Part shown: positions 1 through 64,000 of the stretch, one piece after another
Position numbering within the stretch: the first letter of the stretch is position 1
How the letters are laid out: every line of letters starts with the position of its first letter
Assembly: GCF_000767055.1 (NCBI RefSeq)
Contig: NZ_CP006764.1
Span: forward strand, 1,984,001 to 2,048,000
DNA length: 64,000 bases
DNA from: Corynebacterium doosanense CAU 212 = DSM 45436
GTDB taxonomy: Bacteria; Actinomycetota; Actinomycetes; Mycobacteriales; Mycobacteriaceae
Direction of reading: 5' to 3'
Translations under genes and position numbers: made by a program
The notes under the pieces: generated by a model
The model's input: only the letters and a program-made list of their open reading frames with translations
What the model was told of the DNA's origin: nothing
Databases searched by the model: none

Positions 1-2
1 CG

Positions 3-875
3 ACGTGCGCGGCCCTCGCCTGCGCAACCATGTCTGTGCCGGTGGCTTCGGCCCAGCTGTCGTCCCAGTCGTCCCTGCCCTCGCTGTCCTCCAGCCAGGC
101 CACTGAGTCCGGCGAGGCGGCGACCACCGGCACCTTGGGCAACGCGGATATCCGCACGCTGCCCAGCGGTCGCACATTCCTCGTGGTCAAGCCCCAGAAC
201 TACGACCCCGCGCAGACGTACCCCGTCATCCTCGCTTTCGGCGGATGGAACGTCACCCCCGAGCGCATGATGCGCGACACCAGGATCGACGGCGCAGCAC
301 CGGACGCGGTGGTCATCTACCCCGCGGGCATCGACAACGCCTGGGCTGGCGCCCCCTACGCCGCCACCTCGATCAACCAGGATGTGGCGTTCATCCGCAC
401 AATTATCGACGACGCTGCCAGCCACTACTCCGGCAACGCGGACGAGGTCTACGCGGTCGGCCACTCCAACGGTGGCGGCATGGCGGCCGCCCTCGCCTGC
501 CACGCACCGGAGCTCGTCGACGGCATCGCCACCGTGTCGGGCGCGTTCTATGACCCGACCGTCCAGGGCTGTAAGTCGGCTGCGGTCCCGGCCCTGCTCA
601 TTCACGACACCGCCGACGGCGTCATCTCCTATGAGGGCGGGGTGCGCCACGACGCGCCGTACCAGGGTGTGGAGAAGGTCTTCGCCTCCTTCGGTACCCG
701 GAACACCTGCGACATGTCCACGCTGACGGAGCGGGTAGAGGGCCCGGCCACCGTCGTGACCCCCGCGGGGTGCCTGGCCCCGACCCAGCTGCTGCGGATC
801 AGCGGCTACGGCCACGGCTGGCCGGCAGTCCCGCCGGCAAGCGCCACCGTCGCCACGTTCTTTAACTCTCTGTAG
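3..875 (+). CDS. Secreted polyhydroxybutyrate-depolymerase-like esterase (LpqC type), 5' end cut by window
   Basis: Alpha/beta hydrolase, probably a secreted esterase. The first ATG in the window is at 30, but the frame stays open to the window edge, and the codons before it read TCAALACAT followed by MSVPVASAQ. That is the hydrophobic core and Ala-x-Ala end of a signal peptide, so the real start lies upstream and the gene is partial. Counting from the ATG at 30, the nucleophile motif GHSNGGG puts the serine near residue 146, HDTADG supplies a likely Asp near 196 and GYGHGW a likely His near 264. A Ser-rich linker of about 35 residues follows the signal. It overlaps the convergent gene ending at 862 by 14 bases. 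The substrate cannot be read from the sequence. Confidence 0.8.
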   Translation, partial: TCAALACATMSVPVASAQLSSQSSLPSLSSSQATESGEAATTGTLGNADIRTLPSGRTFLVVKPQNYDPAQTYPVILAFGGWNVTPERMMRDTRIDGAAPDAVVIYPAGIDNAWAGAPYAATSINQDVAFIRTIIDDAASHYSGNADEVYAVGHSNGGGMAAALACHAPELVDGIATVSGAFYDPTVQGCKSAAVPALLIHDTADGVISYEGGVRHDAPYQGVEKVFASFGTRNTCDMSTLTERVEGPATVVTPAGCLAPTQLLRISGYGHGWPAVPPASATVATFFNSL

Positions 876-1896
876 CTCCCCGGCCCTTGCGCTCGAGACG
901 GTCGAGCAGCTCGTCCATGAGATCGTCGTCGGCGAGCACCTTGTTGAGGATCTCGTCCGTCGTTCGGCCGTCGCCGGTGGTCTCGGCGGCGTCGGCGTCG
1001 TAGTAGTCGTAGGAACCGCCGCCGAGGTCCATGCCGAAGCCCGACGACTCCTCCTCCTGCACCTGCTCAAACTCGGAGGTCAGCGCGTCCATCATCTCCT
1101 CCGGTGACTGATCGTCGAGCACCGGGTTCTTGCGCTGGCGGCGCTCCAGCGCCTTCTCCATCTGCCGGTGACGCCAGGCGCGAACCCGCCGCGGCTCAAT
1201 CTCGCGGGCCACCTTGCGTGATTCCCGCTCCGCCTTGGAGACAGCCCGGTTGACCGGCGCCCACTCGGAGTCGGTGTCGATGCGCCAGCCGGCCCAGTAG
1301 CCGTAGAGCGTCAGCGCGATGCCCAGCAACGGCCCGAGCACCATGCCGTAGGCGAGCAGATCGAAGGCGTTGCACCCGAGGACAACCAGGGTCACCGCCA
1401 CGGCGGGGATCACCGTGGGGGTGTTGTTGCCGAACACACCTGGGATGCGGCCGGTGACCACGTCGCGGATCATGCCTCCGCCGACGGCGGTGAACACGCC
1501 CATCATCACGCAGGAGAGAAACGGCAGCCCGAAGGACAGGGCCTTCACACATCCCGTCGCGGCCCACAGCCCGGAGACGATAGCGTCCCCGTGCACCTGG
1601 ACCTGCTCCCAGGCCCGGCCCTTGAAATACACGAACCGCGCGATGAGTGAGCCCATGAAGGCGAGCAGCAGGTATTCCGGGGTGGCCATCGCCGCGACGG
1701 TGCCCTGGTTGATGAGCACGTCGCGGATCATGCCTCCGCCGAGGGCGGAGAACAGCGCGATGAAGAGGAATCCGACGATGTCGAATCCCCGCTGGCGGGC
1801 GATGGTCCCGCCGATGACCCCCATGAGCAGGACGCCACTGACATCCGATACGCGGTACATCAGGAGAATCTGCGGATCGACACCTTCGACGTTCAT
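862..1896 (-). CDS. TRIC/UPF0126 family cation channel-like membrane protein
   Basis: Integral membrane protein of 344 residues. Two repeats each carry the hallmark GGGMIRD motif (about residues 53-59 and 139-145) between hydrophobic helices, as in bacterial TRIC-type channels (UPF0126). The last 130 residues are a charged, Arg/Glu-rich cytoplasmic tail that is not part of the core fold. The ATG at 1896 follows a TAGACT -10 box (1904-1909) by 7 bases, so the message is probably leaderless. A second member of the family lies at 13061-13966. The ion carried in this organism is not known. Confidence 0.85.
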   Translation of the reverse strand: MNVEGVDPQILLMYRVSDVSGVLLMGVIGGTIARQRGFDIVGFLFIALFSALGGGMIRDVLINQGTVAAMATPEYLLLAFMGSLIARFVYFKGRAWEQVQVHGDAIVSGLWAATGCVKALSFGLPFLSCVMMGVFTAVGGGMIRDVVTGRIPGVFGNNTPTVIPAVAVTLVVLGCNAFDLLAYGMVLGPLLGIALTLYGYWAGWRIDTDSEWAPVNRAVSKAERESRKVAREIEPRRVRAWRHRQMEKALERRQRKNPVLDDQSPEEMMDALTSEFEQVQEEESSGFGMDLGGGSYDYYDADAAETTGDGRTTDEILNKVLADDDLMDELLDRLERKGRGATES

Positions 1897-1921
1897 GCCC
1901 CCGAGTCTAGGAAACCGGGTG

Positions 1922-2446
1922 TCAGGTCCGGGCGTTGAGTATCTCGACGACCCGCAGCGGCGTCACCGACTTGGGCATACCCGCGTCCTTGCGGGCCTTC
2001 TTCATCGCGGACACCTGGTCGGCGTCGGCCGCCAGGGCCTCCCGGAGCTCCCATACCTCATCGGCGCCGGCGACCCCAACGGGGAAGAGTTTCGGGCGTT
2101 TCCTGGCAACGAGCTTCGCCGCCGTGGCCGGGCCCACCCCGGGCAGTTCCTGCAGGGCCTCGAAAAGCTCCAGTGCTGCGGTGACCTGCTTCTTCTTGGC
2201 CTTGAACAGGTGGGTGTCGTCACCCACCTCGGCCAGGAGCTCGGCGTAGGTGTCCGAGTACAACAGGTCCGCCACCACCTGGCGGGTGAATCCGCGACCG
2301 CCGTGCAGGTAGGCGGCCATGAGGTCGTCCGCGGTGAACCGGTCGGTGGACGGATCCTCCACCAGGCGGTCGAAGCGCGCCTCCAGCCGGCCCGTGTAGG
2401 CGGTGAGGAGCTCGACAGCTTTCTCGTGGTCGTCGATAAGTTTCAT
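1922..2446 (-). CDS. Unrecognised protein with helix-hairpin-helix motif
   Basis: A 174-residue soluble protein. Residues about 101-121 contain LPGVGPATAAKLVARKRP, a classic helix-hairpin-helix like that of DNA glycosylases and other non-specific DNA binders. I see no catalytic Asp in glycosylase context, and no Cys cluster. It may belong to an actinobacterial conserved family of unknown function, so DNA binding is inference from the motif alone. The start at 2446 is 7 bases after TAAGAT, a -10 box whose TAA is the stop codon of the upstream gene. Confidence 0.7.
   Translation of the reverse strand: MKLIDDHEKAVELLTAYTGRLEARFDRLVEDPSTDRFTADDLMAAYLHGGRGFTRQVVADLLYSDTYAELLAEVGDDTHLFKAKKKQVTAALELFEALQELPGVGPATAAKLVARKRPKLFPVGVAGADEVWELREALAADADQVSAMKKARKDAGMPKSVTPLRVVEILNART
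2431..2440 (+). repeat. CGTCGATAAG motif 1
   Basis: Inside the HhH gene near its start; read on the coding strand as CTT-ATC-GAC (Leu-Ile-Asp). Confidence 0.9.
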
Positions 2447-2456
2447 GCCCGCAATC

Positions 2457-3137
2457 TTAATGGCCCGTCTTCACTGCCTGGGCAATCGGCGCGTCGCCGT
2501 CGTGGAAGAAGATGGTCTTGCGCACGGCCTCGGGCTCGTCGAGAGCGGCCGCGATGACCTGGGCGACGTTGCCGCGGGAGGTCTCCGGGACGTCGAGGTC
2601 GGCGCTCTCACCGGAGTTGTCCACGGTGATCATGCCGGAGGGCTCGTCGAGGTTGAGGGCCGACGGGCCGACGATGGTGTAGTCGAGGCGGGAGTTCTTC
2701 AGGTGCTCGTCCGCCTGGGACTTCGCGTTGTAGTAGGGGTACATGCCCTCGTCCTTACTGACGCCGGGCACACGGCCGTCGACAAGCCGGGAGTTGAAGT
2801 AGGAGACCATGACGTAACGGTTGACCTGCGCCTTCTCCGCGGCATCCATGGTGCGGATCGCGGCATCGCGGTCAATGGCCCAGGTAGCGTCGGCGTCGCC
2901 GCCGCCCGCACCGGCCGCCCAGATCACGGCGCCGGCGCCGCGGAACAGGTCGACGAGCTCATCCTCGCTAAGGGAGGCGATGTCGGCCACGACGGGCTCG
3001 GCACCCGTGTCGCGGATGTCGGCGGCCTGCTCCTCCTTGCGGATGATGGAGCGAACGGTGTGCCCGGCGTCGATAAGCAGCGGAGCGGTACGGAGCGCGA
3101 CCTTGCCGTGGCCGCCGATGATGATCACTGTGGACAT
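2457..3137 (-). CDS. NAD(P)-binding (NmrA/atypical SDR) family protein
   Basis: Rossmann-fold protein of 226 residues. The N-terminal IIIGGHGKVALRTAPLL is a dinucleotide-binding turn of the atypical SDR (NAD(P)H-binding, YwnB/NmrA-like) type. The later YYNAKSQADEHLKNS resembles the YxxxK helix. I chose the ATG at 3137 because GAGGAGG lies 7 bases upstream; the frame stays open further up, but that stretch contains the ribosome-binding site itself. Substrate unknown; relatives act as reductases or redox-state sensors. Confidence 0.8.
   Translation of the reverse strand: MSTVIIIGGHGKVALRTAPLLIDAGHTVRSIIRKEEQAADIRDTGAEPVVADIASLSEDELVDLFRGAGAVIWAAGAGGGDADATWAIDRDAAIRTMDAAEKAQVNRYVMVSYFNSRLVDGRVPGVSKDEGMYPYYNAKSQADEHLKNSRLDYTIVGPSALNLDEPSGMITVDNSGESADLDVPETSRGNVAQVIAAALDEPEAVRKTIFFHDGDAPIAQAVKTGH
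3068..3077 (+). repeat. CGTCGATAAG motif 2
   Basis: Inside the NAD(P)-binding gene; coding strand CTT-ATC-GAC. Confidence 0.9.
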
Positions 3138-3204
3138 GTTTTCCTCCTCGTAGGTTGTGCCACCCACGGTAGGTATCCATGAGCGATCTTGCATGAGCCG
3201 GGGT

Positions 3205-3603
3205 TCACCGGGTGCCGTCGGGGAGCGACACCGTCACGTTGGTCGCCTTGATGCCGGCGGTGGCGACGGAGCCGACCTCCAGCCCGAGATCCCGGACCGC
3301 TTCCGTGGAGATGAGGGAGACCACGCGGTAGGGACCACACTGAAGTTCGACCTGGCTCATCACCGTGTCCGAGGTGATGCGGGTGACCAGGCCGGTGAGC
3401 TGGTTGCGGGCGGACTGAATCTCCTGCGATGCGGGATCGCCGAGCGCCTGGTCCCTGGCGCGTTCGTTGGCGAAGGCGGCGAGGGAGGCACCGTCGACGC
3501 CGCCGTCGGTGGACTGCAACTTGCCCTGGCTGACCCAGCGGCGGACGGTGTCGTCGGAAACTCCGAGGAGGATGGCGGCGGTCTTGATCCTGATGGCGGG
3601 CAT
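3205..3603 (-). CDS. HTH and TOBE (molybdopterin/molybdate-binding) domain regulator
   Basis: A 132-residue two-domain protein. Residues 1-35 (MPAIRIKTAAILLGVSDDTV, then RRWVSQGKL) form an excisionase/MerR-like helix-turn-helix. Residues about 66-131 form a TOBE/Mop-like beta domain (ARNQLTGLVTRITSDTVMSQ, ending ATAGIKATNVTVSLPDG), which in relatives binds molybdate or tungstate. This combination is known in actinobacterial molybdenum-responsive regulators. The ATG at 3603 starts 4 bases after the stop codon of the serine hydrolase gene, with GGGG just before it. No molybdenum transport gene is visible nearby, so the target is unknown. Confidence 0.8.
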   Translation of the reverse strand: MPAIRIKTAAILLGVSDDTVRRWVSQGKLQSTDGGVDGASLAAFANERARDQALGDPASQEIQSARNQLTGLVTRITSDTVMSQVELQCGPYRVVSLISTEAVRDLGLEVGSVATAGIKATNVTVSLPDGTR

Positions 3604-3607
3604 ACCC

Positions 3608-4426
3608 CTATTGTTGCAGTTCGCTCCACACCGCGTCGTTGGTTTCGGCCCACAGGGGTTTCGCCCAGTCCCCGAAGTCCCGGTCACTCAGCGCGATCAT
3701 GGCGACGCTTCTCGACGGCACCACCCACAGATACGTCCCCGCCATCCCGAAGTGGCCGACAGTCTCCGCCGGCATGGTCGTTCCCGTCCAGTGGGGTGAC
3801 TTCTCCCCCCTGATCTCGAAACCCAGGCCCCAGTCGTTGGGTTTCTGCATCCCGTAGCCCGGCACGATGCCGCGCAGGCCCGGGAACTGCACCGTCATGG
3901 CCTTGCGGGCGGTCGAGGGGGCGAGAAGTTTCGGGTCCAGGAGTTCCGCGGCAAACTTCGTCAGGTCCGCCACGCTCGAGCGCGCCTCATGCCCCGCCGA
4001 TCCCCACAGCTGCGTGTCCGTCATCCCCAGCGGTTCGAAGACACCGAGCCGGAGGTACTCCGCGAACGACATGTCCGCCTCCTGCGCGACCTTCTCTGCC
4101 AGCCACTCGTACCCGGCGGAGGAATAGATGCGCCTTTCACCGACGGGCTTGGGGTTCTCCCGTGAGTCGAACGCCACCCCGGACGCGTGTGCGAGCAGAT
4201 GCCGCACGGTGGATCCCTCGGGCCCCAGCGGCTCGTCGAACTCCAGCGCCCCCTCCTCCACCGCCATGAGCACACCGTAGGCGCTCAGCAGCTTGGTCAC
4301 GCTGGCCAGCTCGAAGACCCGGTCCACGTCCCCGACGCTCGTCGTCCCTTTTGCGGTAATCACCGCCGCGGCGTGCTTATCGACGGGCCACTGCCCCACC
4401 TTCTCCAACGCGGTTTCCATGCTCAT
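3608..4426 (-). CDS. Serine hydrolase of the beta-lactamase / class C esterase family
   Basis: Penicillin-binding-protein fold, about 272 residues. It shows the SxxK motif (ELASVTKLL, active Ser and Lys), a YSS motif standing for YxN (RRIYSSAGYEW) and HFG in GHFGMAG standing for KTG, as in esterase EstB-like proteins rather than true beta-lactamases. There is no signal peptide, so it is probably cytoplasmic. The start at 4426 (with ATG codons at both 4426 and 4420) is 7 bases from a TACCCT -10 box at 4434-4439, suggesting a leaderless mRNA. The frame is open upstream to 4474 without a better start. Confidence 0.82.
   Translation of the reverse strand: MSMETALEKVGQWPVDKHAAAVITAKGTTSVGDVDRVFELASVTKLLSAYGVLMAVEEGALEFDEPLGPEGSTVRHLLAHASGVAFDSRENPKPVGERRIYSSAGYEWLAEKVAQEADMSFAEYLRLGVFEPLGMTDTQLWGSAGHEARSSVADLTKFAAELLDPKLLAPSTARKAMTVQFPGLRGIVPGYGMQKPNDWGLGFEIRGEKSPHWTGTTMPAETVGHFGMAGTYLWVVPSRSVAMIALSDRDFGDWAKPLWAETNDAVWSELQQ
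4376..4385 (-). repeat. CGTCGATAAG motif 3
   Basis: Inside the serine hydrolase gene as GTC-GAT-AAG (Val-Asp-Lys). Confidence 0.9.
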
Positions 4427-4536
4427 GCTGGCCAGGGTAGCGGCCGTCCCGGACTTTGCGTTCGATTCGCACATTTGTTCTAACTGGGGTAGGGTGGGTT
4501 GCAGACAACGTCATTGCATCGTGATTCGGGGGAATC

Positions 4537-5772
4537 ATGTACACCTCACCTGTCCTGACCACACACCACGAAAAACACCCCGGGGCCTACTACGCCACCG
4601 AGGCAGACCACCCCACAGCACACCTCGCCCACCAGATCCGCCGCAGCGAATACCAACTCTGGACCACCCTGCTCCCCGACGAGGACGCCGACTACGACCT
4701 CGCCGTCACCGCCATCCACCGCCTCACCGGCAAAGGCCGCTTCCAGATCGGCAACGCCCTCGCCGCCGTCCACCGCCTCACCGAGCTACCCCTGGTACGC
4801 GAAATCCAGGACACCACCCACCGCCTGGACCTCTCCCGCCTGATCGCCATCGACAAAGCCCTGTGCCTGCTCACCGACGAGACACTCCTCGCCCTGATCG
4901 ACACCAGACTCGCCCTCTATCTCCTGCCCACCCGCCTCAACCAGCTACTACCCAGCGCGGGGCAGATCACCGCACGCATCCGCGACTGGATCCGCCTGCT
5001 CGCCCCCACCCTCGACGTGGACCACACACCCGATCCCCCCGCACCACCGACGTTTTCCGCCCACCACGGTGATGACGGGCGTTCCTACCTCAACCTCGAC
5101 GCCCCCACGGACGTGGCCCTTATCATCGAGGCCGCCCTGCGTGCCCGGGTCGCCGAGGCCGGGTGCAGTGAGGCGGAGGCGCTGCGGGATCTGGTCACCG
5201 GGGCTGCCCGGGTGCGGGTGGTGCTCAACCTCTACCGCGCCCACGACGTCGAGGATGCCCCGGCGTACGTCTTCGGCGCGGGTTGGCTGACACCCCAGGT
5301 CAGCAACGCCCTGGCTGACACCGCCACCCAGGTCCGTGACATGGACAAGGTCGCCACAAAGGTGGCGGCGGGGTATCAGACTCCGGAGGATATCCGGGCG
5401 TTTGTCGTCGGTCGTGACGGTACGTGTCGGGGTCCGGGGGACAACCGCAGTGCGGCGGATGCGCAGATGGATCATTCCGTGGACTGGGCCGCGGGTGGGC
5501 CGACGTGTGCGGATAACCTCGCGTCCTTGTGCGCGCACTGTCACAACATAAAGACGGATGGGCGGATGTTTCCGGTGCGGTTGCCGGAGGGGGAGATTGT
5601 GTGGTTGTTCGAGGACGGGACGTGGGTGCATTCGGTGCCGGAGGGTCCGTTGTCGGCGAAGGCGAGGAACTGGGTGCAGACCCTGGGTCAGCGCATCACC
5701 CGCCGTCGGGAGCACCACCACGCCCCCGACCGGGAGCAGGAGGAGGGCCCGACCGAGCAACCCGAATTCTAG
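4537..5772 (+). CDS. 13E12-repeat type protein with C-terminal HNH nuclease domain
   Basis: A 411-residue member of the actinobacterial DUF222/13E12 repeat family. A long helical N-terminal region is followed by an HNH zinc finger at about residues 300-345 (CRGPGDNR, then QMDHSVDWAAGG and LCAHCHNIKT), with the His and Cys ligands intact. Members are often multicopy and look mobile; their role is unknown. GGGGGA precedes the ATG and a TAGGGT box lies at 4490-4495. The third-codon pattern changes sharply inside the gene: C-ending and A/C-rich up to about 5110, then G/T-ending (see findings). The stop overlaps the next convergent gene in a shared CTAG. Confidence 0.88.
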   Translation: MYTSPVLTTHHEKHPGAYYATEADHPTAHLAHQIRRSEYQLWTTLLPDEDADYDLAVTAIHRLTGKGRFQIGNALAAVHRLTELPLVREIQDTTHRLDLSRLIAIDKALCLLTDETLLALIDTRLALYLLPTRLNQLLPSAGQITARIRDWIRLLAPTLDVDHTPDPPAPPTFSAHHGDDGRSYLNLDAPTDVALIIEAALRARVAEAGCSEAEALRDLVTGAARVRVVLNLYRAHDVEDAPAYVFGAGWLTPQVSNALADTATQVRDMDKVATKVAAGYQTPEDIRAFVVGRDGTCRGPGDNRSAADAQMDHSVDWAAGGPTCADNLASLCAHCHNIKTDGRMFPVRLPEGEIVWLFEDGTWVHSVPEGPLSAKARNWVQTLGQRITRRREHHHAPDREQEEGPTEQPEF

Positions 5773-6728
5773 GAGGGCAGCACCAGAATCCGGCCCTTCA
5801 GCCCGCCGGCCTCGAGCTTCTCGTGGACCTTGCGTCCGTCAGCGATGGTCAGTCGCTGATCCACCCTGCCCTCAAGCTTGCCCGCAGCCAGGAGCGAGTT
5901 CATCACCCGCGCGGCCTCGGCGAGCACCGCCACGGGCTCATTCGGCAGGGCGAAGCCGTACACGGTGTGGTTGGTGAAGAACAGCGACTGTACGGGAAGT
6001 GTCTCCTCCTCCGAATCGCTCGCGGTGACCACGATTCTCTCGCCCGGCGCGAGCGCGTCGAACGCGGGTGCCAGCGGCATTTTTCCGGAGGTGTCCCACC
6101 AGAGATCCACTTTTTCGCTCAGATCGGAAGGCTCAAACCCGTGGTAGTCGAACACCTCAGAGGCGCCGAGCGACCGGACCCACTCGTGGTCGTCGGGTGA
6201 GGCGGTCGCGACGACGACGGCTCCCATGGCCACCGCCACCTGCACCACCGCCGAGCCCACCCCGCCGGCACCTCCGCCGACGAATACCCGCTCGCCCGGT
6301 TTAAGGTCGGCGTAGCGCTGCAGACCAATGCAGGCGGTCGCCCCACCGTGGAGAACCACCGCGGCATCCTCCGCGCTCACGTTCTCGGGGAGGTGGTAGA
6401 GCCGCTCGACGGGAACCGCCACACGCTCGGACCAGGCGCCGGGCCGACCGCCGTAACCGAGCGAGTTCGACCAGACGCGGTCGCCCACGGTGAATCCCGT
6501 GGTCCCTTCGCCGACCTCTTCCACCACACCGACCAGATCCCGGCCGATGACCTGCGGATACACCTGCGGGGTCGGGTACAACCCGGTCCGGACGTAGGAG
6601 TCCGCGATCACCCCCTCGGATGCCTCCATCCTCACCAGGATGTCGGTCGGTGCGAGTACGGGATCCGGAATCTCGCCGTAGGAGATGACGTCGGGGTCCC
6701 CGGTTTCAGTGACGTAGCTGGCTTTCAT
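5769..6728 (-). CDS. NADPH:quinone oxidoreductase (zinc-independent MDR family)
   Basis: Medium-chain dehydrogenase/reductase of 319 residues without zinc-ligand cysteines. It has the quinone-reductase features IGRDLVGVVEEVG near residue 63 and the glycine-rich NADP site FVGGGAGGVGSAVVQVA near 150. It probably reduces quinones or enals with NADPH in the cytoplasm. The ATG at 6728 lies 7 bases after TAGGGT (6736-6741), a leaderless start; the frame is open for 6 more codons upstream without support. The upstream same-strand gene ends only 14 bases away, so this promoter overlaps that gene's end. Confidence 0.85.
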   Translation of the reverse strand: MKASYVTETGDPDVISYGEIPDPVLAPTDILVRMEASEGVIADSYVRTGLYPTPQVYPQVIGRDLVGVVEEVGEGTTGFTVGDRVWSNSLGYGGRPGAWSERVAVPVERLYHLPENVSAEDAAVVLHGGATACIGLQRYADLKPGERVFVGGGAGGVGSAVVQVAVAMGAVVVATASPDDHEWVRSLGASEVFDYHGFEPSDLSEKVDLWWDTSGKMPLAPAFDALAPGERIVVTASDSEEETLPVQSLFFTNHTVYGFALPNEPVAVLAEAARVMNSLLAAGKLEGRVDQRLTIADGRKVHEKLEAGGLKGRILVLPS

Positions 6729-6742
6729 GCGCGCCACCCTAG

Positions 6743-7780
6743 TCACTTCTCATCCAGCCCCCACCCACGGATGTCCCGGGCCTGGCCGACGTGGCGCTCC
6801 TGGACCCGCCCCAGAAACTCGATGCCTCCCTCGGAGCGCACGGGCAGGTCGAGGGTCTCCTCTGCCTCCTTGCCGCGTCGGAGTTGGCGCATCCGGAGGG
6901 ATTCAACGTCGAGAATTATTCCGAACACCACGATGATGTTGGCGATCCACAGAGCAAACAGCGCCGCGATGACCGTGCCGAGCGCCCCGTAGGAGCTGAT
7001 TCCGGTGAGATAGCGCAGGTAGACGGTGAAGAGGAGCCCCACGACGATGATGCCGGCGGTGGCGAAGGTCGAGCCCACGGAGAGCAGGCGGAAGCGCGGC
7101 GCCCTGATGTTCGGGGTGAAGTAGTACATGACGTCGATGATGAGCATGAGCAGAATGACGATCACGGGCCAGCGCACCCACCGCCACACCGGGAGGAATT
7201 TCTCGGTGAGGAACTGCACCACACCGTCGAGCCCGAGCGGGGTGGCCACCGGGACCAGCAGCGTGTCGATGATCGGCTTGTTCAGCATCGCCGCCGCGAG
7301 GACCAGCACCATTCCGACGACCAGCATGGCCGTGACCAGGAACATCGAGGCCCACAGGCGGACGATGTTGCGCCCCTCCCACACGCCGTACGCCTCGTTC
7401 GCGGTCCGGGAGAAGGCGCGGACGTAGGCGGAGGAGGACCACAGGGAGATGAACACGGCGACCACCAGGCCGATGATTCCGCCGGCGGAGGATCCCACGA
7501 CCATGTTCACCACGTCGCGGACCACGCTCTCGTATCCGCCGGGGACGAAGGTCTGGATGAAGTCCGTGGTCAGCTGTTCGACGAGGTCCCGGTTGTTCGC
7601 CAGAATGAGCGTGGCAATCGAATAGACCGACAGCAGGGTGGGTGCGAAGGCGAGCACGGAGAAGAAGGTCAGCGTCGCGCCGCTGTCCTGCCCGCGGCTC
7701 TGCCAGAACGAGGCGATGGACCGCCGGATGACGTACCAGCGGTCGGACATCGTTATCGAGGTCTGGATTTTCGTCGACAC
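6743..7780 (-). CDS. YihY/BrkB family inner membrane protein
   Basis: A 345-residue membrane protein with about six hydrophobic segments. The BrkB/YihY pattern is clear: FFSVLAFAPTLLSVYSIATL near the N-terminus, LWSSSAYVRAFSRTANEAYG in the middle and the late segment SSYGALGTVIAALFALW. Function in the family is unsettled: it was once called ribonuclease BN in error, and some members affect serum resistance. The GTG at 7780 has GGAAAG upstream at a good distance; an ATG at 7750 is an alternative. Confidence 0.85.
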   Translation of the reverse strand: MSTKIQTSITMSDRWYVIRRSIASFWQSRGQDSGATLTFFSVLAFAPTLLSVYSIATLILANNRDLVEQLTTDFIQTFVPGGYESVVRDVVNMVVGSSAGGIIGLVVAVFISLWSSSAYVRAFSRTANEAYGVWEGRNIVRLWASMFLVTAMLVVGMVLVLAAAMLNKPIIDTLLVPVATPLGLDGVVQFLTEKFLPVWRWVRWPVIVILLMLIIDVMYYFTPNIRAPRFRLLSVGSTFATAGIIVVGLLFTVYLRYLTGISSYGALGTVIAALFALWIANIIVVFGIILDVESLRMRQLRRGKEAEETLDLPVRSEGGIEFLGRVQERHVGQARDIRGWGLDEK

Positions 7781-7816
7781 CGTGCCGATCTTTCCACAGC
7801 CCCCGGGAAATCGACG

Positions 7817-7826
7817 CTTATCGACG
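7817..7826 (-). repeat. CGTCGATAAG motif 4
   Basis: Intergenic, between the BrkB gene and the divergent 165-residue protein gene. Confidence 0.9.
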
Positions 7827-7872
7827 TTTGTTTCCCGCTCACTGCCGACCAGCCCGTGCGATACTGACTGCC

Positions 7873-8370
7873 ATGACGAATCCGTTCGACAACGGCCCGG
7901 TCATTCCGCTGGAGTGGAGCTCCGCCGACTCGTCGCAGGTTGACCCGGTCTCCGCGCGCGAGCGTCTGCAGAAGTACCGCCCCACCACGAAGAAGAAGGT
8001 GTGGGCGTGGGTCTCCGTGGTGCTCGGGGGATTCATGCTCGTTTCCGCCCTGTTCAGCCCCACCTCCTACGCGGAAGGCAGCACGGTGGGCAGCGTCGTG
8101 GGCGGGATCGCCGTCAGTCTGGGAATCCTCCTTCCGGGGGCCTACTGGCACTACCGCAATCGGACCGACCAGAGGACGATCGCCGAGTGGCAGCGCAGTC
8201 GCACGTCCCACGAGGAGCTGCGCAGGGTCCTCCGGGGTGCGGAGCTCGAGCTGCTCGGACGCCAGAGTGAGGTGCCGATGCTGTCGAAACGCCGGTGGGA
8301 GATCGTGATCGTCTGCTCCCTGGCGCTGTGGATGGCCGGCGGTCTGATGCTGCCGGGCGCCGCGGCCTAG
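7873..8370 (+). CDS. Unrecognised membrane protein, 165 residues
   Basis: Two hydrophobic helices lie together at about residues 40-95 (WAWVSVVLGGFMLVSALF and VGSVVGGIAVSLGILLPGAY). A charged middle section of about 50 residues follows, then a final helix (EIVIVCSLALWMAGGLML). No family recognised. The start at 7873 is 7 bases after GATACT (7860-7865), a leaderless arrangement. It is transcribed away from the BrkB gene, and its stop overlaps the GMC oxidoreductase gene in a shared CTAG. Confidence 0.7.
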   Translation: MTNPFDNGPVIPLEWSSADSSQVDPVSARERLQKYRPTTKKKVWAWVSVVLGGFMLVSALFSPTSYAEGSTVGSVVGGIAVSLGILLPGAYWHYRNRTDQRTIAEWQRSRTSHEELRRVLRGAELELLGRQSEVPMLSKRRWEIVIVCSLALWMAGGLMLPGAAA

Positions 8371-9887
8371 GCCTCCTCGTCGCCCAGGAGGTGAGCCGCC
8401 GCCCGCTCCGCGATCATGATGGTCGGCGCGTTGGTGTTGCCCGTGGTGATGAGCGGCATGATCGAGGCGTCCGCCACCCGGATCCCACTGAGTCCGTGAA
8501 CCCGGAAGGTACGTGGATCGACGACGGCGAGTTCGTCGAGTCCCATCCGGCAGGTGCCCACCTGGTGGTGATAGGTCACGGCCGTGGAGCGCACGTAGTC
8601 GATGAGGTCCTCGTCGGAATCTGACACCTCGGGCCCCGGGTAGATCTCCTCGGGTTCCCACTCCCCCAGCGCGGCGGTACGGCCGATCTCGCGACACTGG
8701 CGCACGGAGGCGGCGAGGGCGCGGGCGTCCTCCTTGTCCCGCAGGGCGCCGAGGTCGACGTTGACGGGGTCGTCCTCGCCCGGCCCGCTGAGGGTGACCG
8801 AGCCGCGGGACAGCGGCCGGACGAGGCCTGCCACCAGGGAGAATCCGTTCTCGGGGCCGGTCATGTCGTCGAGGAAGTACATGGGTAGTGAGAAGTTGAT
8901 GGGTTGGGTGTCCGGCACGGCGAGGTCGGGGTCGCTCTTCCAGAACAGGTGGGTCTCCGCAGCGGCCACCTCGGGCGGGGGAACCTCGCGGGCATGGGTG
9001 GTAAAGATGACCGGCGACAGCAGGTGGTCGTGCAGGTTCCTGCCCACCCCGGGGAGATCGTGCACCGGGTCGACGCCGACCTCCGCGAGCTCCTCGGCCG
9101 GGCCGATGCCGGAGCGCAGCAGAATCTCCGGCGAACCCAGCGCGCCGGCGCAGAGGATCGTCTCGGCGGCCTCGAGGGTCTTCACCTCTCCGTCGTGGCG
9201 GAACTCCACGCCGGTGATCCGGCCGTCGGCGACCAGGAGGCGCAGGACATGGGAATCGATGTAGATGCGCAGGTCGGGGTTGTCCATCTCCGGCCTGAGG
9301 TAGGCGTGCCAGGTGTTGAAGCGCTTGCCGTCGCGCACGTTGAGCTGCATCTTCGATACCCCGTCAACCTCGCCGGTGTTGTAGTCCTCGTTGAGTTCGA
9401 GGCCCCACTCGACCGCGCCGTCGAGGATGGACTGCTGGATGGGGTTGAGGTCGAAGTCGCTCGTGACGTCGAGGAACCCGTCGCCGCCACGGCTGTCGGA
9501 CCCGCCGCCGCTGTAGTTCTCGATCGCCTTGAACACCGGGAGCACGTCGTCGTATCCCCACCCCGGGCAACCGAGGTAGTTCCACGTGTCGTAGTCCTGC
9601 CGCGGCCCGCGCACCCAGATGGTGGCGTTGAGCGCGTGCGAGCCGCCCATGACCTTGCCGCGCGGGAGGTTGAGGCGGCGCCCGTGACAACCCTCCTGCT
9701 CGGTGGTGACGTAGTTCCAGTCCTCCGGCCCGCGCCAGAGCGCTCCGGCGGCGGCGACGTCGGCGATGATCGGATTGGTGTCCTGGCCGCCGGCCTCGAG
9801 AATCGCGACGGTGTGCCCGGCGTCGAGAAGCTGCTTTGCGACGACGTTGCCCGCCGATCCCGCGCCGACGACGATGTAGTTCAGCAT
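8367..9887 (-). CDS. GMC-family FAD oxidoreductase (choline dehydrogenase-like)
   Basis: A 506-residue flavoprotein. The N-terminal YIVVGAGSAGNVVAKQLLDA is the ADP-binding Rossmann motif. The GMC signatures follow: NLPRGKVMGGSHALNATIW, and the catalytic-His region TYHHQVGTCRMG near residue 448 with the conserved NTNAPTIMIAERAA end. The family oxidises alcohols such as choline, glucose or polyethylene glycols. No betaine aldehyde dehydrogenase is adjacent, so a choline substrate is not supported by context. GGGAGG precedes the ATG. The MarR gene lies just upstream on the same strand. Confidence 0.9.
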   Translation of the reverse strand: MLNYIVVGAGSAGNVVAKQLLDAGHTVAILEAGGQDTNPIIADVAAAGALWRGPEDWNYVTTEQEGCHGRRLNLPRGKVMGGSHALNATIWVRGPRQDYDTWNYLGCPGWGYDDVLPVFKAIENYSGGGSDSRGGDGFLDVTSDFDLNPIQQSILDGAVEWGLELNEDYNTGEVDGVSKMQLNVRDGKRFNTWHAYLRPEMDNPDLRIYIDSHVLRLLVADGRITGVEFRHDGEVKTLEAAETILCAGALGSPEILLRSGIGPAEELAEVGVDPVHDLPGVGRNLHDHLLSPVIFTTHAREVPPPEVAAAETHLFWKSDPDLAVPDTQPINFSLPMYFLDDMTGPENGFSLVAGLVRPLSRGSVTLSGPGEDDPVNVDLGALRDKEDARALAASVRQCREIGRTAALGEWEPEEIYPGPEVSDSDEDLIDYVRSTAVTYHHQVGTCRMGLDELAVVDPRTFRVHGLSGIRVADASIMPLITTGNTNAPTIMIAERAAAHLLGDEEA

Positions 9888-9972
9888 GTTGAGAGGCCTC
9901 CCGGTGTGATGTGGATTACTTTCCCCATCATGCTCCGGGCCGGGCCGCCCCGGCTGCGCTCAGAGCGCGCAG

Positions 9973-10446
9973 TTACTTGGCATCGGGTGCACTACCGCGC
10001 GGCCAGGGTTTCCCGCGCACGGCCTCGACCCCCTCGTTGAAACGGCGCAGCAGCGCGACGTACGTGGCCAGATCCTCGTCGGACCAGTCGGCGACGATGT
10101 CGGCCACGGATCCACGCCTGCCCGCAAATTCCTCGCGCAGCAGCCGCAACCCCTCGGCGGTGGGCCGGTGTTTGCGGGCCGGGCCGCCGACGGGATCGGG
10201 GATGCGGTCGATCAGGCCGCGCCTCATGGCGGCGGCGACCTGGCGGTGGACCGTCGATACGCCGAGGTCGAAGGCGTCGGCGAGCTCCCCGACCGTCATC
10301 GGCCCCTCGGCGTCGAGCCGGGCGAGGAGGACGGCGGCACTGCGGTCGATGAGGTGCTCGCGGCCGTAGGGCGCGGCCCCCTGGAGCGCGTGACGGGACA
10401 GCAGCATGTGTTCGTAGACGAGGTCGGCGAGCTCGGGGCGTTCCAT
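9973..10446 (-). CDS. MarR-family transcriptional regulator
   Basis: A winged-helix repressor of about 157 residues. The recognition region is MTVGELADAFDLGVSTVHRQ followed by a wing ending RKHRPTAEGLRLL. It is divergent from an MFS transporter, and the gap between them holds two tandem TTGCAT-N-ATGCAA type palindromes (10490-10516). The simple model is a repressor controlling itself and the exporter. Two in-frame ATGs, at 10455 and 10446, are possible starts; I chose 10446 because a CACAAT box lies 7 bases before it. The ligand is unknown. Confidence 0.88.
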   Translation of the reverse strand: MERPELADLVYEHMLLSRHALQGAAPYGREHLIDRSAAVLLARLDAEGPMTVGELADAFDLGVSTVHRQVAAAMRRGLIDRIPDPVGGPARKHRPTAEGLRLLREEFAGRRGSVADIVADWSDEDLATYVALLRRFNEGVEAVRGKPWPRGSAPDAK

Positions 10447-10481
10447 GTGCCCCATTGTGCCCGCTCCCCGGCGCGCTGAGT

Positions 10482-10524
10482 AGGGTCGATTGCATCATGC
10501 AATTTGCATAGTGCAATCTACCCT
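10482..10524. promoter_or_regulatory. Operator between marR-type gene and MFS gene
   Basis: A large dyad: the 21-base arms 10482-10502 and 10504-10524 match at 18 of 21 positions around a single central T. Inside it are two 13-base palindromes in tandem, TTGCATCATGCAA (10490-10502, perfect 6-1-6) and TTGCATAGTGCAA (10504-10516, one mismatch), at 14-base spacing. The right arm contains TACCCT (10519-10524), a likely -10 box for the MFS gene, so a bound repressor would block it. Confidence 0.85.
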
Positions 10525-10550
10525 CGGATCGATCAGCGAAAGACTCCCCC

Positions 10551-11711
10551 GTGACCTCCAGACTCATCACCCCCACCTTTCTGCTCTCCTGGCTGGTCAA
10601 CTTCGTGCAGTACCTGCTCTTCTACCTGCTCGTCACCACCACGGCGCTCTACGCCGTCACGGAGTTCGCCGCCTCCGAGGCAGCCAGCGGGCTCGCCGCC
10701 AGCTCTTTTGTCATCGGCGCCACCATCGCCCGGCTCTTCTCCGGCTACGTCACCGACGTCCTCGGGCGGCGCCCCGTGCTGCTGGGCTCGGTCGTCGTGG
10801 TCGTCGTCGCCTGCTGCCTCTACTTCCCTGCTCACTCCCTCCCCCTGTTCATCGCGGTGCGTTTTCTCCACGGTTTCGCCTACGCGTTCGCCAGCACCGC
10901 GATCATGGCCGTGGTCCAGTCCGCCATCCCGCCCGAGCGCCGCGCGGAGGGCACGGGTTACTTCGCGCTGAGCTCGACCCTGGCCACCGCGGTCGGCCCC
11001 GCGCTGGGGCTCTTCCTCGTGCGTTCGTACTCCTACCCCGTCCTCTTCACCGTCACCCTGGCCACGTCGGTGGTCGCACTCCTGCTCGCACTGTTTGTCC
11101 GCATCCCCCGCGCACCCCGCGCAGAATCCTCCCGGTTCACCCTCGCCGACATCGCCCACCCCGCGGTCGTGCCCATCGGCCTGTTCATGCTGCTCGTCGG
11201 CCTGTGCTACTCGGGCGTGATCACCTTCCTCAACGGCTACGCCGACCAACGGGGGCTCAGCACCGGCGCGGGTCTGTTCTTCCTCGCCTACGCGGCGATC
11301 ATGCTGGTCATGCGTTTTGTCCTTGGCCGGTTGCAGGACAGCCGCGGCGACAACGTCGTCATCGGCCTCGGGCTGGTCAGCTTCACCGTCGCGCTGGGCA
11401 TCCTCGCCGTGGCCCGGGCCGACTGGCAGGTCGTCCTCGCGGGCGCCCTGACCGGGCTCGGCTACGGCACGCTCATGCCCGCCTGCCAGGCCATCGCCGT
11501 GCGCCTGGTTCCCCCGGAGCGCCTGGGCACGGGCATCTCCTCGATGTTCCTGCTCATGGACGTCGGCCTCGGCGTGGGACCGGTCCTGCTCGGCGGTCTG
11601 GTCTCCGCCTCGGGGTACGGCACCATGTACGCGCTGCTCTCCGGCGTGTCCGTCCTCTCCGCCGGGTTCTACGTCGCCGTCCATGGCCGGTCAGCGGCCT
11701 CGGGGCGCTAG
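10551..11711 (+). CDS. MFS transporter (drug-efflux type)
   Basis: A 386-residue, twelve-helix major facilitator protein. The loop motif ARLFSGYVTDVLGRRPVLLG after helix 2 is the MFS motif A (G-x-x-x-D-x-x-G-R-R), and the symmetric RFVLGRLQDSRGDN follows helix 8. It starts at a GTG directly downstream of the MarR operator and is most likely exported-compound inducible. The substrate is not predictable from sequence. Confidence 0.87.
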   Translation: MTSRLITPTFLLSWLVNFVQYLLFYLLVTTTALYAVTEFAASEAASGLAASSFVIGATIARLFSGYVTDVLGRRPVLLGSVVVVVVACCLYFPAHSLPLFIAVRFLHGFAYAFASTAIMAVVQSAIPPERRAEGTGYFALSSTLATAVGPALGLFLVRSYSYPVLFTVTLATSVVALLLALFVRIPRAPRAESSRFTLADIAHPAVVPIGLFMLLVGLCYSGVITFLNGYADQRGLSTGAGLFFLAYAAIMLVMRFVLGRLQDSRGDNVVIGLGLVSFTVALGILAVARADWQVVLAGALTGLGYGTLMPACQAIAVRLVPPERLGTGISSMFLLMDVGLGVGPVLLGGLVSASGYGTMYALLSGVSVLSAGFYVAVHGRSAASGR

Positions 11712-11741
11712 AACATCGATTCCCAGGTAAGGTTCTGACCC

Positions 11742-13064
11742 ATGCGTATGTCTGTCATCGGCACCGGTTACCTCGGCGCGACCCACGCCGCCTGCATGGC
11801 GGAACTCGGCCACGAAGTCATCGGCGTCGACGTCGACGAGAGCAAGATCGCCCTGCTCTCCGACGGCAAGGTCCCCTTCTACGAGCCTGGTCTGCCCGAG
11901 ATCCTCGAGCGCAACCTCACCGAGGGTCGCCTCCGGTTCTCCACCGACTACCGCGAGGCCGCGGAGTACGCCAACGTGCACTTTCTCGGTGTCGGCACGC
12001 CGCAGCAGCGCGGTAGCTACGCGGCAGACCTGACCTACGTCCGGGACACCATCGCCACGCTCGTTCCCCTGCTCAAGGGTGATCACCTCATCCTGGGCAA
12101 GTCCACCGTCCCCGTCGGCACCGCCGCCGAGCTGCAGGACCTCGCGGACCTGCTCGCCCCCGAGGGCACCACGGTGGAGATCGCGTGGAACCCCGAGTTC
12201 CTCCGCGAGTCCCACGGCGTCGACGACACCATTCACCCCGACCGCATCGTCGTCGGGCTTCGCGACGGTTCCCCCGCCGAGCCCACCGTCCGCGAGATCT
12301 ACGCCTCGCAGCTCGCCGAGGGCATTCCGTTCCTGGTCACCGACCGGCAGACCGCCGAGCTGGTCAAGGTGTCCGCCAACTCCTTCCTGGCCACCAAGAT
12401 CAGCTTCATCAACGCGGTCGCCGAGCTATGCGAGGCCTCGGGCGCCGACGTCGTCGCGCTCGCCGACGCCATCGGCCACGACGACCGCATCGGCCGCAAG
12501 TTCCTCGGTGCCGGCCTCGGCTTCGGCGGCGGCTGCCTGCCCAAGGACATCCGGGCCTTCATGGCCCGCGCGGGCGAGCTCGGCGCGGACCAGGCGCTGA
12601 GCTTCCTCCGCGAGGTGGACACCATCAACATGCGCCAGCGCGACCGCGTGGTGCAGTTCGCCAAGGACACCTTCGGCGGCTCACTCCTGGGCCACCGGGT
12701 GACGGTCCTGGGCGCGGCGTTCAAGGCCAACTCCGACGACGTGCGTGACTCCCCCGCCCTCAACGTGGCCGGTCAGCTGTCCCTCTCCGGCGCGGCCGTG
12801 AGTGTCTTCGACCCGCAGGCCATGGCCAACGCCCGCAAGGTGTTCCCCACCCTGACCTACGCGGACTCGCTCACCGACGCGCTCTCCGGCGCCGAGCTGG
12901 TCATCCTTGCCACGGAATGGCAGGAATTCCGGGACATGGACCCGCAGGAGGTGGGAAAGGTCGTCGACAAGCCCAACATCATCGACGCGCGCAACGTCCT
13001 GGACCCGGTGCAGTGGCGCGACGCCGGCTGGAACATCCGCGCGATGGGGCGCACGCTGAGCTAG
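11742..13064 (+). CDS. ugd: UDP-glucose 6-dehydrogenase
   Basis: Oxidises UDP-glucose to UDP-glucuronate with two NAD+. The 440-residue length is typical. It has the N-terminal Rossmann site MSVIGTGYLGATHAACMAELGHEV, the substrate-binding segment NPEFLREGxA-like (NPEFLRESHGV) and the catalytic cysteine C265 in FGGGCLPKDIRAF. The product feeds polysaccharide or cell-envelope synthesis. The ATG at 11742 follows TAAGGT (11728-11733) by 8 bases; a second ATG lies at 11748. The stop overlaps the next convergent gene by CTAG. No capsule cluster is adjacent. Confidence 0.93.
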   Translation: MRMSVIGTGYLGATHAACMAELGHEVIGVDVDESKIALLSDGKVPFYEPGLPEILERNLTEGRLRFSTDYREAAEYANVHFLGVGTPQQRGSYAADLTYVRDTIATLVPLLKGDHLILGKSTVPVGTAAELQDLADLLAPEGTTVEIAWNPEFLRESHGVDDTIHPDRIVVGLRDGSPAEPTVREIYASQLAEGIPFLVTDRQTAELVKVSANSFLATKISFINAVAELCEASGADVVALADAIGHDDRIGRKFLGAGLGFGGGCLPKDIRAFMARAGELGADQALSFLREVDTINMRQRDRVVQFAKDTFGGSLLGHRVTVLGAAFKANSDDVRDSPALNVAGQLSLSGAAVSVFDPQAMANARKVFPTLTYADSLTDALSGAELVILATEWQEFRDMDPQEVGKVVDKPNIIDARNVLDPVQWRDAGWNIRAMGRTLS

Positions 13065-13966
13065 CGGGCCTGCCACGCGAGCCAGGCGCTGATGAACTCA
13101 CGTTCGTTGTGCCGGCCCTCGTCGGTCTCGTCCTCATGCATGGCTCGCAGGATCTCCTCGAAGGAATAGTCCGGGTCAGGGACCTCCGGTTCCGGACTCT
13201 CGCTTTTCGACGTTTCGCTGCGCCCCTTCCTCCCCCGCCGCGTGGCCGACCGTGCCAGGTGTGCGATCTGGCGCGCCGTCATGGTCGCCGGGGCAAAATC
13301 CGGGTCCGTGCCCAGCGTCCAGCCGAACCAGTGTGAGGCGATGGCCAGACCCGAGCCCACGAGCAGCCCGAGGATCATGCCCACGGCCTGCATGTCCGAG
13401 TGGTGGAAGACCGCGCACACCGCGGCGGCCGCGACCGCGGGAATCACGGCGAGCTGATTGCCGCCGAACACCTGCGGTCGGTGGCCGGTGACCACGTCCC
13501 GGATCATCCCGCCGCCCGTCGCGGTGAGCACGCCCATGAACAGGGCCGAGAGGACCGGGAGTCCGAACGTCAGCGCCTTGGTGGCTCCCGTGACGGCCCA
13601 CGAGCCAGCGATGATCGCGTCCGCGTGTGCAGAAACCCGGTCCCACAACGGCCCCCGGAAGTGGAACAGCCAGGCAATCAACGCGCCGGAGAACGCGAGG
13701 ATGAGGTACTCCGGCGAGGCTACCGCGGCGACGGTGCCGCGCTGGATCAGGGCGTCGCGCACCATTCCCCCTCCCAGTGCGGAGAAGAGGGCGAGGAAGA
13801 AGAATCCGATGATGTCGTACTCCTGCCTACGCGCAACCGTGCCACCGACAACCCCCATGAGGAAGACGCCGGTGATGTCGATGTAGCGGTAGAGGGCCTG
13901 CACCCCGGGTTGGGCCTGCTGGGGATCGAGGAGCTGGGGAAGAAAGTCGAGGGTCACGGGCCCCAT
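13061..13966 (-). CDS. TRIC/UPF0126 family cation channel-like membrane protein (second copy)
   Basis: A 301-residue paralogue of the protein at 862-1896. The same two-repeat core carries FSALGGGMVRDALIQRGTVA and TATGGGMIRDVVTGHRP, with a shorter charged tail (about 80 residues). The segments between the motifs match the first copy closely, including the aromatic SPEYLILAF / TPEYLLLAF piece. It is convergent with ugd (shared CTAG) and lies downstream of the ferritin gene across a stem-loop. Confidence 0.85.
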   Translation of the reverse strand: MGPVTLDFLPQLLDPQQAQPGVQALYRYIDITGVFLMGVVGGTVARRQEYDIIGFFFLALFSALGGGMVRDALIQRGTVAAVASPEYLILAFSGALIAWLFHFRGPLWDRVSAHADAIIAGSWAVTGATKALTFGLPVLSALFMGVLTATGGGMIRDVVTGHRPQVFGGNQLAVIPAVAAAAVCAVFHHSDMQAVGMILGLLVGSGLAIASHWFGWTLGTDPDFAPATMTARQIAHLARSATRRGRKGRSETSKSESPEPEVPDPDYSFEEILRAMHEDETDEGRHNEREFISAWLAWQAR

Positions 13967-13984
13967 GGTAGGTACCGCATACAG

Positions 13985-14022
13985 AACACCCGCACCCCCC
14001 CGGTAGCCGGGAAATGCGGGTG
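13985..14022 (-). terminator. Stem-loop after ferritin gene
   Basis: Arms ACACCCGCA (13985-13993) and TGCGGGTGT (14014-14022) pair perfectly; the 20-base loop can itself fold as CCCGG/CCGGG. It lies just past the ferritin stop, but the downstream U-run is poor, so termination is likely rather than certain. Confidence 0.6.
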
Positions 14023-14039
14023 TGCGGTTCGGGAGGGAG

Positions 14040-14552
14040 TTACTTCGGGCCGCCGGCGGGCTCGCGGGCTGCGCCGAGTTCGCCGTCGATACGCAGGAGT
14101 CCGGAGCCGTCGTCGCCGACGATCTTGATGCGGTCGATGATGGTGGACACGGTGTCCTCCTCCTCGATCTGCTCGTCGAGGAACCAGTTGATCAGCTGGC
14201 GCGAGTCCAGATCGCCGACCTCATCGGCGACACGGGCGATCTCGCGGATCTGCTCGGAAACCTTCTGCTCGTGGGCGTACGCGTGGTTGAACGCGTCGAG
14301 CGGGGACTTCACCGCGAGGTCGGGAACCTTGAACTCGCCGAGCTCGGGGCGGTAGCCGAGGGCCAGAAGATGTCCGGCAAACTTCTCCGCGTGCACACGC
14401 TCCTCATCCGCCTGAGCCTCCATCCACGTCTTCATGCCCTCGAGGCTGAGGTCGTCGAGATCGTAGGAGAGCTGGGTGTAAATGAGGGCCGCCTCGTATT
14501 CGTGAGTGACCTGGTCGTTGAGCAGTTTCAGGAGCTTTTCGTTGATTTTCAT
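14040..14552 (-). CDS. ftn: Ferritin (iron storage)
   Basis: A four-helix-bundle ferritin of 170 residues that oxidises and stores iron. Ferroxidase-centre residues align as E18 (THEYEAALIY), E51 and H54 (ADEERVHAEKF), with further acidic residues in EQIEEED. It is not a bacterioferritin: there is no haem-binding Met at the expected place. The start at 14552 lies 7 bases after TATACT (14560-14565), the best -10 box in the window, so the message should be leaderless and strong. The frame stays open upstream but has no other support. Confidence 0.92.
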   Translation of the reverse strand: MKINEKLLKLLNDQVTHEYEAALIYTQLSYDLDDLSLEGMKTWMEAQADEERVHAEKFAGHLLALGYRPELGEFKVPDLAVKSPLDAFNHAYAHEQKVSEQIREIARVADEVGDLDSRQLINWFLDEQIEEEDTVSTIIDRIKIVGDDGSGLLRIDGELGAAREPAGGPK

Positions 14553-14559
14553 GGCCCCG

Positions 14560-14565
14560 AGTATA
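14560..14565 (-). promoter_or_regulatory. -10 box TATACT of leaderless ferritin gene
   Basis: Five of six bases match the consensus TATAAT, and it is placed 7 bases before the ATG at 14552. No ribosome-binding site is present. Confidence 0.75.
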
Positions 14566-14701
14566 ACTGCGCCCCGCTCAACCCCGCCACCATAGAATCT
14601 CTGGCCAGGGTTTTCCCGCAGAATCGGAATCTGGCCGCCATCCTGGACCACGCCCCACCCGGCAATGGAGGCTGGCAATACTTAACCCCTGGAGGCCTGC
14701 C

Positions 14702-15381
14702 TTGACGAATCCCCCGACACTCACCGACTACGCCCCGCGCCTGGCCAACCGGCTGCTCGCCGGCGCGGGCCTGCTGAGCCTGTCCACCGAGCGCATCCCG
14801 GCGCTGTCCCACGGTCTCACCGCTAACGGGGACCTCAGCGTCACGTGCCGGGAACCGGACGTCGCCCACCTCCCGGACTGTGAGATCGAGCTGCAGATCA
14901 GCAAACAGGCCCTCGAATGGGACACCACCATGGCCATCGCGGCGCTGCACGGCAGAGCCCGCATCCACTGGACTCCCGGCGCGGGCCCCACCCGGACCGG
15001 CACCCTCCGGTTGACGGAGCTTGTCCTGCACTGGCCCGCGGGTTCCACGCGCATCGGCCTGGACCGGGTCGATCCGGAGACCCGCCCGCCCGACGAGCTG
15101 GCCGTGCACGAGGCCGTTGCCGCCGTCGGACGCGGGCGGCTCAGCACCCTCCAGGAAATGGTGCACCTCGGGCTGTGCGAGGGTATTTTCCTCAGCGACT
15201 CGCCCGCCCGCTGTGCTGTCACCAGCGCCACCGGACCTGGATCGGCGACGCGGACAGTAGCGGAGTCATGGTGGTGAGCACGACCTGCGACCGGGTGATC
15301 ACCACCCTGGTGTCCCTCGCCGCCCTCTCCGACCGCTCCGACAATGAGGTGGAGCTGGCGCGCTACCTGGCCGCGGGTTAG
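14702..15381 (+). pseudogene. Conserved-looking unknown gene broken by a frameshift
   Basis: The TTG at 14702 has GGAGG (14691-14695) in front of it. The first frame runs to a stop at 15277 (191 residues), but its last dozen codons read as low-quality sequence. From about 15220 the next frame (one base back) reads sensibly to 15381: RHRTWIGDADSSGVMVVSTT, ending ELARYLAAG. That stop overlaps the convergent permease gene by 4 bases, as most convergent pairs here do, which supports 15381 as the true end. Joining the two frames needs one lost base near 15215-15235. It is either a recent mutation or a sequencing error. No family recognised; the product would be a soluble protein of about 226 residues. 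Confidence 0.65.
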
Positions 15382-16526
15382 AGCACCGCCGTAGCTGCCA
15401 CGACACTCACCGGCGCAAGTACCAGCCCGCACAGGACAAACCGACCCCAGCCGATGCGCAGCCCCTGGCGCCCGGCCTGCTCCGCCCAGAGCAGCGTGGC
15501 CAGCGTCGCCCACGGGGTGATGACCGATCCCGCATTGACCCCGATGAGCAGCGCCATCAGCCCCTCCCTCGACCCCAGGGCCGGCTCCAGCGCGAGGTAG
15601 GCCGGGATGTTGTTCACCACGTTGGCCAGCACTGCGCCGCAGGCAGCGACAGCGAGGGGGGCGTCGATGAGCGAGGCCACGGCTCCGGTGACCGCATCCA
15701 GCAACCCCAGCCGGTGAACCAGCGCCGCCACCGCGGTGAGCGCGAGGGTGAGAATGAGTGAACCCCACGGCACCAGCGACAGGCGCAGACCCGACCGGTT
15801 CCATCTCGCGGTCAACCCCAGCGCCACCGCCGCGGCCGCCCCGGCGCTCACCCACACGGGGAGCGGAGACAGGAGCGCCCCGAGCAGCACCGCCAGGAGC
15901 AGGGAGAACATCACGGCCGGCCTCGTCCACCGAGGCCGCTCCGCCGCGCGTCGCTCCCCCTGCGGCCCCACCGGCGTCAGCCAGGGCACGATCGCCGCCA
16001 CCGCGAGCAGCACCAGCGCAGCCCGCCATGAGGCCGACACAAAATCCGCCGTGCCGGAGAACGCCGGTGTCTGCACCGCCAGCAGGTTGGTGAGGTTGGA
16101 GATCGGCAGCAGCAGCGATCCGAGATTCGCCGTCCACACCACCGTGAGCGCCGCGCGCAGGGGATGGAGCCCCGCGGACGCGGCCAGCTTCAGTGCGATC
16201 GGGGTGAGCAGGATCGCGGTGGTGTCCAGCGAGAAAAAGACGGTGGACACGACACTGGCGCCGAAGATCAGCACCCAGGTGGCCACCGCTTCTCGACGCC
16301 CGTTGCCCCGGATCCCCAGGCCCGCGCGCAGCGACCCCAGCAGAATGTCGAAGGTCCCCAACCCGTCGGCGGCGTTGACCACCACGGCCATGAACGCGAC
16401 AAAAGCCAGCACGGGAACGACCCGGGCGCCATAGTCCGCGAGCGCGTGCAGGTCGGTGGCCGCCAGCGCCCCCAGGGCGAGGACGGCCACCACGGGAAAC
16501 ACGAGGGAGGTGACGGCGGGCTTCAC
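15378..16526 (-). CDS. ArsB/SLC13-like anion or ion permease
   Basis: A 382-residue protein, almost entirely hydrophobic, with about ten helices. The two inverted half-motifs of the ArsB/NhaD/SLC13 ion-transporter superfamily are visible: NLGSLLLPISNLTNLLAV in the first half and LANVVNNIPAYLAL in the second. ArsB proteins export arsenite, but no ArsR, ArsC or Acr genes are adjacent, so the substrate remains open. The stop overlaps the frameshifted gene by TTAG. Confidence 0.75.
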   Translation of the reverse strand: MKPAVTSLVFPVVAVLALGALAATDLHALADYGARVVPVLAFVAFMAVVVNAADGLGTFDILLGSLRAGLGIRGNGRREAVATWVLIFGASVVSTVFFSLDTTAILLTPIALKLAASAGLHPLRAALTVVWTANLGSLLLPISNLTNLLAVQTPAFSGTADFVSASWRAALVLLAVAAIVPWLTPVGPQGERRAAERPRWTRPAVMFSLLLAVLLGALLSPLPVWVSAGAAAAVALGLTARWNRSGLRLSLVPWGSLILTLALTAVAALVHRLGLLDAVTGAVASLIDAPLAVAACGAVLANVVNNIPAYLALEPALGSREGLMALLIGVNAGSVITPWATLATLLWAEQAGRQGLRIGWGRFVLCGLVLAPVSVVAATAVL

Positions 16527-16560
16527 GGGAACCGAGTGTAAACCCGGGAGGGGAAATCTC

Positions 16561-16637
16561 TGGTGGGGCCAGCGGGGCTCGAACCCGCGACCAGCGGATT
16601 ATGAGTCCGCGGCTCTAACCGACTGAGCTATAGCCCC
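16561..16637 (-). tRNA. tRNA with CAT anticodon (Met elongator or Ile2)
   Basis: 77 bases including an encoded CCA (16561-16563). The acceptor stem GGGGCTA/TGGCCCC, T-arm GCGGG-TTCGAGC-CCCGC and anticodon CAT (16601-16603, in loop context CTCATAA) all fold. CAT may read AUG as Met or, after lysidine modification, AUA as Ile; I cannot separate the two by eye. Confidence 0.92.
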
Positions 16638-16732
16638 GCCGGGGAGTATATCCACCGCCCGGACGCGCTCCGGCCTGAACCCCCGGATACGTATCGTGGG
16701 CGCCGTAGACACCCTGACCTGAGGAGGCAGCC

Positions 16733-16882
16733 ATGAGCAACCCGCAGACCAACCCCGAGACCCAGACCGCCGATTCCGCAGTGATCCGGGGCGACAACGA
16801 CACCCGCTCGGGCCGTCGGCTCGGAATGTGGATCACGCTCCTGGTGGTCCTGCTCGTGCTGCTGGGAATCCTGTGGTGGTGA
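16733..16882 (+). CDS. Small single-pass membrane protein, 49 residues
   Basis: Starts at an ATG with GAGGAGG 6 bases upstream. The N-terminal 30 residues are polar (MSNPQTNPETQTADSAV and so on) and the last 19 are a transmembrane helix (MWITLLVVLLVLLGILWW). The codon pattern fits the genome. The next gene, at 17017, has the same polar-then-helix build. No family recognised. A hairpin with CGCGGG/CCCGCG arms (16885-16907) follows the stop. Confidence 0.7.
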   Translation: MSNPQTNPETQTADSAVIRGDNDTRSGRRLGMWITLLVVLLVLLGILWW

Positions 16883-16926
16883 CTCGCGGGGAGGTAGTTC
16901 TCCCGCGGGGAAGGGTCGGGCCGGGG

Positions 16927-16936
16927 CGTCGATAAG
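16927..16936 (+). repeat. CGTCGATAAG motif 5
   Basis: Intergenic, between the two tiny membrane protein genes. Confidence 0.9.
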
Positions 16937-17016
16937 CCGGAACGCATCCGGCGGGGTGAATTTCCACTATCCTGGGCGGAGAAATTAGCCGTGTCGGAAC
17001 CGCCAGGAGGACCACC

Positions 17017-17325
17017 ATGACCACCCCGAACCCCCCCGCCCCCCAGGAAGGCAATGAAGCCGTCGACCCGCGCTTGGACACCCGCGACCCCGTGAGCCGC
17101 GGCCACGAGAACCCCGGCATCGGCAAGGCCAACAGCGCCGGCCCCTCGGGAGAGGACGACGGCACCGCCGACCGGAAATGGTGGTGGATCATCGGCATCG
17201 CGCTGCTCCTAGTCGCGGCGTTCCTCTTCTGGTGGCTCACCGGCGGCGGGGCGGACAACCCGCAGGAGGAGCAGGAGGCTCCCACTCAGGTGACGGCCAC
17301 GGAGACCCCCTCGCCCACCAGCTGA
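17017..17325 (+). CDS. Small single-pass membrane protein, 102 residues
   Basis: AGGAGG stands before the ATG, and TATCCT near 16970 is a possible -10. A polar, Pro-rich N-terminus of about 53 residues leads into KWWWIIGIALLLVAAFLFWWL (a helix with Trp at both ends), then an acidic Pro/Thr-rich tail. This would place the N-terminus in the cytoplasm and the tail outside. No known family recognised; related in layout to the 49-residue protein just upstream. Confidence 0.72.
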   Translation: MTTPNPPAPQEGNEAVDPRLDTRDPVSRGHENPGIGKANSAGPSGEDDGTADRKWWWIIGIALLLVAAFLFWWLTGGGADNPQEEQEAPTQVTATETPSPTS

Positions 17326-17342
17326 CGCACCCCTTTTTAGTT

Positions 17343-17366
17343 AATTCTGGGAGAACTCTCAGAATT
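17343..17366. promoter_or_regulatory. 24-base palindrome upstream of phoD
   Basis: AATTCTG (17343-17349) and CAGAATT (17360-17366) pair, with an inner GAG/CTC. It is AT-rich against its surroundings and has no U-run on either strand, so an operator or RNA hairpin is likelier than a terminator. Confidence 0.5.
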
Positions 17367-17415
17367 CGGGCGCGCACCGGTTGCCGGGTGGCGGCGGACG
17401 AAGGACAGTGAGGTC

Positions 17416-19077
17416 ATGAGCCATACTCGTCGTCGATTCCTCCAGTCCGCCGCCACCACCTCCGCTCTTGCGGCCGCGGGCCTATCCACCGGAGCCCGGG
17501 CCTCCGCCCAGAGCTCCCTGGACAACTTCCCGGGTTCCTCGTCGCCTGAGCCGGTGACCATCCCCCTCGGCGAGCTGCCCTTCCTGCACGGCGTCGCGTC
17601 CGGCGACCCGCTGCCGAACACGGTGATGCTGTGGACCCGCGTCACCCCGTCCGCCGAGGCCATGCCCGGTTCGGGAATCGGCGAGGACGTCACTCTCGCC
17701 TGGGACGTCGCACGGGACGCGGAGTTCGCGTCCGTGGTCGTCAGCGGCCGGGTGGTGGCCACCTCCGCCGCCGACCACACCGTCCACGTCGACCCCTACG
17801 GCCTCGACGCCGACACCACGTACTTCTACCGCTTCACCGTCGTCGACGGCCCGTACGCAGGAAAGGTCTCCCCCGTCGGCCGCACCGTCACTGCGCCGCC
17901 GCTGGACTCCTCGCCCGATTCCCTGCGCTTCGCCGTCTCCTCCTGCGCAAACTGGGAGGGAGGTTTCTACACCGCGTACGGCGACATGGCGCGCCGCGGG
18001 CGCGACGGCAAGCTCGATTTTGTGCTCTTCCTCGGCGACTACCTCTACGAGTACGCCAGCGGCGGATTCTCCGGCTTCGGCCCCTACCGGCTACACGAAC
18101 CGGCCCACGAGATCGTCTCCCTGGCGGACTACCGCACCCGCTACGGGCAGAGCCACACCGACCCGAACCTTCAGGCCGCCCACGCGGCCCTGCCGTGGAT
18201 CGTGGTGTGGGACGACCACGAGACCGCCAACAACTCCTGGCGCGACGGCGCGGAGAATCACGACCCCGCGACCGAGGGCGACTGGGGAGCCCGCCGCGCC
18301 GCCGCCATGCAGGCCTACTTCGAGTGGCTGCCGGTGCGCGCGACCAACCCCTCGCAGGGCGGGCACATCTACCGCTCCTTCCAATTCGGCGACCTCGCCG
18401 ACCTCGTGGTCATGGACCTGCGCACCTACCGCGACAAGGAGGCGCAGACTCTGCGCCTGGACCAGTTCAACGATCCCGGCCGCACCATGCTGGGGTCCGA
18501 GCAGTCCGAATGGCTCAACGCGAAGATCGCCACCTCGGATGCCGCGTGGACCATCATGGGCAACTCCGTGATGTTCTCCCCCCTCAACCTCATCACCCTG
18601 CAGGAAAATCCCGACACCAGCTCCATCGTCGACTTCCTGGGCGAGCACCGCATCGAGGGCATCCCGCTCAACGGCGACCAGTGGGACGGCTACTCCGCGG
18701 AGCGACGCCGGCTGCTGGACACCCTGGGAAACCAGGGGTCCAAGGTGCTGTTCTGCACCGGGGACATCCACACCGAATGGGGCCACGTGATCAACTGGAA
18801 CGGCCGGGAGATCGGGGCGGAGGTCGTGTGCGGGTCCATCACCGCGGCCAACGTCAACGAGTTCATCAAACTGCCCGAGGACAACCCGATCTCCCACCTG
18901 GGCGAGGAGCTGCTCCGCCTAGCCAACCCGCACCTGCGCCACGTCGACCTGGACGCGCACGGGTACGCCACCGTCTCCCTGGACCGCCGGGGAGTGGACG
19001 CGCAGTGGTTGCGGGTGGCCGGGATCGCCGACCCGAATTCGGGCGTCGGCGTCGGACATGCGTGGCGGTGGAACTAG
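17416..19077 (+). CDS. phoD: Tat-exported PhoD-family alkaline phosphatase
   Basis: A 553-residue secreted metallophosphatase. The N-terminus MSHTRRRFLQSAATTSALAA is a twin-arginine signal ending at ASA-Q. The core shows the PhoD sites SCANWEGGFYTAYGD, LFLGDYLYEY, VWDDHETANNSW and CTGDIHTEWG, which bind Fe/Ca in the family. It releases phosphate from phosphodiesters or monoesters outside the cell. A palindrome at 17343-17366 sits in its promoter region. The stop is followed by an 8-bp stem (CCGGGGTT, 19080-19087; AACCCCGG, 19099-19106) with no U-run. Confidence 0.9.
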   Translation: MSHTRRRFLQSAATTSALAAAGLSTGARASAQSSLDNFPGSSSPEPVTIPLGELPFLHGVASGDPLPNTVMLWTRVTPSAEAMPGSGIGEDVTLAWDVARDAEFASVVVSGRVVATSAADHTVHVDPYGLDADTTYFYRFTVVDGPYAGKVSPVGRTVTAPPLDSSPDSLRFAVSSCANWEGGFYTAYGDMARRGRDGKLDFVLFLGDYLYEYASGGFSGFGPYRLHEPAHEIVSLADYRTRYGQSHTDPNLQAAHAALPWIVVWDDHETANNSWRDGAENHDPATEGDWGARRAAAMQAYFEWLPVRATNPSQGGHIYRSFQFGDLADLVVMDLRTYRDKEAQTLRLDQFNDPGRTMLGSEQSEWLNAKIATSDAAWTIMGNSVMFSPLNLITLQENPDTSSIVDFLGEHRIEGIPLNGDQWDGYSAERRRLLDTLGNQGSKVLFCTGDIHTEWGHVINWNGREIGAEVVCGSITAANVNEFIKLPEDNPISHLGEELLRLANPHLRHVDLDAHGYATVSLDRRGVDAQWLRVAGIADPNSGVGVGHAWRWN

Positions 19078-19264
19078 GCCCGGGGTTGACCGGGGACTAA
19101 CCCCGGCCGAGCACACACCTGTCCGGGTTGCCGGGAAACACGCAGCAAATTGTAATTTCCGCGAAAGGTCATGCACAAAATGCCAATGAATCCTTCTGTT
19201 ATCGTTTCTTAATCAGTTATTCTCGACAATTGTGCAGAGTGGAAACTTAGCGTCAACTAAGGTA

Positions 19265-20494
19265 ATGACAAGTTCCGGGCTTTACCACCCGCACCGGTTC
19301 CTCTCGACCTTCTGCAGCGGCACCATCGCGCTCGTCGCGTTCGTGTTCCTCCTCCACCCGTTTCCCGCCGACCCCGACGTCGTGGTCACCGCTTTCGACA
19401 TGGGGGACAACTTCCGTCGGGGTCAATTGCTGGGCAAAACTTCTGCCGTCGCCAGCACTCTCTTCGTCCTGGTGGCCGCAGGGTTCAACTGGTGGCTCCT
19501 CTACCAGTGTTTCCGGGAGTTCGTCCGAGCGCTACGCTCCACCGGCCTGGCGGCGATCACGGCCCGGGGCGGAGAAAGCTCCCTGCACGCCGTGCCGCTC
19601 GCACTCACCCTCAACGTTCTGGTCAACTCCGTCGTCTGCCGCACGATTCTCCCGCTGTCGGAGGGCGTGATCCAGGTTCTCATCAACCTCAGCCTCGTGG
19701 ACCTGGGCTTCAGCGTCGTGGCCACGATGAGTCTGTTCGCCCGTTCCTGCTACCGGTTCCTCCGCACCCGCCGCTACTCCTCGCTGTCGTCGAACAATAA
19801 TCTCCACCTGGCGGCCTACGCACTCTCGCTGCAGGGAATCGGCATCCTCGCCTGTGGCCGCCCGAGCGCCGTGGCTGCAGTCAGCGCCTCCTCCCTGCCC
19901 ATCGCGTACGCCCGCCGCGGCCGCCGGGATCGTCAGCATGGTGGCCGTCGTGTGGGGCACCCTGAGCATCGCCCGTCGGGGCGTCACGTTCTACAACTCG
20001 GGAATCTTCTGGCTCATCGTCCCCATCCTGACCACGCAGTCCATCGTGCTGACCTCGGACAGGCACCCGGGTGGCGTACTGTCCGCAGCCCCGGCCCCGA
20101 CCTTCTCCACCGACAGTCTCCTGCTGAACTCGGGGCCGTTCGACGTCCTCATCGTTGAGGCCTTGCTGTTTGTTCTCTGCTTCATCCTCGCAATGACACA
20201 CCCCGTCCACCACCGCCACCTCGATGGGATGACCGAGCCCAGCCCGCAGCCTTTCTCATTTCGTTGCCCGGCGTCAATTTCGCCCTGTTGATCGCCTATG
20301 ACCTCCAGGCATCACTGCTCCCGCTCCACCGTCCCGCTTTCGGCACCCCCACCTACTTCGCCCTGGGGCTGGTGGCCCTGTTCGCGGTCGCTTCGTCCGT
20401 CACCGCGACGGCCATCCTGCTGTTGAACGCGCGGCCGGGTACCACGATTCGCCCCTTACCTGGCGATTTGCCCGCACGTAGTAGCGGTGGCTAA
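19265..20494 (+). pseudogene. Polytopic membrane protein gene with two frameshifts
   Basis: Three consecutive pieces in alternating frames read as one membrane protein of about 400 residues. Piece 1 (ATG at 19265, or GTG at 19232) runs through four or five helices to about 19905. Piece 2 (about 19905-20225) continues PAAAAGIVSMVAVVWGTLS. Piece 3 (about 20225-20494) returns to the first frame with RAQPAAFLISLPGVNFALLI. This needs one extra base in the C/G-rich run near 19910 and one missing base near 20215-20240. No family recognised with confidence. The leader upstream (19130-19260) is clearly AT-richer than the window. Decay or assembly error are both possible. Confidence 0.7.
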
Positions 20495-20548
20495 AGTATG
20501 AACCCGTTGCACGGATCAGTTTCCACTGAAACGCGCGGCACAATGTAT

Positions 20549-20621
20549 TCCTCCATAGCTCAGTTGGCAGAGCATTCGACTGTTAATCGAAGGGTCACTG
20601 GTTCGAGCCCAGTTGGAGGAG
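20549..20621 (+). tRNA. tRNA-Asn (GTT)
   Basis: 73 bases with acceptor stem TCCTCCA/TGGAGGA and anticodon GTT at 20582-20584 in CTGTTAA. CCA is not encoded. Confidence 0.95.
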
Positions 20622-20633
20622 CAACATCAGAGA

Positions 20634-20671
20634 ACACCCCGGTCAAATGAACTTCTGACCGGGGTGTTTTT
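20634..20671 (+). terminator. Intrinsic terminator after tRNA-Asn
   Basis: A perfect 12-bp stem, ACACCCCGGTCA / TGACCGGGGTGT, with a 10-base loop and a T5 tract (20667-20671). Confidence 0.92.
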
Positions 20672-20678
20672 GTGTGCC

Positions 20679-21038
20679 CTACTCCCCGCGGTGGATCCGC
20701 AGGCCGCTGGTGATCAGCGGGATCTGCAGCGGCAGGCGACCCAGAGAGACCAGCTGCCGGTACCAGGGCCGGCGGCGCCAGAGCCATGCCATGTAGATGT
20801 TGCCGGGCCACACACCCAGGGAGAGCACGGCGGTGGCCAGCCCGCCCTGCCTCCTGGTCGACGGATTGGTCAGCAACGCGGCAGTGGCCAGCTCCGCCAC
20901 CCCGGAAGCGTAGGTGTAGAAACGGCGGGAGCCCGGAAGCTGGGGAGGCACCAGGGAGTCGAAGGGGTCGGGCCGGAGAAAGTGCAGCGCGCCGGCGACG
21001 CCGAAGATTCCGGTGAGTACGCGGTGAGGGATGGTCAT
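20679..21038 (-). CDS. DoxX-like small membrane protein
   Basis: A 119-residue protein with three to four hydrophobic segments: VLTGIFGVAGALHFLRPDPF, the SGVAELATAALL segment and a third around GNIYMAWLW. The pattern of DoxX-family proteins (early H-F-x-x-P, central GVAELxxA) is recognisable. The role in the family is unclear; redox or thiosulfate links are known in some members. Both flanks carry terminators, so it is transcribed alone. Confidence 0.72.
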   Translation of the reverse strand: MTIPHRVLTGIFGVAGALHFLRPDPFDSLVPPQLPGSRRFYTYASGVAELATAALLTNPSTRRQGGLATAVLSLGVWPGNIYMAWLWRRRPWYRQLVSLGRLPLQIPLITSGLRIHRGE

Positions 21039-21066
21039 GCCGCCGACGCTACGTGAACCGGGCAGT

Positions 21067-21101
21067 AAAAAAGCGTGACGACGCTGACGTCGTCACGCTT
21101 T
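21067..21101 (-). terminator. Intrinsic terminator after SDR gene
   Basis: A perfect 14-bp stem, AAAGCGTGACGACG / CGTCGTCACGCTTT, with a 4-base loop. Read on the minus strand it is followed by a T6 tract. Confidence 0.93.
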
Positions 21102-21114
21102 CCGGCACCGGGAG

Positions 21115-22008
21115 CTACGGGGTGACGGAGCCGCCGGTGACACCGAGGGTCTCACCGGAGGTGTAGCTGGACTCGTCGGAGGCCAGGTAGACGTAGGCAC
21201 CGGCGAGCTCGACCGGGTGGCCGGCGCGACCCAAGGGCGCGTGCTGGCCGAAGCCCTCGATCTTCTCCTGGGGCTGGCCGTGGCTCGGCTGCAGCGGGGT
21301 CCAGATCGGGCCCGGCGCGACGGCGTTGACGCGGATGCCCTTGGGGGTCAGCTCGGTGGCCAGGCCCTTGGACAGGTTGTTCAGCGCGGCCTTGGTCATG
21401 GCGTAATCCAGGAGCGTCTCGGACGGCTGGTAGGCCTGGATCGAGGTGGTGAAGATGATCGACGCACCGGGCTTGAGGTGCTCGAGGGCAGCCTTGGTGA
21501 CGTAGAAGGTGCCCATGAGGTTGACCTGCATGGTGCGCTCGAACTGCTCGTCGGCGATGTTCTCCAGGCCCTCGGCCCAGATCTGTCGCGAGGCGTTGTT
21601 CACCAGGGTGTCCAGGCCGCCGAGGGCCTTGACGGTCTCGTCTATGAGCTTGCGGGCGTAAGACTTGTCGGCGATGTCACCCGGGTAGGCGAAGGCCTTC
21701 TGGCCGGCGTCCTCGATGGCCTTGATGACACGGTCGGCGTCGGCCTGCTCGCTGGGGAGGTAGGCGATGGCGACGTCGGCGCCCTCCTTGGCGTAGGCGA
21801 TGGCCGTGGCCGCACCGATGCCGGAGTCACCACCGGTGACCAGTGCCTTGCGGCCCTTGAGCCGGCCGGTGCCCTGGTAGGTGTCGATGCCGATGTCGGC
21901 GAGGGGCTCCATCTCGATGCCCAGGCCCGGTTCCGGCTGGGTCTGCTTCGGCGGATCGACCTTGTCAAAGACGGTGCGGGGATCACTTGCTGCGGGTTTG
22001 TTGATCAT
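21115..22008 (-). CDS. SDR-family oxidoreductase (YhdF/glucose dehydrogenase-like)
   Basis: A 297-residue short-chain dehydrogenase with a 50-residue N-terminal extension typical of the stress-related YhdF/YdaD/YghA group. It shows the TGGDSGIGAATA cofactor loop, LVNNAS, a catalytic Ser in TTSIQ and the YAMTKAA active-site Tyr/Lys. The likely role is reduction of a sugar or aldehyde with NAD(P)H, often under general stress. The ATG at 22008 is fixed by GGAGGAG upstream. Confidence 0.88.
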   Translation of the reverse strand: MINKPAASDPRTVFDKVDPPKQTQPEPGLGIEMEPLADIGIDTYQGTGRLKGRKALVTGGDSGIGAATAIAYAKEGADVAIAYLPSEQADADRVIKAIEDAGQKAFAYPGDIADKSYARKLIDETVKALGGLDTLVNNASRQIWAEGLENIADEQFERTMQVNLMGTFYVTKAALEHLKPGASIIFTTSIQAYQPSETLLDYAMTKAALNNLSKGLATELTPKGIRVNAVAPGPIWTPLQPSHGQPQEKIEGFGQHAPLGRAGHPVELAGAYVYLASDESSYTSGETLGVTGGSVTP

Positions 22009-22585
22009 TGCTTCTCCTCCAGGTGTTGCGGTCGGCGGCCATCCTCTCGGCTGGCCACGGGCCCCAAGATACACAAATAAAGATTGCCGAATGCCTGGGT
22101 CGCCGCCGCGGCGAAGCGCCCGCCAGAAAGCCCCGTACGTATGCGGGGTTCCTGAATTTCCTTAATCCCCCGGAAGAAAAGGGACACTTCTCGACGAACT
22201 CCCCACCCGAATCCCCGAAAATAATCCATACTTCTCAGCGGAACAGGGGCGATATTCGACACTCCCGCAAATCGCGCGGAGGGAGTTTTATCGGTCGGTC
22301 ACTGTCGGGTAGCCGGGAGATCTTCCAGGGGCGGCCGCGCTCACGAGCGAAAGCGCCGACAGCGCGATCACCCCGCTTCCGGGGCGCTCGGGATCCGGCG
22401 CAGCAGCCCCGGCTCCCGCGGGGTGGGAGAGGGCGGGCGCATTCGGGCGCTGTCGTGCCACCGCCACCACCCGCCTCTCGCCCAGGGTTTTCGCTGATCG
22501 CCGGCGCGCAGAGGGTCGCGCCGGCAGGAGTGAAAGGTAATTTATCTCACTCCGGGCGCGGTGGCGAGGGCTAGGGCTTCTCGCC
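22009..22585. other. Gene-free region rich in hairpins
   Basis: No convincing coding frame in 577 bases. It holds CCCCG/CGGGG around 22140; ACTCCC with GGGAGTTTTA near 22262-22292; a perfect 9-bp stem GCCGGCGCG (22500-22508) / CGCGCCGGC (22517-22525); GGAGTGA (22527-22533) / TCACTCC (22547-22553); and GGCGAG (22563-22568) / CTCGCC (22580-22585) at the end of the G6PD-like gene. The AT-richer part, about 22140-22290, could hold the SDR promoter. A small RNA is possible but not shown. Confidence 0.5.
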
Positions 22586-23911
22586 TCACTCTCCGGGGGG
22601 AGACCACTGGTCGAAGGTGTCCGAGCCAGCGGGGTACTTCTCCAGCTCGACCTCGTCGTTGTCGAACGCGTCGAGCACCGGCTGGAGCACCTCCCAGGCC
22701 CGGGCGGCGGTTCCGGCCGGCACCTCGCGGCGGTGATCCCCCGCCACCAAGGCGCGGACCACCCGGGCATAGGGGCTGAGGTGTCCCTCGTGGAGTTCGG
22801 CGACCGCCTCGAGGGGCTCGTGTTTCTCCACCCCGAGTCCGGCGGTGACGTGCATCTGGATGTGCAGCACGTCGTCGAAGGTGATGACAATCCTGGTGCG
22901 GGGTCCGTCCGCCACGTCCGAGGGGAGGTAGGTGATGGTCAGGTCCTTGCGCTCGGTGCCGAACGCCTTGCCGGAGCGCAGGCGCACGGGGACGCCGCGC
23001 CACCGGTCGGTGTCGATATCGATCTGCACCTGGGACAGCGTCTCCGTCGTGCTGGACTCGTCGATCCCCTCCTCGTCGGTGTACGCGGGCACCCGGTGGC
23101 CGTCGATCTCGCCGGCGGTGTATTGGCCGCGGCGGGCGTTCGCGGGGTCGGCGCTGGCGTGCTCCAGCAGATCCGCCACGGACTCGTCCCCACCCACCGC
23201 GAGGATGTGCATGACCACCTGGATGAGGTGGGACTGGTGCATGTCTCGGGTGGCGCCGGTGGAGTCATAGAATCCGGCCCGCCCCTCGAGCGCGAGGGTC
23301 TCCTCGTAGACGAAGTCCACGCTCTCCACCGACTCAGCCCGGAAGCTGTCCAGCAGCGGGCGGTTCAGGGCCAGCAGACCGATGAGCGAGGAGACCGCGG
23401 ACTGCTGGAGGAAGTGGTCCACCCGGTAGAGGTGGGACTCGTCGACGACCTTTAGGGCGCGTTTCTCCACGTCCGCGGCGCTCGGCGCATCGGTGCCGAT
23501 GGGCTTTTCTATCGCCAGGACCGTGCCTACCGGCAGCTCGACCGAGCAGAGCGCGTCGATCGTCGAACCCGCCACCGACGGCGGCAGGGCGCAGTAGATC
23601 ACCAGTCTGGTCTCCGGATTCGCCTCGCCGATCACCCGGGCGAGCTCCTTGTCGTCGGTGGCGTCCGCCTCGATGAACCGGGAGTTCTTTGCGAGCCGCT
23701 CCCCCACGGATTCGTCCTCCACCAGCTCCGATTCCTGGACGGCGGAGCGGATGAATCCCGGGTAGTCCTCCTGCGGGGTCGTGCCCACACCGACGATGTC
23801 GATCTCGGCTTCCGGGTGGACGGCGAGGAAGTTGGCGGCTCCGGGGATGAGGAGTCGGCGGGCGAGGTCGCTTGCCCCGCCGAGGATGAGGAGGGTGGCT
23901 TTCTTCGTCAT
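22586..23911 (-). CDS. Glucose-6-phosphate dehydrogenase-like protein with altered active site
   Basis: A 441-residue homologue of G6PD, shorter than true Zwf (about 490-510). EKPIG (135-139) and the general fold match. However, the nucleotide loop is GGASDLARR instead of GxxGDLxxR, and the active-site motif RIDHYLGKE is RVDHFLQQ (165-170): the His is kept but the substrate-binding Lys is replaced by Gln. It may use a different substrate or be catalytically changed. The ATG at 23911 is 7 bases from TAGGGT (23919-23924). It is divergent from a GH15 glucoamylase-like gene, with two back-to-back TAGGGT boxes about 40 bases apart. Confidence 0.8.
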   Translation of the reverse strand: MTKKATLLILGGASDLARRLLIPGAANFLAVHPEAEIDIVGVGTTPQEDYPGFIRSAVQESELVEDESVGERLAKNSRFIEADATDDKELARVIGEANPETRLVIYCALPPSVAGSTIDALCSVELPVGTVLAIEKPIGTDAPSAADVEKRALKVVDESHLYRVDHFLQQSAVSSLIGLLALNRPLLDSFRAESVESVDFVYEETLALEGRAGFYDSTGATRDMHQSHLIQVVMHILAVGGDESVADLLEHASADPANARRGQYTAGEIDGHRVPAYTDEEGIDESSTTETLSQVQIDIDTDRWRGVPVRLRSGKAFGTERKDLTITYLPSDVADGPRTRIVITFDDVLHIQMHVTAGLGVEKHEPLEAVAELHEGHLSPYARVVRALVAGDHRREVPAGTAARAWEVLQPVLDAFDNDEVELEKYPAGSDTFDQWSPPGE

Positions 23912-23918
23912 GCCGGCC

Positions 23919-23965
23919 ACCCTAGTGAGTTCTGCGCCTCGGGGCGCTGGGCCGATGGCTAGGGT
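23919..23965. promoter_or_regulatory. Divergent promoter pair for G6PD-like and GH15 genes
   Basis: TAGGGT on the minus strand (23919-23924) serves the leaderless G6PD-like gene; TAGGGT on the plus strand (23960-23965) serves the GH15 gene, which has a leader with GAGAAAGG. Their -35 regions overlap, so the two genes may be co-controlled. Confidence 0.65.
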
Positions 23966-24010
23966 GGGGTGACCCCGGACACCACTGACTGAGAAAGGCG
24001 GCCCTGCCGC

Positions 24011-25843
24011 ATGCCCTCCACTCCCCTCGAGGACTATGCCCTGCTCTCCGACACGCTGACGGCCGCCCTGGTCTCACGCGAGGGCAGCGTCGACTGGCTC
24101 CCCATGCCGCGCTTCGATTCCCAGTCCGTCTTCACCTCGCTCCTCGGGTCGAAGAAACACGGGCACTGGTGCGTGCGCATCGTCGACGGCGAGGTCATCT
24201 CCCGCTCCTACCGGCCCGACACCTTCATTCTGGAGACGGTGTGGAAGGGCCCGGAGGGCGAGGCGGTCGTCACGGACTTCATGCCCATCGGCCCGGGCCA
24301 CCCGGGGGCGGAGGACGCGTCCCCGGAGCACAACCGGCACGACCTCATCCGCCAGGTGCGGTGCACCTCCGGGACGGTGGAGGTGGACACCACCCTGCGC
24401 CTGCGCTTCGACTACGGCTCGTCGACCCCGTACTTCGAGAGGTTCGCCCACGACGACGGGACACCGGTCCTGCGCGCGGTGTCCGGGCCCAACGCGATCC
24501 ACATGATGGGCCCCGAGCTCGCCGATTCCTCCGAGGACGTGCCGTGCCACTCCACGGCTCTCCGTCTCTCCGAGGGGGAGCAGGCGGAATGGGTGCTCAC
24601 CTGGTTCTGCTCCTTCGATCCCGTGCCCCCGGGTGCGGACTACTCCTCCAGCGTCGAACAAACCGAGGCCTTCTGGACCCGGTGGTCCTGCACCGACGAC
24701 ATCGGCGGCCGCTACAGCGACTACGTGCGCCGCTCCCTGCTCACGCTGCGCGCCCTGACGGACTACTCCACCGGTGGAGTCGTGGCCGCACCCACCACTT
24801 CCCTGCCCGAGGAATTCGGCGGCGTGCGCAACTGGGATTACCGCTACGTGTGGCTGCGTGACTCCGCACTGACCATCGAGGTGCTCGCCCGCGCCGGCTT
24901 CAGCAACCGCGCCGAGCAGTGGCGCGACTGGCTGCTGCGCGCCATCGCCGGCGACGCGTCCAACCTGCGCATCATGTACGGGCTCGGCGGCGAACGCCAC
25001 CTCCCCGAATTTTCCCTGGACCACCTGCCCGGATACGAGGATTCCGCGCCGGTGCGCGTCGGCAACGAGGCCGCCGAGCAGTACCAGGCCGACGTGGTGG
25101 GCGAGGTCATGGTCGCGCTCGAGGTGCTGCGCGATTCCGGCCACGAGGAGTTCGAGCTGAGCTGGGACATGCAGAAGGCCCTGCTGGAGTTCCAGGACGC
25201 GCGGTTCGACACCCCTGACCAGGGACTCTGGGAGATGCGCGGCGAGCCCGACTTCTTCACCCACGGGAGGGCGATGATGTGGGCGGCCTACGACCGGGGG
25301 ATCAGGGCCGTCGAGAAGCATGGCCTGGACGGACCTGTTGATCACTGGCGTGCGCAGCGCGACCGCCTCCGGGCGGAGATCATGGAGAAGGGCTGGAACG
25401 AGGAGATCCGCTCGTTCACACAGAGGTACAGCAACGCCGAGGTGGATGCGTCCCTGCTGCAGCTGGCCCAGATCGGTTTCGTCGACCACGACGACCCGAA
25501 GATGATTTCCACCACCGAGCGCATCGAGTCCGAGCTGCTCGACGAGCACGGATTCCTCCACCGCTACCGCACCAACGGCGACGACGGCCTGACCGGCGAC
25601 GAGTACCCCTTCCTCCTGTGCACGTTCTGGCTGGCGGAGCAGTACGCCCGCTCCGGTCGCCTGGCAGACGCGGAGGAGGAGTTCTGCCGGGTTGTCGATG
25701 TCGCCACGGACCTCAAGCTGCTCTCCGAGGAGTACTCCACCGAACACGGCCGGCTGGCGGGCAACTTCCCGCAGGCGTTCTCGCACCTGGGACTGGTGCG
25801 CGCCGCCGTGACCATCGACGACGTGAAGAACAGGCAAAGCTAG
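24011..25843 (+). CDS. Glycoside hydrolase family 15 (glucoamylase/trehalase-like)
   Basis: A 610-residue cytoplasmic GH15 protein like the actinobacterial trehalase/glucoamylase group. An N-terminal beta-sandwich domain (about 1-230) leads into the (alpha/alpha)6 barrel with GGVRNWDYRYVWLRDSALT, LWEMRGEPDFFTHGRAMMWA and the C-terminal EEYSTEHGRLAGNFPQAFSH, whose Glu residues are the expected acid and base. It hydrolyses alpha-glucosides, releasing glucose. The pairing with a G6PD-like gene suggests a shared glucose or disaccharide route. No signal peptide. Confidence 0.88.
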   Translation: MPSTPLEDYALLSDTLTAALVSREGSVDWLPMPRFDSQSVFTSLLGSKKHGHWCVRIVDGEVISRSYRPDTFILETVWKGPEGEAVVTDFMPIGPGHPGAEDASPEHNRHDLIRQVRCTSGTVEVDTTLRLRFDYGSSTPYFERFAHDDGTPVLRAVSGPNAIHMMGPELADSSEDVPCHSTALRLSEGEQAEWVLTWFCSFDPVPPGADYSSSVEQTEAFWTRWSCTDDIGGRYSDYVRRSLLTLRALTDYSTGGVVAAPTTSLPEEFGGVRNWDYRYVWLRDSALTIEVLARAGFSNRAEQWRDWLLRAIAGDASNLRIMYGLGGERHLPEFSLDHLPGYEDSAPVRVGNEAAEQYQADVVGEVMVALEVLRDSGHEEFELSWDMQKALLEFQDARFDTPDQGLWEMRGEPDFFTHGRAMMWAAYDRGIRAVEKHGLDGPVDHWRAQRDRLRAEIMEKGWNEEIRSFTQRYSNAEVDASLLQLAQIGFVDHDDPKMISTTERIESELLDEHGFLHRYRTNGDDGLTGDEYPFLLCTFWLAEQYARSGRLADAEEEFCRVVDVATDLKLLSEEYSTEHGRLAGNFPQAFSHLGLVRAAVTIDDVKNRQS

Positions 25844-25899
25844 GTAGGCTGTCTGGGCAGCAGACGTTGCCCAGCCTTCTATCGGGAGAAATACCACTC

Positions 25900-26151
25900 A
25901 TGATTCAGTTCGTTGTCGGCGCGGCCGCCGGATACGTCTTCGGCACGAAGGCGGGCCGGAAGCGTTACCACCAGATCCGGCAGGGCGCGGAGACCGTGGC
26001 CAACTCGCCGCTGACCCGCCAGGTGGTCTCCTCGGCGCGCAAGACCATCGCCAACCGCATTGATCCGCAGCCGCGCATGCGTGAGGTGAAGAACCTCAAC
26101 CGCTCGGAGCGCATCGAGGGCCAGGCGATCCTCGAGCACGACGAGGACTAG
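25900..26151 (+). CDS. Unrecognised small protein with N-terminal hydrophobic segment, 83 residues
   Basis: MIQFVVGAAAGYVFGTKAGRK resembles the short glycine-rich membrane insertion of YtxH-like proteins; the rest is basic and helical. GGGAGAA precedes the ATG. A protein of this size beside dnaG is common in corynebacteria, from memory rather than search. The stop overlaps the next convergent gene in CTAG. Confidence 0.65.
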   Translation: MIQFVVGAAAGYVFGTKAGRKRYHQIRQGAETVANSPLTRQVVSSARKTIANRIDPQPRMREVKNLNRSERIEGQAILEHDED

Positions 26152-26594
26152 AAACTGCTGTTCAGGAGCCGCTCCAGTTCGGCGCCCGGCGGCCGGTCGT
26201 CGAACCCGGTGCCCGACTCGCGCTCGACCCAGTCGATCACCTCGCGCCAGAGCCACAGTTTGTGGCCGCGCAGGTTGTCGAACATCGGCGGGAAATCCTC
26301 CCGCTTCGTCCACTTCCGCACCGTCTCCCGCTCGATTCCCGTCAACGCCGACAGTTCCGGCACCGACACCACCCCGGGTGAGACCCGCACCACCCGGACC
26401 CCGTCCACGGCGTGACGAAGCTTCTCGACGGCCCGTTCCACCACTTCCGGCGCGGCCGCCTCATCCGCGGCGAGCACGGTGAGGGTGTCCACCCCCTTGT
26501 GCCGCGCGAGCTCACCGTCGGTGAACGCCTCCGCCAGGCCCGCGAACTCGTCGTCGCCCGCGTGGATGCCGCGCAGGTGCAGGGTGATCTCCAC
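26148..26594 (-). CDS. Unrecognised protein with C-terminal helix-turn-helix, 148 residues
   Basis: The N-terminal half is an acidic alpha/beta region. The C-terminal half contains VSVPELSALTGIERETVRKWTK followed by FPPMFDNLRGHKLWLWREV, which reads as an AlpA/MerR-type DNA-binding helix-turn-helix. It starts at a GTG 5 bases after the dnaG stop, so it is probably translated with dnaG. Role unknown. Confidence 0.7.
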   Translation of the reverse strand: MEITLHLRGIHAGDDEFAGLAEAFTDGELARHKGVDTLTVLAADEAAAPEVVERAVEKLRHAVDGVRVVRVSPGVVSVPELSALTGIERETVRKWTKREDFPPMFDNLRGHKLWLWREVIDWVERESGTGFDDRPPGAELERLLNSSF

Positions 26595-26599
26595 ACCCG

Positions 26600-28504
26600 T
26601 CAGCGGAAGGCCCGGTCGTTGAGTTCCCGCCTGGCCTGCTCGAGCGCCACCAGGTCCGAGAAGAGGCTGTTGTAAGCCTGCTCGTCGTCGGAGGGGCGCA
26701 TCCGCTGCAGCCGGGCCTTGAGCTGGGAGATCTCGTTGCCCACCCGCTGCTCCTGCAGGCGGGAGAGCACCTGGTCGGCGTAGGCGGGCATGTCGTGGTC
26801 GCTGATGATCTCCTCGACGGCGAGCTCGGAGACGAAGTTGCGCCCGGAGTAGTCGAGCATCTCCCCCGCCACCGAGGAGATCCAGTCCACCCCGCCGGAC
26901 CGCGCGGCGCTGAGGCCGCCGGCCGCGGTGATGGCGGTGCGCACGGCGCGGTAGGCGTCGTTGGTGAAGGCGTCGTCGGCGAGGCCGTCGAAGTAGGTGC
27001 CGGCGGCCTCCGGTTCCTGCAGGGCGAGCTTGATGGCCTCACGCTCCGGCCAGAGCCGGGGGTCCCGCGGGTTCGGCGGGATGACCATGGCGGTGTCCTG
27101 CGTACTGGTCGAGGACGCCTGGTCGAACCGGGTGGCGCGACCGAAGCGCTCCTTCTTCTCGGTCTTTGGTTTCTTAGCCTCCTCGCGCACCTGGCGCACG
27201 ATCTCGTCGGGGTCGGGCCAGCCGACCCAGCCGGCGAGCAGGCGGGCGTATTCGGTGCGCAGTACCTGGTCGCGGATCCCGGCGACGACGGGGATGGCGC
27301 GGCGCAGCGCCTGCAGGCGCCCCTCGGGAGTGTCGGTGCGGTACTCGTTGATGAGCGAGTCGATGACAAACTCGAACATGGGCACACGGGAGGCGACGAG
27401 GTCGCGGACCGCGGCGTCGCCCTTGTTCAGGCGCAGGTCGCAGGGGTCCTGCCCCTCGGGTGCCACGGCGACGAAGGACTGGCCGGTGAAGTCCTGGTCC
27501 CCCTCGAAGGCACGCATCGCGGCCTTCTGCCCGGCCTCGTCGCCGTCGAAGGTGTAGATCAGCTCGCCGCGGAAGTAGGAGTCGTCGAGCATGAGCCGAC
27601 GCAGGATCTGCAGGTGGTCCCCGCCGAACGCCGTGCCGGAGGACGCCACCGCCGTGGTGATGCCGGCGGCATGCATGGCCATGACGTCGGTGTAGCCCTC
27701 CACCACGACGGCCTGGTGCGAGGCGGCGATGTTCTTCTTGGCCAGATCGAGCCCGAAGAGCACCTTGGATTTGTGGTAGAGCATCGTGTCCGCGGTGTTC
27801 ATGTACTTGCCCATGGGATCGTCGTCGAACAGCTTGCGCGCGCCGAAGCCGATGACGTTGCCCGAGAGATCCTTGATGGGCCACAGCAGCCGGCGGCGGA
27901 ATTTGTCGATCGGCCCGCGCCTGCCCATCGTCGACAGGCCCGCGGCCTCGAGCTCCGGGAAATCGAACCCCTTGCGCAGCAGGTGTTTGGTCATGGAGTC
28001 CCAGCCGTCGGGCGCGTAGCCGCACTCGAAGTGGAGGATGATCTCCTTGCCGAACCCGCGCTCGAGCAGGAAGTTGCGTGCCACGGCCGCCTCCGGGGTC
28101 TCCAGCTGCTCCCGGTAGTAGGCGTGGGCGGCCTTGTTCGCGGCGATGAGCCGCTGGCGGGTGCCGGGTTTCTCGTTGCGGGCGCCGGTTGATCCACCCT
28201 GGTAGTTGATGTGGAAGCCGATCTTCTGGGCGACCGTCTCCACCGCCTCGGGGAAGGAGAGCTGCTCCATCTCCATGAGGAAGGAGAAGACGTCGCCGCC
28301 CTTGCCCGTGGAGAAGCAGTGGTAGTAGCCGCGGGCGGGGCGCACGTGGAAGGACGGGGTGCGTTCGTCCTTGAACGGGCTCAGGCCCTTGAGCGAGTCG
28401 GATCCGGCGGGTTTGAGCTGGACGTATTCCCCGACGATCTCGTCGATGGCGGCGCGCTCACGAATAGCCTCGATGTCGCTCTCCGGAATACGTCCCTGTG
28501 CCAT
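26600..28504 (-). CDS. dnaG: DNA primase with degenerate zinc-binding domain
   Basis: Makes RNA primers at the replication fork. 634 residues in three domains: zinc-binding (1-100), TOPRIM polymerase (about 260-345, with VVVEGYTDVMAMHAAGI and YTFDGDEAGQ) and a C-terminal DnaB-binding helical domain. The zinc site is unusual: the CxxH...CxxC ligands read S42, K45, C63, T66 (LSPFKDERTPSF and YHCFSTGKGG), so only one of four remains while the surrounding residues are conserved. The ATG at 28504 is 7 bases from TAGTCT (28512-28517), leaderless. A perfect DnaA box lies upstream. The downstream HTH gene follows within 5 bases. Confidence 0.95.
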   Translation of the reverse strand: MAQGRIPESDIEAIRERAAIDEIVGEYVQLKPAGSDSLKGLSPFKDERTPSFHVRPARGYYHCFSTGKGGDVFSFLMEMEQLSFPEAVETVAQKIGFHINYQGGSTGARNEKPGTRQRLIAANKAAHAYYREQLETPEAAVARNFLLERGFGKEIILHFECGYAPDGWDSMTKHLLRKGFDFPELEAAGLSTMGRRGPIDKFRRRLLWPIKDLSGNVIGFGARKLFDDDPMGKYMNTADTMLYHKSKVLFGLDLAKKNIAASHQAVVVEGYTDVMAMHAAGITTAVASSGTAFGGDHLQILRRLMLDDSYFRGELIYTFDGDEAGQKAAMRAFEGDQDFTGQSFVAVAPEGQDPCDLRLNKGDAAVRDLVASRVPMFEFVIDSLINEYRTDTPEGRLQALRRAIPVVAGIRDQVLRTEYARLLAGWVGWPDPDEIVRQVREEAKKPKTEKKERFGRATRFDQASSTSTQDTAMVIPPNPRDPRLWPEREAIKLALQEPEAAGTYFDGLADDAFTNDAYRAVRTAITAAGGLSAARSGGVDWISSVAGEMLDYSGRNFVSELAVEEIISDHDMPAYADQVLSRLQEQRVGNEISQLKARLQRMRPSDDEQAYNSLFSDLVALEQARRELNDRAFR

Positions 28505-28511
28505 GTGGGAC

Positions 28512-28517
28512 AGACTA
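28512..28517 (-). promoter_or_regulatory. -10 box TAGTCT of leaderless dnaG
   Basis: Seven bases separate it from the dnaG ATG; there is no ribosome-binding site. Confidence 0.65.
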
Positions 28518-28544
28518 CCGCGTCTGGCAAACCACACCCCGGGG

Positions 28545-28553
28545 TTATCCACA
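28545..28553 (+). promoter_or_regulatory. DnaA box TTATCCACA between dnaG and RNase gene
   Basis: An exact match to the consensus DnaA box, about 30 bases upstream of the dnaG -10 box and 54 bases before the RNase start. A single copy only, so not an origin. Confidence 0.6.
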
Positions 28554-28606
28554 GGCCCAGCAGGTCCGGTTCTGTGAACGGGGGGTGGCCGTGAGACGAT
28601 GGAGTC

Positions 28607-29032
28607 ATGGCCGAAGGAAAATCCCCGCTGAAGAGGGCCGGCGCCGCGATCGGCGGGCTGCTGCTCGCCGTCGTGGCCGGATACCTCGGGCTCGACCAGG
28701 CGCAGGAGCGCGGCTCCGGAACGGACAGCTCCGGCACCTGTGCCCTGGATTCCCTTCCCGACGAGGCGGAGGAGACGGCCGCCGACATCAACGCCGGCGG
28801 GCCCTACGACTTCCCCGACAACGACAACCAGCGCTTCGGCAACTACGAGGGTGTGCTTCCTGACCAGGATTCCGGGTACTACCGGGAATACACCGTCGTC
28901 ACGCCGGGCCTGGATCACCGCGGGCCGCGCCGGATCGTCACCGGCGGCGGCACGGAGGAAGACCCCGAGACCTGGCACTACACCGATGACCACTACGAGT
29001 CCTTCTGCGAGATCCCCGATGCCGACACGTAA
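28607..29032 (+). CDS. Secreted guanyl-specific ribonuclease (RNase Sa / barnase family)
   Basis: A 141-residue exported RNase. The N-terminal signal/anchor KRAGAAIGGLLLAVVAGYLG is followed by a mature domain aligning end to end with RNase Sa: SSGTCALDSLP, NYEGVLPDQDSGYYREYTVV, DHRGPRRIVTGG, YTDDHYESF. The catalytic set is E94, R105/R109 and H129, and C45/C134 stand where RNase Sa has its disulfide. It cleaves RNA 3' of G. The next gene overlaps by 14 bases and encodes the likely inhibitor. Confidence 0.9.
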   Translation: MAEGKSPLKRAGAAIGGLLLAVVAGYLGLDQAQERGSGTDSSGTCALDSLPDEAEETAADINAGGPYDFPDNDNQRFGNYEGVLPDQDSGYYREYTVVTPGLDHRGPRRIVTGGGTEEDPETWHYTDDHYESFCEIPDADT

Positions 29033-29276
29033 CTCCGCCATTCTGCTGACCTCCGAGGTCGGTTCCCGCGGGCAGTTCTTCACCGCCCTGGCCTCCGCGC
29101 TGCGCCTGCCCGACCGCGGGCACCGCCCCGCCCCGACCAACCTCGACGACATGGCCGACCTGCTCCGCGAGACCCACGTGGACAAGGTCATCTGCAGCCA
29201 CTGCTCCCTGGACCATTCGGACGAGCATGCGCTGCGGCAGGTCTTCGACGACCTCGGCATCGCGTGGGTGCGCTGA
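29019..29276 (+). CDS. Barstar-like RNase inhibitor
   Basis: An 85-residue protein starting inside the last codons of the RNase gene. The centre TNLDDMADLLRETHVDKVIC matches the barstar pattern N-L-D-A-L-x-D-x-L around the RNase-binding helix, followed by a helix and a final beta strand (LGIAWVR). It should neutralise RNase that fails to leave the cytoplasm. The recognition is by pattern and position; binding has to be inferred. Confidence 0.8.
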   Translation: MPTRNSAILLTSEVGSRGQFFTALASALRLPDRGHRPAPTNLDDMADLLRETHVDKVICSHCSLDHSDEHALRQVFDDLGIAWVR

Positions 29277-29277
29277 C

Positions 29278-29835
29278 ATGGACTGGGACAGCATCGGGGT
29301 GTCGGATTCACCGCTCATCGACGTCGCCTCCGACGCCCTCGCCATGGGCGAGCCGTCGTGGCCCCGCGGCTACCAGCGTTACCGCATCGTCCGCACCTGG
29401 CAGTCGCTGATCCTGGCCTCGGAGGGCCTGGGCCCCACCGAGCTGTACCTGGAGATGCCCACCGCCCAGGGCTGGCTGACCGCGCAGGTGCGCAACCAGT
29501 GGCAGTTCGACCTGCTGAGTACGCTCTGCCGCTCGCTGGTGACCGCGCAGTGGCCGGACACCCCGTTCGTCGTCACCGCGCCCGCGCCCTTCAGCGCTCC
29601 CCCGCCACTGACCGACGGGCAAGTTATGGCAGCGGCCATCGGCGTCCCCGTGCCCGGCCGCAGCTCGGAGGCGCTCCCGGTGACACCCCTGACCGCCCGG
29701 GAGCTCGCGTTCCTCCACGGCGGCGGCGCGCTTGACCCGGTCATTCAGGCCCGACAGGAGATGGGTTTCCACCACGTCGTGGTAGATGCCCCGGAGGTGA
29801 CGTCGCTTATCGACGACCGCCTGCCTACCCCATGA
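29278..29835 (+). CDS. Unrecognised protein co-transcribed with RNase and inhibitor
   Basis: A 185-residue soluble protein starting one base after the inhibitor stop (TGACATG). It has Pro-rich middle segments and the ends MDWDSIGVSD and SLIDDRLPTP; no signal peptide or membrane helix. No family recognised. The tight spacing places it in the RNase operon, so a role in RNase handling is a guess from position only. It overlaps dgt by 11 bases. Confidence 0.7.
   Translation: MDWDSIGVSDSPLIDVASDALAMGEPSWPRGYQRYRIVRTWQSLILASEGLGPTELYLEMPTAQGWLTAQVRNQWQFDLLSTLCRSLVTAQWPDTPFVVTAPAPFSAPPPLTDGQVMAAAIGVPVPGRSSEALPVTPLTARELAFLHGGGALDPVIQARQEMGFHHVVVDAPEVTSLIDDRLPTP
29806..29815 (-). repeat. CGTCGATAAG motif 6
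   Basis: Near the 3' end of the third gene of the RNase operon, CTT-ATC-GAC. Confidence 0.9.
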
Positions 29836-31099
29836 ATCCAGCGAGCCCCGCCGACTGCTGAGCCACCCGCTCCAGCCGGGACTCCGTCATGGACGCCATC
29901 TGGTCGATGATCACGCGGTGACGCTCGCGATCGTCCGCAGCGTTCTCAAACCAGGCCCGGAACATCGGATCCAGCCCGCCGGCGCCGCTGGCGTGCAGGT
30001 AGTCATGCACCCGGAAGATGCGCTCGCGCTGGCGGTCCTGACGCTGCTTGTGGCGGGGTTCGTCCATGACGTAGAGCACGGCGATCGACTTGAGCAGCAC
30101 CACCTCGGCGCCGGCCAGGCTGGGCACCACCAGCGCGCCGTTCTCCCTGCCCAGGGGGTCCGGCCCGGTCGCCGCGAGGGTGGCGGAGACGCTGGCGCCG
30201 ACGAACCGGCCGACCAGCTCCGAGGTCAGCCTCTTGAGGTCCACGTAGCCCTGCAGGCTGCCGTCGAAATCCGCGGCGGCCGCGACGATGGGGAGCTCGC
30301 GCAGGGAGGCGGCGGCGTCGAGAAGCTCCTCCACGTTGCCGCCGAACGCCTGCGCGCCCTTCTCCGCCAGCGACACCAACTCGACTAGGTCCCAGAGGAC
30401 CTTGAGGCTCACGCGGCCGGAGACGATCCCGTCCTCGACGTCGTGCACCGAGTAGGCGATGTCGTCGGACCAGTCCATGACCTGGGCCTCGATCGGCGGG
30501 CGGGCATCGGAGTGGCCCTCACGGACCCAAGCGAGAATCTCCGCGTCCTCGTCGTAGGCGGAGTACTTCCGGTTCTCCGAGCCGTCTGGGTTGGTGCGGG
30601 TCACCGGGTACTTGCACGCCGCGTCCAGGGCGGCGCGGGTGAGGTTGAGGCCAAGAGACTCGCCACCCGGCCCGAGGATCTTCGGCTCCAGGCGGGTGAG
30701 AATCCGCAGTGTCTGCGCGTTGCCCTCGAAGCCGCCGCAGTCCTGCGCGACCTCGTTGAGCGCCAACTCGCCGTTGTGGCCGTAGGGCGGGTGCCCGATG
30801 TCGTGGGTCAGCCCCGCCATCTCACACAGGTCCGGGTTCAGGCCCAGGCCCGATCCGATGCCCCGGGAAATCTGCGCTACCTCCAGGGAATGGGTCAGGC
30901 GCGTGCGCGGGGTGTCGCCGTCGCGGGGGCCGACGACCTGCGTCTTGTCGGCGAGGCGTCGCAAAGCCGCCGAGTGCAGCACCCGGGCCCGGTCCCGGGA
31001 GAACGCGTCCCGGTTGTCCGGTTCACCGTCACCGAGCTGGCTGGACTTGGGGCCTTCCGCCCCACGACGCTCGGTGTCCGCGGCCGTGTAGTCGTACAC
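29825..31099 (-). CDS. dgt: Deoxyguanosinetriphosphate triphosphohydrolase-like protein
   Basis: A 424-residue HD-domain enzyme that cleaves dNTPs to deoxynucleoside and triphosphate. It has SRDRARVLHSAALRRLADKT, TRLTHSLEVAQ and the metal-binding AGLTHDIGHPPYGHNGE, with the later Asp in QVMDWSDDIAYSVHD. It starts at a GTG (31099) with GAGGAG very close upstream, inside the stop region of the YdcF gene, so the two are coupled. The order with dnaG downstream is usual in corynebacteria. Confidence 0.92.
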   Translation of the reverse strand: MYDYTAADTERRGAEGPKSSQLGDGEPDNRDAFSRDRARVLHSAALRRLADKTQVVGPRDGDTPRTRLTHSLEVAQISRGIGSGLGLNPDLCEMAGLTHDIGHPPYGHNGELALNEVAQDCGGFEGNAQTLRILTRLEPKILGPGGESLGLNLTRAALDAACKYPVTRTNPDGSENRKYSAYDEDAEILAWVREGHSDARPPIEAQVMDWSDDIAYSVHDVEDGIVSGRVSLKVLWDLVELVSLAEKGAQAFGGNVEELLDAAASLRELPIVAAAADFDGSLQGYVDLKRLTSELVGRFVGASVSATLAATGPDPLGRENGALVVPSLAGAEVVLLKSIAVLYVMDEPRHKQRQDRQRERIFRVHDYLHASGAGGLDPMFRAWFENAADDRERHRVIIDQMASMTESRLERVAQQSAGLAGFMG

Positions 31100-31105
31100 A
31101 TCTCC

Positions 31106-31765
31106 TCATTTCCCGGCGCGGATGTGCTCATGCCGCGCCCTTCTCGACGGCCGGAGAGCCCCCTCGCACCTCCGCAAACTGTCCTCCACCCTATCCGCCG
31201 CGCGTGCCCCGGCCAGCAGGAACACGTCGGCGACCAGCAATCCGCCCACCTCATGGGCGAGAGTGAGCCACCACTGTCTCACGGGGAACCGCACCGGGCA
31301 GTACGGCGTGGGTGAGACCACCGCGTCCAGGCCCACCGAGCGGAAGATCTTCTCCGTGCGCAGCGCGTGGTGGGGATCGGTCACCGCCACCACCCGGCCG
31401 GGGTTTTGCGCGGCCAACGCCTCGGCGGAGGTCCGGGTGTCCGACCCCACCTCCAGCGCGGTGATCCGGTCGGCGGATATGCCCTGCTCGAGGAGAAAGG
31501 TGCGCGACACCCCGGCCTCGGCGAACCTGTCCCCCGGCAATGACCCACCCAGCGTGAACACCTTCGCCTCCGGCCAGCGGCGGGCGAGGTCACGGGCGTG
31601 CTCGAGCCTGCCCAGCAGCTGGCGCGAGGAACGGCCGTCGTACTGCGCGGTCCCCAGTACCGCGACCGCGCCCGGGTTCTCTCCCGCGTCCCGGCGCCGA
31701 CGGGCGTGGACGAGGATGCGCAGCGGGTAGGCGGCCGGGGCGAGGGCGAACAGGAGGCGTTTCAT
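31106..31765 (-). CDS. YdcF/SanA family (DUF218) protein
   Basis: A 219-residue protein with a short hydrophobic N-terminus and the DUF218 pattern VAVLGTAQYDGRSS, RWPEAKVFTLGGS, GSDTRTSAEALA and VAVTDPHHALR. Members act at the cell envelope, and some affect vancomycin sensitivity; the enzymatic role is unclear. It is followed by dgt with a 6-base gap. A CATACT box 8 bases before the ATG may be its -10. Confidence 0.83.
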   Translation of the reverse strand: MKRLLFALAPAAYPLRILVHARRRRDAGENPGAVAVLGTAQYDGRSSRQLLGRLEHARDLARRWPEAKVFTLGGSLPGDRFAEAGVSRTFLLEQGISADRITALEVGSDTRTSAEALAAQNPGRVVAVTDPHHALRTEKIFRSVGLDAVVSPTPYCPVRFPVRQWWLTLAHEVGGLLVADVFLLAGARAADRVEDSLRRCEGALRPSRRARHEHIRAGK

Positions 31766-31805
31766 CGTGAGTCAGTATGCCCGCCCGGTGAGTAGAGTTG
31801 TGCCC

Positions 31806-33824
31806 ATGAATCCGAAGTGTCGATCCTTCTCCCTCGCCCTGTGGTCCGTCGCCGCCGGCGGCCTCATCACCGGCATCGCCGGTGTCGCCACCGCCCCGTT
31901 CGCCGCGGCCGCCGACCTGCAGTTCTCGGCCCAGGCCACCTCAACCCAGCTGCGGCAGCCCGTCACCGACGATGCCGGTGTGCTCTCGGCCGCGGATGTC
32001 TCCGCCATCGAGGACGCCATCGCCCGGCTGCAGGACGAGAAGCAGCTCACCCTGCGGGTGGTTTACCTGGACAGCTTCGGCGGCCAGACGCCGGAGCAGT
32101 GGACCCGCTCGGCGGTCGACTCCTCCGGCGGGGGAAACATCGGTGTGTTCGCCGTCGCCACCGGGGACCGCCAGTACGGACTCCTGGGCGGCTCCGCCTG
32201 GAGCAACTCGGATCTGGACGCCTTCGACGCCGGTGCGCTCGACGCGCTGCGCGCCGGCGACTGGGCCGGGGCGCCCGTCGACGGCGCCGAAGCCATTCTC
32301 GGCCAGGGGGAGGTGTCCGGCGAGTCCGCGGCCTGGCTCGGCGCGGGTGGTGTCGGAGCCGTCGCCGCCGGCGGTGGCCTGTGGGCCTATTCGCGGCGAC
32401 AGAGCAAGAAGCAGCGTGGCGATGCCCTGGCCACCTCGCGGGAGCTCGACCCCGCTGACACCCGGCAGATCGCCTCGCTCCCCGTCGACACGCTCCGCGC
32501 GCGCAGCGAGGAGGTCATCGTGGCCACGGATGAGTCCGTCCGCGCAGCTCAGGAGGAACTGCAGGTCGCGTCGTCCGAGTTCGGCCCGGAACGCACCCGT
32601 CCCTTCCTCAAGGCGCTCAACGCGGCGAGCTCCGCCCTACAGCGGGCATACCAGACCCGCGCGCAGCTCAACGACTCCATCCCGGAGACCGAGCCCGAGC
32701 AGCGGGCCATGTACACCGACATCATCTCCAGCTGCGGCCAGGCCCAGCAGGCGCTCAACGAGGAGTCGGGGCACTTCGCCGAGCTGCGCAACCTGCTCAT
32801 CAACGCGTCCGCCAAGCTGGACGAGCTCACCCAGCGCACGGTCGATCTGCGCGCCCGCCTCGAGCCCGCCACGCAGACCCTGGCCGCGCTGCGCACGAAC
32901 TACTCCCCCGAGATGCTCACCAGCATCAACGACAACGACGACATGATCGACGAGGCCCTCGACCACGCCGAGTCCTCCCTCTCTCAGGCCAGGGCCCTGG
33001 AGGCGAAACCCGCCGGCCAGCAGGGCGGGCTGATCGACGCGATCCGCGAGTCCGAGCGGGCCATCGCGCTCGCCGACTCCCTGCTCCAGGGCATCGAACA
33101 CGCCGAGGCCAACATCTCGTCCGCGAAGACCAGCCTGCCCGGGCTGATCGCCGAGGTCGAGGGTGAGATCGCCGAGGCCGCGCAGCTCAAGGCCCGGGGC
33201 ACGAGCCAGGGCGCCGCCGTGAACTGGCCGGCTCTCGACGCCGCCGTCGCCGAGGCACAGCGCGGCCTCACCGAGGCCCGTTCCATCATGGACGCGGACC
33301 CGCTGAGTGCCCACAGCAACCTCATGGAGATTGACTCGCGTCTCGACGAGCAGCTCGACTCTGCGCGGGAAACCACCCAGTCCCAGGAACGACAGCTCGG
33401 ACTCTTCGACCAGCAGCTGTCCGCGGCGGTCTCCCAGCTGCAGGGTGCGGAGGATCTAATCGCCTCCCGCGGCCGTCTCATCGGCTCGCAGGCCCGCACC
33501 CACCTCGCGGAGGGGCAGCGACTCGCCGCGCAGGCGCAGACCCTGCGCCTGCGCGACACCCGTCAGGCCACGGAGTTCGCCCGCGCGGCCGGCACCGCGG
33601 CGCAGTACGCGGCCAAGTCTGCAAACGACGATGTTCGCGCCTACCAGCGTCGACAGGCCGCGCAGACCAGCGGGCAGCTGATCCAGGGCATGGTCATCGG
33701 CTCCATGCTCTCCGGCGGCGGCCGCGGTGGTTTCGGTGGCGGATTCGGCGGCGGTTTCGGAGGCGGCGGTGGCGGCTTCAGCGGTGGGGGCGGCGGCGGA
33801 GGCTTCCGCGGCGGCGGATTCTAG
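31806..33824 (+). CDS. Secreted/membrane TPM-domain protein with coiled coil and Gly-rich tail
   Basis: 672 residues: a signal peptide (to about 36, AAAADLQFSA), a TPM domain (about 50-165; VTDDAGVLSAADVSAIEDAI and LTLRVVYLDSFG), one membrane helix (WLGAGGVGAVAAGGGLWAY), a long cytoplasmic helical region of about 400 residues, and a Gly/Phe tail of about 35 residues (GGGFGG repeats). TPM proteins include phosphatases and photosystem repair factors; the role in actinobacteria is unknown. TAGAGT (31793-31798) is 7 bases from the ATG. The stop is in a shared CTAG. Confidence 0.85.
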   Translation: MNPKCRSFSLALWSVAAGGLITGIAGVATAPFAAAADLQFSAQATSTQLRQPVTDDAGVLSAADVSAIEDAIARLQDEKQLTLRVVYLDSFGGQTPEQWTRSAVDSSGGGNIGVFAVATGDRQYGLLGGSAWSNSDLDAFDAGALDALRAGDWAGAPVDGAEAILGQGEVSGESAAWLGAGGVGAVAAGGGLWAYSRRQSKKQRGDALATSRELDPADTRQIASLPVDTLRARSEEVIVATDESVRAAQEELQVASSEFGPERTRPFLKALNAASSALQRAYQTRAQLNDSIPETEPEQRAMYTDIISSCGQAQQALNEESGHFAELRNLLINASAKLDELTQRTVDLRARLEPATQTLAALRTNYSPEMLTSINDNDDMIDEALDHAESSLSQARALEAKPAGQQGGLIDAIRESERAIALADSLLQGIEHAEANISSAKTSLPGLIAEVEGEIAEAAQLKARGTSQGAAVNWPALDAAVAEAQRGLTEARSIMDADPLSAHSNLMEIDSRLDEQLDSARETTQSQERQLGLFDQQLSAAVSQLQGAEDLIASRGRLIGSQARTHLAEGQRLAAQAQTLRLRDTRQATEFARAAGTAAQYAAKSANDDVRAYQRRQAAQTSGQLIQGMVIGSMLSGGGRGGFGGGFGGGFGGGGGGFSGGGGGGGFRGGGF

Positions 33825-34234
33825 ATCCGGGTCTCCCGCTGGGGAGCGTCCACTAGGACACATCCCCAGGTGAGGAAGACGGCGTCGAGTAGCGGTAGTG
33901 CGACATCACGCCGCACCTCCACCTTCCCGGACAGCTGCGGGCGGATCTCCGCCACCACCCCGGTGGCGGTGCTGATGTCGCGCCGCTTGCGCCAGGGATT
34001 GCGCCGCGCCAGGACGTAGGTGCGCCCCTCGCAGTCGGCGTGCAGGATGGTCACGGTCAGGCCCTGCTGCCGCAGGCGCATCGAGCCGTCCGTCGAAGTC
34101 AGCTCGAACCGCGTGCGCCCACGCTCGAGCGGGACTCGCTGGCCGTCCACGTGCAGCACGGAGTCGGAGACGTGGGCGATCACTGAGCCGTCGTCGGCCA
34201 GCAACTCGTCGCCGTCCCAGACCCAGTGCTGCAT
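33821..34234 (-). CDS. Unrecognised conserved-type protein, 137 residues
   Basis: Mostly beta-strand sequence (LHVDGQRVPLERGRTRFELT) ending in a hydrophobic helix (LPLLDAVFLTWGCVLVDA). The ATG overlaps the stop of the preceding gene as TGATG, so translation is coupled to it. Similar layout (beta region, then C-terminal helix) suggests it and its upstream neighbour may be distant relatives; I cannot name the family. Confidence 0.65.
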   Translation of the reverse strand: MQHWVWDGDELLADDGSVIAHVSDSVLHVDGQRVPLERGRTRFELTSTDGSMRLRQQGLTVTILHADCEGRTYVLARRNPWRKRRDISTATGVVAEIRPQLSGKVEVRRDVALPLLDAVFLTWGCVLVDAPQRETRI

Positions 34235-34740
34235 CAGAGAATCCAGACCAGAACTGCGACGAGCGTGAGCAGCAGCATGCTGACGATCAGCGCGATACCC
34301 GCGTTGGTCTGTTTTGCGTCGAGGATCAGCCGGGCGAACCAGCTCAGCGCGATGGCCTCCTCCTCCGTGGGCTCACCCTCGCCGTCGAACTCGACGATCG
34401 CCCTGCGCACGCCGCGGTGGGCCCCGGTGAACTGACCGAACTTCTCGCCGGCCGCGTCCTCGATGACCCAGTCCTTGGAGGTCTCCCCCACCAGGTGGAA
34501 CGAGCGCTCGGCGACGGTGGCCTCGACCAGGGAGCCGCGTTTGAGGTTTCCCCGGGCGCGGAACTCGCGGCCGTCGGGAAGTGTCATCGAGGCGCCGGAC
34601 TTCGGGTCGACGTCGAGCGCCCACTGCTCCTCTCCGACCGTGGCGGTGCTCTCCGTGAAGACTGCGAGATCACGCACCCCGTCCTCCTCCCGGAGGATCG
34701 GTGCACGGGGGTCGGAGCGGTCCCAGCTTGTGTAGCGCAT
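34234..34740 (-). CDS. Unrecognised membrane-anchored protein, 168 residues
   Basis: A beta-rich soluble part (residues 20-125) is followed by a C-terminal helix, GIALIVSMLLLTLVAVLVWIL. It starts in a TGATG overlap with the glyS stop, making a three-gene coupled run glyS - this gene - 33821. The function of such glyS followers is unknown to me. Confidence 0.68.
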   Translation of the reverse strand: MRYTSWDRSDPRAPILREEDGVRDLAVFTESTATVGEEQWALDVDPKSGASMTLPDGREFRARGNLKRGSLVEATVAERSFHLVGETSKDWVIEDAAGEKFGQFTGAHRGVRRAIVEFDGEGEPTEEEAIALSWFARLILDAKQTNAGIALIVSMLLLTLVAVLVWIL

Positions 34741-36122
34741 CAGCAGCCGATCAGGCGCTGCGCGAGGTAACCCTGCAGCTCTGCCAGCGGGACGCGGACC
34801 TGCTCCATGGAGTCACGCTCGCGGACGGTCACGGCGTTGTCCTCGAGGGAGTCGAAGTCGAAGGTGACACAGAACGGAGTGCCGATCTCATCCTGGCGGC
34901 GGTAACGGCGGCCGATGGCCCCGGAGGTGTCGTAGTCGATGTTCCAGAACTCGCGCAGACCGTCGGCCAGCTGCTGGGCGGGCTCGGAGAGCTCGGGTTT
35001 CTTCGACAGCGGCAGCACGGCCACCTTGACCGGCGCGAGGCGGCGGTCGAGCTTGAGCACGACACGCTTGTCCACGCCGCCCTTGGAGTTGGGGGCCTCA
35101 TCCTCGTGGTAGGCGTCGATGAGGAAGGCCATCATGGCACGGCCCAGGCCGGCGGCCGGCTCGATGACGTAGGGGATCCAGCGCTCGTCGTTCTCCTGGT
35201 CGTAGTAGGAGAGGTCGTCGCCGGAGCCCTCGGAATGCACGCGCAGGTCGTAGTCGGTACGGTTGGCGATGCCCTCCAGCTCGCCCCACTTGGAGCCGGC
35301 GAAGTTGAAGGCGTACTCCACGTCGACGGTGCGCTTGGAGTAGTGCGAGAGCTTCTCCTGCGGGTGCTCGAACAGGCGCAGGTTCTCCGGGCGGATGCCC
35401 AGGTTGATGTACCACTGGTGGCGGTCATCGATCCAGTGCTGGTGCCATTCCTCGTCGGTGCCGGGTTTGACGAAGAACTCCATCTCCATCTGCTCGAACT
35501 CGCGGGTGCGGAAGATGAAGTTGCCCGGGGTGATCTCGTTGCGGAAGGACTTGCCCGTGTTGGCGATGCCGAAGGGCGGCTTCATGCGGGCGGTCGTCAT
35601 GACGTTCTTGAAGTTGACGAAGATGCCCTGCGCCGTCTCCGGGCGCATGTAGTGCAGACCCTCCTCGTCGGCCACGGGGCCGAGGTAGGTCTTCATCAGG
35701 CCGGAGAACTCGCGCGGCTCGGTCCAGGAACCGGGCTGACCCGTCTCGGGGTCGTTGATGTCGGCGAGGCCGTTGGCCGGCGGGTGGCCGTGCTTCTCCT
35801 CGTACGCCTCCAGCAGGTGGTCGGCGCGGTAACGCTTGTGGGTGTGCAGCGACTCCACCAGGGGATCGGAGAAGACGTCGACGTGCCCGGAGGTCTCCCA
35901 GACCTGGCGCGGCAGGATGATGGAGCTGTCGATGCCGACGACGTCCGCGCGGGAGGTGACCATGTGGCGCCACCACTGGCGCTTGATGTTCTCCTTGAGC
36001 TCGACTCCCAGCGGGCCGTAGTCCCATGCGGAGCGGGTGCCGCCGTAGATTTCTCCGGCCGGGAAGACCAGTCCTCGGCGCTTGCAGAGGTTGACGACGG
36101 TATCGATCACAGACGCAGCCAT
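34740..36122 (-). CDS. glyS: Glycyl-tRNA synthetase (class II, homodimeric)
   Basis: Charges tRNA-Gly. 460 residues, the usual length of the dimeric bacterial/eukaryote-like form. Class II motifs are present: motif 1 around [20 protein letters not shown], motif 2 [19 protein letters not shown], and motif 3 [14 protein letters not shown], followed by an anticodon-binding domain ([10 protein letters not shown]). TACACT on the minus strand about 80 bases upstream is a possible -10. I see no T-box leader. Confidence 0.95.
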
Positions 36123-36473
36123 GGGGGTTTCTTCGACTCCTAGACAATGGGGATTCGCTCAGCGGTGTCCTGATGGCGTCTCCGCCGGACCGCGAGGCAG
36201 TTGCTCCCACAGTGTAGCGCCCCTGCTGACACGGGCAGAGGGCGCGGCGGGGCAACTAACCGGCCCGCAGGAAACGCGGTAGGGCGTGACATGGGGCCCT
36301 GTCAACCCTTAAAGTAGGACAACCATATAGTGTTTGTACTGGAACTGAACGTCCGGGCTCCGCCGCGCCGCCGGGGTTTCGCTCCTTCCATATCCCCGCT
36401 ACCGTGGAGTTTCATCACCACGAGACCAGTGTTTAGCAGGCAGACCACCGCCTGAGAACCGAGAAGAGGCACA
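36123..36473. promoter_or_regulatory. Divergent control region between glyS and ArsR-type gene
   Basis: No gene in 351 bases. Rightward, TATAGT (36326-36331) is a good -10, giving a leader of about 135 bases that includes CGTGG...CCACG. Just upstream is TGACA (36287-36291) with TGTCA (36300-36304), an imperfect dyad that could be an operator. Leftward, TACACT near 36200 fits the glyS promoter. Confidence 0.55.
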
Positions 36474-36980
36474 ATGTCAGAGCCCAACCCCGGCACCGCC
36501 GCCATCGAGTGCGCCGCGCTGGTCATTAGTGCACTGGACTCTGAACAACGCCTACAGATCATTCTCAAGCTGGCCGAACGTGACCACGTGGTCCACGAAC
36601 TCGTCGCGGCGCTGGGCAAGTCGCAGCCCCTCATCAGCCAGCACCTGCGGGTGCTCAAGCGTGTTGGCCTGGTCACCTCGACCCGCGCCGGCCGCGAGGT
36701 GGCCTACCACCTGGCGGTCCGCGAGGCCGCCGATATCATCGATCTGGCCAACCGCGTGGGGGTCACCGCAGCGGCCGGCACCGTCGACGAGCTCGACGCC
36801 CGTCGCTCGTCCCCGTCCCACCAGGTGGACAACTCGGACAATGAGCAGGTCTCGGCGGTGACCGACGAGTCCGCAACTGGAGGCAAGGCCGCCATCGCCG
36901 GGCGCGCCTCCGACGACACCCTGGATATGCCGGGCCTCATCCCCGAGCTTCCCACTCCCCCGATTCCGCGGATACGATAG
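36474..36980 (+). CDS. ArsR/SmtB-family transcriptional regulator
   Basis: A 168-residue winged-helix repressor. ALDSEQRLQIILKLAERDHV, then HELVAALGKSQPLISQHLRV and VTSTRAGREVAYHLA make the ArsR fold. The classic alpha-3 ELCVCD metal site is absent (HVVHELVAAL instead), and the last 70 residues are a polar extension. Position directly before zur, as in corynebacteria where the pair governs zinc, suggests a zinc sensor, with possible His ligands in the HVVHE helix. AGAGG precedes the ATG. Confidence 0.88.
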   Translation: MSEPNPGTAAIECAALVISALDSEQRLQIILKLAERDHVVHELVAALGKSQPLISQHLRVLKRVGLVTSTRAGREVAYHLAVREAADIIDLANRVGVTAAAGTVDELDARRSSPSHQVDNSDNEQVSAVTDESATGGKAAIAGRASDDTLDMPGLIPELPTPPIPRIR

Positions 36981-37023
36981 GCCGGTCACCCCGCCCGTCC
37001 GACCACGTCCGTGAGGTCTGCCC

Positions 37024-37449
37024 ATGCCGCCCCTGCATTCCGCTAAACCCCGGGTGGGCGTGCGCAACACACGTCAGCGCACCGCCGTGGTGGAGCTGCT
37101 GGACACTCTCGACGGGTTCCTGTCGGCGAAGGACATCCACCGGCGTCTCGACGCCCTGCACGCCGACGTGGGCCTGACCACGGTGTACCGCACCCTGCAG
37201 TCGTTGGCCGAGGTGGACGCCGTGGACGTGCTGCACATGGATTCCGGGGAGACGCTCTACCGGGCGTGCCACTCCGACGATCATCACCACCACCTTGTGT
37301 GCACCCGGTGCGGGCGCACGGAGGAGATTGACGGCGGGCCGGTGGAGGCGTGGGCGCAGGACGTGGCCACGCAGTACGGCTTTCAGCTCACCGGGCACGA
37401 CACCGAGGTGTTCGGCATCTGCGGTTCGTGCGCGAAAGCGCAGGACTAA
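37024..37449 (+). CDS. zur: Fur-family zinc uptake regulator
   Basis: A 141-residue Fur/Zur repressor. It has an N-terminal winged helix (TRQRTAVVELLDTLDGFLSA, LTTVYRTLQSLA), the metal-rich hinge CHSDDHHHHLVC, and two CxxC pairs forming the structural zinc site (CTRCG and CGSCA). The HHHH cluster and downstream Cys pairs fit Zur rather than Fur. It is probably co-transcribed with the ArsR gene 43 bases upstream. It ends in a 4-base CTAA overlap with the VIT1-like gene. Confidence 0.9.
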   Translation: MPPLHSAKPRVGVRNTRQRTAVVELLDTLDGFLSAKDIHRRLDALHADVGLTTVYRTLQSLAEVDAVDVLHMDSGETLYRACHSDDHHHHLVCTRCGRTEEIDGGPVEAWAQDVATQYGFQLTGHDTEVFGICGSCAKAQD

Positions 37450-38519
37450 CCCACCACGGTGCCGAAGAGCACGCCCAGCACATAGGTCAGCCCCGCGGCA
37501 CCCAGGCCGATGGCGAGCTGGCGAAGGGCCCGGGGCAGCGGCGGCTTCCCGGACAGCAGGCCGGTGACCGCGCCCGTGAACATCAGCGCGATGGACACGA
37601 GCACGAGGGAGACGACGGCCCCGGCCGCCGATCCCATCCCCAGGATGAACGGGATGATGGGGATGAACGCCCCGATGCCGAACGAGAGGAACGAGCTGCC
37701 GGCGGCGGTCCAGGACTCACGGGACGCGTCCGACCTGGCCTGCTCCCCCGAGGACAAGGCCTCGGCCGAGGCGCCTCCCGCGGTGGCGAACACCTCCTGC
37801 GCCCGCTGGTCCGCCTCCTGCGCGGACATGCCACGGGCGCGGAACACCAAGGCCAGCTCGTTGGTGTTGACGTCGACCTGGTCGATCAGCGTGTGTGCGT
37901 CGGGGTTGGGCGTGGAGGCCTCGAGCAGCTCGTACTGGCTGCGCACGGAGATGAACTCCCCGGCGGCCATGGACAGGGCTCCGGCAAGCAGGCCGGAGAT
38001 GCCGGTCAACAGGACGGCGTTGGTGGGCATGCCCGTGCCCACGACACCGATCACCAGGGCGACGTTGGAGACCAGCCCGTCGTTGGCGCCGAAGATGGCG
38101 GCGCGGAACCCGCCGGAGATGCGCTCGCGTCCCTGGGCGGCCAGGGCGCGGACGACCTCGGCGTGCATGCTTTCGTCGGCGGCGATGGAGTCCGGGGCGT
38201 CGTCGTCGGCGAGGTAGGGGTTGTCGGACTCCGCGCTCTGCATGAGCGCGAGGACAAAGACGGAACCGAAGTGCCTGGCCATGAAGGCCATGATCCGGGT
38301 GTTAAGCCCGGGCTGGACGGGCATGCCCACCTGATCGCCGAGGCGGTCGTGCCAGTAACGCTCGTGGCGGGACTCGGCGTCGGCGAGCGACTCGAGAATC
38401 TCACGCTCCTCGCCGGTGCGTTTGCGGGCGAGCTCCCGGTAGACGGCGGCCTCGGCGCGCTCGTTGGCGAGGTACCGACGCCAGCGGTTGATCTGCTTTC
38501 GGCTCGGCACCTGGGTCAT
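37446..38519 (-). CDS. VIT1/CCC1-family metal transporter with ferritin-like N-terminus
   Basis: 357 residues. The N-terminal 130 residues form a rubrerythrin/ferritin-like helical domain with ExxH pairs ([27 protein letters not shown]), and the rest is a five-helix VIT1-type transporter ([36 protein letters not shown]). Such fusions move Fe2+ or Mn2+, with the ferritin-like part binding metal. The ATG overlaps the uppS stop (ATGA). Metal control by Zur next door is possible but not shown. Confidence 0.88.
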
Positions 38520-39283
38520 TTCGTACCTCCGAAACGACGGTCGCGGCGGGCGTATTCCTGGACGGCGTCGAACATGTGCTGCGGGGTGAAGTCCGGGAAC
38601 AGCACGTCCTGGTAGACCAGCTCGGCGTAGGCGGACTGCCACAGCAGGAAGTTCGACGTGCGTTTCTCTCCCGAGGGGCGCAGGAAAAGATCGACGTCGG
38701 GCATCTGCGGATCGTAGAGGTACTTCGACACCAGCTGCTCGGTGATCTCGTCGGGTCGCAGGTCACCGGACTGCACGTCGGCGGCCATGGCGCGGATGCC
38801 GTCGACAAGCTCCGCGCGGCCGCCGTAGTTCACGCACATGGCAAACGTCATCCGGGTGTTGTCCCTGGTCATCTCCTCGGCGGTCTCCAGCTCCCGGATC
38901 ACCGAGCGCCACAGCCGCGGCCGGCGTCCCGCCCAGACGACACGCACACCCTTCTCCCGCAGCATGTCGCGTTGCCGGCGGAGCACGTCGCGGTTGAAGC
39001 CCATGAGGAAACGCACCTCCTCCGCGCTGCGCCGCCAGTTCTCCGTGGAGAAGGCGTAGGCCGAAAGGTAGGGGATCTCCAGGGCCAGACAGGCGTCGAT
39101 GGCGTCCATGAGCACGGCCTCGCCTCGTTTGTGGCCTTCCGTGCGTTTCATTCCCCGGTCGGTGGCCCAGCGACCGTTGCCGTCCATCACCAGGGCCACG
39201 TGCCGCGGGAGGAACTCGCGCGGGATCGACGGGGGGTTCAGTGCCAGGGCTTGCGGGTTAGTCACAACCAACCATTGTGCCAC
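38516..39283 (-). CDS. uppS: Isoprenyl (polyprenyl) diphosphate synthase, cis type
   Basis: A 255-residue cis-prenyltransferase that makes the lipid carrier for peptidoglycan and arabinogalactan. Motifs: [13 protein letters not shown] (catalytic Asp), [19 protein letters not shown] and the C-terminal [19 protein letters not shown]. It begins at GTG 39283, one base after the recO stop; an alternative GTG at 39265 exists. It sits in the era-recO-uppS run. Confidence 0.93.
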
Positions 39284-39284
39284 T

Positions 39285-40028
39285 TCACCGCTGCTCCATG
39301 ACCTTCAAGCTGGACAACGTGGTTTCCAGATGCCACTGGAGGTGCGCGACCGTCAGCCGGTGGGCCTGGGCGCCCAGGTGCCCGCCCCCTTCGGCGGCGA
39401 GAATCGCCTCGGCCGCGGCGACGTGCCCGCCGGCCAGCAGCCACATGAGGTGAAGCGTCTGTTCGTCGATCTCCGCGCTTCCCGACGGCCGGCAGTTCAG
39501 GCAGGCGGCGCCGCCGACGCCCGGGTGGAAGGCATGGTGTGGCCCCGGGGCCTGGCAGGACGCGCAGTCGAAGAGACTGGGGGCCCAGCCCTCGGTGGCC
39601 ATGGCCTGGAGGAGGAACGCGTCGAGGACGGCCACCGGGTGGGCGGAGACCTGCATCCGGGCGAGGGCGTCGACGACGGCGTCGAAAAGCGCGGGATCCT
39701 CCCCGTGGGCCGCCACCCGCTCCGCGGTCTCCAATACTGCCGACGCCGCGGCGTAACGGTCAAAGTCCTCGATGATGCCCGCGCCGTAGTACGCGACGGT
39801 GTCCGCCGAGGTCAGCGTGGCCAGATTGCGGCCGGGGTAGAGCTGCACGTCCAGCCGCACGAAGGGCTGCAGACGGGAGCCGAACCGAGACCTGGCCTTG
39901 CGCACGCCCTTGGCCACCGAGCGCACCACGCCATGGCTGCGGGTGAGCAGGACGACAACCCGGTCGGCCTCCCCGAAATCGTGGCTGCGGACGACGACGG
40001 CCCCGTCCCGGTAGGAACCGCCACGCAT
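39285..40028 (-). CDS. recO: DNA repair protein RecO
   Basis: 247 residues. An N-terminal OB fold ([20 protein letters not shown]) leads to a helical domain with a zinc-site-like Cys set ([25 protein letters not shown]). It loads RecA with RecR in gap repair. It starts one base after the era stop (TGACATG), so era, recO and uppS are translated together. Confidence 0.92.
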
Positions 40029-40029
40029 G

Positions 40030-40959
40030 TCAGAATCCCAGGCGGCCGAGCTGCTTGGGGTCGGACTGCCAGTTCTTCAGCACCTTGATGCGCAGGTCGA
40101 GGAAGATGTTCCGGCCGAGGAGCTCGATGATCTCCTTGCGCGAGCGCTGGACGATGGACTGCAGGCGTCGCCCGCCCGGGCCCTCGAGGATCTTCTGCTG
40201 GCCGGGGCGCTCGACGTAGATGATGGCGTAGATGTTCAGCCGGTCGCGGCCCTCGGGGTCGTCGAACATCTCGTCCACCTCGACGGCGACGGAGTGCGGC
40301 AGCTCCTCCTTCAGCCCGGAGAGAGCGGCCTCGCGGATGAGCTCGGAGATGCGGGTCTCGGTGTCGTCGTCGGTGAGGTGGTCGTCCGGGTAGAACTTCG
40401 GGCCCTCCGGCAGCTGCGAGACCATGACGTCGATGAGCTCGTCGATCTGCACCTTCTCCGTCGCGGAGACGGGGATGACCACGGGTTTCTTCTCGTCGCC
40501 GCCGAGCAGCTCGTAGAGCGCCATGAGCTGCACGGCCACCTGGTCACGGCTGACCTTGTCCAGCTTGGTCACAATGCCGATGATCGGCGTGCTCGGCGCG
40601 ATCTCGCGCACCGCGTCGACGATCCACTTGTCGCCCGGGCCGATCTTCTCGTCGGCGGGGATGGTCAGGCCGATGAGGTCGACGTCGGCGTAGGTGTCCT
40701 TGACCACGGCATTGAGGCGCTCACCCAGCAGGGTGCGCGGGCGGTGCAGACCGGGCGTGTCGACGACGATGACCTGCGCATCGTCCCGGTGGATCAGGCC
40801 GCGGATGGGGTGGCGCGTCGTCTCCGGCTGATCGGCGGTGATGGCGATCTTCGTGCCCACGATGGCGTTGGTCAACGTCGACTTGCCGGTGTTGGGGCGG
40901 CCGACGAAGCTGACGAATCCCGAGCGGAAACCCTCGGGGGTGTCGGTGAAACTGGGCAC
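40030..40959 (-). CDS. era: GTPase Era
   Basis: A 309-residue GTPase for 16S rRNA and 30S maturation. G1 GRPNTGKST, G3 DTPGLHRPR and G4 TKLD are present, followed by a C-terminal KH domain (GRRLQSIVQRSRKEIIELL). GTG start with AAGGAG upstream. The preceding same-strand gene is pdxY, 58 bases away. Confidence 0.95.
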   Translation of the reverse strand: MPSFTDTPEGFRSGFVSFVGRPNTGKSTLTNAIVGTKIAITADQPETTRHPIRGLIHRDDAQVIVVDTPGLHRPRTLLGERLNAVVKDTYADVDLIGLTIPADEKIGPGDKWIVDAVREIAPSTPIIGIVTKLDKVSRDQVAVQLMALYELLGGDEKKPVVIPVSATEKVQIDELIDVMVSQLPEGPKFYPDDHLTDDDTETRISELIREAALSGLKEELPHSVAVEVDEMFDDPEGRDRLNIYAIIYVERPGQQKILEGPGGRRLQSIVQRSRKEIIELLGRNIFLDLRIKVLKNWQSDPKQLGRLGF

Positions 40960-41017
40960 AGGACTCCTTGGATGTGGTGCACGGACTTGCAGGTCAGCCT
41001 AGCACCGCACCGAGGTA

Positions 41018-41869
41018 TTACCTGACCTGTGTGACCTCGAAGGTGCGCTGCGGCGCGACAAACGCCTCCTGCCCCCGGATGAGCTCGAGCTCCAGCGACT
41101 CCGTCTCGAAGGTGACCCCGAGCAGTTCGAAGACACTCGCGGCCGTCTTGCCTAGGGCGTCAGCGACGTCGCGGGACTGCAGGTAGTGGCCGGTGAACAG
41201 CGCGGCGGTGACATCGCCGGAGCCGTTGCGTTTGAAGGGGATGTACGGGGTGGCCACGAGCCACACGCCGTCGTCGGTGGCGACCATCATCTCGATGGTG
41301 TCGGGCTCACGCTCCGGGCGCAGGACACTGGTGACCAGAACTATCGACGGACCCATCTCCCGGGCCGCCTCGGCAGCCGCGATGGTGGACTCCAGGTCGC
41401 CGGCCTCCCGGCCGGTGAGGAAGCCCAGCTCAAACTGGTTGGGAGTGATGATGTCGGCCACCGGCACGACCTTGTCGCGCAGCAGCACGGGGATCTCGTC
41501 GGCGACGAAGCAGCCGCTCTTGGAGTTGCCCATGACGGGGTCGCAGGCGTAGATCGCGTCCGGGTTGAGTTCCTTGACCCGGGCGACCGTGTCCACGATC
41601 GCGTCGGCGATGTCCGCCCCACCCTGGTAGCCGGAGAGGACCGCGTCGACCTCGCCGAGTTTGCCCAGCTCATCGATACCCCGGATGACGTCGCGCACGT
41701 CGTCGGCGGGGATCATCGGCCCGCCCCACTTTCCGTAACCCGTGTGGTTGGAGAAGTTCACGGTGAAGACCGGCCAGACCTCGTGGCCGATGCGCTGCAG
41801 CGGGAAGACGGCGGCCGAGTTGCCCACGTGCCCGTAGGCGACGGACGACTGGATGGAGAGAATGTTCAT
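41018..41869 (-). CDS. pdxY: Pyridoxal kinase
   Basis: A 283-residue ribokinase-fold kinase that phosphorylates pyridoxal to PLP. It shows ILSIQSSVAYGHVGNSAAVF, FSNHTGYGKWGG, YACDPVMGNSKSGCFV, ITPNQFELGFLTG and the C-terminal FKRNGSGDVTAALFTGH with the anion hole and catalytic Asp. It stands between ybeY and era, where many actinobacteria have a CorC-type gene. The ATG at 41869 has no clear ribosome-binding site. 52 bases separate it from ybeY. Confidence 0.93.
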   Translation of the reverse strand: MNILSIQSSVAYGHVGNSAAVFPLQRIGHEVWPVFTVNFSNHTGYGKWGGPMIPADDVRDVIRGIDELGKLGEVDAVLSGYQGGADIADAIVDTVARVKELNPDAIYACDPVMGNSKSGCFVADEIPVLLRDKVVPVADIITPNQFELGFLTGREAGDLESTIAAAEAAREMGPSIVLVTSVLRPEREPDTIEMMVATDDGVWLVATPYIPFKRNGSGDVTAALFTGHYLQSRDVADALGKTAASVFELLGVTFETESLELELIRGQEAFVAPQRTFEVTQVR

Positions 41870-41921
41870 GGCTACATATCGTGCACCCCTGCGCGCCGCG
41901 GCCGCGCAACGGGGGCGGGTT

Positions 41922-42518
41922 TTATTCTTTCGGCTCCCCCACGGCGGGAATCCCGCCGCCGGGGACCTGCTCGTTGAGCGCCTTGCGGTCGGCGGCAGAC
42001 GGGAACGCGCCCGGCCCGGTGGGCTTGGGCTGGTAGGACACACCTTCCCGGGAGAGGGCGTCGTACCAGTCCGCGAGGATCTCGTTCTGCAGGGCGAACA
42101 TCTCACGCTCGTCGTCGGGCGTGGCGTGGTCGTAACCCAGCACGTGCAGGCAGCCGTGGACGGTGAGCAGCGCGAGCTCGTGGCCCAGGCCGTGGCCGGC
42201 GGCCTCGGCCTGGCGCAGCGCGAAGGACGGGCACAGCACGATGTCACCGAGCAGCGACGGTCCCGGGTCGGCCGCGTCGGGTCGACCCGAGCCGCCCCGG
42301 ACGATCTCGTCCATGGGGAAACTCATCACGTCAGTGGGGCCCTCGAGGTCGAGCCAGCGCACGTGCAGGTCCTCGATGGTGGGCTCATCGACGCAGGTGA
42401 TGGTGAGCTCGGCGTCCGGATGGATGTCCATGGCGCCGAGCGCGTGGGAGGCCACGGAGACGAGCATCTCCTCGTTGACCCCGGCGAACCCGGATTCGTT
42501 GAGTACCTCGATGCTCAT
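41922..42518 (-). CDS. ybeY: Endoribonuclease YbeY (rRNA maturation)
   Basis: A 198-residue zinc endoribonuclease for 16S rRNA 3'-end processing and ribosome quality control. The zinc motif HGxLHxxGYDH is [11 protein letters not shown], and the conserved [10 protein letters not shown] strand precedes it. The C-terminus (from about 160) is a Pro-rich extension. The ATG directly follows the phoH stop TAG. Confidence 0.94.
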
Positions 42519-43496
42519 CTAGCTCTTCTCCTCGAACAGGTCGTAGGCGTCGACGATGCGGCCGACCAGCTGGTGGCGGACGACGTCGGTGGAGGCCATC
42601 TCACAGAACTCGATGTCCTCGACCCCGCGGAGGATCTCCCGCACGACACGCAGGCCGGACTGGGTGCCGCGGGGCAGGTCGACCTGGGAGACGTCGCCCG
42701 TGACCACCATCTTGGCGCCGAATCCCAGGCGGGTGAGAAACATCTTCATCTGCTCGGGCGTGGTGTTCTGCGCCTCGTCCAGGATGACAAACGAGTCACT
42801 GAGCGTGCGTCCACGCATGTACGCCAGCGGCGCGACCTCGATGACCCCGGCCTCCATGAGCTTGGGGATCATCTCCGGGTCGAGCATGTCCCGCAGCGCG
42901 TCGTAGAGCGGGCGCAGGTAGGGGTCGATCTTGTCGCCGAGGGTGCCCGGCAGGAAACCGAGCTTCTCCCCCGCCTCCACGGCCGGGCGGGTGAGGATGA
43001 TGCGGCTGACCTGCTTGGTCTGCAGGGCCTGGACGGCCTTTGCCACGGCGAGGTAGGTCTTGCCGGAGCCGGCGGGCCCGATGCCGAAGACCACCGTGTT
43101 GTGGTCGATGGCGTCGACGTAGGTCTTCTGCCCCAGTGTCTTCGGCCGGATGGTCTTGTCGCGGCGGGAGACGATGTCGGAGCCGAGCACCTGGGAGACG
43201 GACTGCGGCGCCTCCACGGCGATGATCTCCACGGCGCGTTTGACCGCGTCGGGCGAGATGACGTGGCCGCGCCGGGCGATGGACTCGAGCTCGGTGAGCA
43301 CCTTGCGCGCCCGCGAGACCTCGTGTCCGGGGCCGCTGATGCTCACCACGTTGCCGCGCACATGGAAGTCCGCGTCGATGAGGTTGTCCAGGGTGCGGAG
43401 GTTGGCTTCGTTGATGCCCAGCACTCCGCTGGCGTAGCGAGTGTCCAGCTCGACCTTTTCTCTGAGATCGGCGGTCACACCGGATAGTTCTGCCAC
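42519..43496 (-). CDS. phoH: PhoH-like ATPase
   Basis: A 325-residue P-loop ATPase, probably an RNA helicase-type partner of YbeY. Walker A is GPAGSGKTY, Walker B FVILDEAQN, with VTGDVSQVDLPRGTQSGL as the sensor region. An N-terminal KH-like part is present (about 20-75). GTG start with GAAAGG upstream. phoH-ybeY is a conserved pair. Confidence 0.93.
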   Translation of the reverse strand: MAELSGVTADLREKVELDTRYASGVLGINEANLRTLDNLIDADFHVRGNVVSISGPGHEVSRARKVLTELESIARRGHVISPDAVKRAVEIIAVEAPQSVSQVLGSDIVSRRDKTIRPKTLGQKTYVDAIDHNTVVFGIGPAGSGKTYLAVAKAVQALQTKQVSRIILTRPAVEAGEKLGFLPGTLGDKIDPYLRPLYDALRDMLDPEMIPKLMEAGVIEVAPLAYMRGRTLSDSFVILDEAQNTTPEQMKMFLTRLGFGAKMVVTGDVSQVDLPRGTQSGLRVVREILRGVEDIEFCEMASTDVVRHQLVGRIVDAYDLFEEKS

Positions 43497-43526
43497 AGGT
43501 ACCTTTCGTCGGCTTTTCCCCGAACC

Positions 43527-44237
43527 TTACCAGCGCGAGGTCAGCGCACCGAGGGCACTGAGCGCCACCATCGCCGCCGACGCTGTGCGGTAGACCTCCG
43601 GTCCCAGGCGCACGGGCGCGGCCCCCAGCTGGGCCAGCTCCTCGTCCCCGATCCCGCCCTCCGGACCGACGAGGAGGAACAGCTCGTCCACGTCGAGGTC
43701 CACGTCCCGGATCCCGGTGGTGGCGGCCTCGTGCAGGACCAGCGCGGTGCGGCCCTCGATGAGCGCGGCCACCTCGCCGGTGCTCAGCGGACCGGTGATC
43801 TCCGGGATGCGTGAGCGCCGCGACTGCTTCGCGGCGGCCGTGGCCGCGTCGCACCACTTGGCCAGCTGTTTCTCCGCCTTCGCGCCCCACTTGGACACCG
43901 TGCGCTGCGACTGCCACGCGACAATCGCGTCCGCCCCGGCCTGCGTGGCCAGGTCCACAGCGAGCTCCGAGCGCTCGGACTTGGGGATCGCCTGGATCAC
44001 CGTCACGCGCGGGCGCCGCGGCTGATCCTCGCCCCGCGTATCGACGCCCACCTCAAGGTGGTCCCGGCCTTCGGCCACGAGGATCTCCCCACTGACCCAG
44101 GACCCGCGGCCGTCGATAAGCTTCACCCGCTCACCGGGAACCAGCCTCTTGACGGTGACCGCGTGGCGCCCCTCCGGCCCGGTGACCGTGATGCGGTCGC
44201 CACCGAGGTCGTCGGCGATGAAGACCGGCAGGCTCAT
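43527..44237 (-). CDS. rsmE: 16S rRNA (uracil1498-N3)-methyltransferase
   Basis: A 236-residue SPOUT methyltransferase. The N-terminal PUA-like domain ([20 protein letters not shown]) is followed by the knot region with [13 protein letters not shown] and [15 protein letters not shown], the AdoMet site. The ATG overlaps the dnaJ stop (ATGA), so rRNA modification is coupled to chaperone synthesis. Confidence 0.93.
44111..44120 (+). repeat. CGTCGATAAG motif 7
   Basis: In rsmE, CTT-ATC-GAC. Confidence 0.9.
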
Positions 44238-45376
44238 CGGCGGAAGCGGCCACGAAACTTGGAGAAGAACCCGCCGTCGCGGCCGTGGGCGTCCTCGTCA
44301 TGCACGGAGGCCGACTCGTCGCGGACGTTGCGGATCTCCTCCAGCAGCTCGCGGGTGCGCTGATCCAGGTCGGTGGGGACGACGACGTCGACGTGCGCGG
44401 TGAGCCTGCCGGAGGCGTCGGAACGCAGCCGGGGCATGCCCTTGCCGTCCAGAGTGATCTGCGCGCCCGGCTGGGTCCCCTCGGGAACCTCCAGGGTGAG
44501 TGTCTCCCCGCCGAGAGTGGTCACCGCGAAGTTGGTGCCCAAGGCGGCGTCGACGGCCGGGACCCGGACGGTGAGGTGCAGGTCGTCGCCCTCGCGCTGG
44601 AAGACGGGGTGGCGGTCGACGTTGATCTCCACGTAGAGGTCACCGGCCGGGCCGCCGCCGTGGCCGACCTCGCCCTGGTCCGCCATGCGGATGCGCATCC
44701 CGGTGTCGATGCCCGCGGGCACCGCGACGGTGAGGTCGCGGTTCTTGCGCACGCGGCCCTCGCCGTCGCAGCGCGAGCAGGGATCGTCGATCACTTCGCC
44801 GAAGCCCTGGCACACGTGGCAGGGCCGCGAGGTCATGACGTTGCCCAGGAAGGAACGCTGCACCTCCTGGATCTCACCGGAACCCTGGCAGTTCTCACAG
44901 GTGTGCGGCTTGGTCTTCGACTCGGAGCCCGTGCCGTGGCAGTGGTCGCACAGGACGGCGGTGTCGACCCGGATGTCCTTGCGGACCCCCTTGAAGGCCT
45001 CCTCGAGGGTGATGCGGGTACGCAGCAGGGCGTCGTTACCCGGCTGTACACGCGAACGGGGGCCGCGCGGCGCGCCGCCACCACCACCGAAGAATGCCTC
45101 GAAGATGTCGCCGAACCCACCCGAGCCGCCGAACCCACCGGGGGCTCCTCCGCCACCCTGCTCCATGGGATCTCCACCCATGTCGACGATGCGGCGTTTC
45201 TCCGGATCGGTGAGCACCTCCTGCGCCACGGAGATCTCGCGGAACTTCTCCGCCGCCTCGTCCGTGTCGTTGACGTCAGGGTGGTACTTGCGCGCGAGCT
45301 TGCGGTAGGCCTTCTTGATCTCCGCGTCCGACGCGTCCTTGCTCACTCCGAGAATGCCGTAATAATCACGAGCCAC
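44234..45376 (-). CDS. dnaJ2: Chaperone DnaJ (second-type, hrcA-linked)
   Basis: 380 residues: J domain with HPD (RKYHPDVND), Gly/Phe linker ([17 protein letters not shown]), four CxxCxGxG zinc repeats ([32 protein letters not shown]) and the C-terminal client-binding region. It stimulates DnaK. GTG start, 34 bases after hrcA. Confidence 0.95.
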
Positions 45377-45410
45377 AGTAACTGGGTTTCCTTTAGTCAG
45401 TAATCACTTG

Positions 45411-46433
45411 TTATTCGCCGGAGAGGATCCTACCGACATAACCCGCGACAGCCGAGACCCGGGAAATTGTTCCCGGATAGTCCATGTACGTGGGACCCAC
45501 CACTCCCAGGCCGCCGAGCGTCGTTCCCTCGCCACCGTAGGCGGTGGCCACCACCGAGGTCGAATGCAGCTCCTCGTCCCGGTTCTCCCCGCCGATGTGC
45601 ACGGCCACGTCCCCCAGCGCTGGGAGGTCGGCCATGAGTTTGAGCACCACCACCTGCTCCTCCAGCGCCTCGATGATGCCCGGCAGGCTCGCCGTCGACT
45701 GCCCGCGGGTGAGGTTAGAGGCGCCGGCCATGATGAGCCGGTCGCTCGGCTGTTCCACCAGCGTCTCGATCAGCGTCGTCGCCGAACGCCGCACATGCTC
45801 GGCCATGTCCGGGGGCACCGCGCCGGCGAGCTCGGCCAGCGAGTCGGAGGCATCCATCATGGTCTTGCCCTGGAGCGCGGAATTGAGCAGCTCGCGCAGG
45901 AGGTGGACCTGTGAATCGTCGATAAGCTCGAGTAACTCGACGTTGCGCTGATCCACCCGGCCGGTGTCCGTGATGAGCACGAGCAGCAGGCGCCGGGGGC
46001 TCAGCGCGACCACCTCGCAGTGTTTGACCCGCGCGTTCGTCAGCGTGGGTACCTGGATCACCGCCGCCTGCCGGGTGAACTGGGCCAGCAGCTGGACCGC
46101 GCGTTTGAGCACGTCCTCCAGGTCGACGCCCTCCTCGAGGAAACTCATCACGGCACGCTTCTCGGGCAGCGACATCGGCTTGACCGACTGCAGGCTGTCG
46201 ACGAACGCCCGGTAACCCTTCTCCGTGGGGATGCGCCCCGAGCTGGCGTGCTGCTGCATGATGAAACCCTCGGACTCGAGGACCGCCATGTCGTTGCGGA
46301 TGGTTGCCGAGGACACCGGGAGGTGGTGGCGCTCCAGCAGTGCCTTCGACCCCACGGGTTCCTGGCGCGAGATGAAATCGGCGACGATGGCACGCAGCAC
46401 CTCCTGGCGGCGTGCGTCGGCAGTTCCGGCCAT
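45411..46433 (-). CDS. hrcA: Heat-inducible transcription repressor HrcA
   Basis: A 340-residue repressor of class I heat shock genes. The N-terminal winged helix ([38 protein letters not shown]) and HrcA-type C-terminal domain ([23 protein letters not shown]) are clear. I chose the ATG at 46433, with GGAGGAGAG upstream; a GTG at 46442 is nearer to that site than usual. No exact CIRCE operator is visible upstream. Confidence 0.93.
45917..45926 (+). repeat. CGTCGATAAG motif 8
   Basis: In hrcA, CTT-ATC-GAC. Confidence 0.9.
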
Positions 46434-46519
46434 GGCTGGCACTCTCCTCCCCTGTTTGCTATTTGGCGAGTGTAACCACGCGCCGGGGTTCAGACCACCC
46501 TCACCCGCGGTCCGAAAGA

Positions 46520-46565
46520 CCTACCGAACGAGGCCCGGGAGGCGGTGCATGGGCCTTTCGGTAGG
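46520..46565. repeat. Palindromic repeat element, copy 1
   Basis: Outer arms CCTACCGAA (46520-46528) and TTCGGTAGG (46557-46565) are perfect; inner arms AGGCCC (46531-46536) and GGGCCT (46551-46556) extend the stem to 15 bp with a 2-base bulge. It is preceded by GA and followed by CACTCA, as is copy 2. Confidence 0.85.
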
Positions 46566-46642
46566 CACTCAGGTACACCCCGAGGTTGCACCGGCTACCT
46601 GTGCCGCAAACCTGCGGCCTCGGCCACGCGCGGACCCCATGA

Positions 46643-46688
46643 CCTACCGAACAAGGTCCGGCGCACCACCCGGACCCCTTTCGGTAGG
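46643..46688. repeat. Palindromic repeat element, copy 2
   Basis: The same outer arms CCTACCGAA (46643-46651) and TTCGGTAGG (46680-46688). The inner arms are changed together (GGTCCG / CGGACC), so the stem is kept while the sequence differs, which points to selection on the fold. It lies 4 bases past the stop of the DUF559 gene and may end its transcript. Confidence 0.85.
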
Positions 46689-46691
46689 CAC

Positions 46692-47642
46692 TCACTCACC
46701 CCACCCTCCCCGCTCACGCAGCCAACGCGCGGACGTGAAGGTCTCGTGCCACTCCCACACGCCGCTCGCCTGCCGCCCGCTAGGTTCCTCGCCGCGCACG
46801 AGCCCAAGCACTTGCTCGACGATGAGGTCGGAATGCTCATCGACACACGTCGCGGAGTATCGAAGCACCCGGTAACCGCGGCAGACCGCGTAGTTCTGTT
46901 TCCACCGGTCCTGGACGAAGGTCCGGGCATTCTCCACGCCGCCACCGGACTCGCCGGGATCAGTTCCCACAGCATGGTGGGTGTAGGAGTCAATCTCGAT
47001 GAGAGTCCGGTGCCCCAGGACTTCGCCGTCGTATCGGTAGGGCCCGAGCTGCACGTTCTGCCGGATCTTCAGCCCCGCGGCACGCAGATCCTGGAAGATC
47101 CGTCGCTCGGTCTTGCTGTCTCCGCCGACGGCGCTGCCTGCGATGATCGCCCGGAAAGTCTTCGGTATCCGCGGGTGGGCAGCCAGGTCCTCGGCCAGGC
47201 GCGCCTCGCCGGTCTTGCCCGGATAACTCTCGGCAAGCAGCTCGCGTGCCAGGTGGGGAGCCCGCTCGTGCGCGCCGATGGCCGCCCGCAGCACGGACAC
47301 GACCGGCAGCCCGTCCACGATCTCCGCCGCCACATTCTGCGCCTGCCGCACTTCAACCATGCCTTCGAGAGTCCGCGAGCGTCCCCGGCTGCGTTCCACC
47401 ACCGCGTCCGCCGGAAAGGTGTGTTTCTTGCCCAGATGGATCTCGGCGGCGGTCACCCCGGAAAAAATTATCGACGGATGCCCCAGCACAATCGCCCGCA
47501 GCCGCTGATCGCGTCTCACCGGAGCCGTGCAGTAGACCCCTTGTGCCGCCTGGAACAGCTTCTTGTCCCGGACCGCCGCAGCGATCCCACGCGCATTCCA
47601 CCCCGCAGCGACCAGCTCACGCCTGGTCTTCAATTCCCCCAT
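46692..47642 (-). CDS. AbiEi-like winged helix fused to DUF559/Vsr-type nuclease domain
   Basis: 316 residues. The N-terminal 50 residues (TRRELVAAGWNARGIAAAVR, LFQAAQGVYC) match the wing-helix of AbiEi-type antitoxins. The C-terminal part (from about 180) has KTERRIFQDLRAAGLKIRQN, then RYDGEVLGHRTLIEIDSYTH and DRWKQNYAVCRGYRVLRYSA, the E...D...ExD pattern of DUF559/very-short-patch-repair-like PD-(D/E)XK nucleases. No AbiEii toxin partner is next to it. It is read from TAGATT (47651-47656), 8 bases before the ATG. Likely an accessory or defence-related gene. Confidence 0.75.
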   Translation of the reverse strand: MGELKTRRELVAAGWNARGIAAAVRDKKLFQAAQGVYCTAPVRRDQRLRAIVLGHPSIIFSGVTAAEIHLGKKHTFPADAVVERSRGRSRTLEGMVEVRQAQNVAAEIVDGLPVVSVLRAAIGAHERAPHLARELLAESYPGKTGEARLAEDLAAHPRIPKTFRAIIAGSAVGGDSKTERRIFQDLRAAGLKIRQNVQLGPYRYDGEVLGHRTLIEIDSYTHHAVGTDPGESGGGVENARTFVQDRWKQNYAVCRGYRVLRYSATCVDEHSDLIVEQVLGLVRGEEPSGRQASGVWEWHETFTSARWLRERGGWGE

Positions 47643-47650
47643 ACCGCAAG

Positions 47651-47656
47651 AATCTA
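47651..47656 (-). promoter_or_regulatory. -10 box TAGATT containing the hemW stop codon
   Basis: The hemW stop TAG (47654-47656) is the first half of the hexamer; the next ATG follows 8 bases later with no ribosome-binding site. Confidence 0.65.
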
Positions 47657-48793
47657 GCGCTCCTCGGCGACGAGTATGTCGGCGATGATGCCGTCGATAA
47701 GCAGCCTTCCCGCATCGGTCGCCGCGACCCGGCCACCCGTGACGGCGAGGGTCCCGAGCTGGACATGCTTATCGACGGCCCCCTGCCCGGCCTCATTGAT
47801 CCAGCCCAGGGGCACGCCCTCGGCCAGTCGCAGGCCCAGCATGAGCGCCTCGGTGTGCAAATCCGCAGGTGAGAGGGTTTCGCGCTCCTGGATCGGCAGG
47901 CGCCCCTCCCCCAGCTCCGCGTAGTAGCGCGCGGGGTGTTTGACGTTGTAGAAGCGCTCCCCAGCGACGAAGGAGTGCGCACCCGGGCCGGCGCCCCACC
48001 AGTCCTGGCCGCGCCAGTAGATGAGGTTGTGCTCGCACTCCCCGCCGGGTCGGGTCCAGTTGGACACCTCATACCAGGAGAAACCGGCCCCGCGCAGGCG
48101 CTCGTCGATGATGGCGTAGCGGTCGGCATAGACGTCGTCATCCGGCTGGGGAAGTTCGCCGCGGCGCACCTTGCGGGCCATCGCCGTGCCGTCCTCGACG
48201 ATGAGCGAGTAGGCGGAGACGTGGTCGACCTCGGCAGAGAGGACGTGGTCGAGGGTGCGGCGGACGTCGTCGTCCGTCTCCGTGGGCGTGCCGTAGATCA
48301 TGTCCAAGTTCACGTGTTCGAAACCCGCGGCCTTCGCCTCCCGAGCGGCCGCGACGGGGCGGCCCGGAGTGTGCTGGCGGTCGAGGACCCGCAGCACGGC
48401 GGCGGAGGCGGACTGCATTCCCAGCGAGATCCGGGTGTATCCGGCCTTGCGCAGACCGGCGAAGAAGGCCGGTGAGGTGGATTCCGGGTTGGACTCCGTG
48501 GTGATCTCGGCGCCGTCGACAAGCCCGAAAGAACCGCGCACGGCATCGAGAACCCGGGAGAGTCCCGCCGCCCCCAGCAGCGAGGGGGTGCCGCCGCCGA
48601 TGAAGACCGTGTCCGCCGCCCGGCCCACCTGCGCGGCGCCCAGCTCCAGCTCCTTCTCCAGCGCCACCAGGTAGGACTCGGTCGAGGCCGCCGAGCCCAG
48701 TTCGCCGGGTGTGTAGGTGTTGAAATCGCAGTACCCGCACCGCGTGGCGCAGAACGGCACGTGGACGTAGACGCCGAACTTTTCTCCAGACAT
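47654..48793 (-). CDS. hemW: HemW-type radical SAM protein (haem chaperone, formerly HemN-like)
   Basis: 379 residues. The radical SAM cluster motif is VPFCATRCGYCDFNTY (CxxxCxxC plus a fourth Cys-free F/N tail as in HemW), followed by FIGGGTPSLL and the GYTRISLGMQSAS strand. HemW binds haem for delivery rather than acting as coproporphyrinogen oxidase. The ATG at 48793 is 7 bases from TAACCT (48801-48806). Its place next to hrcA/dnaJ is typical in actinobacteria. Confidence 0.92.
   Translation of the reverse strand: MSGEKFGVYVHVPFCATRCGYCDFNTYTPGELGSAASTESYLVALEKELELGAAQVGRAADTVFIGGGTPSLLGAAGLSRVLDAVRGSFGLVDGAEITTESNPESTSPAFFAGLRKAGYTRISLGMQSASAAVLRVLDRQHTPGRPVAAAREAKAAGFEHVNLDMIYGTPTETDDDVRRTLDHVLSAEVDHVSAYSLIVEDGTAMARKVRRGELPQPDDDVYADRYAIIDERLRGAGFSWYEVSNWTRPGGECEHNLIYWRGQDWWGAGPGAHSFVAGERFYNVKHPARYYAELGEGRLPIQERETLSPADLHTEALMLGLRLAEGVPLGWINEAGQGAVDKHVQLGTLAVTGGRVAATDAGRLLIDGIIADILVAEER
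47692..47701 (+). repeat. CGTCGATAAG motif 9
   Basis: Near the 3' end of hemW, CTT-ATC-GAC. Confidence 0.9.
47768..47777 (-). repeat. CGTCGATAAG motif 10
   Basis: In hemW, 67 bases from motif 9 and in opposite orientation; GTC-GAT-AAG. Confidence 0.9.
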
Positions 48794-48959
48794 ATCTTGC
48801 AGGTTAACCGCACGGCACGTCCGCCCCAACGTGTAACGTATGGCTATCCGCGACAGGCGGCCCGAACTCCCGGCGCACCCATGGAAAGGATCGATCCGTG
48901 CCCGACCCTGACAGTTGTCACCCCCGACCCCACGTTTGCCGTGAGGAAGGGGGAACGCG

Positions 48960-50411
48960 ATGCTGAGCGGCATTCTCCTGCTTCTGGGAGGGATCGTGGT
49001 CATCGGCCTGATCATCGCGTGGAATGCGTTCCACGTCGCCCAGGAATTCGCCTACATGTCCGTCGACCGCCAGGAGCTGCGTGCCGCGGCCTCCCACGGC
49101 GATGAGCGCGCGGCGGCGGCGCTGAAGATCACCCAGCGGACCTCGTTCATGCTCTCGGCGGCGCAGCTGGGCATCACCATCTCGGGCCTGCTGGTCGGTT
49201 TCGCCGCGGAACCGCTCATCGGCCAAGCCCTGGGCCAGATCTTCGGGGTCTTCGGCGTCCCGGTCGCGCTGTCCGTGGCCATCGGCACGATCCTGGCGCT
49301 AGTTGCCGCGACCATCGTGCAGATGATCTTCGGTGAGCTCTTCCCCAAGAACTACACCATTGCCGCGCCCTACTCCTCGGCGCTCGCGCTGGCCCGACCC
49401 ACCACCACGTATTTGCGCCTGTTCGGCTGGCTGGTGCGTTTCTTCGACTGGTCCTCGAACACCCTGCTCAAGCTGTTCGGCATCGAGCCCGTCGAGGACA
49501 TCGACTCCACGACCGACCGCCACGACCTCGAGCATGTCCTCGACGACTCCCGCTCCTCCGGTGAGCTCGACGACCGCACCTACATGGTGCTCGACCGGAT
49601 GCTGGAGTTCCCCGAGAAGGACGTCGATCACGCGATGATCCCCCGCTCGCGGGTCTCCGTCCTCACCCCGGAGACCACGGTGGGTGAGGCCCGGATGGAG
49701 ATGTACCAGTCCCACACCCGCTTCCCCGTGGTCGACGACGAGCACGAACCCGTGGGTGTCGTGCACGTCCTCGACGTGCTCGACCCCGCGCTCAGCGGCG
49801 ATTCCCTGGTCTCCGAGGTCATGCGCGAGCCCGTCATCGTGCACGAGCTCATGTCGCTGCCCGACACCGTGGCCGCGATCCGCGAGGCCGACGACCAGAT
49901 GGCCTGTGTCATCGACGAGTACGGCGGCTTCGTCGGCATCGTCACCATGGAGGATCTCGGCGAGGAGGTGCTCGGCGACATGTACGACGAGCACGAGGAC
50001 CCCGAGACCGAGGAGATCACCGCCACCCACTCCGACCAGTGGGTCGCCGACGGTGACACCCCGGTCGACGAGGTCGAGCGTGCGGTCGGCTACGACCTGC
50101 CCGACGGTGACTACGAGACCCTCTCCGGCCTGCTGCTCAGCGTGGCGGGCGGGCTTCTCGACGAAGGCGAGACCGTCACCCTGGACCTCAAGGCCCTGCC
50201 GGGCGACTTCGTCGACGACGCCGACGATCTGCCCTCCCGCTCGCTGAAGGCGGACATTCTCGAGGTCGAACGCAACGTGCCCAGCGAGATCCGCCTGACC
50301 CTGGTCGACCCCGACGCGGAGGACTACGAGGTCCAGAGCCCGCTGGACGGCGGCTCGACCGCGGTCTCCCGGATCCGTCAGCACCGCTCCACCACCGGGA
50401 AGGAAAACTAA
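48960..50411 (+). CDS. CNNM/CorC-type membrane protein with CBS domains (first of pair)
   Basis: 483 residues. An N-terminal DUF21 domain has four hydrophobic segments (AAQLGITISGLLVGFAAEPL, MIFGELFPKNYTIA), two CBS domains follow (about 225-345; RFPVVDDEHEPVGVVHVLDV, CVIDEYGGFVGIVTMEDL), and the C-terminal part is a CorC/HlyC domain (GDTPVDEVERAVGYDLP). The family mediates Mg2+/Co2+ transport. GGGGGAA precedes the ATG. Confidence 0.9.
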   Translation: MLSGILLLLGGIVVIGLIIAWNAFHVAQEFAYMSVDRQELRAAASHGDERAAAALKITQRTSFMLSAAQLGITISGLLVGFAAEPLIGQALGQIFGVFGVPVALSVAIGTILALVAATIVQMIFGELFPKNYTIAAPYSSALALARPTTTYLRLFGWLVRFFDWSSNTLLKLFGIEPVEDIDSTTDRHDLEHVLDDSRSSGELDDRTYMVLDRMLEFPEKDVDHAMIPRSRVSVLTPETTVGEARMEMYQSHTRFPVVDDEHEPVGVVHVLDVLDPALSGDSLVSEVMREPVIVHELMSLPDTVAAIREADDQMACVIDEYGGFVGIVTMEDLGEEVLGDMYDEHEDPETEEITATHSDQWVADGDTPVDEVERAVGYDLPDGDYETLSGLLLSVAGGLLDEGETVTLDLKALPGDFVDDADDLPSRSLKADILEVERNVPSEIRLTLVDPDAEDYEVQSPLDGGSTAVSRIRQHRSTTGKEN

Positions 50412-51440
50412 ATGAGCCACTGGTATGTCGCACTCCCGGTGACCATCGTGGTCATCATCGCCTCCGCCTTCTTTGTCATGGTGGAATTCTCCATGCTGTC
50501 GGCGCGCCGGCACCGCATCGAGGAGCAGGCCGAGCACTCCAGCTCCGCCCGGGCCGCCCTGCGCAGCCTCAACGAACTCACCGTCATGCTCGCCGCCGCT
50601 CAGCTGGGCATCACCGCGGCGACCTTCGCGCTGGGTGCCATCACTGAGCCGTGGATCCACCACGCGCTGACCCCGCTGTTCGAGCTAAGCGGTCTGCACC
50701 CCGGGGCGGCCAACGTCATCGCCTTCCTCTTCTCCCTCTTCATCGTCACCTTCATCCACCTCGTGGTGGGTGAGATGGCGCCGAAGTCCTGGGCCATCGC
50801 CCACCCGGAGCGGGCGCTCAACCTCATCGCGGTGCCCGCCCGCGGGTTCGTGGCCATCTTCCGGCCGCTGCTGCAGTGGATCAACCGCATCGCCAACCGT
50901 CTCGTGCGGCGCGCGGGGGCCGAGCCCATCGACCGGGCCGCCGCCAAGGGTTACGGCACGGAGACCCTGCACCACCTCGTGCTGCACTCCGCGGAGTCCG
51001 GGACGCTGGACAAGGACTACGCCGAGAACATCGAGGGTGTCATCGCCCTGGAGTCCAGCGACATTGGCCAGGCCGTGCGCGAGTACGGCTCCCCGTCCGT
51101 CGAGGTGTCCTCCGACGCCACGGTCGGCGAGGTCCATGCCGCCGCGCGCCGCCACGGTTACCTGCGCATCCTGCTCACCGACCCGGACTCGCCCATCCCC
51201 AACATCGTGCACATCCGCGACACGATGCTGGCCACGCCCGAGGAGCGCGCCGACAAGTTCGCGCACGAGCCGCAGCGCTGCGACTCGTCCTGCTCCATCC
51301 AGGACGTGCTCGACCTCATGCGTGACAAGAACGAGCAGCTCGTCGTCGTCATGGAGGACGGCTCGGTCCTGGGCACGATCACCTGGGACGACATCATGAA
51401 CCAGCTCTGGCCGGAGATCGAGGAGAAGCTCGCCCGCTAG
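50412..51440 (+). CDS. CNNM-type membrane protein with CBS domains (second of pair)
   Basis: 342 residues, starting on the base right after the first gene's stop. DUF21 membrane part (AAQLGITAATFALGAITEPW, VVGEMAPKSWAIAHPERAL) and a shorter CBS pair (RILLTDPDSPIPNIVHIRD, VVMEDGSVLGTITWDDI); the CorC domain is missing. The two proteins likely form one complex. A strong terminator follows. Confidence 0.9.
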   Translation: MSHWYVALPVTIVVIIASAFFVMVEFSMLSARRHRIEEQAEHSSSARAALRSLNELTVMLAAAQLGITAATFALGAITEPWIHHALTPLFELSGLHPGAANVIAFLFSLFIVTFIHLVVGEMAPKSWAIAHPERALNLIAVPARGFVAIFRPLLQWINRIANRLVRRAGAEPIDRAAAKGYGTETLHHLVLHSAESGTLDKDYAENIEGVIALESSDIGQAVREYGSPSVEVSSDATVGEVHAAARRHGYLRILLTDPDSPIPNIVHIRDTMLATPEERADKFAHEPQRCDSSCSIQDVLDLMRDKNEQLVVVMEDGSVLGTITWDDIMNQLWPEIEEKLAR

Positions 51441-51449
51441 GAAAGAACG

Positions 51450-51502
51450 TATCGACGCCCGTTTCCCACTCATTGTGGAAAACGGGCGTCGATAAGTTTT
51501 TT
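51450..51502 (+). terminator. Terminator after CNNM pair, carrying the CGTCGATAAG motif
   Basis: A perfect 15-bp stem, TATCGACGCCCGTTT (51450-51464) / AAACGGGCGTCGATA (51480-51494), with extra pairing in the loop and T6 at 51497-51502. The right arm contains CGTCGATAAG; the left arm has the near copy CGTATCGACG. Confidence 0.93.
51487..51496 (+). repeat. CGTCGATAAG motif 11
   Basis: Forms the right arm of the terminator after the CNNM pair. Confidence 0.9.
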
Positions 51503-52178
51503 AGGAGGCGAAACCCCGGGTGGCCTTCTTGGCGGCGACCTTGGCCACGATGCGGTCAATGCGTGCGCGCTCCGCGAGGAACTCCGGCGGATGGGTGCCG
51601 TGCATGGTGCGGGCGAAGGCCGGGTGGGCGCCGGGGACGGACTCCAGCCAGCCCTGGCCCGCCGCGGTGACGAGGTGGCCCGTGCGGGCGAAGAGGTGCG
51701 GCAGCGAGACGGCGTCGAGATCACGGGCGACAAGCTCGGTCTGCTGGAGGACGTAGTCGACCAGTTCGGTGAGGTGCTCGACGACCAGTTCTGTGCGGTC
51801 CTCCAGCGCCTGGGCCATGTCGTGCAGGGCGAGGGGGACCTCGGAGGTGGGGTGGAGCTCGGCAAGGCCGCGGGCGTCGAGCAGCTCGGGCTCGGGGAGA
51901 CGGTTGTCCTCGGACGCTGCGGCCGAGAGCAGACCGGCGCGCACGCCCGAGGTCAGCGCCTGGCGCAGCCCGATGAGCTCACCGACGATGCGGCGGGAGT
52001 CGTTGCGGGCGTCGACGACGATCTCGTCGAACTCGGCGAGGCAGTCGGTGGCGAGCTCGCCGTCGTAGTCGCGGACCGCCTCGACGAGGTGCTCGATGTA
52101 CTCGGCCACCTCGTCGCCGATGTTGTAGATCTCCTGGGTGAGTTCACGGTGCCGGAGCTCTGCGGCAAGTTTCTGCAT
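51501..52178 (-). CDS. Unrecognised helical protein, 225 residues
   Basis: Nearly all alpha-helical with acidic heptad-like stretches (IYNIGDEVAEYIEHLVEAVR, LEDRTELVVEHLTELVDYVL), no signal or membrane helix. AAAGGAG precedes the ATG at the right distance. The helix pattern brings PhoU-like bundles to mind, but I see no metal motif to support that. It is alone between two terminators. Confidence 0.68.
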   Translation of the reverse strand: MQKLAAELRHRELTQEIYNIGDEVAEYIEHLVEAVRDYDGELATDCLAEFDEIVVDARNDSRRIVGELIGLRQALTSGVRAGLLSAAASEDNRLPEPELLDARGLAELHPTSEVPLALHDMAQALEDRTELVVEHLTELVDYVLQQTELVARDLDAVSLPHLFARTGHLVTAAGQGWLESVPGAHPAFARTMHGTHPPEFLAERARIDRIVAKVAAKKATRGFAS

Positions 52179-52294
52179 CGCTTCAGCTCCTTTCCCGCCT
52201 CACGATTTCAATCCTGACGAGAGCAAACCTTAAGCCGTGGGCTGTGAGTTCCCGGTACGGCGCGCCGGGGAACTTCACAGGTGGGAAACAACGA

Positions 52295-52338
52295 CCCCGG
52301 CCCCCATCCTCTCTCAGTGAAGAGGGCGGGGGCCGGGG
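52295..52338 (-). terminator. Terminator after long-chain acyl-CoA ligase gene
   Basis: CCCCGGCCCCC (52295-52305) pairs with GGGGGCCGGGG (52328-52338), plus inner CCTCT/AGAGG. The U-run on the minus strand is only partial. Confidence 0.75.
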
Positions 52339-52352
52339 AGAAGAACGGGAAC

Positions 52353-54248
52353 CTAGCGGGTGCGGTAGAGCTTCTCGATGTCCTTGGCGTAGGTCTCGAA
52401 CACGACGTTGCGCTTGACCTTCATCGTCGGGGTCAGCTCGCCCTCGCCCTCGGTGAGGTCGCGGTCGAGGATGCGGAACTTCTTGATGCCCTCGGACTTG
52501 GACACCGTGAGGTTGACGCTGTTGATGGCGTTCTGGATCTCCGCCTGCAGCTCCCGGCCGGCCGCGAGTTCCTTGACGGACTTCGAGGCGGGGATGCCGT
52601 GGGACTTCTTCCAGCGGTCGAACTCCTCCTCGTCCAGCGTGACCAGCAGGCCCGGGAAGGGCTTGCCGTCGCCGACGACGAGCGCCTGGGAGATGAGCGG
52701 GTGCTCGCGGAGCACCTCCTCCATGGGGGCGGGGGAAATGTTCTTGCCACCCGCGGTGACGATGAGATCCTTCTGGCGGCCCGTGATGAAGATGTGGCCC
52801 GTCTCGGAAATCCTGCCCAGGTCACCGGTGCGGAACCAGCCGTCGTTGAGCGCCTCGGCGGTGGCCTCAGGGTTGTTCCAGTAGCCGGCGAAGACGCCGC
52901 CTCCCTTGATGCAGAGCTCGCCCTCCTTGTTCACGCGGGCCGCGAAACCGTTGAGCGGCTGACCGATGGATCCGATGACGGGGTCCTCGTAGTTCACCGC
53001 GCAGGCCGCGGTGGTCTCGGTGAGGCCGTAGCCCTCGTAGACCGCAACGCCGGCGCCGCGGAAGAAGTGCAGGAGTTCGGAGTTGATGGCGGAGCCGCCG
53101 GAGATGGCCACGCCAACCTCGTTGCCCAGGGCGGTGCGGAGCTTGGAGTAGACGAGGCGTTCGAAGAGTTTGCGCTCCGCCTTGAGCCGACGGCTCGGTC
53201 CCTCGGGGGTGTCCTGTGCCTTGGAGAAGTCGATCGCGACCCGCTCGGCACGGCGGAAGACTTCGGCCGCAATGGGGCTCTTGCCAGCGGCCTGGTTGTA
53301 GGCGCTGTTACGCACCTTCTCGTAGACGCGGGGGACACCGAGGATGAGCTCCGGGCGGAACCTGGCGAAGGCGGTGGTGAGCGTGTTGGTGTCCGACCAG
53401 TGCGCCTGGGTCGCGCCACCGACGATGACGGCCAGGGTCACCGCGCGGGACAGCACGTGCGCCAGCGGCAGATAGGTGATGGTGCGACGGCCCGGGCGGG
53501 CGAGGGCTGCGACCTGGTCGTTCATCAGTGCGCGGACCTCGAAGATCCAGTTGTAGTGCGTGAGTTCGCAGCCCTTCGGGCGGCCGGTGGTGCCCGAGGT
53601 GTAGTTGATGGAGGAGACCGCGTCGTGCTTGATGGCGGCTACTCGACGGTCGACCTCAGCCTGGTCACCGGCGCGGCCGGTGAACTTCAGGGTGTTCACG
53701 GCGTCGGAGTTGATCTCCAGCACCTGGCGGAGCTTCGACTTGGATCCGGCGAGCTTGGGGGTGCCGTCTTCCTGCAGGAGCAGGTGATCGAACTTGTCGG
53801 TGTGCTCGCGGGTCTCGGTGATGGCCAGCACCGCCCCGGAGTCCTCCACGATCCACTCGATCTGGTGGGTGGAGGACGTGGGGTAGATGGGCACCACGAT
53901 GCCACCGGCGCACCAGATGGCGAAGTCGATGAGGTTCCACTCGTAGCGGGTCTCAGAGAGCAGGACGATACGGTCGCCCTCCTCGATTCCCAGGGCGATG
54001 AGGCCCTTGGCGACCTCGTCCACCTCTTTGACAAATTCCTTGGCGGTGACGTTGACCCAGTCGAAACCCTCCGGGCGGATGAAGAGGACGGAATCCGGGC
54101 TCTCCTTGGCGAACTGGCGGAGCGCGGTCACACAGTTGTCATCTTCCGGGATCGTGAATCGCGCGGGCGCCGAATAGACGGTATCGCCCTGATAATCGCT
54201 GATCTCGATCGGAACAGTCGTGCCGGTGGCTAGCTTAACTTCAGACAT
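52353..54248 (-). CDS. fadD15: Long-chain fatty acid-CoA ligase (FadD15-like)
   Basis: Activates fatty acids to acyl-CoA through an acyl-AMP. 631 residues. The AMP-binding P-loop is INYTSGTTGRPKGCELTH; further ANL motifs are YEGYGLTETTAACAV, WFRTGDLGRI and the C-terminal GRQKDLIVTAGGKNISP. The length and ending match the actinobacterial FadD15 group. AAGGA precedes the ATG. Divergent from malQ. Confidence 0.92.
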   Translation of the reverse strand: MSEVKLATGTTVPIEISDYQGDTVYSAPARFTIPEDDNCVTALRQFAKESPDSVLFIRPEGFDWVNVTAKEFVKEVDEVAKGLIALGIEEGDRIVLLSETRYEWNLIDFAIWCAGGIVVPIYPTSSTHQIEWIVEDSGAVLAITETREHTDKFDHLLLQEDGTPKLAGSKSKLRQVLEINSDAVNTLKFTGRAGDQAEVDRRVAAIKHDAVSSINYTSGTTGRPKGCELTHYNWIFEVRALMNDQVAALARPGRRTITYLPLAHVLSRAVTLAVIVGGATQAHWSDTNTLTTAFARFRPELILGVPRVYEKVRNSAYNQAAGKSPIAAEVFRRAERVAIDFSKAQDTPEGPSRRLKAERKLFERLVYSKLRTALGNEVGVAISGGSAINSELLHFFRGAGVAVYEGYGLTETTAACAVNYEDPVIGSIGQPLNGFAARVNKEGELCIKGGGVFAGYWNNPEATAEALNDGWFRTGDLGRISETGHIFITGRQKDLIVTAGGKNISPAPMEEVLREHPLISQALVVGDGKPFPGLLVTLDEEEFDRWKKSHGIPASKSVKELAAGRELQAEIQNAINSVNLTVSKSEGIKKFRILDRDLTEGEGELTPTMKVKRNVVFETYAKDIEKLYRTR

Positions 54249-54401
54249 TTGTGATCCTTGTCCATCGGTTTCAGTAATCTGGCTCTCAGACTCACTGTGC
54301 GGTTCTGGGTGATTCTACCCACACTATGACTTTTGCCAACGTAGGCGATCGGCGGGGGCGATGTACACAAAACGGCGATACTTTTGGCACGATTGGTACC
54401 C

Positions 54402-56534
54402 GTGACTTACATGGACAAGCTCCGGGACCTCGCAGACGACTACGCCATCTCCACCGAGTACACCGACAACTCGGGTAACACCGTCAGCGCCAGCCAGGAC
54501 ACCCTGCTCAAACTTCTCATCGCTCTGGGTGCCCCCCTCTCAGAGGGGGCTGACGAGCAGGAGCTCACCGAGGCGCTGCGCCGGCGTCGGCAGCGCGCCG
54601 CGACCCGCCCGCTTCCTCCCACCGTGGTGAGCACGGAGTCCGTGGAGACGGGATTCCTCGTGCACGTGCACGACGGGGCACCGGCGAACGTGCACATCGA
54701 GCTGGAGGACGGCGGCACCCGCGAGGTCTACCAGGACGAGAACTGGACCGAACCGGTCACCGTCGACGGCGTGACCTGGGGCGAGGCCAGCTTCCATATT
54801 CCGGGGGATCTGCCGCGGGGTTACCACCGGCTGATCCTCGACTCGGACGACCTGCACGCCGAAGCGGCCCTCATCATCACCCCCGCCCGTCTGGAGACCA
54901 CGGCGAGCTACCTCAGCGATCCCCGCTTCGGCGTGATGGCGCAGCTCTACTCAGTGCGTTCCTCCGGGTCGTGGGGTATCGGGGACTTCCACGACATGGG
55001 AGAGCTCGCCGCCACGCTGGCCACCACGATCGGCGCGGACTTCCTGCAGGTCAACCCGCTGCACGCGGCGGAGCCCTTCCCGCCGGTTGAGAACTCCCCC
55101 TACCTCCCGTCCACGCGTCGGTTCACCAACCCGCTGTATCTCCGGGTGGAGGACGTGCCGGAGTACACGCAGCTGGCGGCCTCTGCCCGGGCGGAGATCG
55201 CCGAGATCGCCGAGGAGCTCGGCCAGGCCAACACCTCGGCAGACAAGATCGAACGCAACCCCATCTACCAGGCCAAGCTGGACTCCCTGCGGGAGATGTT
55301 CTCGGTGGAGTTCACGCCCGAGCGCCGCGAGGCCTTTGAGGCCTACCAGCGGGAGGAGGGCGAGGGCCTGGCCGCCTTCGCGGAGTGGTGCGCCGACCGG
55401 GAGCTGGAACAGGTGTGGGCGAAACGTCGACACGCGATTACCCCCGCGCGGGAGGATCTCGCGGAGTTCCACCGGTGGCTGCAGTTCCTCTGTGACGAGC
55501 AGATGGGCCACGCGCAGCAGCGGGCCACCGAGGCTGGGATGGCCATCGGCATCATGACGGACCTCGCCGTCGGCGTGCATCCTGGCGGCGCCGACGCCCA
55601 CACGATGAGCGACTGGCTGGTCCAGGACGCCTCCGTGGGCGCCCCGCCGGACCCGTACAACCAGCAGGGACAGGACTGGTCCCAGCCGCCGTGGAACCCG
55701 GAGGCGCTGGCCGAGGAGGGCTACGCCCCCTGGCGGGAGATGCTCTCCTCCGTGCTGCGCCACTCGGGCGGCATCCGCGTCGACCACATCCTCGGTCTCT
55801 TCCGGCTCTTCTGGATGCCGCGCATGGAGGATCCCTCCACGGGCACCTACGTGCGCTACGACCACGAGGCCATGGTCGGGGTCCTCGCCCTCGAGGCCGA
55901 GCGCGCCGACGCCGTGGTCATCGGCGAGGATCTGGGCACCTTCGAACCGTGGGTCCAGGACGTCCTCGCCGACCGCGGGGTGATGGGCACCACGGTCCTG
56001 TGGTTCGAGTCCGACGACAACGACGAGCCGCTCGCCGCCAGCGACTACCGCAGGCTGTCGCTGTCCTCGGTGGGCACCCATGATCTTCCCCCGACGGCGG
56101 GCTACCTCGAGGGCGAGCACATCCGCCTGCGCGACGAGCTCGGGGTGCTCACCACGGACGCCGAGGAGGAGGAGAAGGAGGACGTCGAGTGGCAGTCCAA
56201 GGTGCTCAACCGGCTGTCCAAGGACGGCTACCTCGCCGGGACCGCCGCGGAGCGCACGGACTTCACCGGCCTGGGCCGGGACGAGCGCGGGGAAACCGCC
56301 GACCTGCTCGTGGGCCTGCACCGCTTCATCGCGGCGACCCCGAGCGCGCTCACGGTGACCAACCTCGTCGACCTGGTCGGCGACAGGCGGGTGCAGAACC
56401 AGCCGGGCACAAACGCCGACGTCTACCCCAACTGGTGTATCCCGCTCTGCGACGGCAACGGCGACGCCGTGCTCATCGACGATCTTGCGGACCTCGAGCT
56501 GGTTCGCCGGGTCGGAGAGGCCTCCAGGCGCTGA
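54402..56534 (+). CDS. malQ: 4-alpha-glucanotransferase (amylomaltase, GH77)
   Basis: About 710 residues. An N-terminal extension of about 170 residues (typical of actinobacterial and enterobacterial MalQ) precedes the GH77 barrel with the catalytic nucleophile Asp in GGIRVDHILGLFRLFW, acid/base Glu in VVIGEDLGTFEPWV and the stabilising Asp in VGTHDLPPTAGYLEG. It transfers glucan segments between maltodextrins. The start is unsure: TTG 54384, GTG 54402 and ATG 54411 are all in frame, with GATACT at 54377-54382. Confidence 0.92.
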   Translation: MTYMDKLRDLADDYAISTEYTDNSGNTVSASQDTLLKLLIALGAPLSEGADEQELTEALRRRRQRAATRPLPPTVVSTESVETGFLVHVHDGAPANVHIELEDGGTREVYQDENWTEPVTVDGVTWGEASFHIPGDLPRGYHRLILDSDDLHAEAALIITPARLETTASYLSDPRFGVMAQLYSVRSSGSWGIGDFHDMGELAATLATTIGADFLQVNPLHAAEPFPPVENSPYLPSTRRFTNPLYLRVEDVPEYTQLAASARAEIAEIAEELGQANTSADKIERNPIYQAKLDSLREMFSVEFTPERREAFEAYQREEGEGLAAFAEWCADRELEQVWAKRRHAITPAREDLAEFHRWLQFLCDEQMGHAQQRATEAGMAIGIMTDLAVGVHPGGADAHTMSDWLVQDASVGAPPDPYNQQGQDWSQPPWNPEALAEEGYAPWREMLSSVLRHSGGIRVDHILGLFRLFWMPRMEDPSTGTYVRYDHEAMVGVLALEAERADAVVIGEDLGTFEPWVQDVLADRGVMGTTVLWFESDDNDEPLAASDYRRLSLSSVGTHDLPPTAGYLEGEHIRLRDELGVLTTDAEEEEKEDVEWQSKVLNRLSKDGYLAGTAAERTDFTGLGRDERGETADLLVGLHRFIAATPSALTVTNLVDLVGDRRVQNQPGTNADVYPNWCIPLCDGNGDAVLIDDLADLELVRRVGEASRR

Positions 56535-56543
56535 CCGGCCGGC

Positions 56544-56684
56544 CTAGAACAGGCTGGCGACCCAGCCGATGACGATGACGGCGAGCAGCGCCCAGAGGGA
56601 CTGCGTCACCCGCGACTGCGGGTACTTTCGCCGGGGTTTGGGAAGCTTCTGATCCTGCTTGCGCAGCTCCTCTGGGTTAGCCAT
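56544..56684 (-). CDS. Tiny single-pass membrane protein, 46 residues
   Basis: MANPEELRKQDQKLPKPRRK, then a helix SLWALLAVIVIGWVASLF. The ATG is 8 bases after TAGGGT (56693-56698), whose TAG is the stop of the next small gene upstream, so it can be expressed alone. Its basic, positive-inside N-terminus fits a cytoplasmic side. No family recognised. Confidence 0.75.
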   Translation of the reverse strand: MANPEELRKQDQKLPKPRRKYPQSRVTQSLWALLAVIVIGWVASLF

Positions 56685-56692
56685 AACATCTA

Positions 56693-56698
56693 ACCCTA
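56693..56698 (-). promoter_or_regulatory. -10 box TAGGGT containing a stop codon
   Basis: TAG is the stop of the 53-residue gene; spacing to the next ATG is 8 bases. Confidence 0.65.
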
Positions 56699-56857
56699 GT
56701 CGTGGTCTCGGCGTTTCCCTCTTCGGGTCGTGGCCATCCGGATGCCGGTGTCGAGGACCCACAGCAGCACCCAGGCCCCCACTCCCGCCACGGGCACGAG
56801 CAGCCCGAGGGTGGCGGCGAGCTGGATCCACAGGGGCAGTCCGATCAACCAGTCCAT
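56696..56857 (-). CDS. Tiny membrane protein, 53 residues
   Basis: The sequence begins MDWLIGLPLWIQLAATLGLL and continues into LVPVAGVGAWVLLWVLD, then a basic tail GIRMATTRRGKRRDHD. GAAGGAG stands 9 bases before the ATG, which overlaps the stop of the upstream gene as TGATG. It has two short hydrophobic stretches, probably a hairpin. Not recognised. Confidence 0.72.
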   Translation of the reverse strand: MDWLIGLPLWIQLAATLGLLVPVAGVGAWVLLWVLDTGIRMATTRRGKRRDHD

Positions 56858-57012
56858 CAGCGCTGCTCCTTCGCCGTCCGTGTGGCCACGGGCCCACGCC
56901 GGGCCGACAGTGCGTCGGCATCACGTTCCCGGCCGCACGGGCACAGCAGCACCCTCGGTTCCCGGATCGCTCCGGAGTGATGCGGGGAGGGGCACAGCAG
57001 GGGGTTGGTCAT
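56857..57012 (-). CDS. Tiny Cys-containing protein, 51 residues
   Basis: MTNPLLCPSPHHSGAIREPR followed by VLLCPCGRERDADALSA. Cys-Pro-x-Pro-His-His and CPCG could together hold one metal ion. AAGGTGG precedes the ATG. Coupled by TGATG to the 53-residue gene. The short length makes coding less certain, but the three genes have consistent signals. Confidence 0.58.
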   Translation of the reverse strand: MTNPLLCPSPHHSGAIREPRVLLCPCGRERDADALSARRGPVATRTAKEQR

Positions 57013-57059
57013 GCTGAACCACCTTAATGAACACCCGCGCTCGCCTAGGATGATCACCC

Positions 57060-58346
57060 ATGAGCGCACCCGTGTCCGTCAGCTGCCCCGCCGGCGAAGT
57101 CACCGGCATCTCCTACGACGACGGCACCGACCGCTTCCACTCCATCGCCTACTCCGAGATCGACGACAACTTCGCCGACGCCCGCAAGCGCCCAGCCGGC
57201 GAGGAGATCGACGCCCGCGTGCCCCGCCCCGAGTCCGTCGCGCTGACGGTGCTGCGTCCCGGAGGCACGACCTCGGGGGCGGATCTGCCGGTCATCGTCT
57301 ACATCCACGGCGGCAGCTTCGAGACGGGCAGCCACGAGGACCCCCGCTCCCCCGGCGCGGGCTGCGCCGACTCCGGGGCCGTGGCCGTGCGGGTCGGCTA
57401 CCGCACGGGCATCGCGGGCATGGCGAGATTCCGCGGCGACGAGCCCGCCCACCACCGCGCGATCGACGACTGCCAGCTCGCCCTCGAATGGGTGCAGAAG
57501 AACATCGAGGACTTCGGCGGAGACCCCACCAACGTCACCCTCGTGGGCCAGTCCGCCGGGGCGTCGATCGCCCTGTGGCTGACCCGGCGCGATCACTACC
57601 GCGGCGCGTTCCGACGGGTGCTCGCCTGCTCCCCCGCCTTCCCGCGCCGCGGTTGGGAGGACCGCACCGGGCTCTTCCGCACCTTCCTGGGCAAGCCTCT
57701 GACCCGGGACTCCCTGCGCCGGCAGCCACCCGAGCGCCTCGACCGCGCCTACCGACGCCTCAAACGCACCCTCTTTCTCGACCTCCCGCTGGGCCCGTTT
57801 CCCCTGCAGCCGGAGGAGATGGCGGAGGTCGACCTGGTGGTGACGTGCACCCGCGACGAGTTCTACGACATGCCCGCCGCCCGGGTCATGGACAAACGCG
57901 GCAACGGCCACCTCTACACCCGGGTCATCGCCCGCCCCATGGGCATGACGGGCACCTATCGCAGCTGGCTGGACTCCACCCGCGAGGTCGCACCCGGGAA
58001 GACGGCGTCGAGGCTGGTGGGCGACTCGATGATCCGCCGGTGGACGCAGTATGTCGCCGACGGTGCCCCGGGGCGGGTGTGGCTGGCGGAATTCACCGGC
58101 ACCCCGCAGCACCCGGCCGTCCACTGCGGCGAGTTGCCGGCGCTGTTCGCCGCCGAGGGATACGACACAAATTTCCCCGTGCACCGCTGGCTGATGAACT
58201 TCGCCCATACGGGTGAGGTCGGCTGGCCGGAGTACTCCGAGGGCAGGCAGGCGATGGAGATCTCGCTTGTCGACGGTCGTTTCACGCCCACCGTCGATCC
58301 CCTCCGGATCGCCCGCCTGGCGTTTCCCGATCCCTACCGCGACTAG
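57060..58346 (+). CDS. Carboxylesterase type B (p-nitrobenzyl esterase-like)
   Basis: A 428-residue alpha/beta hydrolase. Oxyanion loop VIVYIHGGSFETGS; nucleophile TLVGQSAGASIALWLT, GxSxG at about residue 164. It is shorter than the usual 500-residue type B enzymes and has no signal peptide. TAGGAT (57046-57051) lies 8 bases before the ATG, so it is leaderless; this promoter lies back to back with the tiny-gene operon. The stop is in a CTAG shared with idi. Confidence 0.85.
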   Translation: MSAPVSVSCPAGEVTGISYDDGTDRFHSIAYSEIDDNFADARKRPAGEEIDARVPRPESVALTVLRPGGTTSGADLPVIVYIHGGSFETGSHEDPRSPGAGCADSGAVAVRVGYRTGIAGMARFRGDEPAHHRAIDDCQLALEWVQKNIEDFGGDPTNVTLVGQSAGASIALWLTRRDHYRGAFRRVLACSPAFPRRGWEDRTGLFRTFLGKPLTRDSLRRQPPERLDRAYRRLKRTLFLDLPLGPFPLQPEEMAEVDLVVTCTRDEFYDMPAARVMDKRGNGHLYTRVIARPMGMTGTYRSWLDSTREVAPGKTASRLVGDSMIRRWTQYVADGAPGRVWLAEFTGTPQHPAVHCGELPALFAAEGYDTNFPVHRWLMNFAHTGEVGWPEYSEGRQAMEISLVDGRFTPTVDPLRIARLAFPDPYRD

Positions 58347-58900
58347 CTGGCCGTGCGGGCGAGCTCGGCGCGCAGGCGGTCGTCGCCAAGCTCCTTGACC
58401 AGCCACGGCGAGAACGCCGGCGGAGCGGCGTCGACCGCAGCGAAGAGCTGGTCGGCGGCGATCCAGAACGACGAGTCGACCTCGTCGGGGTGCGGGTTGA
58501 GCGGGGAGTCGTCGCGAAGCGAGACGACGTAGACGGGGCAGATCTCGTTTTCGACGATCCCGGAGGAGTCGGTGGCGCGGTAGGAGAAGTCGCCCAGCAC
58601 CTCGCGGATGTCCGTGAGGTTGTCCGGGTCGATGCCAAGTTCCTGCGCGGCGCGGCGGCGGATCGCGTCCGGGGTCGATTCCCCGGGGCCGGGGTGGCCG
58701 CAGAAGCTGTTGGTCCACACGCCCGGCCAGGCGATCTTGCTCAGGGCGCGGCGGGTGAGCAGGACGCGGCCGCGGGAGTCGACGAGGTAGGCGGAGAAGG
58801 CGAAATGAAGCGGGGTGTCGTCGGTGTGGACGGTCGCCTTGTCCGCGGTGCCCGAGGGTCGGCCGTGGGCATCGGCGAGTACGACGTACTCGTCAGACAA
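58343..58900 (-). CDS. idi: Isopentenyl-diphosphate delta-isomerase (type 1)
   Basis: A 185-residue Nudix-fold enzyme that converts IPP to DMAPP for isoprenoid synthesis. Catalytic C67 in TNSFCGHPGPGES, the Nudix helix RRRAAQELGID and catalytic E119 in IVENEICPVYVV. I chose the TTG at 58900, with GGAAGGG 8 bases upstream; no ATG exists in the right place. It overlaps the lipoprotein gene by 8 bases. Together with uppS it serves polyprenyl supply. Confidence 0.92.
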   Translation of the reverse strand: MSDEYVVLADAHGRPSGTADKATVHTDDTPLHFAFSAYLVDSRGRVLLTRRALSKIAWPGVWTNSFCGHPGPGESTPDAIRRRAAQELGIDPDNLTDIREVLGDFSYRATDSSGIVENEICPVYVVSLRDDSPLNPHPDEVDSSFWIAADQLFAAVDAAPPAFSPWLVKELGDDRLRAELARTAS

Positions 58901-59444
58901 TGAGGCTGCCCTTCCAGGTGACGTTGCCGAAGGTGAACTCGGCGTTGCCCAGGTTCGATCGGGTGACGTCGAAGGTGTACTGCAGGTTGGTCGTCGCGCC
59001 GACGCCGAGCGGCCGGTCGAGCGGGATCTGCAGCGGCATCGCCCCCTCGGGGACGTCGGTCTCCAGCAGGTCGACCTCCTCCATGCGGCCACCGGTGTTG
59101 TAGCGGAGGACGGGCTGGCCGAGGGATTCGGGCGACAGCGGGGCGTCGTTGTTGTTGGTGACCGCGACGTTGACCACGGTGCCGCCGTAGTTCCCGGGGT
59201 TGGTTCCCTGGAAGTGCCAGGTCACGCCGTGCCCCGGATCCTCCACCTCGCCGTAGGGCTCGTCAGCGATGATCGGCGCGGTGTCGTGCGCGTCGGCGGT
59301 CGGGGTCTGCGAGGTGGACACGCTGAGCGAGCCACCGGGTGAGACCTGGTCGGCCGGCTGGACGCCCGAGCAGGACGAGAGCGCCAGCGCGAGGGCGGCT
59401 GCGACGGGGACCATGAGCGCCCGGGGCCGGGGAGAAAACTGCAC
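58893..59444 (-). CDS. Unrecognised secreted lipoprotein, 183 residues
   Basis: The signal ends in a lipobox LALSSC (Cys about 25). The mature part is beta-rich, with GTVVNVAVTNNNDAPLSPES and an Ig-like DUF4352-type look (VEDPGHGVTWHFQG), which is a resemblance only. GTG start at 59444 with AAAGGG upstream. Coupled to idi downstream. Confidence 0.75.
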   Translation of the reverse strand: MQFSPRPRALMVPVAAALALALSSCSGVQPADQVSPGGSLSVSTSQTPTADAHDTAPIIADEPYGEVEDPGHGVTWHFQGTNPGNYGGTVVNVAVTNNNDAPLSPESLGQPVLRYNTGGRMEEVDLLETDVPEGAMPLQIPLDRPLGVGATTNLQYTFDVTRSNLGNAEFTFGNVTWKGSLIV

Positions 59445-59495
59445 GGTGGAGACCCTTTCTTCGAGGTCGGCAGAATACTCCGGCGAGTGTAGTCT

Positions 59496-61472
59496 GTGGC
59501 GACGAGCGTGAGAAACCTGCTCTCCCGCATGTCCCTTCTGAAAGTGAATCACCCCGGAAACGTGTCACCCCTCGTCAAGATCCTCCGCAACACCTCCAGC
59601 CTGTGGCCGTTTTACCTGGGCATCTTTCTCGTCGCCGTCCTCGGCGCGGGACTCGGCCTGATCACCCCCTTCCTCATCAGCGACGCGACCGACACCATCG
59701 TGTCCTCCCTGCGCGGGGAGACCGACGCGGCCGACGCCACCCGCACCATTCTCTGGCTCGCCGGCGGCCTCCTGCTCGCCGAGCTGGCCTACACCGTGAC
59801 CACCAACGTCGGCGGCTACTACGGCGACGTGATGAGCTCCCGGCTGCGCCAGATCCTCTCCACCCGCTACTACGCCAAGCTGCTGGCCCTGCCGCAGAAG
59901 TACTTCGACAAGCAGGTCACCGGCACGATCATCGCGCGCCTGGACCGCTCCATCACGGGCATCACCCAGTTCCTGCAGTCGATCTCCAACAACTTCCTGC
60001 CCATGATCATCCAGGTGGTGGCCATCCTGGTGATCACCTCGTTCTACTACTGGCCGCTGACGAACCTGCTGCTGCTCGTCTTCCCCGTCTACATGTGGCT
60101 CACGGCGCTGACCTCGCCGCGCTGGCAGCGCCTCGAGGGCGAGAAGAACGAGCAGGTGGACCTGGCCAACGGCCGGTTCTCCGAGACGGTGAGCCAGGTC
60201 AAGGTGGTCAAGTCCTTCGTCGCGGAGGTCCGCGAGCTCGACTTCTTCGGGCGTCGCTACGGCCGCACGGTCGAGGTCACCCGCCCGCAGTCGCGCTGGT
60301 GGCATCAGATGGACGTGCTGCGCGGCGCGGCGATGAACATCATCTTCTTCGGCATCTACCTGGTCATCTTCCGCCGCACCTTGAGCGGCGACTTCTCCAT
60401 CGGCGACATGGTCATGCTCATCCAGCTGGTCAACATGGCCCGCCAGCCGGTGCACATGATGAGCTGGATCGTCGACTCCGCGCAGCGTGCGATCGCCGGC
60501 TCGAAGGACTACTTCGCCGTCATGGACGAGGACTTCGAACCCACTGCCAACACCCAGCTCATCGCCGCGACCAGGGAGACCGGGGTGCCGGAGCTTGTCG
60601 ACGCCTCCCCGCAGCCCCTTCGCCCCACCCCGGACGAGCCGGTCATCGAGCTCTCGCACGTCACCTTCGCGTACGAGCCGGGCAAACCCGTGCTCAGCGA
60701 CGTGTCCTTCACCGCGCGGCAGGGCGACAAGATCGCGCTGGTGGGGGAGTCGGGCGGCGGCAAGTCGACCGTGGTCAACCTCATGCTCGGCCTCTACCGC
60801 GCCACCGGGGGTTCCATGCGCCTGGCCGGGCATGACGTCCGCGACCTGGGCGTGGAGGAGATCCGCTCCTCGGTCGGCGTGGTGTTCCAGGAGTCCTACC
60901 TCTTCTCCGGGTCGGTTGCCGACAACATCGCCTACGGCAAGCCGGGCGCGTCCCGGGAGGAGATCGAGTCCGTGGCCCGGCGCGCCAACGCCCACGACTT
61001 CATCATGGCCTTCCCCGACGGCTACGACACCGTCATCGGCGAGCGTGGCCTGCGCCTGTCCGGCGGGCAAAAGCAGCGGGTGTCCGTCGCCCGCGCGATG
61101 CTCAAGGACGCTCCGATCCTCGTCCTGGACGAGGCCACCAGCGCCCTGGACAACAAGGCCGAACGTGCGGTGCAGGCGGGTCTGGACGAGCTGATGAAGG
61201 ACCGCACCACGCTGATCATCGCGCACCGCCTCTCCACCATCGCGGACGTGGACACCATCGTCACCCTCATCGACGGCCACGTCGGCGAGGTCGGCTCCCC
61301 CGCCGAGCTCGCTGTCTCCGGCGGCGTATACGCCGAGCTCCTACGCCTGACGGCCTCGAGTTCCGCGGCCGACCGCAAGCGGCTGCGTGAGTTCGGCTTC
61401 GTCGGCGACGCCCCCGTCGTCTCCGGGGAGGAGGACGACGAGGACGAGTGGGAGCCCTCCGCCGGAAGCTAG
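59496..61472 (+). CDS. ABC exporter, fused membrane and ATPase domains
   Basis: 658 residues: a six-helix ABC membrane domain (about 25-340) and an ATPase domain (about 390-620) with Walker A GESGGGKST, signature LSGGQKQR, Walker B ILVLDEATSA and H-loop IIAHRL. A half-size exporter of the MsbA/LmrA type, so a homodimer is expected. Substrate unknown. Start uncertain: GTG 59496, GTG 59508 or ATG 59529. Its stop TAG forms part of the aecD -10 box. Confidence 0.9.
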   Translation: MATSVRNLLSRMSLLKVNHPGNVSPLVKILRNTSSLWPFYLGIFLVAVLGAGLGLITPFLISDATDTIVSSLRGETDAADATRTILWLAGGLLLAELAYTVTTNVGGYYGDVMSSRLRQILSTRYYAKLLALPQKYFDKQVTGTIIARLDRSITGITQFLQSISNNFLPMIIQVVAILVITSFYYWPLTNLLLLVFPVYMWLTALTSPRWQRLEGEKNEQVDLANGRFSETVSQVKVVKSFVAEVRELDFFGRRYGRTVEVTRPQSRWWHQMDVLRGAAMNIIFFGIYLVIFRRTLSGDFSIGDMVMLIQLVNMARQPVHMMSWIVDSAQRAIAGSKDYFAVMDEDFEPTANTQLIAATRETGVPELVDASPQPLRPTPDEPVIELSHVTFAYEPGKPVLSDVSFTARQGDKIALVGESGGGKSTVVNLMLGLYRATGGSMRLAGHDVRDLGVEEIRSSVGVVFQESYLFSGSVADNIAYGKPGASREEIESVARRANAHDFIMAFPDGYDTVIGERGLRLSGGQKQRVSVARAMLKDAPILVLDEATSALDNKAERAVQAGLDELMKDRTTLIIAHRLSTIADVDTIVTLIDGHVGEVGSPAELAVSGGVYAELLRLTASSSAADRKRLREFGFVGDAPVVSGEEDDEDEWEPSAGS

Positions 61473-61475
61473 GGT
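61470..61475 (+). promoter_or_regulatory. -10 box TAGGGT of aecD containing the ABC gene stop
   Basis: TAG ends the ABC exporter; 7 bases separate the hexamer from the aecD ATG. Confidence 0.7.
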
Positions 61476-61482
61476 GGGTGGC

Positions 61483-62616
61483 ATGGATTTTCCGACTCTC
61501 GAGCAACTCAAGGCACGCACCACCCGCAAGTGGACCGTCTACGACGAGGACATTATTCCGTTGTGGATCGCCGAGTCCGACTTTCCCACCGCCCCGGCGG
61601 TCAAGGCGAACATCACCCGCATGGTGGAGCAGGAGGCCTTCGGTTACACCCCGGCCTCCTCCGACCTTCCCGAGGCGCTGGCGGACTTCTACCAGCAGCG
61701 TTACGGCTGGCGCCCCGACCCCACCAAGGTCCGGCCCGTGCCCGACGTCGTGCGCGGCATGGTGCTCGCCGTGCAGCACTTCACCCGCCCGGACTCCGAG
61801 GTCATCGTCCCCGTCCCCGCCTACCCGCCCTTCAACGAGCTGCCCGAGGCAGCCGGGCGCGGCAAGGTGGAGATCGGCTCCGAGGGTGGCATCGACCTCG
61901 CCGAGGTCGCGGGAGCCTTCAAGGCCGGCGCCGGGTCGATCCTGCTGGCCAACCCCAACAACCCCTTCGGCTACGTCTACGACGAGGACTTCCTCCGCGG
62001 GCTGGTGAACATCGCCGACAAGTACGGTGCCCGGGTGATCGTGGATGAAATTCATGCGCCGGTGGTCCTCGACGGGGACCACGTGGTCGCGGCGTCGATA
62101 AGCGAGACCGCCGCCGAGGTCTGCCTCACCGTCACGGCCACGTCCAAGGCCTGGAACATCGCCGGGCTCAAGTGCGCGCAGATGATCTTCACCAACGACG
62201 CCGACATGAAGACGTGGAGCTCGCTGACCGGCGTGAGCAAGGACGGCACCGGCACGCTGGGCATTTTCGCCGCCGCCGCGTGTTACCGCGAGGGCGTGGA
62301 ATACCTCGACGAGCAGATCGACTACCTGCGCGACAACCTCGACTGGCTCATGGAAGCGCTGCCGGCCGCGGTCCCCGGGATCCGTCTCGTGCGACCCCAG
62401 GCGACCTACCTGCTCTGGCTCGACTTCAGCGACACGGCCATCGGCGAGCTCGAGCAGCCCGCCGCCTGGCTGCGCAAGAACGCGCGGGTGGCGCTCAACG
62501 AGGGCACGACCTTCGGCCCCGGCGGCGAGCACCACGCGCGCCTGAACTTCGCCACCAGCCGCGAACTGCTCACCGAGGCCGTCGACCGCATGGCCAAGGC
62601 TTTCGCCGCGGCGTAG
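61483..62616 (+). CDS. aecD: Cystathionine beta-lyase (C-S lyase, MalY/PatB type)
   Basis: A 377-residue PLP enzyme splitting cystathionine to homocysteine, pyruvate and ammonia. Substrate and cofactor segments: NPNNPFGYVYD, VDEIHAPVVLDG and the PLP lysine K222 in TATSKAWNIAGLKCA. In Corynebacterium aecD stands directly before brnQ; here one kinase gene lies between. Leaderless start. Confidence 0.93.
   Translation: MDFPTLEQLKARTTRKWTVYDEDIIPLWIAESDFPTAPAVKANITRMVEQEAFGYTPASSDLPEALADFYQQRYGWRPDPTKVRPVPDVVRGMVLAVQHFTRPDSEVIVPVPAYPPFNELPEAAGRGKVEIGSEGGIDLAEVAGAFKAGAGSILLANPNNPFGYVYDEDFLRGLVNIADKYGARVIVDEIHAPVVLDGDHVVAASISETAAEVCLTVTATSKAWNIAGLKCAQMIFTNDADMKTWSSLTGVSKDGTGTLGIFAAAACYREGVEYLDEQIDYLRDNLDWLMEALPAAVPGIRLVRPQATYLLWLDFSDTAIGELEQPAAWLRKNARVALNEGTTFGPGGEHHARLNFATSRELLTEAVDRMAKAFAAA
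62093..62102 (+). repeat. CGTCGATAAG motif 12
   Basis: In aecD, read in a different frame (TCG-ATA-AGC), using the rare codon ATA. Confidence 0.9.
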
Positions 62617-62619
62617 GTT
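62614..62619 (+). promoter_or_regulatory. -10 box TAGGTT of kinase gene containing the aecD stop
   Basis: The same arrangement as at 61470: stop TAG plus GTT, then 7 bases to the ATG. Confidence 0.68.
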
Positions 62620-62626
62620 CTCCCTC

Positions 62627-63796
62627 ATGACCACCGAACCTGCCGAACTGCTCGCCCGCTCCCGCTTCTACGGTGCCAAGTCCGAGCCCATTGACGCCGT
62701 CGCCGTCGTCGAATCCGCACCCGCGCCCGGCGGCAGGCTGGAGTTGTGGGAGGTCACCCACGGACAGGTGACCGACACGTACCAGATGCTTGTCGACGAC
62801 TCCGGTGAGGACGTCCTCGGCCGCGAGGACGTGGCCACGGAGTACGGCCGGCTCCTCGCCCGGGGTGAGGCCCCCGGGTTCGGCACCGTGCACGGCACCG
62901 CCCCCCTCCGCGAGGGGGACACCGGCCGGGCACTCAAGGGTGAGCAGTCCAACACCTCGCTGCTCTTCACCGACGCGGACGGGTCCGGATCGGTGATGGT
63001 CAAGGTGTTCCGCAAGCTCGAGGACGGCCTCAGCCCGGACGTCGAGCTGCTCAGCGAGATCCCGGACTGCCCGAACATCGCGCCGGTGCGTGGATGGATC
63101 ACCCACGACGGCGTGACCCTGGCGATGGTGCAGGACTTCGTCGCCGGCGGAAGCGACGGCTGGCAGAGCGCCCTCGACGTCGCGGCCGCCGGGGAGTCCT
63201 TCGCCGACGAGGCCAGGGAGCTCGGCCGGGCGATGCGCACCGTGCACGAGCACCTCGCCCGGGCATTCGACACCGTGGAGGTTCCCGCCGCGGAGATCGG
63301 CGAGCGGCTGTACCGCCAGGCCGAGGAGGCCGCCCGGCGGTTCCCGTCGCTTCTCGAGCACCTGCCCGCCGCGCGGAGCACCTTCGAGAAGCTGGACGGG
63401 AACGTGCCTGTCCAGCGAGTGCACGGCGATCTCCACCTCGGTCAGGTGCTGCGCACCGCCGACCGCTACATCCTCATCGACTTCGAGGGCGAGCCCGCCC
63501 GGCCGCTGGCGCAGCGCCGGCTGCCGGACAGCCCGCTGCGCGACGTGGCGGGCATGCTGCGCTCGCTCGACTACGCAGCGCATTTCCCCGTCACAGACGG
63601 CCCCGGCCTCTCCGACCCGGCCGCGTGGGTAGCCGAGGCCGCTAGCGCGCTGCTCGAGGGTTACGGCACCTCGCCTTCCCCGCTTCTCGACGCATACCTG
63701 CTGGACAAGGCGCTCTATGAGGTCGGTTACGAGCTCAACAACCGCCCCGACTGGGCCTGGATCCCCGCCGACGCCGTGCGCCGCATCACCGGCTAG
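62627..63796 (+). CDS. Maltokinase-like (Mak/Pep2 family) sugar kinase
   Basis: 389 residues with the kinase fold of actinobacterial maltokinases: catalytic VHGDLHLGQVL and metal-binding LIDFEGEPARPLAQRRLP, then SPLRDVAGMLRSLDYAAH, all close to Mak. Mak makes maltose 1-phosphate from ATP and maltose for glucan synthesis. No treS or glgE is next to it, and at 389 residues it is shorter than the usual 440-460; related glucosamine kinases are an alternative. GH15 and malQ in the same window handle related glucans. Confidence 0.78.
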   Translation: MTTEPAELLARSRFYGAKSEPIDAVAVVESAPAPGGRLELWEVTHGQVTDTYQMLVDDSGEDVLGREDVATEYGRLLARGEAPGFGTVHGTAPLREGDTGRALKGEQSNTSLLFTDADGSGSVMVKVFRKLEDGLSPDVELLSEIPDCPNIAPVRGWITHDGVTLAMVQDFVAGGSDGWQSALDVAAAGESFADEARELGRAMRTVHEHLARAFDTVEVPAAEIGERLYRQAEEAARRFPSLLEHLPAARSTFEKLDGNVPVQRVHGDLHLGQVLRTADRYILIDFEGEPARPLAQRRLPDSPLRDVAGMLRSLDYAAHFPVTDGPGLSDPAAWVAEAASALLEGYGTSPSPLLDAYLLDKALYEVGYELNNRPDWAWIPADAVRRITG

Positions 63797-63831
63797 CCGG
63801 CAAAAAATTAGTGACTCAGTACACGTCAAGG

Positions 63832-63837
63832 TAATCT
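63832..63837 (+). promoter_or_regulatory. -10 box TAATCT upstream of brnQ
   Basis: AT-rich hexamer about 45 bases before the brnQ ATG, in the AT-richest stretch of this end of the window. Confidence 0.5.
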
Positions 63838-63882
63838 GACCCGGACAATTCACAGCCACTTCCGAACGGGGTATCAGACACC

Positions 63883-64000
63883 ATGTCCACCGCACTCACT
63901 TCCGGCGACGCCGGCGCCTCGAGGAAGGGGCACACCGGCATCATCATCGCCACCTCGTTGATGCTGTTCTCCATGTTCTTCGGCGCCGGAAACCTCATCT
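63883..64000 (+). CDS. brnQ: Branched-chain amino acid transporter BrnQ (5' part only)
   Basis: Only 39 residues are inside the window. After a polar start (MSTALTSGDAGASRKGHTG) the first helix reads LMLFSMFFGAGNLI, the family signature of BrnQ/LIVCS Na+-coupled Leu/Ile/Val carriers. The position after aecD agrees. Cut by the window end. Confidence 0.85.
   Translation, partial: MSTALTSGDAGASRKGHTGIIIATSLMLFSMFFGAGNLI

What the first reader, a model, noticed from the sequence alone, without database searches (positions are those of the whole stretch)
2431..62102. Strongly over-represented 10-mer CGTCGATAAG (12 copies in 64 kb)
Exact copies at 2431, 3068, 4376(-), 7817(-), 16927, 29806(-), 44111, 45917, 47692, 47768(-), 51487 and 62093. 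With four A/T beyond the usual in a roughly two-thirds GC genome I estimate well under one expected copy. In 10 of 12 the next base is C. Nine copies are inside unrelated genes, in three reading frames (Leu-Ile-Asp with the uncommon CTT, Val-Asp-Lys, and Ser-Ile-Ser with ATA), so protein sequence does not explain them. One forms a terminator arm and two are intergenic. This is how DNA uptake sequences, polarising motifs (KOPS/Chi type) or nucleoid-protein sites behave. I know of no such motif described for Corynebacterium.
Basis: partly seen in the sequence, partly recalled or inferred. Interest (0 to 1): 0.78.

Follow-up and report, generated by a model that had tools for sequence, protein, structure and literature searches.

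The report
Corynebacterium's self-DNA uptake word
Most of the Corynebacterium genomes searched carry hundreds to two thousand copies of one short DNA word, spelled in dialects that differ between lineages and rare in the plasmids and phages examined; it likely marks a cell's own kind of DNA for uptake by a competence pilus, as in Neisseria, and would be the first such code we know of outside Gram-negative bacteria.

Summary
CGTCGATAAG occurs 12 times in the window (0.06 expected) and 319 times in the genome. It is the local form of a degenerate word, CRTCGnnAAGC: 1105 copies here against 75 for the reversed control, and at least four times control in 184 of 242 genomes of the genus (median about 1130 copies). 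Codon-preserving shuffles do not explain it in this genome or in 11 of 11 other carriers; 8 of 8 genomes without it sit at shuffle level. Lineages spell it differently (CG/AT, CG/TC, CA/GC, CA/AC); the CA spelling is nested as one group. A G-rich stretch lies 5' of the word in CG and CA genomes alike. No replication strand bias was seen; plasmids and phages nearly lack it. Carriers have ComEA-type, ComEC, DprA and Tad genes; of 31 genomes with a weak-scoring Tad ATPase, 29 lack the word. One species, G012, carries an unrelated word 644 times. Best reading: a DNA uptake sequence with dialects, read by a Tad-type competence pilus. Uptake and receptor are untested.

The parts
2431..2440 (+). exact CGTCGATAAG (next base T), antisense in ORF 1922-2446
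2777..2787 (+). family copy CGTCGACAAGC
3068..3078 (+). exact CGTCGATAAGC, antisense in ORF (Leu-Ile-Asp)
3707..3717 (-). family copy CGTCGAGAAGC
4375..4385 (-). exact CGTCGATAAGC, sense in ORF (Val-Asp-Lys)
7816..7826 (-). exact CGTCGATAAGC, outside called ORFs
9821..9831 (+). family copy CGTCGAGAAGC
9833..9843 (-). family copy CGTCGCAAAGC
12257..12267 (-). family copy CGTCGCGAAGC
12962..12972 (+). family copy CGTCGACAAGC
13202..13212 (-). family copy CGTCGAAAAGC
16288..16298 (-). family copy CGTCGAGAAGC
16927..16937 (+). exact CGTCGATAAGC, outside called ORFs, with G-rich stretch 5'
25309..25319 (+). family copy CGTCGAGAAGC
26420..26430 (-). family copy CGTCGAGAAGC
29805..29815 (-). exact CGTCGATAAGC, antisense in ORF (Leu-Ile-Asp)
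30316..30326 (+). family copy CGTCGAGAAGC
30957..30967 (+). family copy CGTCGCAAAGC
38800..38810 (+). family copy CGTCGACAAGC
39477..39487 (-). family copy CGTCGGGAAGC
39680..39690 (+). family copy CGTCGAAAAGC
44111..44121 (+). exact CGTCGATAAGC, antisense in ORF 43527-44237 (Leu-Ile-Asp)
45917..45927 (+). exact CGTCGATAAGC, antisense in ORF 45411-46442 (Leu-Ile-Asp)
47692..47702 (+). exact CGTCGATAAGC, antisense in ORF 47654-49015 (Leu-Ile-Asp)
47767..47777 (-). exact CGTCGATAAGC, sense in ORF 47654-49015 (Val-Asp-Lys)
48514..48524 (+). family copy CGTCGACAAGC
50153..50163 (-). family copy CGTCGAGAAGC
51448..51457 (-). variant CGTCGATACG, 5' arm of the terminator-like hairpin
51487..51496 (+). 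exact CGTCGATAAG followed by a run of T, 3' arm of the terminator-like hairpin between convergent ORFs
52370..52380 (-). family copy CATCGAGAAGC (the other spelling; rare here)
58265..58275 (-). family copy CGTCGACAAGC
58381..58391 (+). family copy CGTCGCCAAGC
58510..58520 (+). family copy CGTCGCGAAGC
60593..60603 (-). family copy CGTCGACAAGC
62093..62103 (+). exact CGTCGATAAGC, sense in ORF (Ala-Ser-Ile-Ser)
62788..62798 (-). family copy CGTCGACAAGC
63682..63692 (-). family copy CGTCGAGAAGC

Best explanation
CGTCGATAAG is the local spelling of a genus-wide 11-base word, C[G/A]TCGnnAAGC with a G-rich stretch on its 5' side, and it likely works as a DNA uptake sequence: a protein on the Tad (Flp) competence pilus would bind it on free DNA, so that the cell would preferentially import DNA of its own kind through ComEA and ComEC. 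Shown: the abundance, the strictness of the core, the dialects, the lack of replication polarity in the sample, the near-absence from the plasmids and phages examined, and the presence of the genes. Inferred: that repeated uptake and recombination of word-bearing fragments keeps seeding and preserving copies, and that a change in the receptor produced the dialects. Untested: any binding, uptake or transformation, and which protein is the receptor.
For: Abundance: 319 exact copies; CRTCGnnAAGC 1105 against 75 reversed; at least four times control in 184 of 242 genus genomes. Not coding: shuffles in this genome and in 11 of 11 other carriers, with 8 of 8 genomes lacking the word at shuffle level. 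Strict core: for CGTCGATAAGC, 0-1 copies of each one-base variant at positions 1-6 and 10 against 61 exact, while position 7 is free and 9 takes A or C. Dialects: position 2 is mostly G or mostly A by genome and positions 6-7 vary; CA genomes group together (99/97) among CG genomes on a 26-row helicase tree, with the word-less G042 in the same group. G-rich 5' stretch: G 0.40-0.61 over 10- or 20-base bins against a background of 0.28-0.36 in 12 of 12 CG or CA genomes with 17 or more copies and in L037, and in intergenic, sense and antisense copies of G000 alike (0.49, 0.44, 0.45). No replication bias. Mobile DNA: 6 copies in 231 kb of 5 plasmids and 2 phages, control 2. In genes the reverse complement is commoner, 375:206 over 12 genomes, as reported for uptake sequences in most Pasteurellaceae and in Neisseria (PMC2346458). 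Genes: ComEC in 241 of 242, ComEC, ComEA and a Tad locus in G000, DprA 38 of 38 and prepilin peptidase 38 of 38, 36 over the cut-off. Weak-scoring Tad ATPase: 29 without the word, 1 with, 1 between; strong: 15, 177, 11. Tad genes are required for transformation in the actinobacterium Micrococcus luteus (PMC4322843).
Against: No uptake or transformation data exist in these calls, and none for Corynebacterium was found. ComEC, DprA and prepilin peptidase are also present in genomes that lack the word, so they do not discriminate. The Tad association is largely one clade (8 of the 9 weak-Tad genomes in the tree, 100/100; the ninth, G011, is its neighbour at 93/91), so the Fisher p of 3e-24 overstates independent evidence, and the weak/strong cut was set after seeing the scores. 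Fifteen strong-Tad genomes lack the word; in G042 no broken competence gene was seen. In the four CA genomes tested only 5 of 164 copies are intergenic, which an uptake tag does not predict. At 66-75% nucleotide identity single sites are no better kept than random sequence (6 of 50), which fits a drifting tag but does not prove it. Inverted-pair terminators, common in Neisseria (PMC3630211), are rare: 7 intergenic inverted pairs among 1068 adjacent pairs, 2 folding strongly. The TadE-like minor pilins show no DNA-binding feature to my eye (not tested). Plasmids and phages are lower in GC than this chromosome, and the host's dialect is known for two of them only.
Confidence: 0.7

Rival explanations
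1. A Chi-like site: the word on DNA entering a break-repair helicase-nuclease (AdnAB type) would switch it to recombination, and dialects would follow the enzyme.
For: Abundance and asymmetry of the word; species differences in Chi are known (recalled). Rarity in plasmids and phages would also fit.
Against: No bias with respect to replication, whereas Chi is usually biased (recalled). No RecC family member in 30 of 30 genomes, carriers and non-carriers alike. AdnAB itself was not searched, so nothing here links it to the word or excludes it.
Confidence: 0.12
2. A binding site of a nucleoid-organising or other chromosomal protein, kept for chromosome structure, whose specificity differs between lineages.
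For: Hundreds of scattered copies at near-random spacing (CV 0.95), strict core, absent from some lineages.
Against: Sites turn over between species (6 of 50 kept at 66-75% identity); plasmids nearly lack it; the compositional flank and the orientation bias in genes match uptake sequences; a sampled clade of eight genomes lives without it.
Confidence: 0.1
3. A by-product of codon or protein usage, or of mutation bias, in high-GC genomes.
For: Six of nine genic copies in the window are Leu-Ile-Asp; most genic CRTCGnnAAGC copies share one frame; in four CA genomes only 5 of 164 copies are intergenic.
Against: Codon-preserving shuffles, CA genomes included; intergenic copies as dense as genic ones in G000 (0.57 against 0.47 per kb); genomes of similar GC at background; one-base neighbours nearly absent at seven of eleven positions.
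Confidence: 0.02
4. A polarising motif for chromosome segregation (KOPS or matS type).
For: Non-palindromic and repeated.
Against: No polarity in the 484 kb sampled round the G000 chromosome: 118:117, and 105:130 at the most biased of 253 splits. Whole-genome forward and reverse totals cannot test this.
Confidence: 0.01

Closest known systems
Neisseria DNA uptake sequence (DUS) and its dialects, read by minor pilin ComP (PMC3630211 abstract and passages; PMC12040237 and PMC6370729 passages; PMC2346458 part 1 of 3)
   Same: A 10-12 base word in a thousand or more copies per genome; an invariant core with lineage dialects congruent with phylogeny; reverse complement commoner in genes.
   Different: Unrelated sequence; Gram-positive (mycomembrane) host; Tad rather than type IVa pilus; few inverted-pair terminators; two free positions inside the word; receptor unknown; no uptake data.
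Pasteurellaceae uptake signal sequence (USS) (PMC7811141 passages; PMC2346458 part 1 of 3)
   Same: Strict core plus a compositionally biased flank: AT-rich there, G-rich here; hundreds to thousands of copies; a different word in one subclade.
   Different: Sequence, flank composition, host and pilus type; the bias towards gene ends reported there was not seen here.
Micrococcus luteus Tad (Flp) pilus-dependent natural transformation (PMC4322843 passages)
   Same: Actinobacterium with Tad genes needed for transformation; a Tad locus with TadE-type minor pilins as in G000; ComEA and ComEC present (PMC6370729 passage).
   Different: Two Tad loci there; no uptake word mentioned (0 occurrences of 'uptake sequence' in the text).
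Chi sites, KOPS, HIP1 (recalled, no call)
   Same: Short over-represented words.
   Different: Chi and KOPS are strand-biased; HIP1 is palindromic; none has this word.

Membership tests
DNA uptake sequences (DUS/USS) | Hundreds to thousands of copies, both strands, far above codon-constrained expectation | tested here: met
DNA uptake sequences (DUS/USS) | Lineage dialects that follow phylogeny, with an invariant core | tested here: met
   a tree of 26 genomes on one gene; the CA label needs 2 changes there (5 CA rows), CG needs 3.
DNA uptake sequences (DUS/USS) | Depleted in foreign or mobile DNA | tested here: met
   6 copies in 231 kb, control 2; one motif-free 20 kb stretch of G000 and its lowest-GC genes (0.23 against 0.45-0.61 per kb). 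GC differs and most hosts' dialects are unknown.
DNA uptake sequences (DUS/USS) | One orientation commoner in genes; no replication strand bias | tested here: met
   375:206; for G000 only.
DNA uptake sequences (DUS/USS) | Host encodes a DNA-uptake machine | tested here: met
   Not discriminating, except the Tad ATPase class.
DNA uptake sequences (DUS/USS) | Frequent inverted pairs serving as terminators (common, not defining) | tested here: not met
   7 intergenic inverted pairs of 1068 adjacent pairs in 11 genomes, 2 folding strongly.
DNA uptake sequences (DUS/USS) | A pilus-borne receptor specific for the word | tested here: inconclusive
   Tad locus with two TadE-like minor pilins, one of them under its curated cut-off; no candidate singled out.
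DNA uptake sequences (DUS/USS) | The word raises DNA uptake and transformation | not testable with these tools
   Needs the bench.
DNA uptake sequences (DUS/USS) | Concentration in genome-maintenance genes (reported for known ones) | not tested
   Mentioned in PMC2346458.
Chi site | Strand bias with respect to replication; cognate RecBCD/AddAB/AdnAB | tested here: not met
   No bias in G000; RecC 0 of 30; AdnAB not searched.
KOPS | Strong polarity from origin to terminus | tested here: not met
   G000 sample.

The most novel reading that the evidence does not exclude
Corynebacterium has its own self-recognition language for DNA: a genus-wide uptake word with at least four dialects and a G-rich handle, read by a Tad pilus across a mycomembrane, evolved independently of Neisseria and Haemophilus, missing where one clade carries a different Tad pilus, and in one species (G012) replaced by an entirely different word.
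Probability: 0.6. Interest if true: 0.93.

Novelty: new variant of a known kind. Interest (0 to 1): 0.87.

Why it matters
DNA uptake sequences are known from Neisseriaceae and Pasteurellaceae; a recent review and a recent study treat them as exceptions (PMC12236230 and PMC12040237, passages). A third, independent origin in actinobacteria would show that self-specific transformation evolves repeatedly, link it to Tad pili, and predict natural competence in a genus of skin bacteria, pathogens and industrial strains where our searches found none described. The dialects predict which species exchange DNA with which, and 242 genomes with shifts and losses make the receptor searchable by comparison.

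Tried and rejected
Enrichment confined to the window or a mobile element: rejected. Codon or protein explanation: rejected for genic copies. Polar motif: rejected for G000; the equal forward and reverse totals over 184 genomes (104,328 and 104,144) are no test of polarity, since the two arms cancel. RecBCD Chi: RecC absent in 30 of 30. Inverted-pair terminators as the source of copies: rejected. ComEC, HHH_3/ComEA type, DprA and prepilin peptidase as the gene that decides presence: not discriminating, though DprA is degraded in G029 and G112, both without the word, and intact in 13 of 13 carriers examined; the other 23 of 25 non-carriers have it intact too. Outside the genus: 14 other actinobacteria reached by locus are at 0.8 to 1.6 times control, and one of the 14, Arcanobacterium, at 2.1 (77 against 37) (one further locus, L086, was not held). 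The first gene calls (81% coding) missed HemW and were replaced (83%); my gene caller is simple and some intergenic calls may be wrong. In one search the frame tallies of the 10-mer are not comparable with those of the 11-mer and were not used. De novo word search in genomes without the word (4 to 80 kb each) found nothing as strong as in G012; weaker excesses (for instance in G011, G206 and G232) were not followed, so other words could be missed. In one search, 13 genomes between two and four times control and 8 with absent or fragmentary TadA were left out of the two-by-two test; G191 and G192, carriers at E about 1e-126, fall just on the strong side of the cut. G021, used as a genome without the word, is at 2.3 times control.
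Full report
OBSERVATION. The next base is C in 10 of 12. Nine copies are in ORFs, two outside called ORFs, and one forms the 3' arm of a hairpin of -39.6 kcal/mol followed by a run of T, whose other arm carries the variant CGTCGATACG. The genome (2,698,995 bases, two contigs) holds 319 copies, 163 and 156 by strand, and 0 of the reversed control. The density in the window (0.19 per kb) is somewhat above that of the genome (0.12 per kb).

THE REAL WORD. In 444 kb of this genome (19 stretches of 20 kb and the window), CGTCGATAAGC is seen 61 times against 0.14 expected (order-3 Markov). Its one-base neighbours at positions 1-6 and 10 are seen 0 or 1 times each; position 11 allows T (5); position 7 is free (T 61, G 53, C 27, A 14); position 9 takes A or C (61, 34; G and T 2 each); position 8 tolerates a little (G 11 against 2.3 expected). 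So the word here is CGTCGAnA[A/C]GC with sharp edges, which is what a recognised site looks like, not a mutational haze. The G-rich stretch 5' of the word is the same in clean intergenic copies (n=30, G 0.49), sense copies (n=61, 0.44) and antisense copies (n=126, 0.45), so codon structure does not make it. It is present in G199, G009, G001, G004 and the Corynebacterium sp. locus L037 and, in part more weakly, in G055, G070, G237, G005, G069, G053, G106 and G209 (G 0.40-0.49 over 20 bases against 0.28-0.36 in the background; weakest in G237, 0.42 against 0.36); it is absent beside the different word of G012 (0.23 against 0.29).

GENUS. CRTCGnnAAGC was counted in 242 genomes. Against the reversed pattern, 184 are at four times or more (153 to 2032 copies, median 1129.5), 45 are below twice, 13 lie between. 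Exact CGTCGATAAG alone misses many carriers because of dialects. Three named organisms reached by locus carry it: Corynebacterium yonathiae (933 against 68), C. tuberculostearicum SK141 (1039 against 61) and Corynebacterium sp. S3R_St_41 (1524 against 78); 14 other actinobacteria are at 0.8 to 2.1 times control.

DIALECTS. Sampled genomes are mostly of one kind at position 2: CG in G000, G009, G199, G005, G053, G055, G069, G070, G237; CA in G001, G004, G027, G096, G106, G209. Positions 6-7 favour AT in G000, G009 and G199, TC in G005, G055, G069, G070 and G237, GC in G001, AC in G004. On a tree of the neighbouring DEAH helicase from 26 genomes, CA genomes group together (99/97) among CG genomes, with the word-less G042 in the group; CG also occurs in a second place (G055, G237, with the word-less G206 as sister, 100/100). 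The simplest reading is an old word, one nested dialect shift and several losses; repeated gain is not excluded, and this is a one-gene tree with open forks.

NOT CODING. Permuting synonymous codons within genes keeps protein and codon usage. In G000, 57 copies of the 10-mer in genes against 4.4 +- 2.2 (max 12 in 100 shuffles), 187 of CRTCGnnAAGC against 28.6 +- 4.5 (max 39); the other spelling CATCGnnAAGC is below expectation (4 against 7.6) and CCTCGnnAAGC at expectation (12 against 12.9). In 11 of 11 further carriers the local dialect exceeds every one of 60 shuffles and the other spelling exceeds them in none; in 8 of 8 genomes without the word no tested pattern exceeds the shuffles. G053 is the weakest carrier (13 against 4.1, max 9).

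DISTRIBUTION. Copies lie at near-random spacing (mean 1.8 kb, CV 0.95). Strand against replication, taking stretches up to 1.73 Mb as one arm and the rest as the other, is 118 to 117 (from the table); the origin was not located, but for 14 assumed origins with equal arms the split stays between 110:125 and 125:110, and the most biased of 253 splits is 105:130. Genic copies are antisense more often than sense, 375 to 206 over 12 genomes, like the uptake sequences of most Pasteurellaceae and of Neisseria; the bias towards gene ends reported for Pasteurellaceae was not found (KS p 0.36 and 0.31). In four CA genomes only 5 of 164 copies are intergenic, in contrast to CG genomes; unexplained. Between species at 66-75% nucleotide identity few sites stay: 6 of 50 over eleven comparisons (window against L037 2 of 5, L038 1 of 8, L039 1 of 8; L178 against G199 1 of 4, G009 1 of 5, and against G004, G209, G106, G001, G055 and the word-less G042 0 of 20), no more than the 5-15% that random stretches of the same make-up keep; closer pairs keep 4 of 5 (random 19%) and 7 of 9 (random 45%). 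Density is kept while sites move, as expected if a genome-wide process maintains the word.

MOBILE DNA. Five plasmids (one of them contig C2 of G000) and two corynephages, 231 kb in all, hold 6 copies, control 2: 0.026 per kb against 0.41 in the genome. One 20 kb stretch of G000 (150001-170000, GC 0.63) has none, and genes in the lowest GC fifth have about half the density. Lower GC and unknown host dialects weaken this.

MACHINE. G000 has comEC and comEA close together, with one short ORF between, and a Tad locus: TadA ATPase (TIGR03819, 461 bits), a TadB-like ORF (no family match; named by place and size), TadC (T2SSF), a short pilin-like protein (DUF4244), two TadE-like minor pilins (one above its cut-off, one below), then the DEAH helicase. 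ComEC is found in 241 of 242 genomes, HHH_3 proteins in 242 of 242 (the best match in most is a long Tex-like frame, a second one ComEA-like, my reading), DprA and prepilin peptidase in 38 of 38. TadA matches in 239 of 242, 232 over the cut-off. Its score splits the genus: with E of 1e-125 or worse ('weak'), 29 genomes lack the word, 1 has it (G014) and 1 lies between (G021); with better scores 15 lack it, 177 have it, 11 lie between; 8 with absent or fragmentary TadA were left out. In 9 of 10 weak genomes sampled TadB and TadC match one ORF, in G011 two; in 11 of 11 carriers and 6 of 6 strong genomes without the word, two. Eight of nine weak genomes in the tree form one clade, so this is one or few events, not thirty. 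In G112 only the last third of TadC matches and DprA is degraded; DprA is also degraded in G029; both lack the word.

MECHANISM. The best single reading is a DNA uptake sequence. [quoted passage not shown] ComEA and ComEC would bring the DNA in. Word-bearing DNA would be favoured at uptake, recombine, and so spread and preserve the word (molecular drive; recalled, and a title in the reference list shown). Uptake, receptor and drive are inference. G012, with a two-ORF Tad locus, lacks the word but carries CGCGRCGTCAT 644 times (control 6; next highest genome 42), and its 10-base form is above codon shuffles (25 against 1.1): the pattern expected if a receptor can change its word entirely.

LITERATURE. 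No paper describing this word or any uptake sequence in Corynebacterium was found in open-access PMC (for, 20 of 130 papers with a matching string were listed, and I read titles and abstract starts only). A motif survey that included three Corynebacterium species attributes its patterns there to CRISPR repeats (PMC5217627, passages). CHECK.

Noticed in passing
G012 genome (L120, L140, L185): An unrelated word, CGCGRCGTCAT, occurs 644 times (control 6) in this one genome of 242, and its 10-base form exceeds codon-preserving shuffles: a possible second uptake word in the genus.
   Followed up: partly
G001, G004, G106, G209 samples: In CA-dialect genomes the word is almost absent from intergenic DNA (5 of 164 copies), while in CG-dialect genomes it is common there (G055 19 of 46). 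No explanation.
   Followed up: no
G000:C1:161677-162237 (inside L002): A second DprA-family match lies in the 20 kb stretch that has no copy of the word; that stretch ends in an ORF that looks like a transposase to my eye.
   Followed up: no
G029 and G112: DprA scores are much reduced (1.9e-16 and 1.4e-37 against about 1e-57 to 1e-65 in the others) in two genomes that lack the word; in G112 only the last third of TadC matches.
   Followed up: partly
G014: ComEC is split into two weak matches and the Tad ATPase is weak, yet the word is present at about six times control: possibly competence lost recently, with the word still decaying.
   Followed up: no
window 51448-51496: Terminator-like hairpin between convergent ORFs built from one exact copy and one CGTCGATACG variant in inverted orientation; a similar pair lies at L015 12722-12789.
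   Followed up: yes
G000 contig C2 (L020): 27 kb plasmid-like contig, GC 0.59 in the 20 kb read, with IS21- and IS3-type matches to plasmids of other actinobacteria and two copies of the word.
   Followed up: partly
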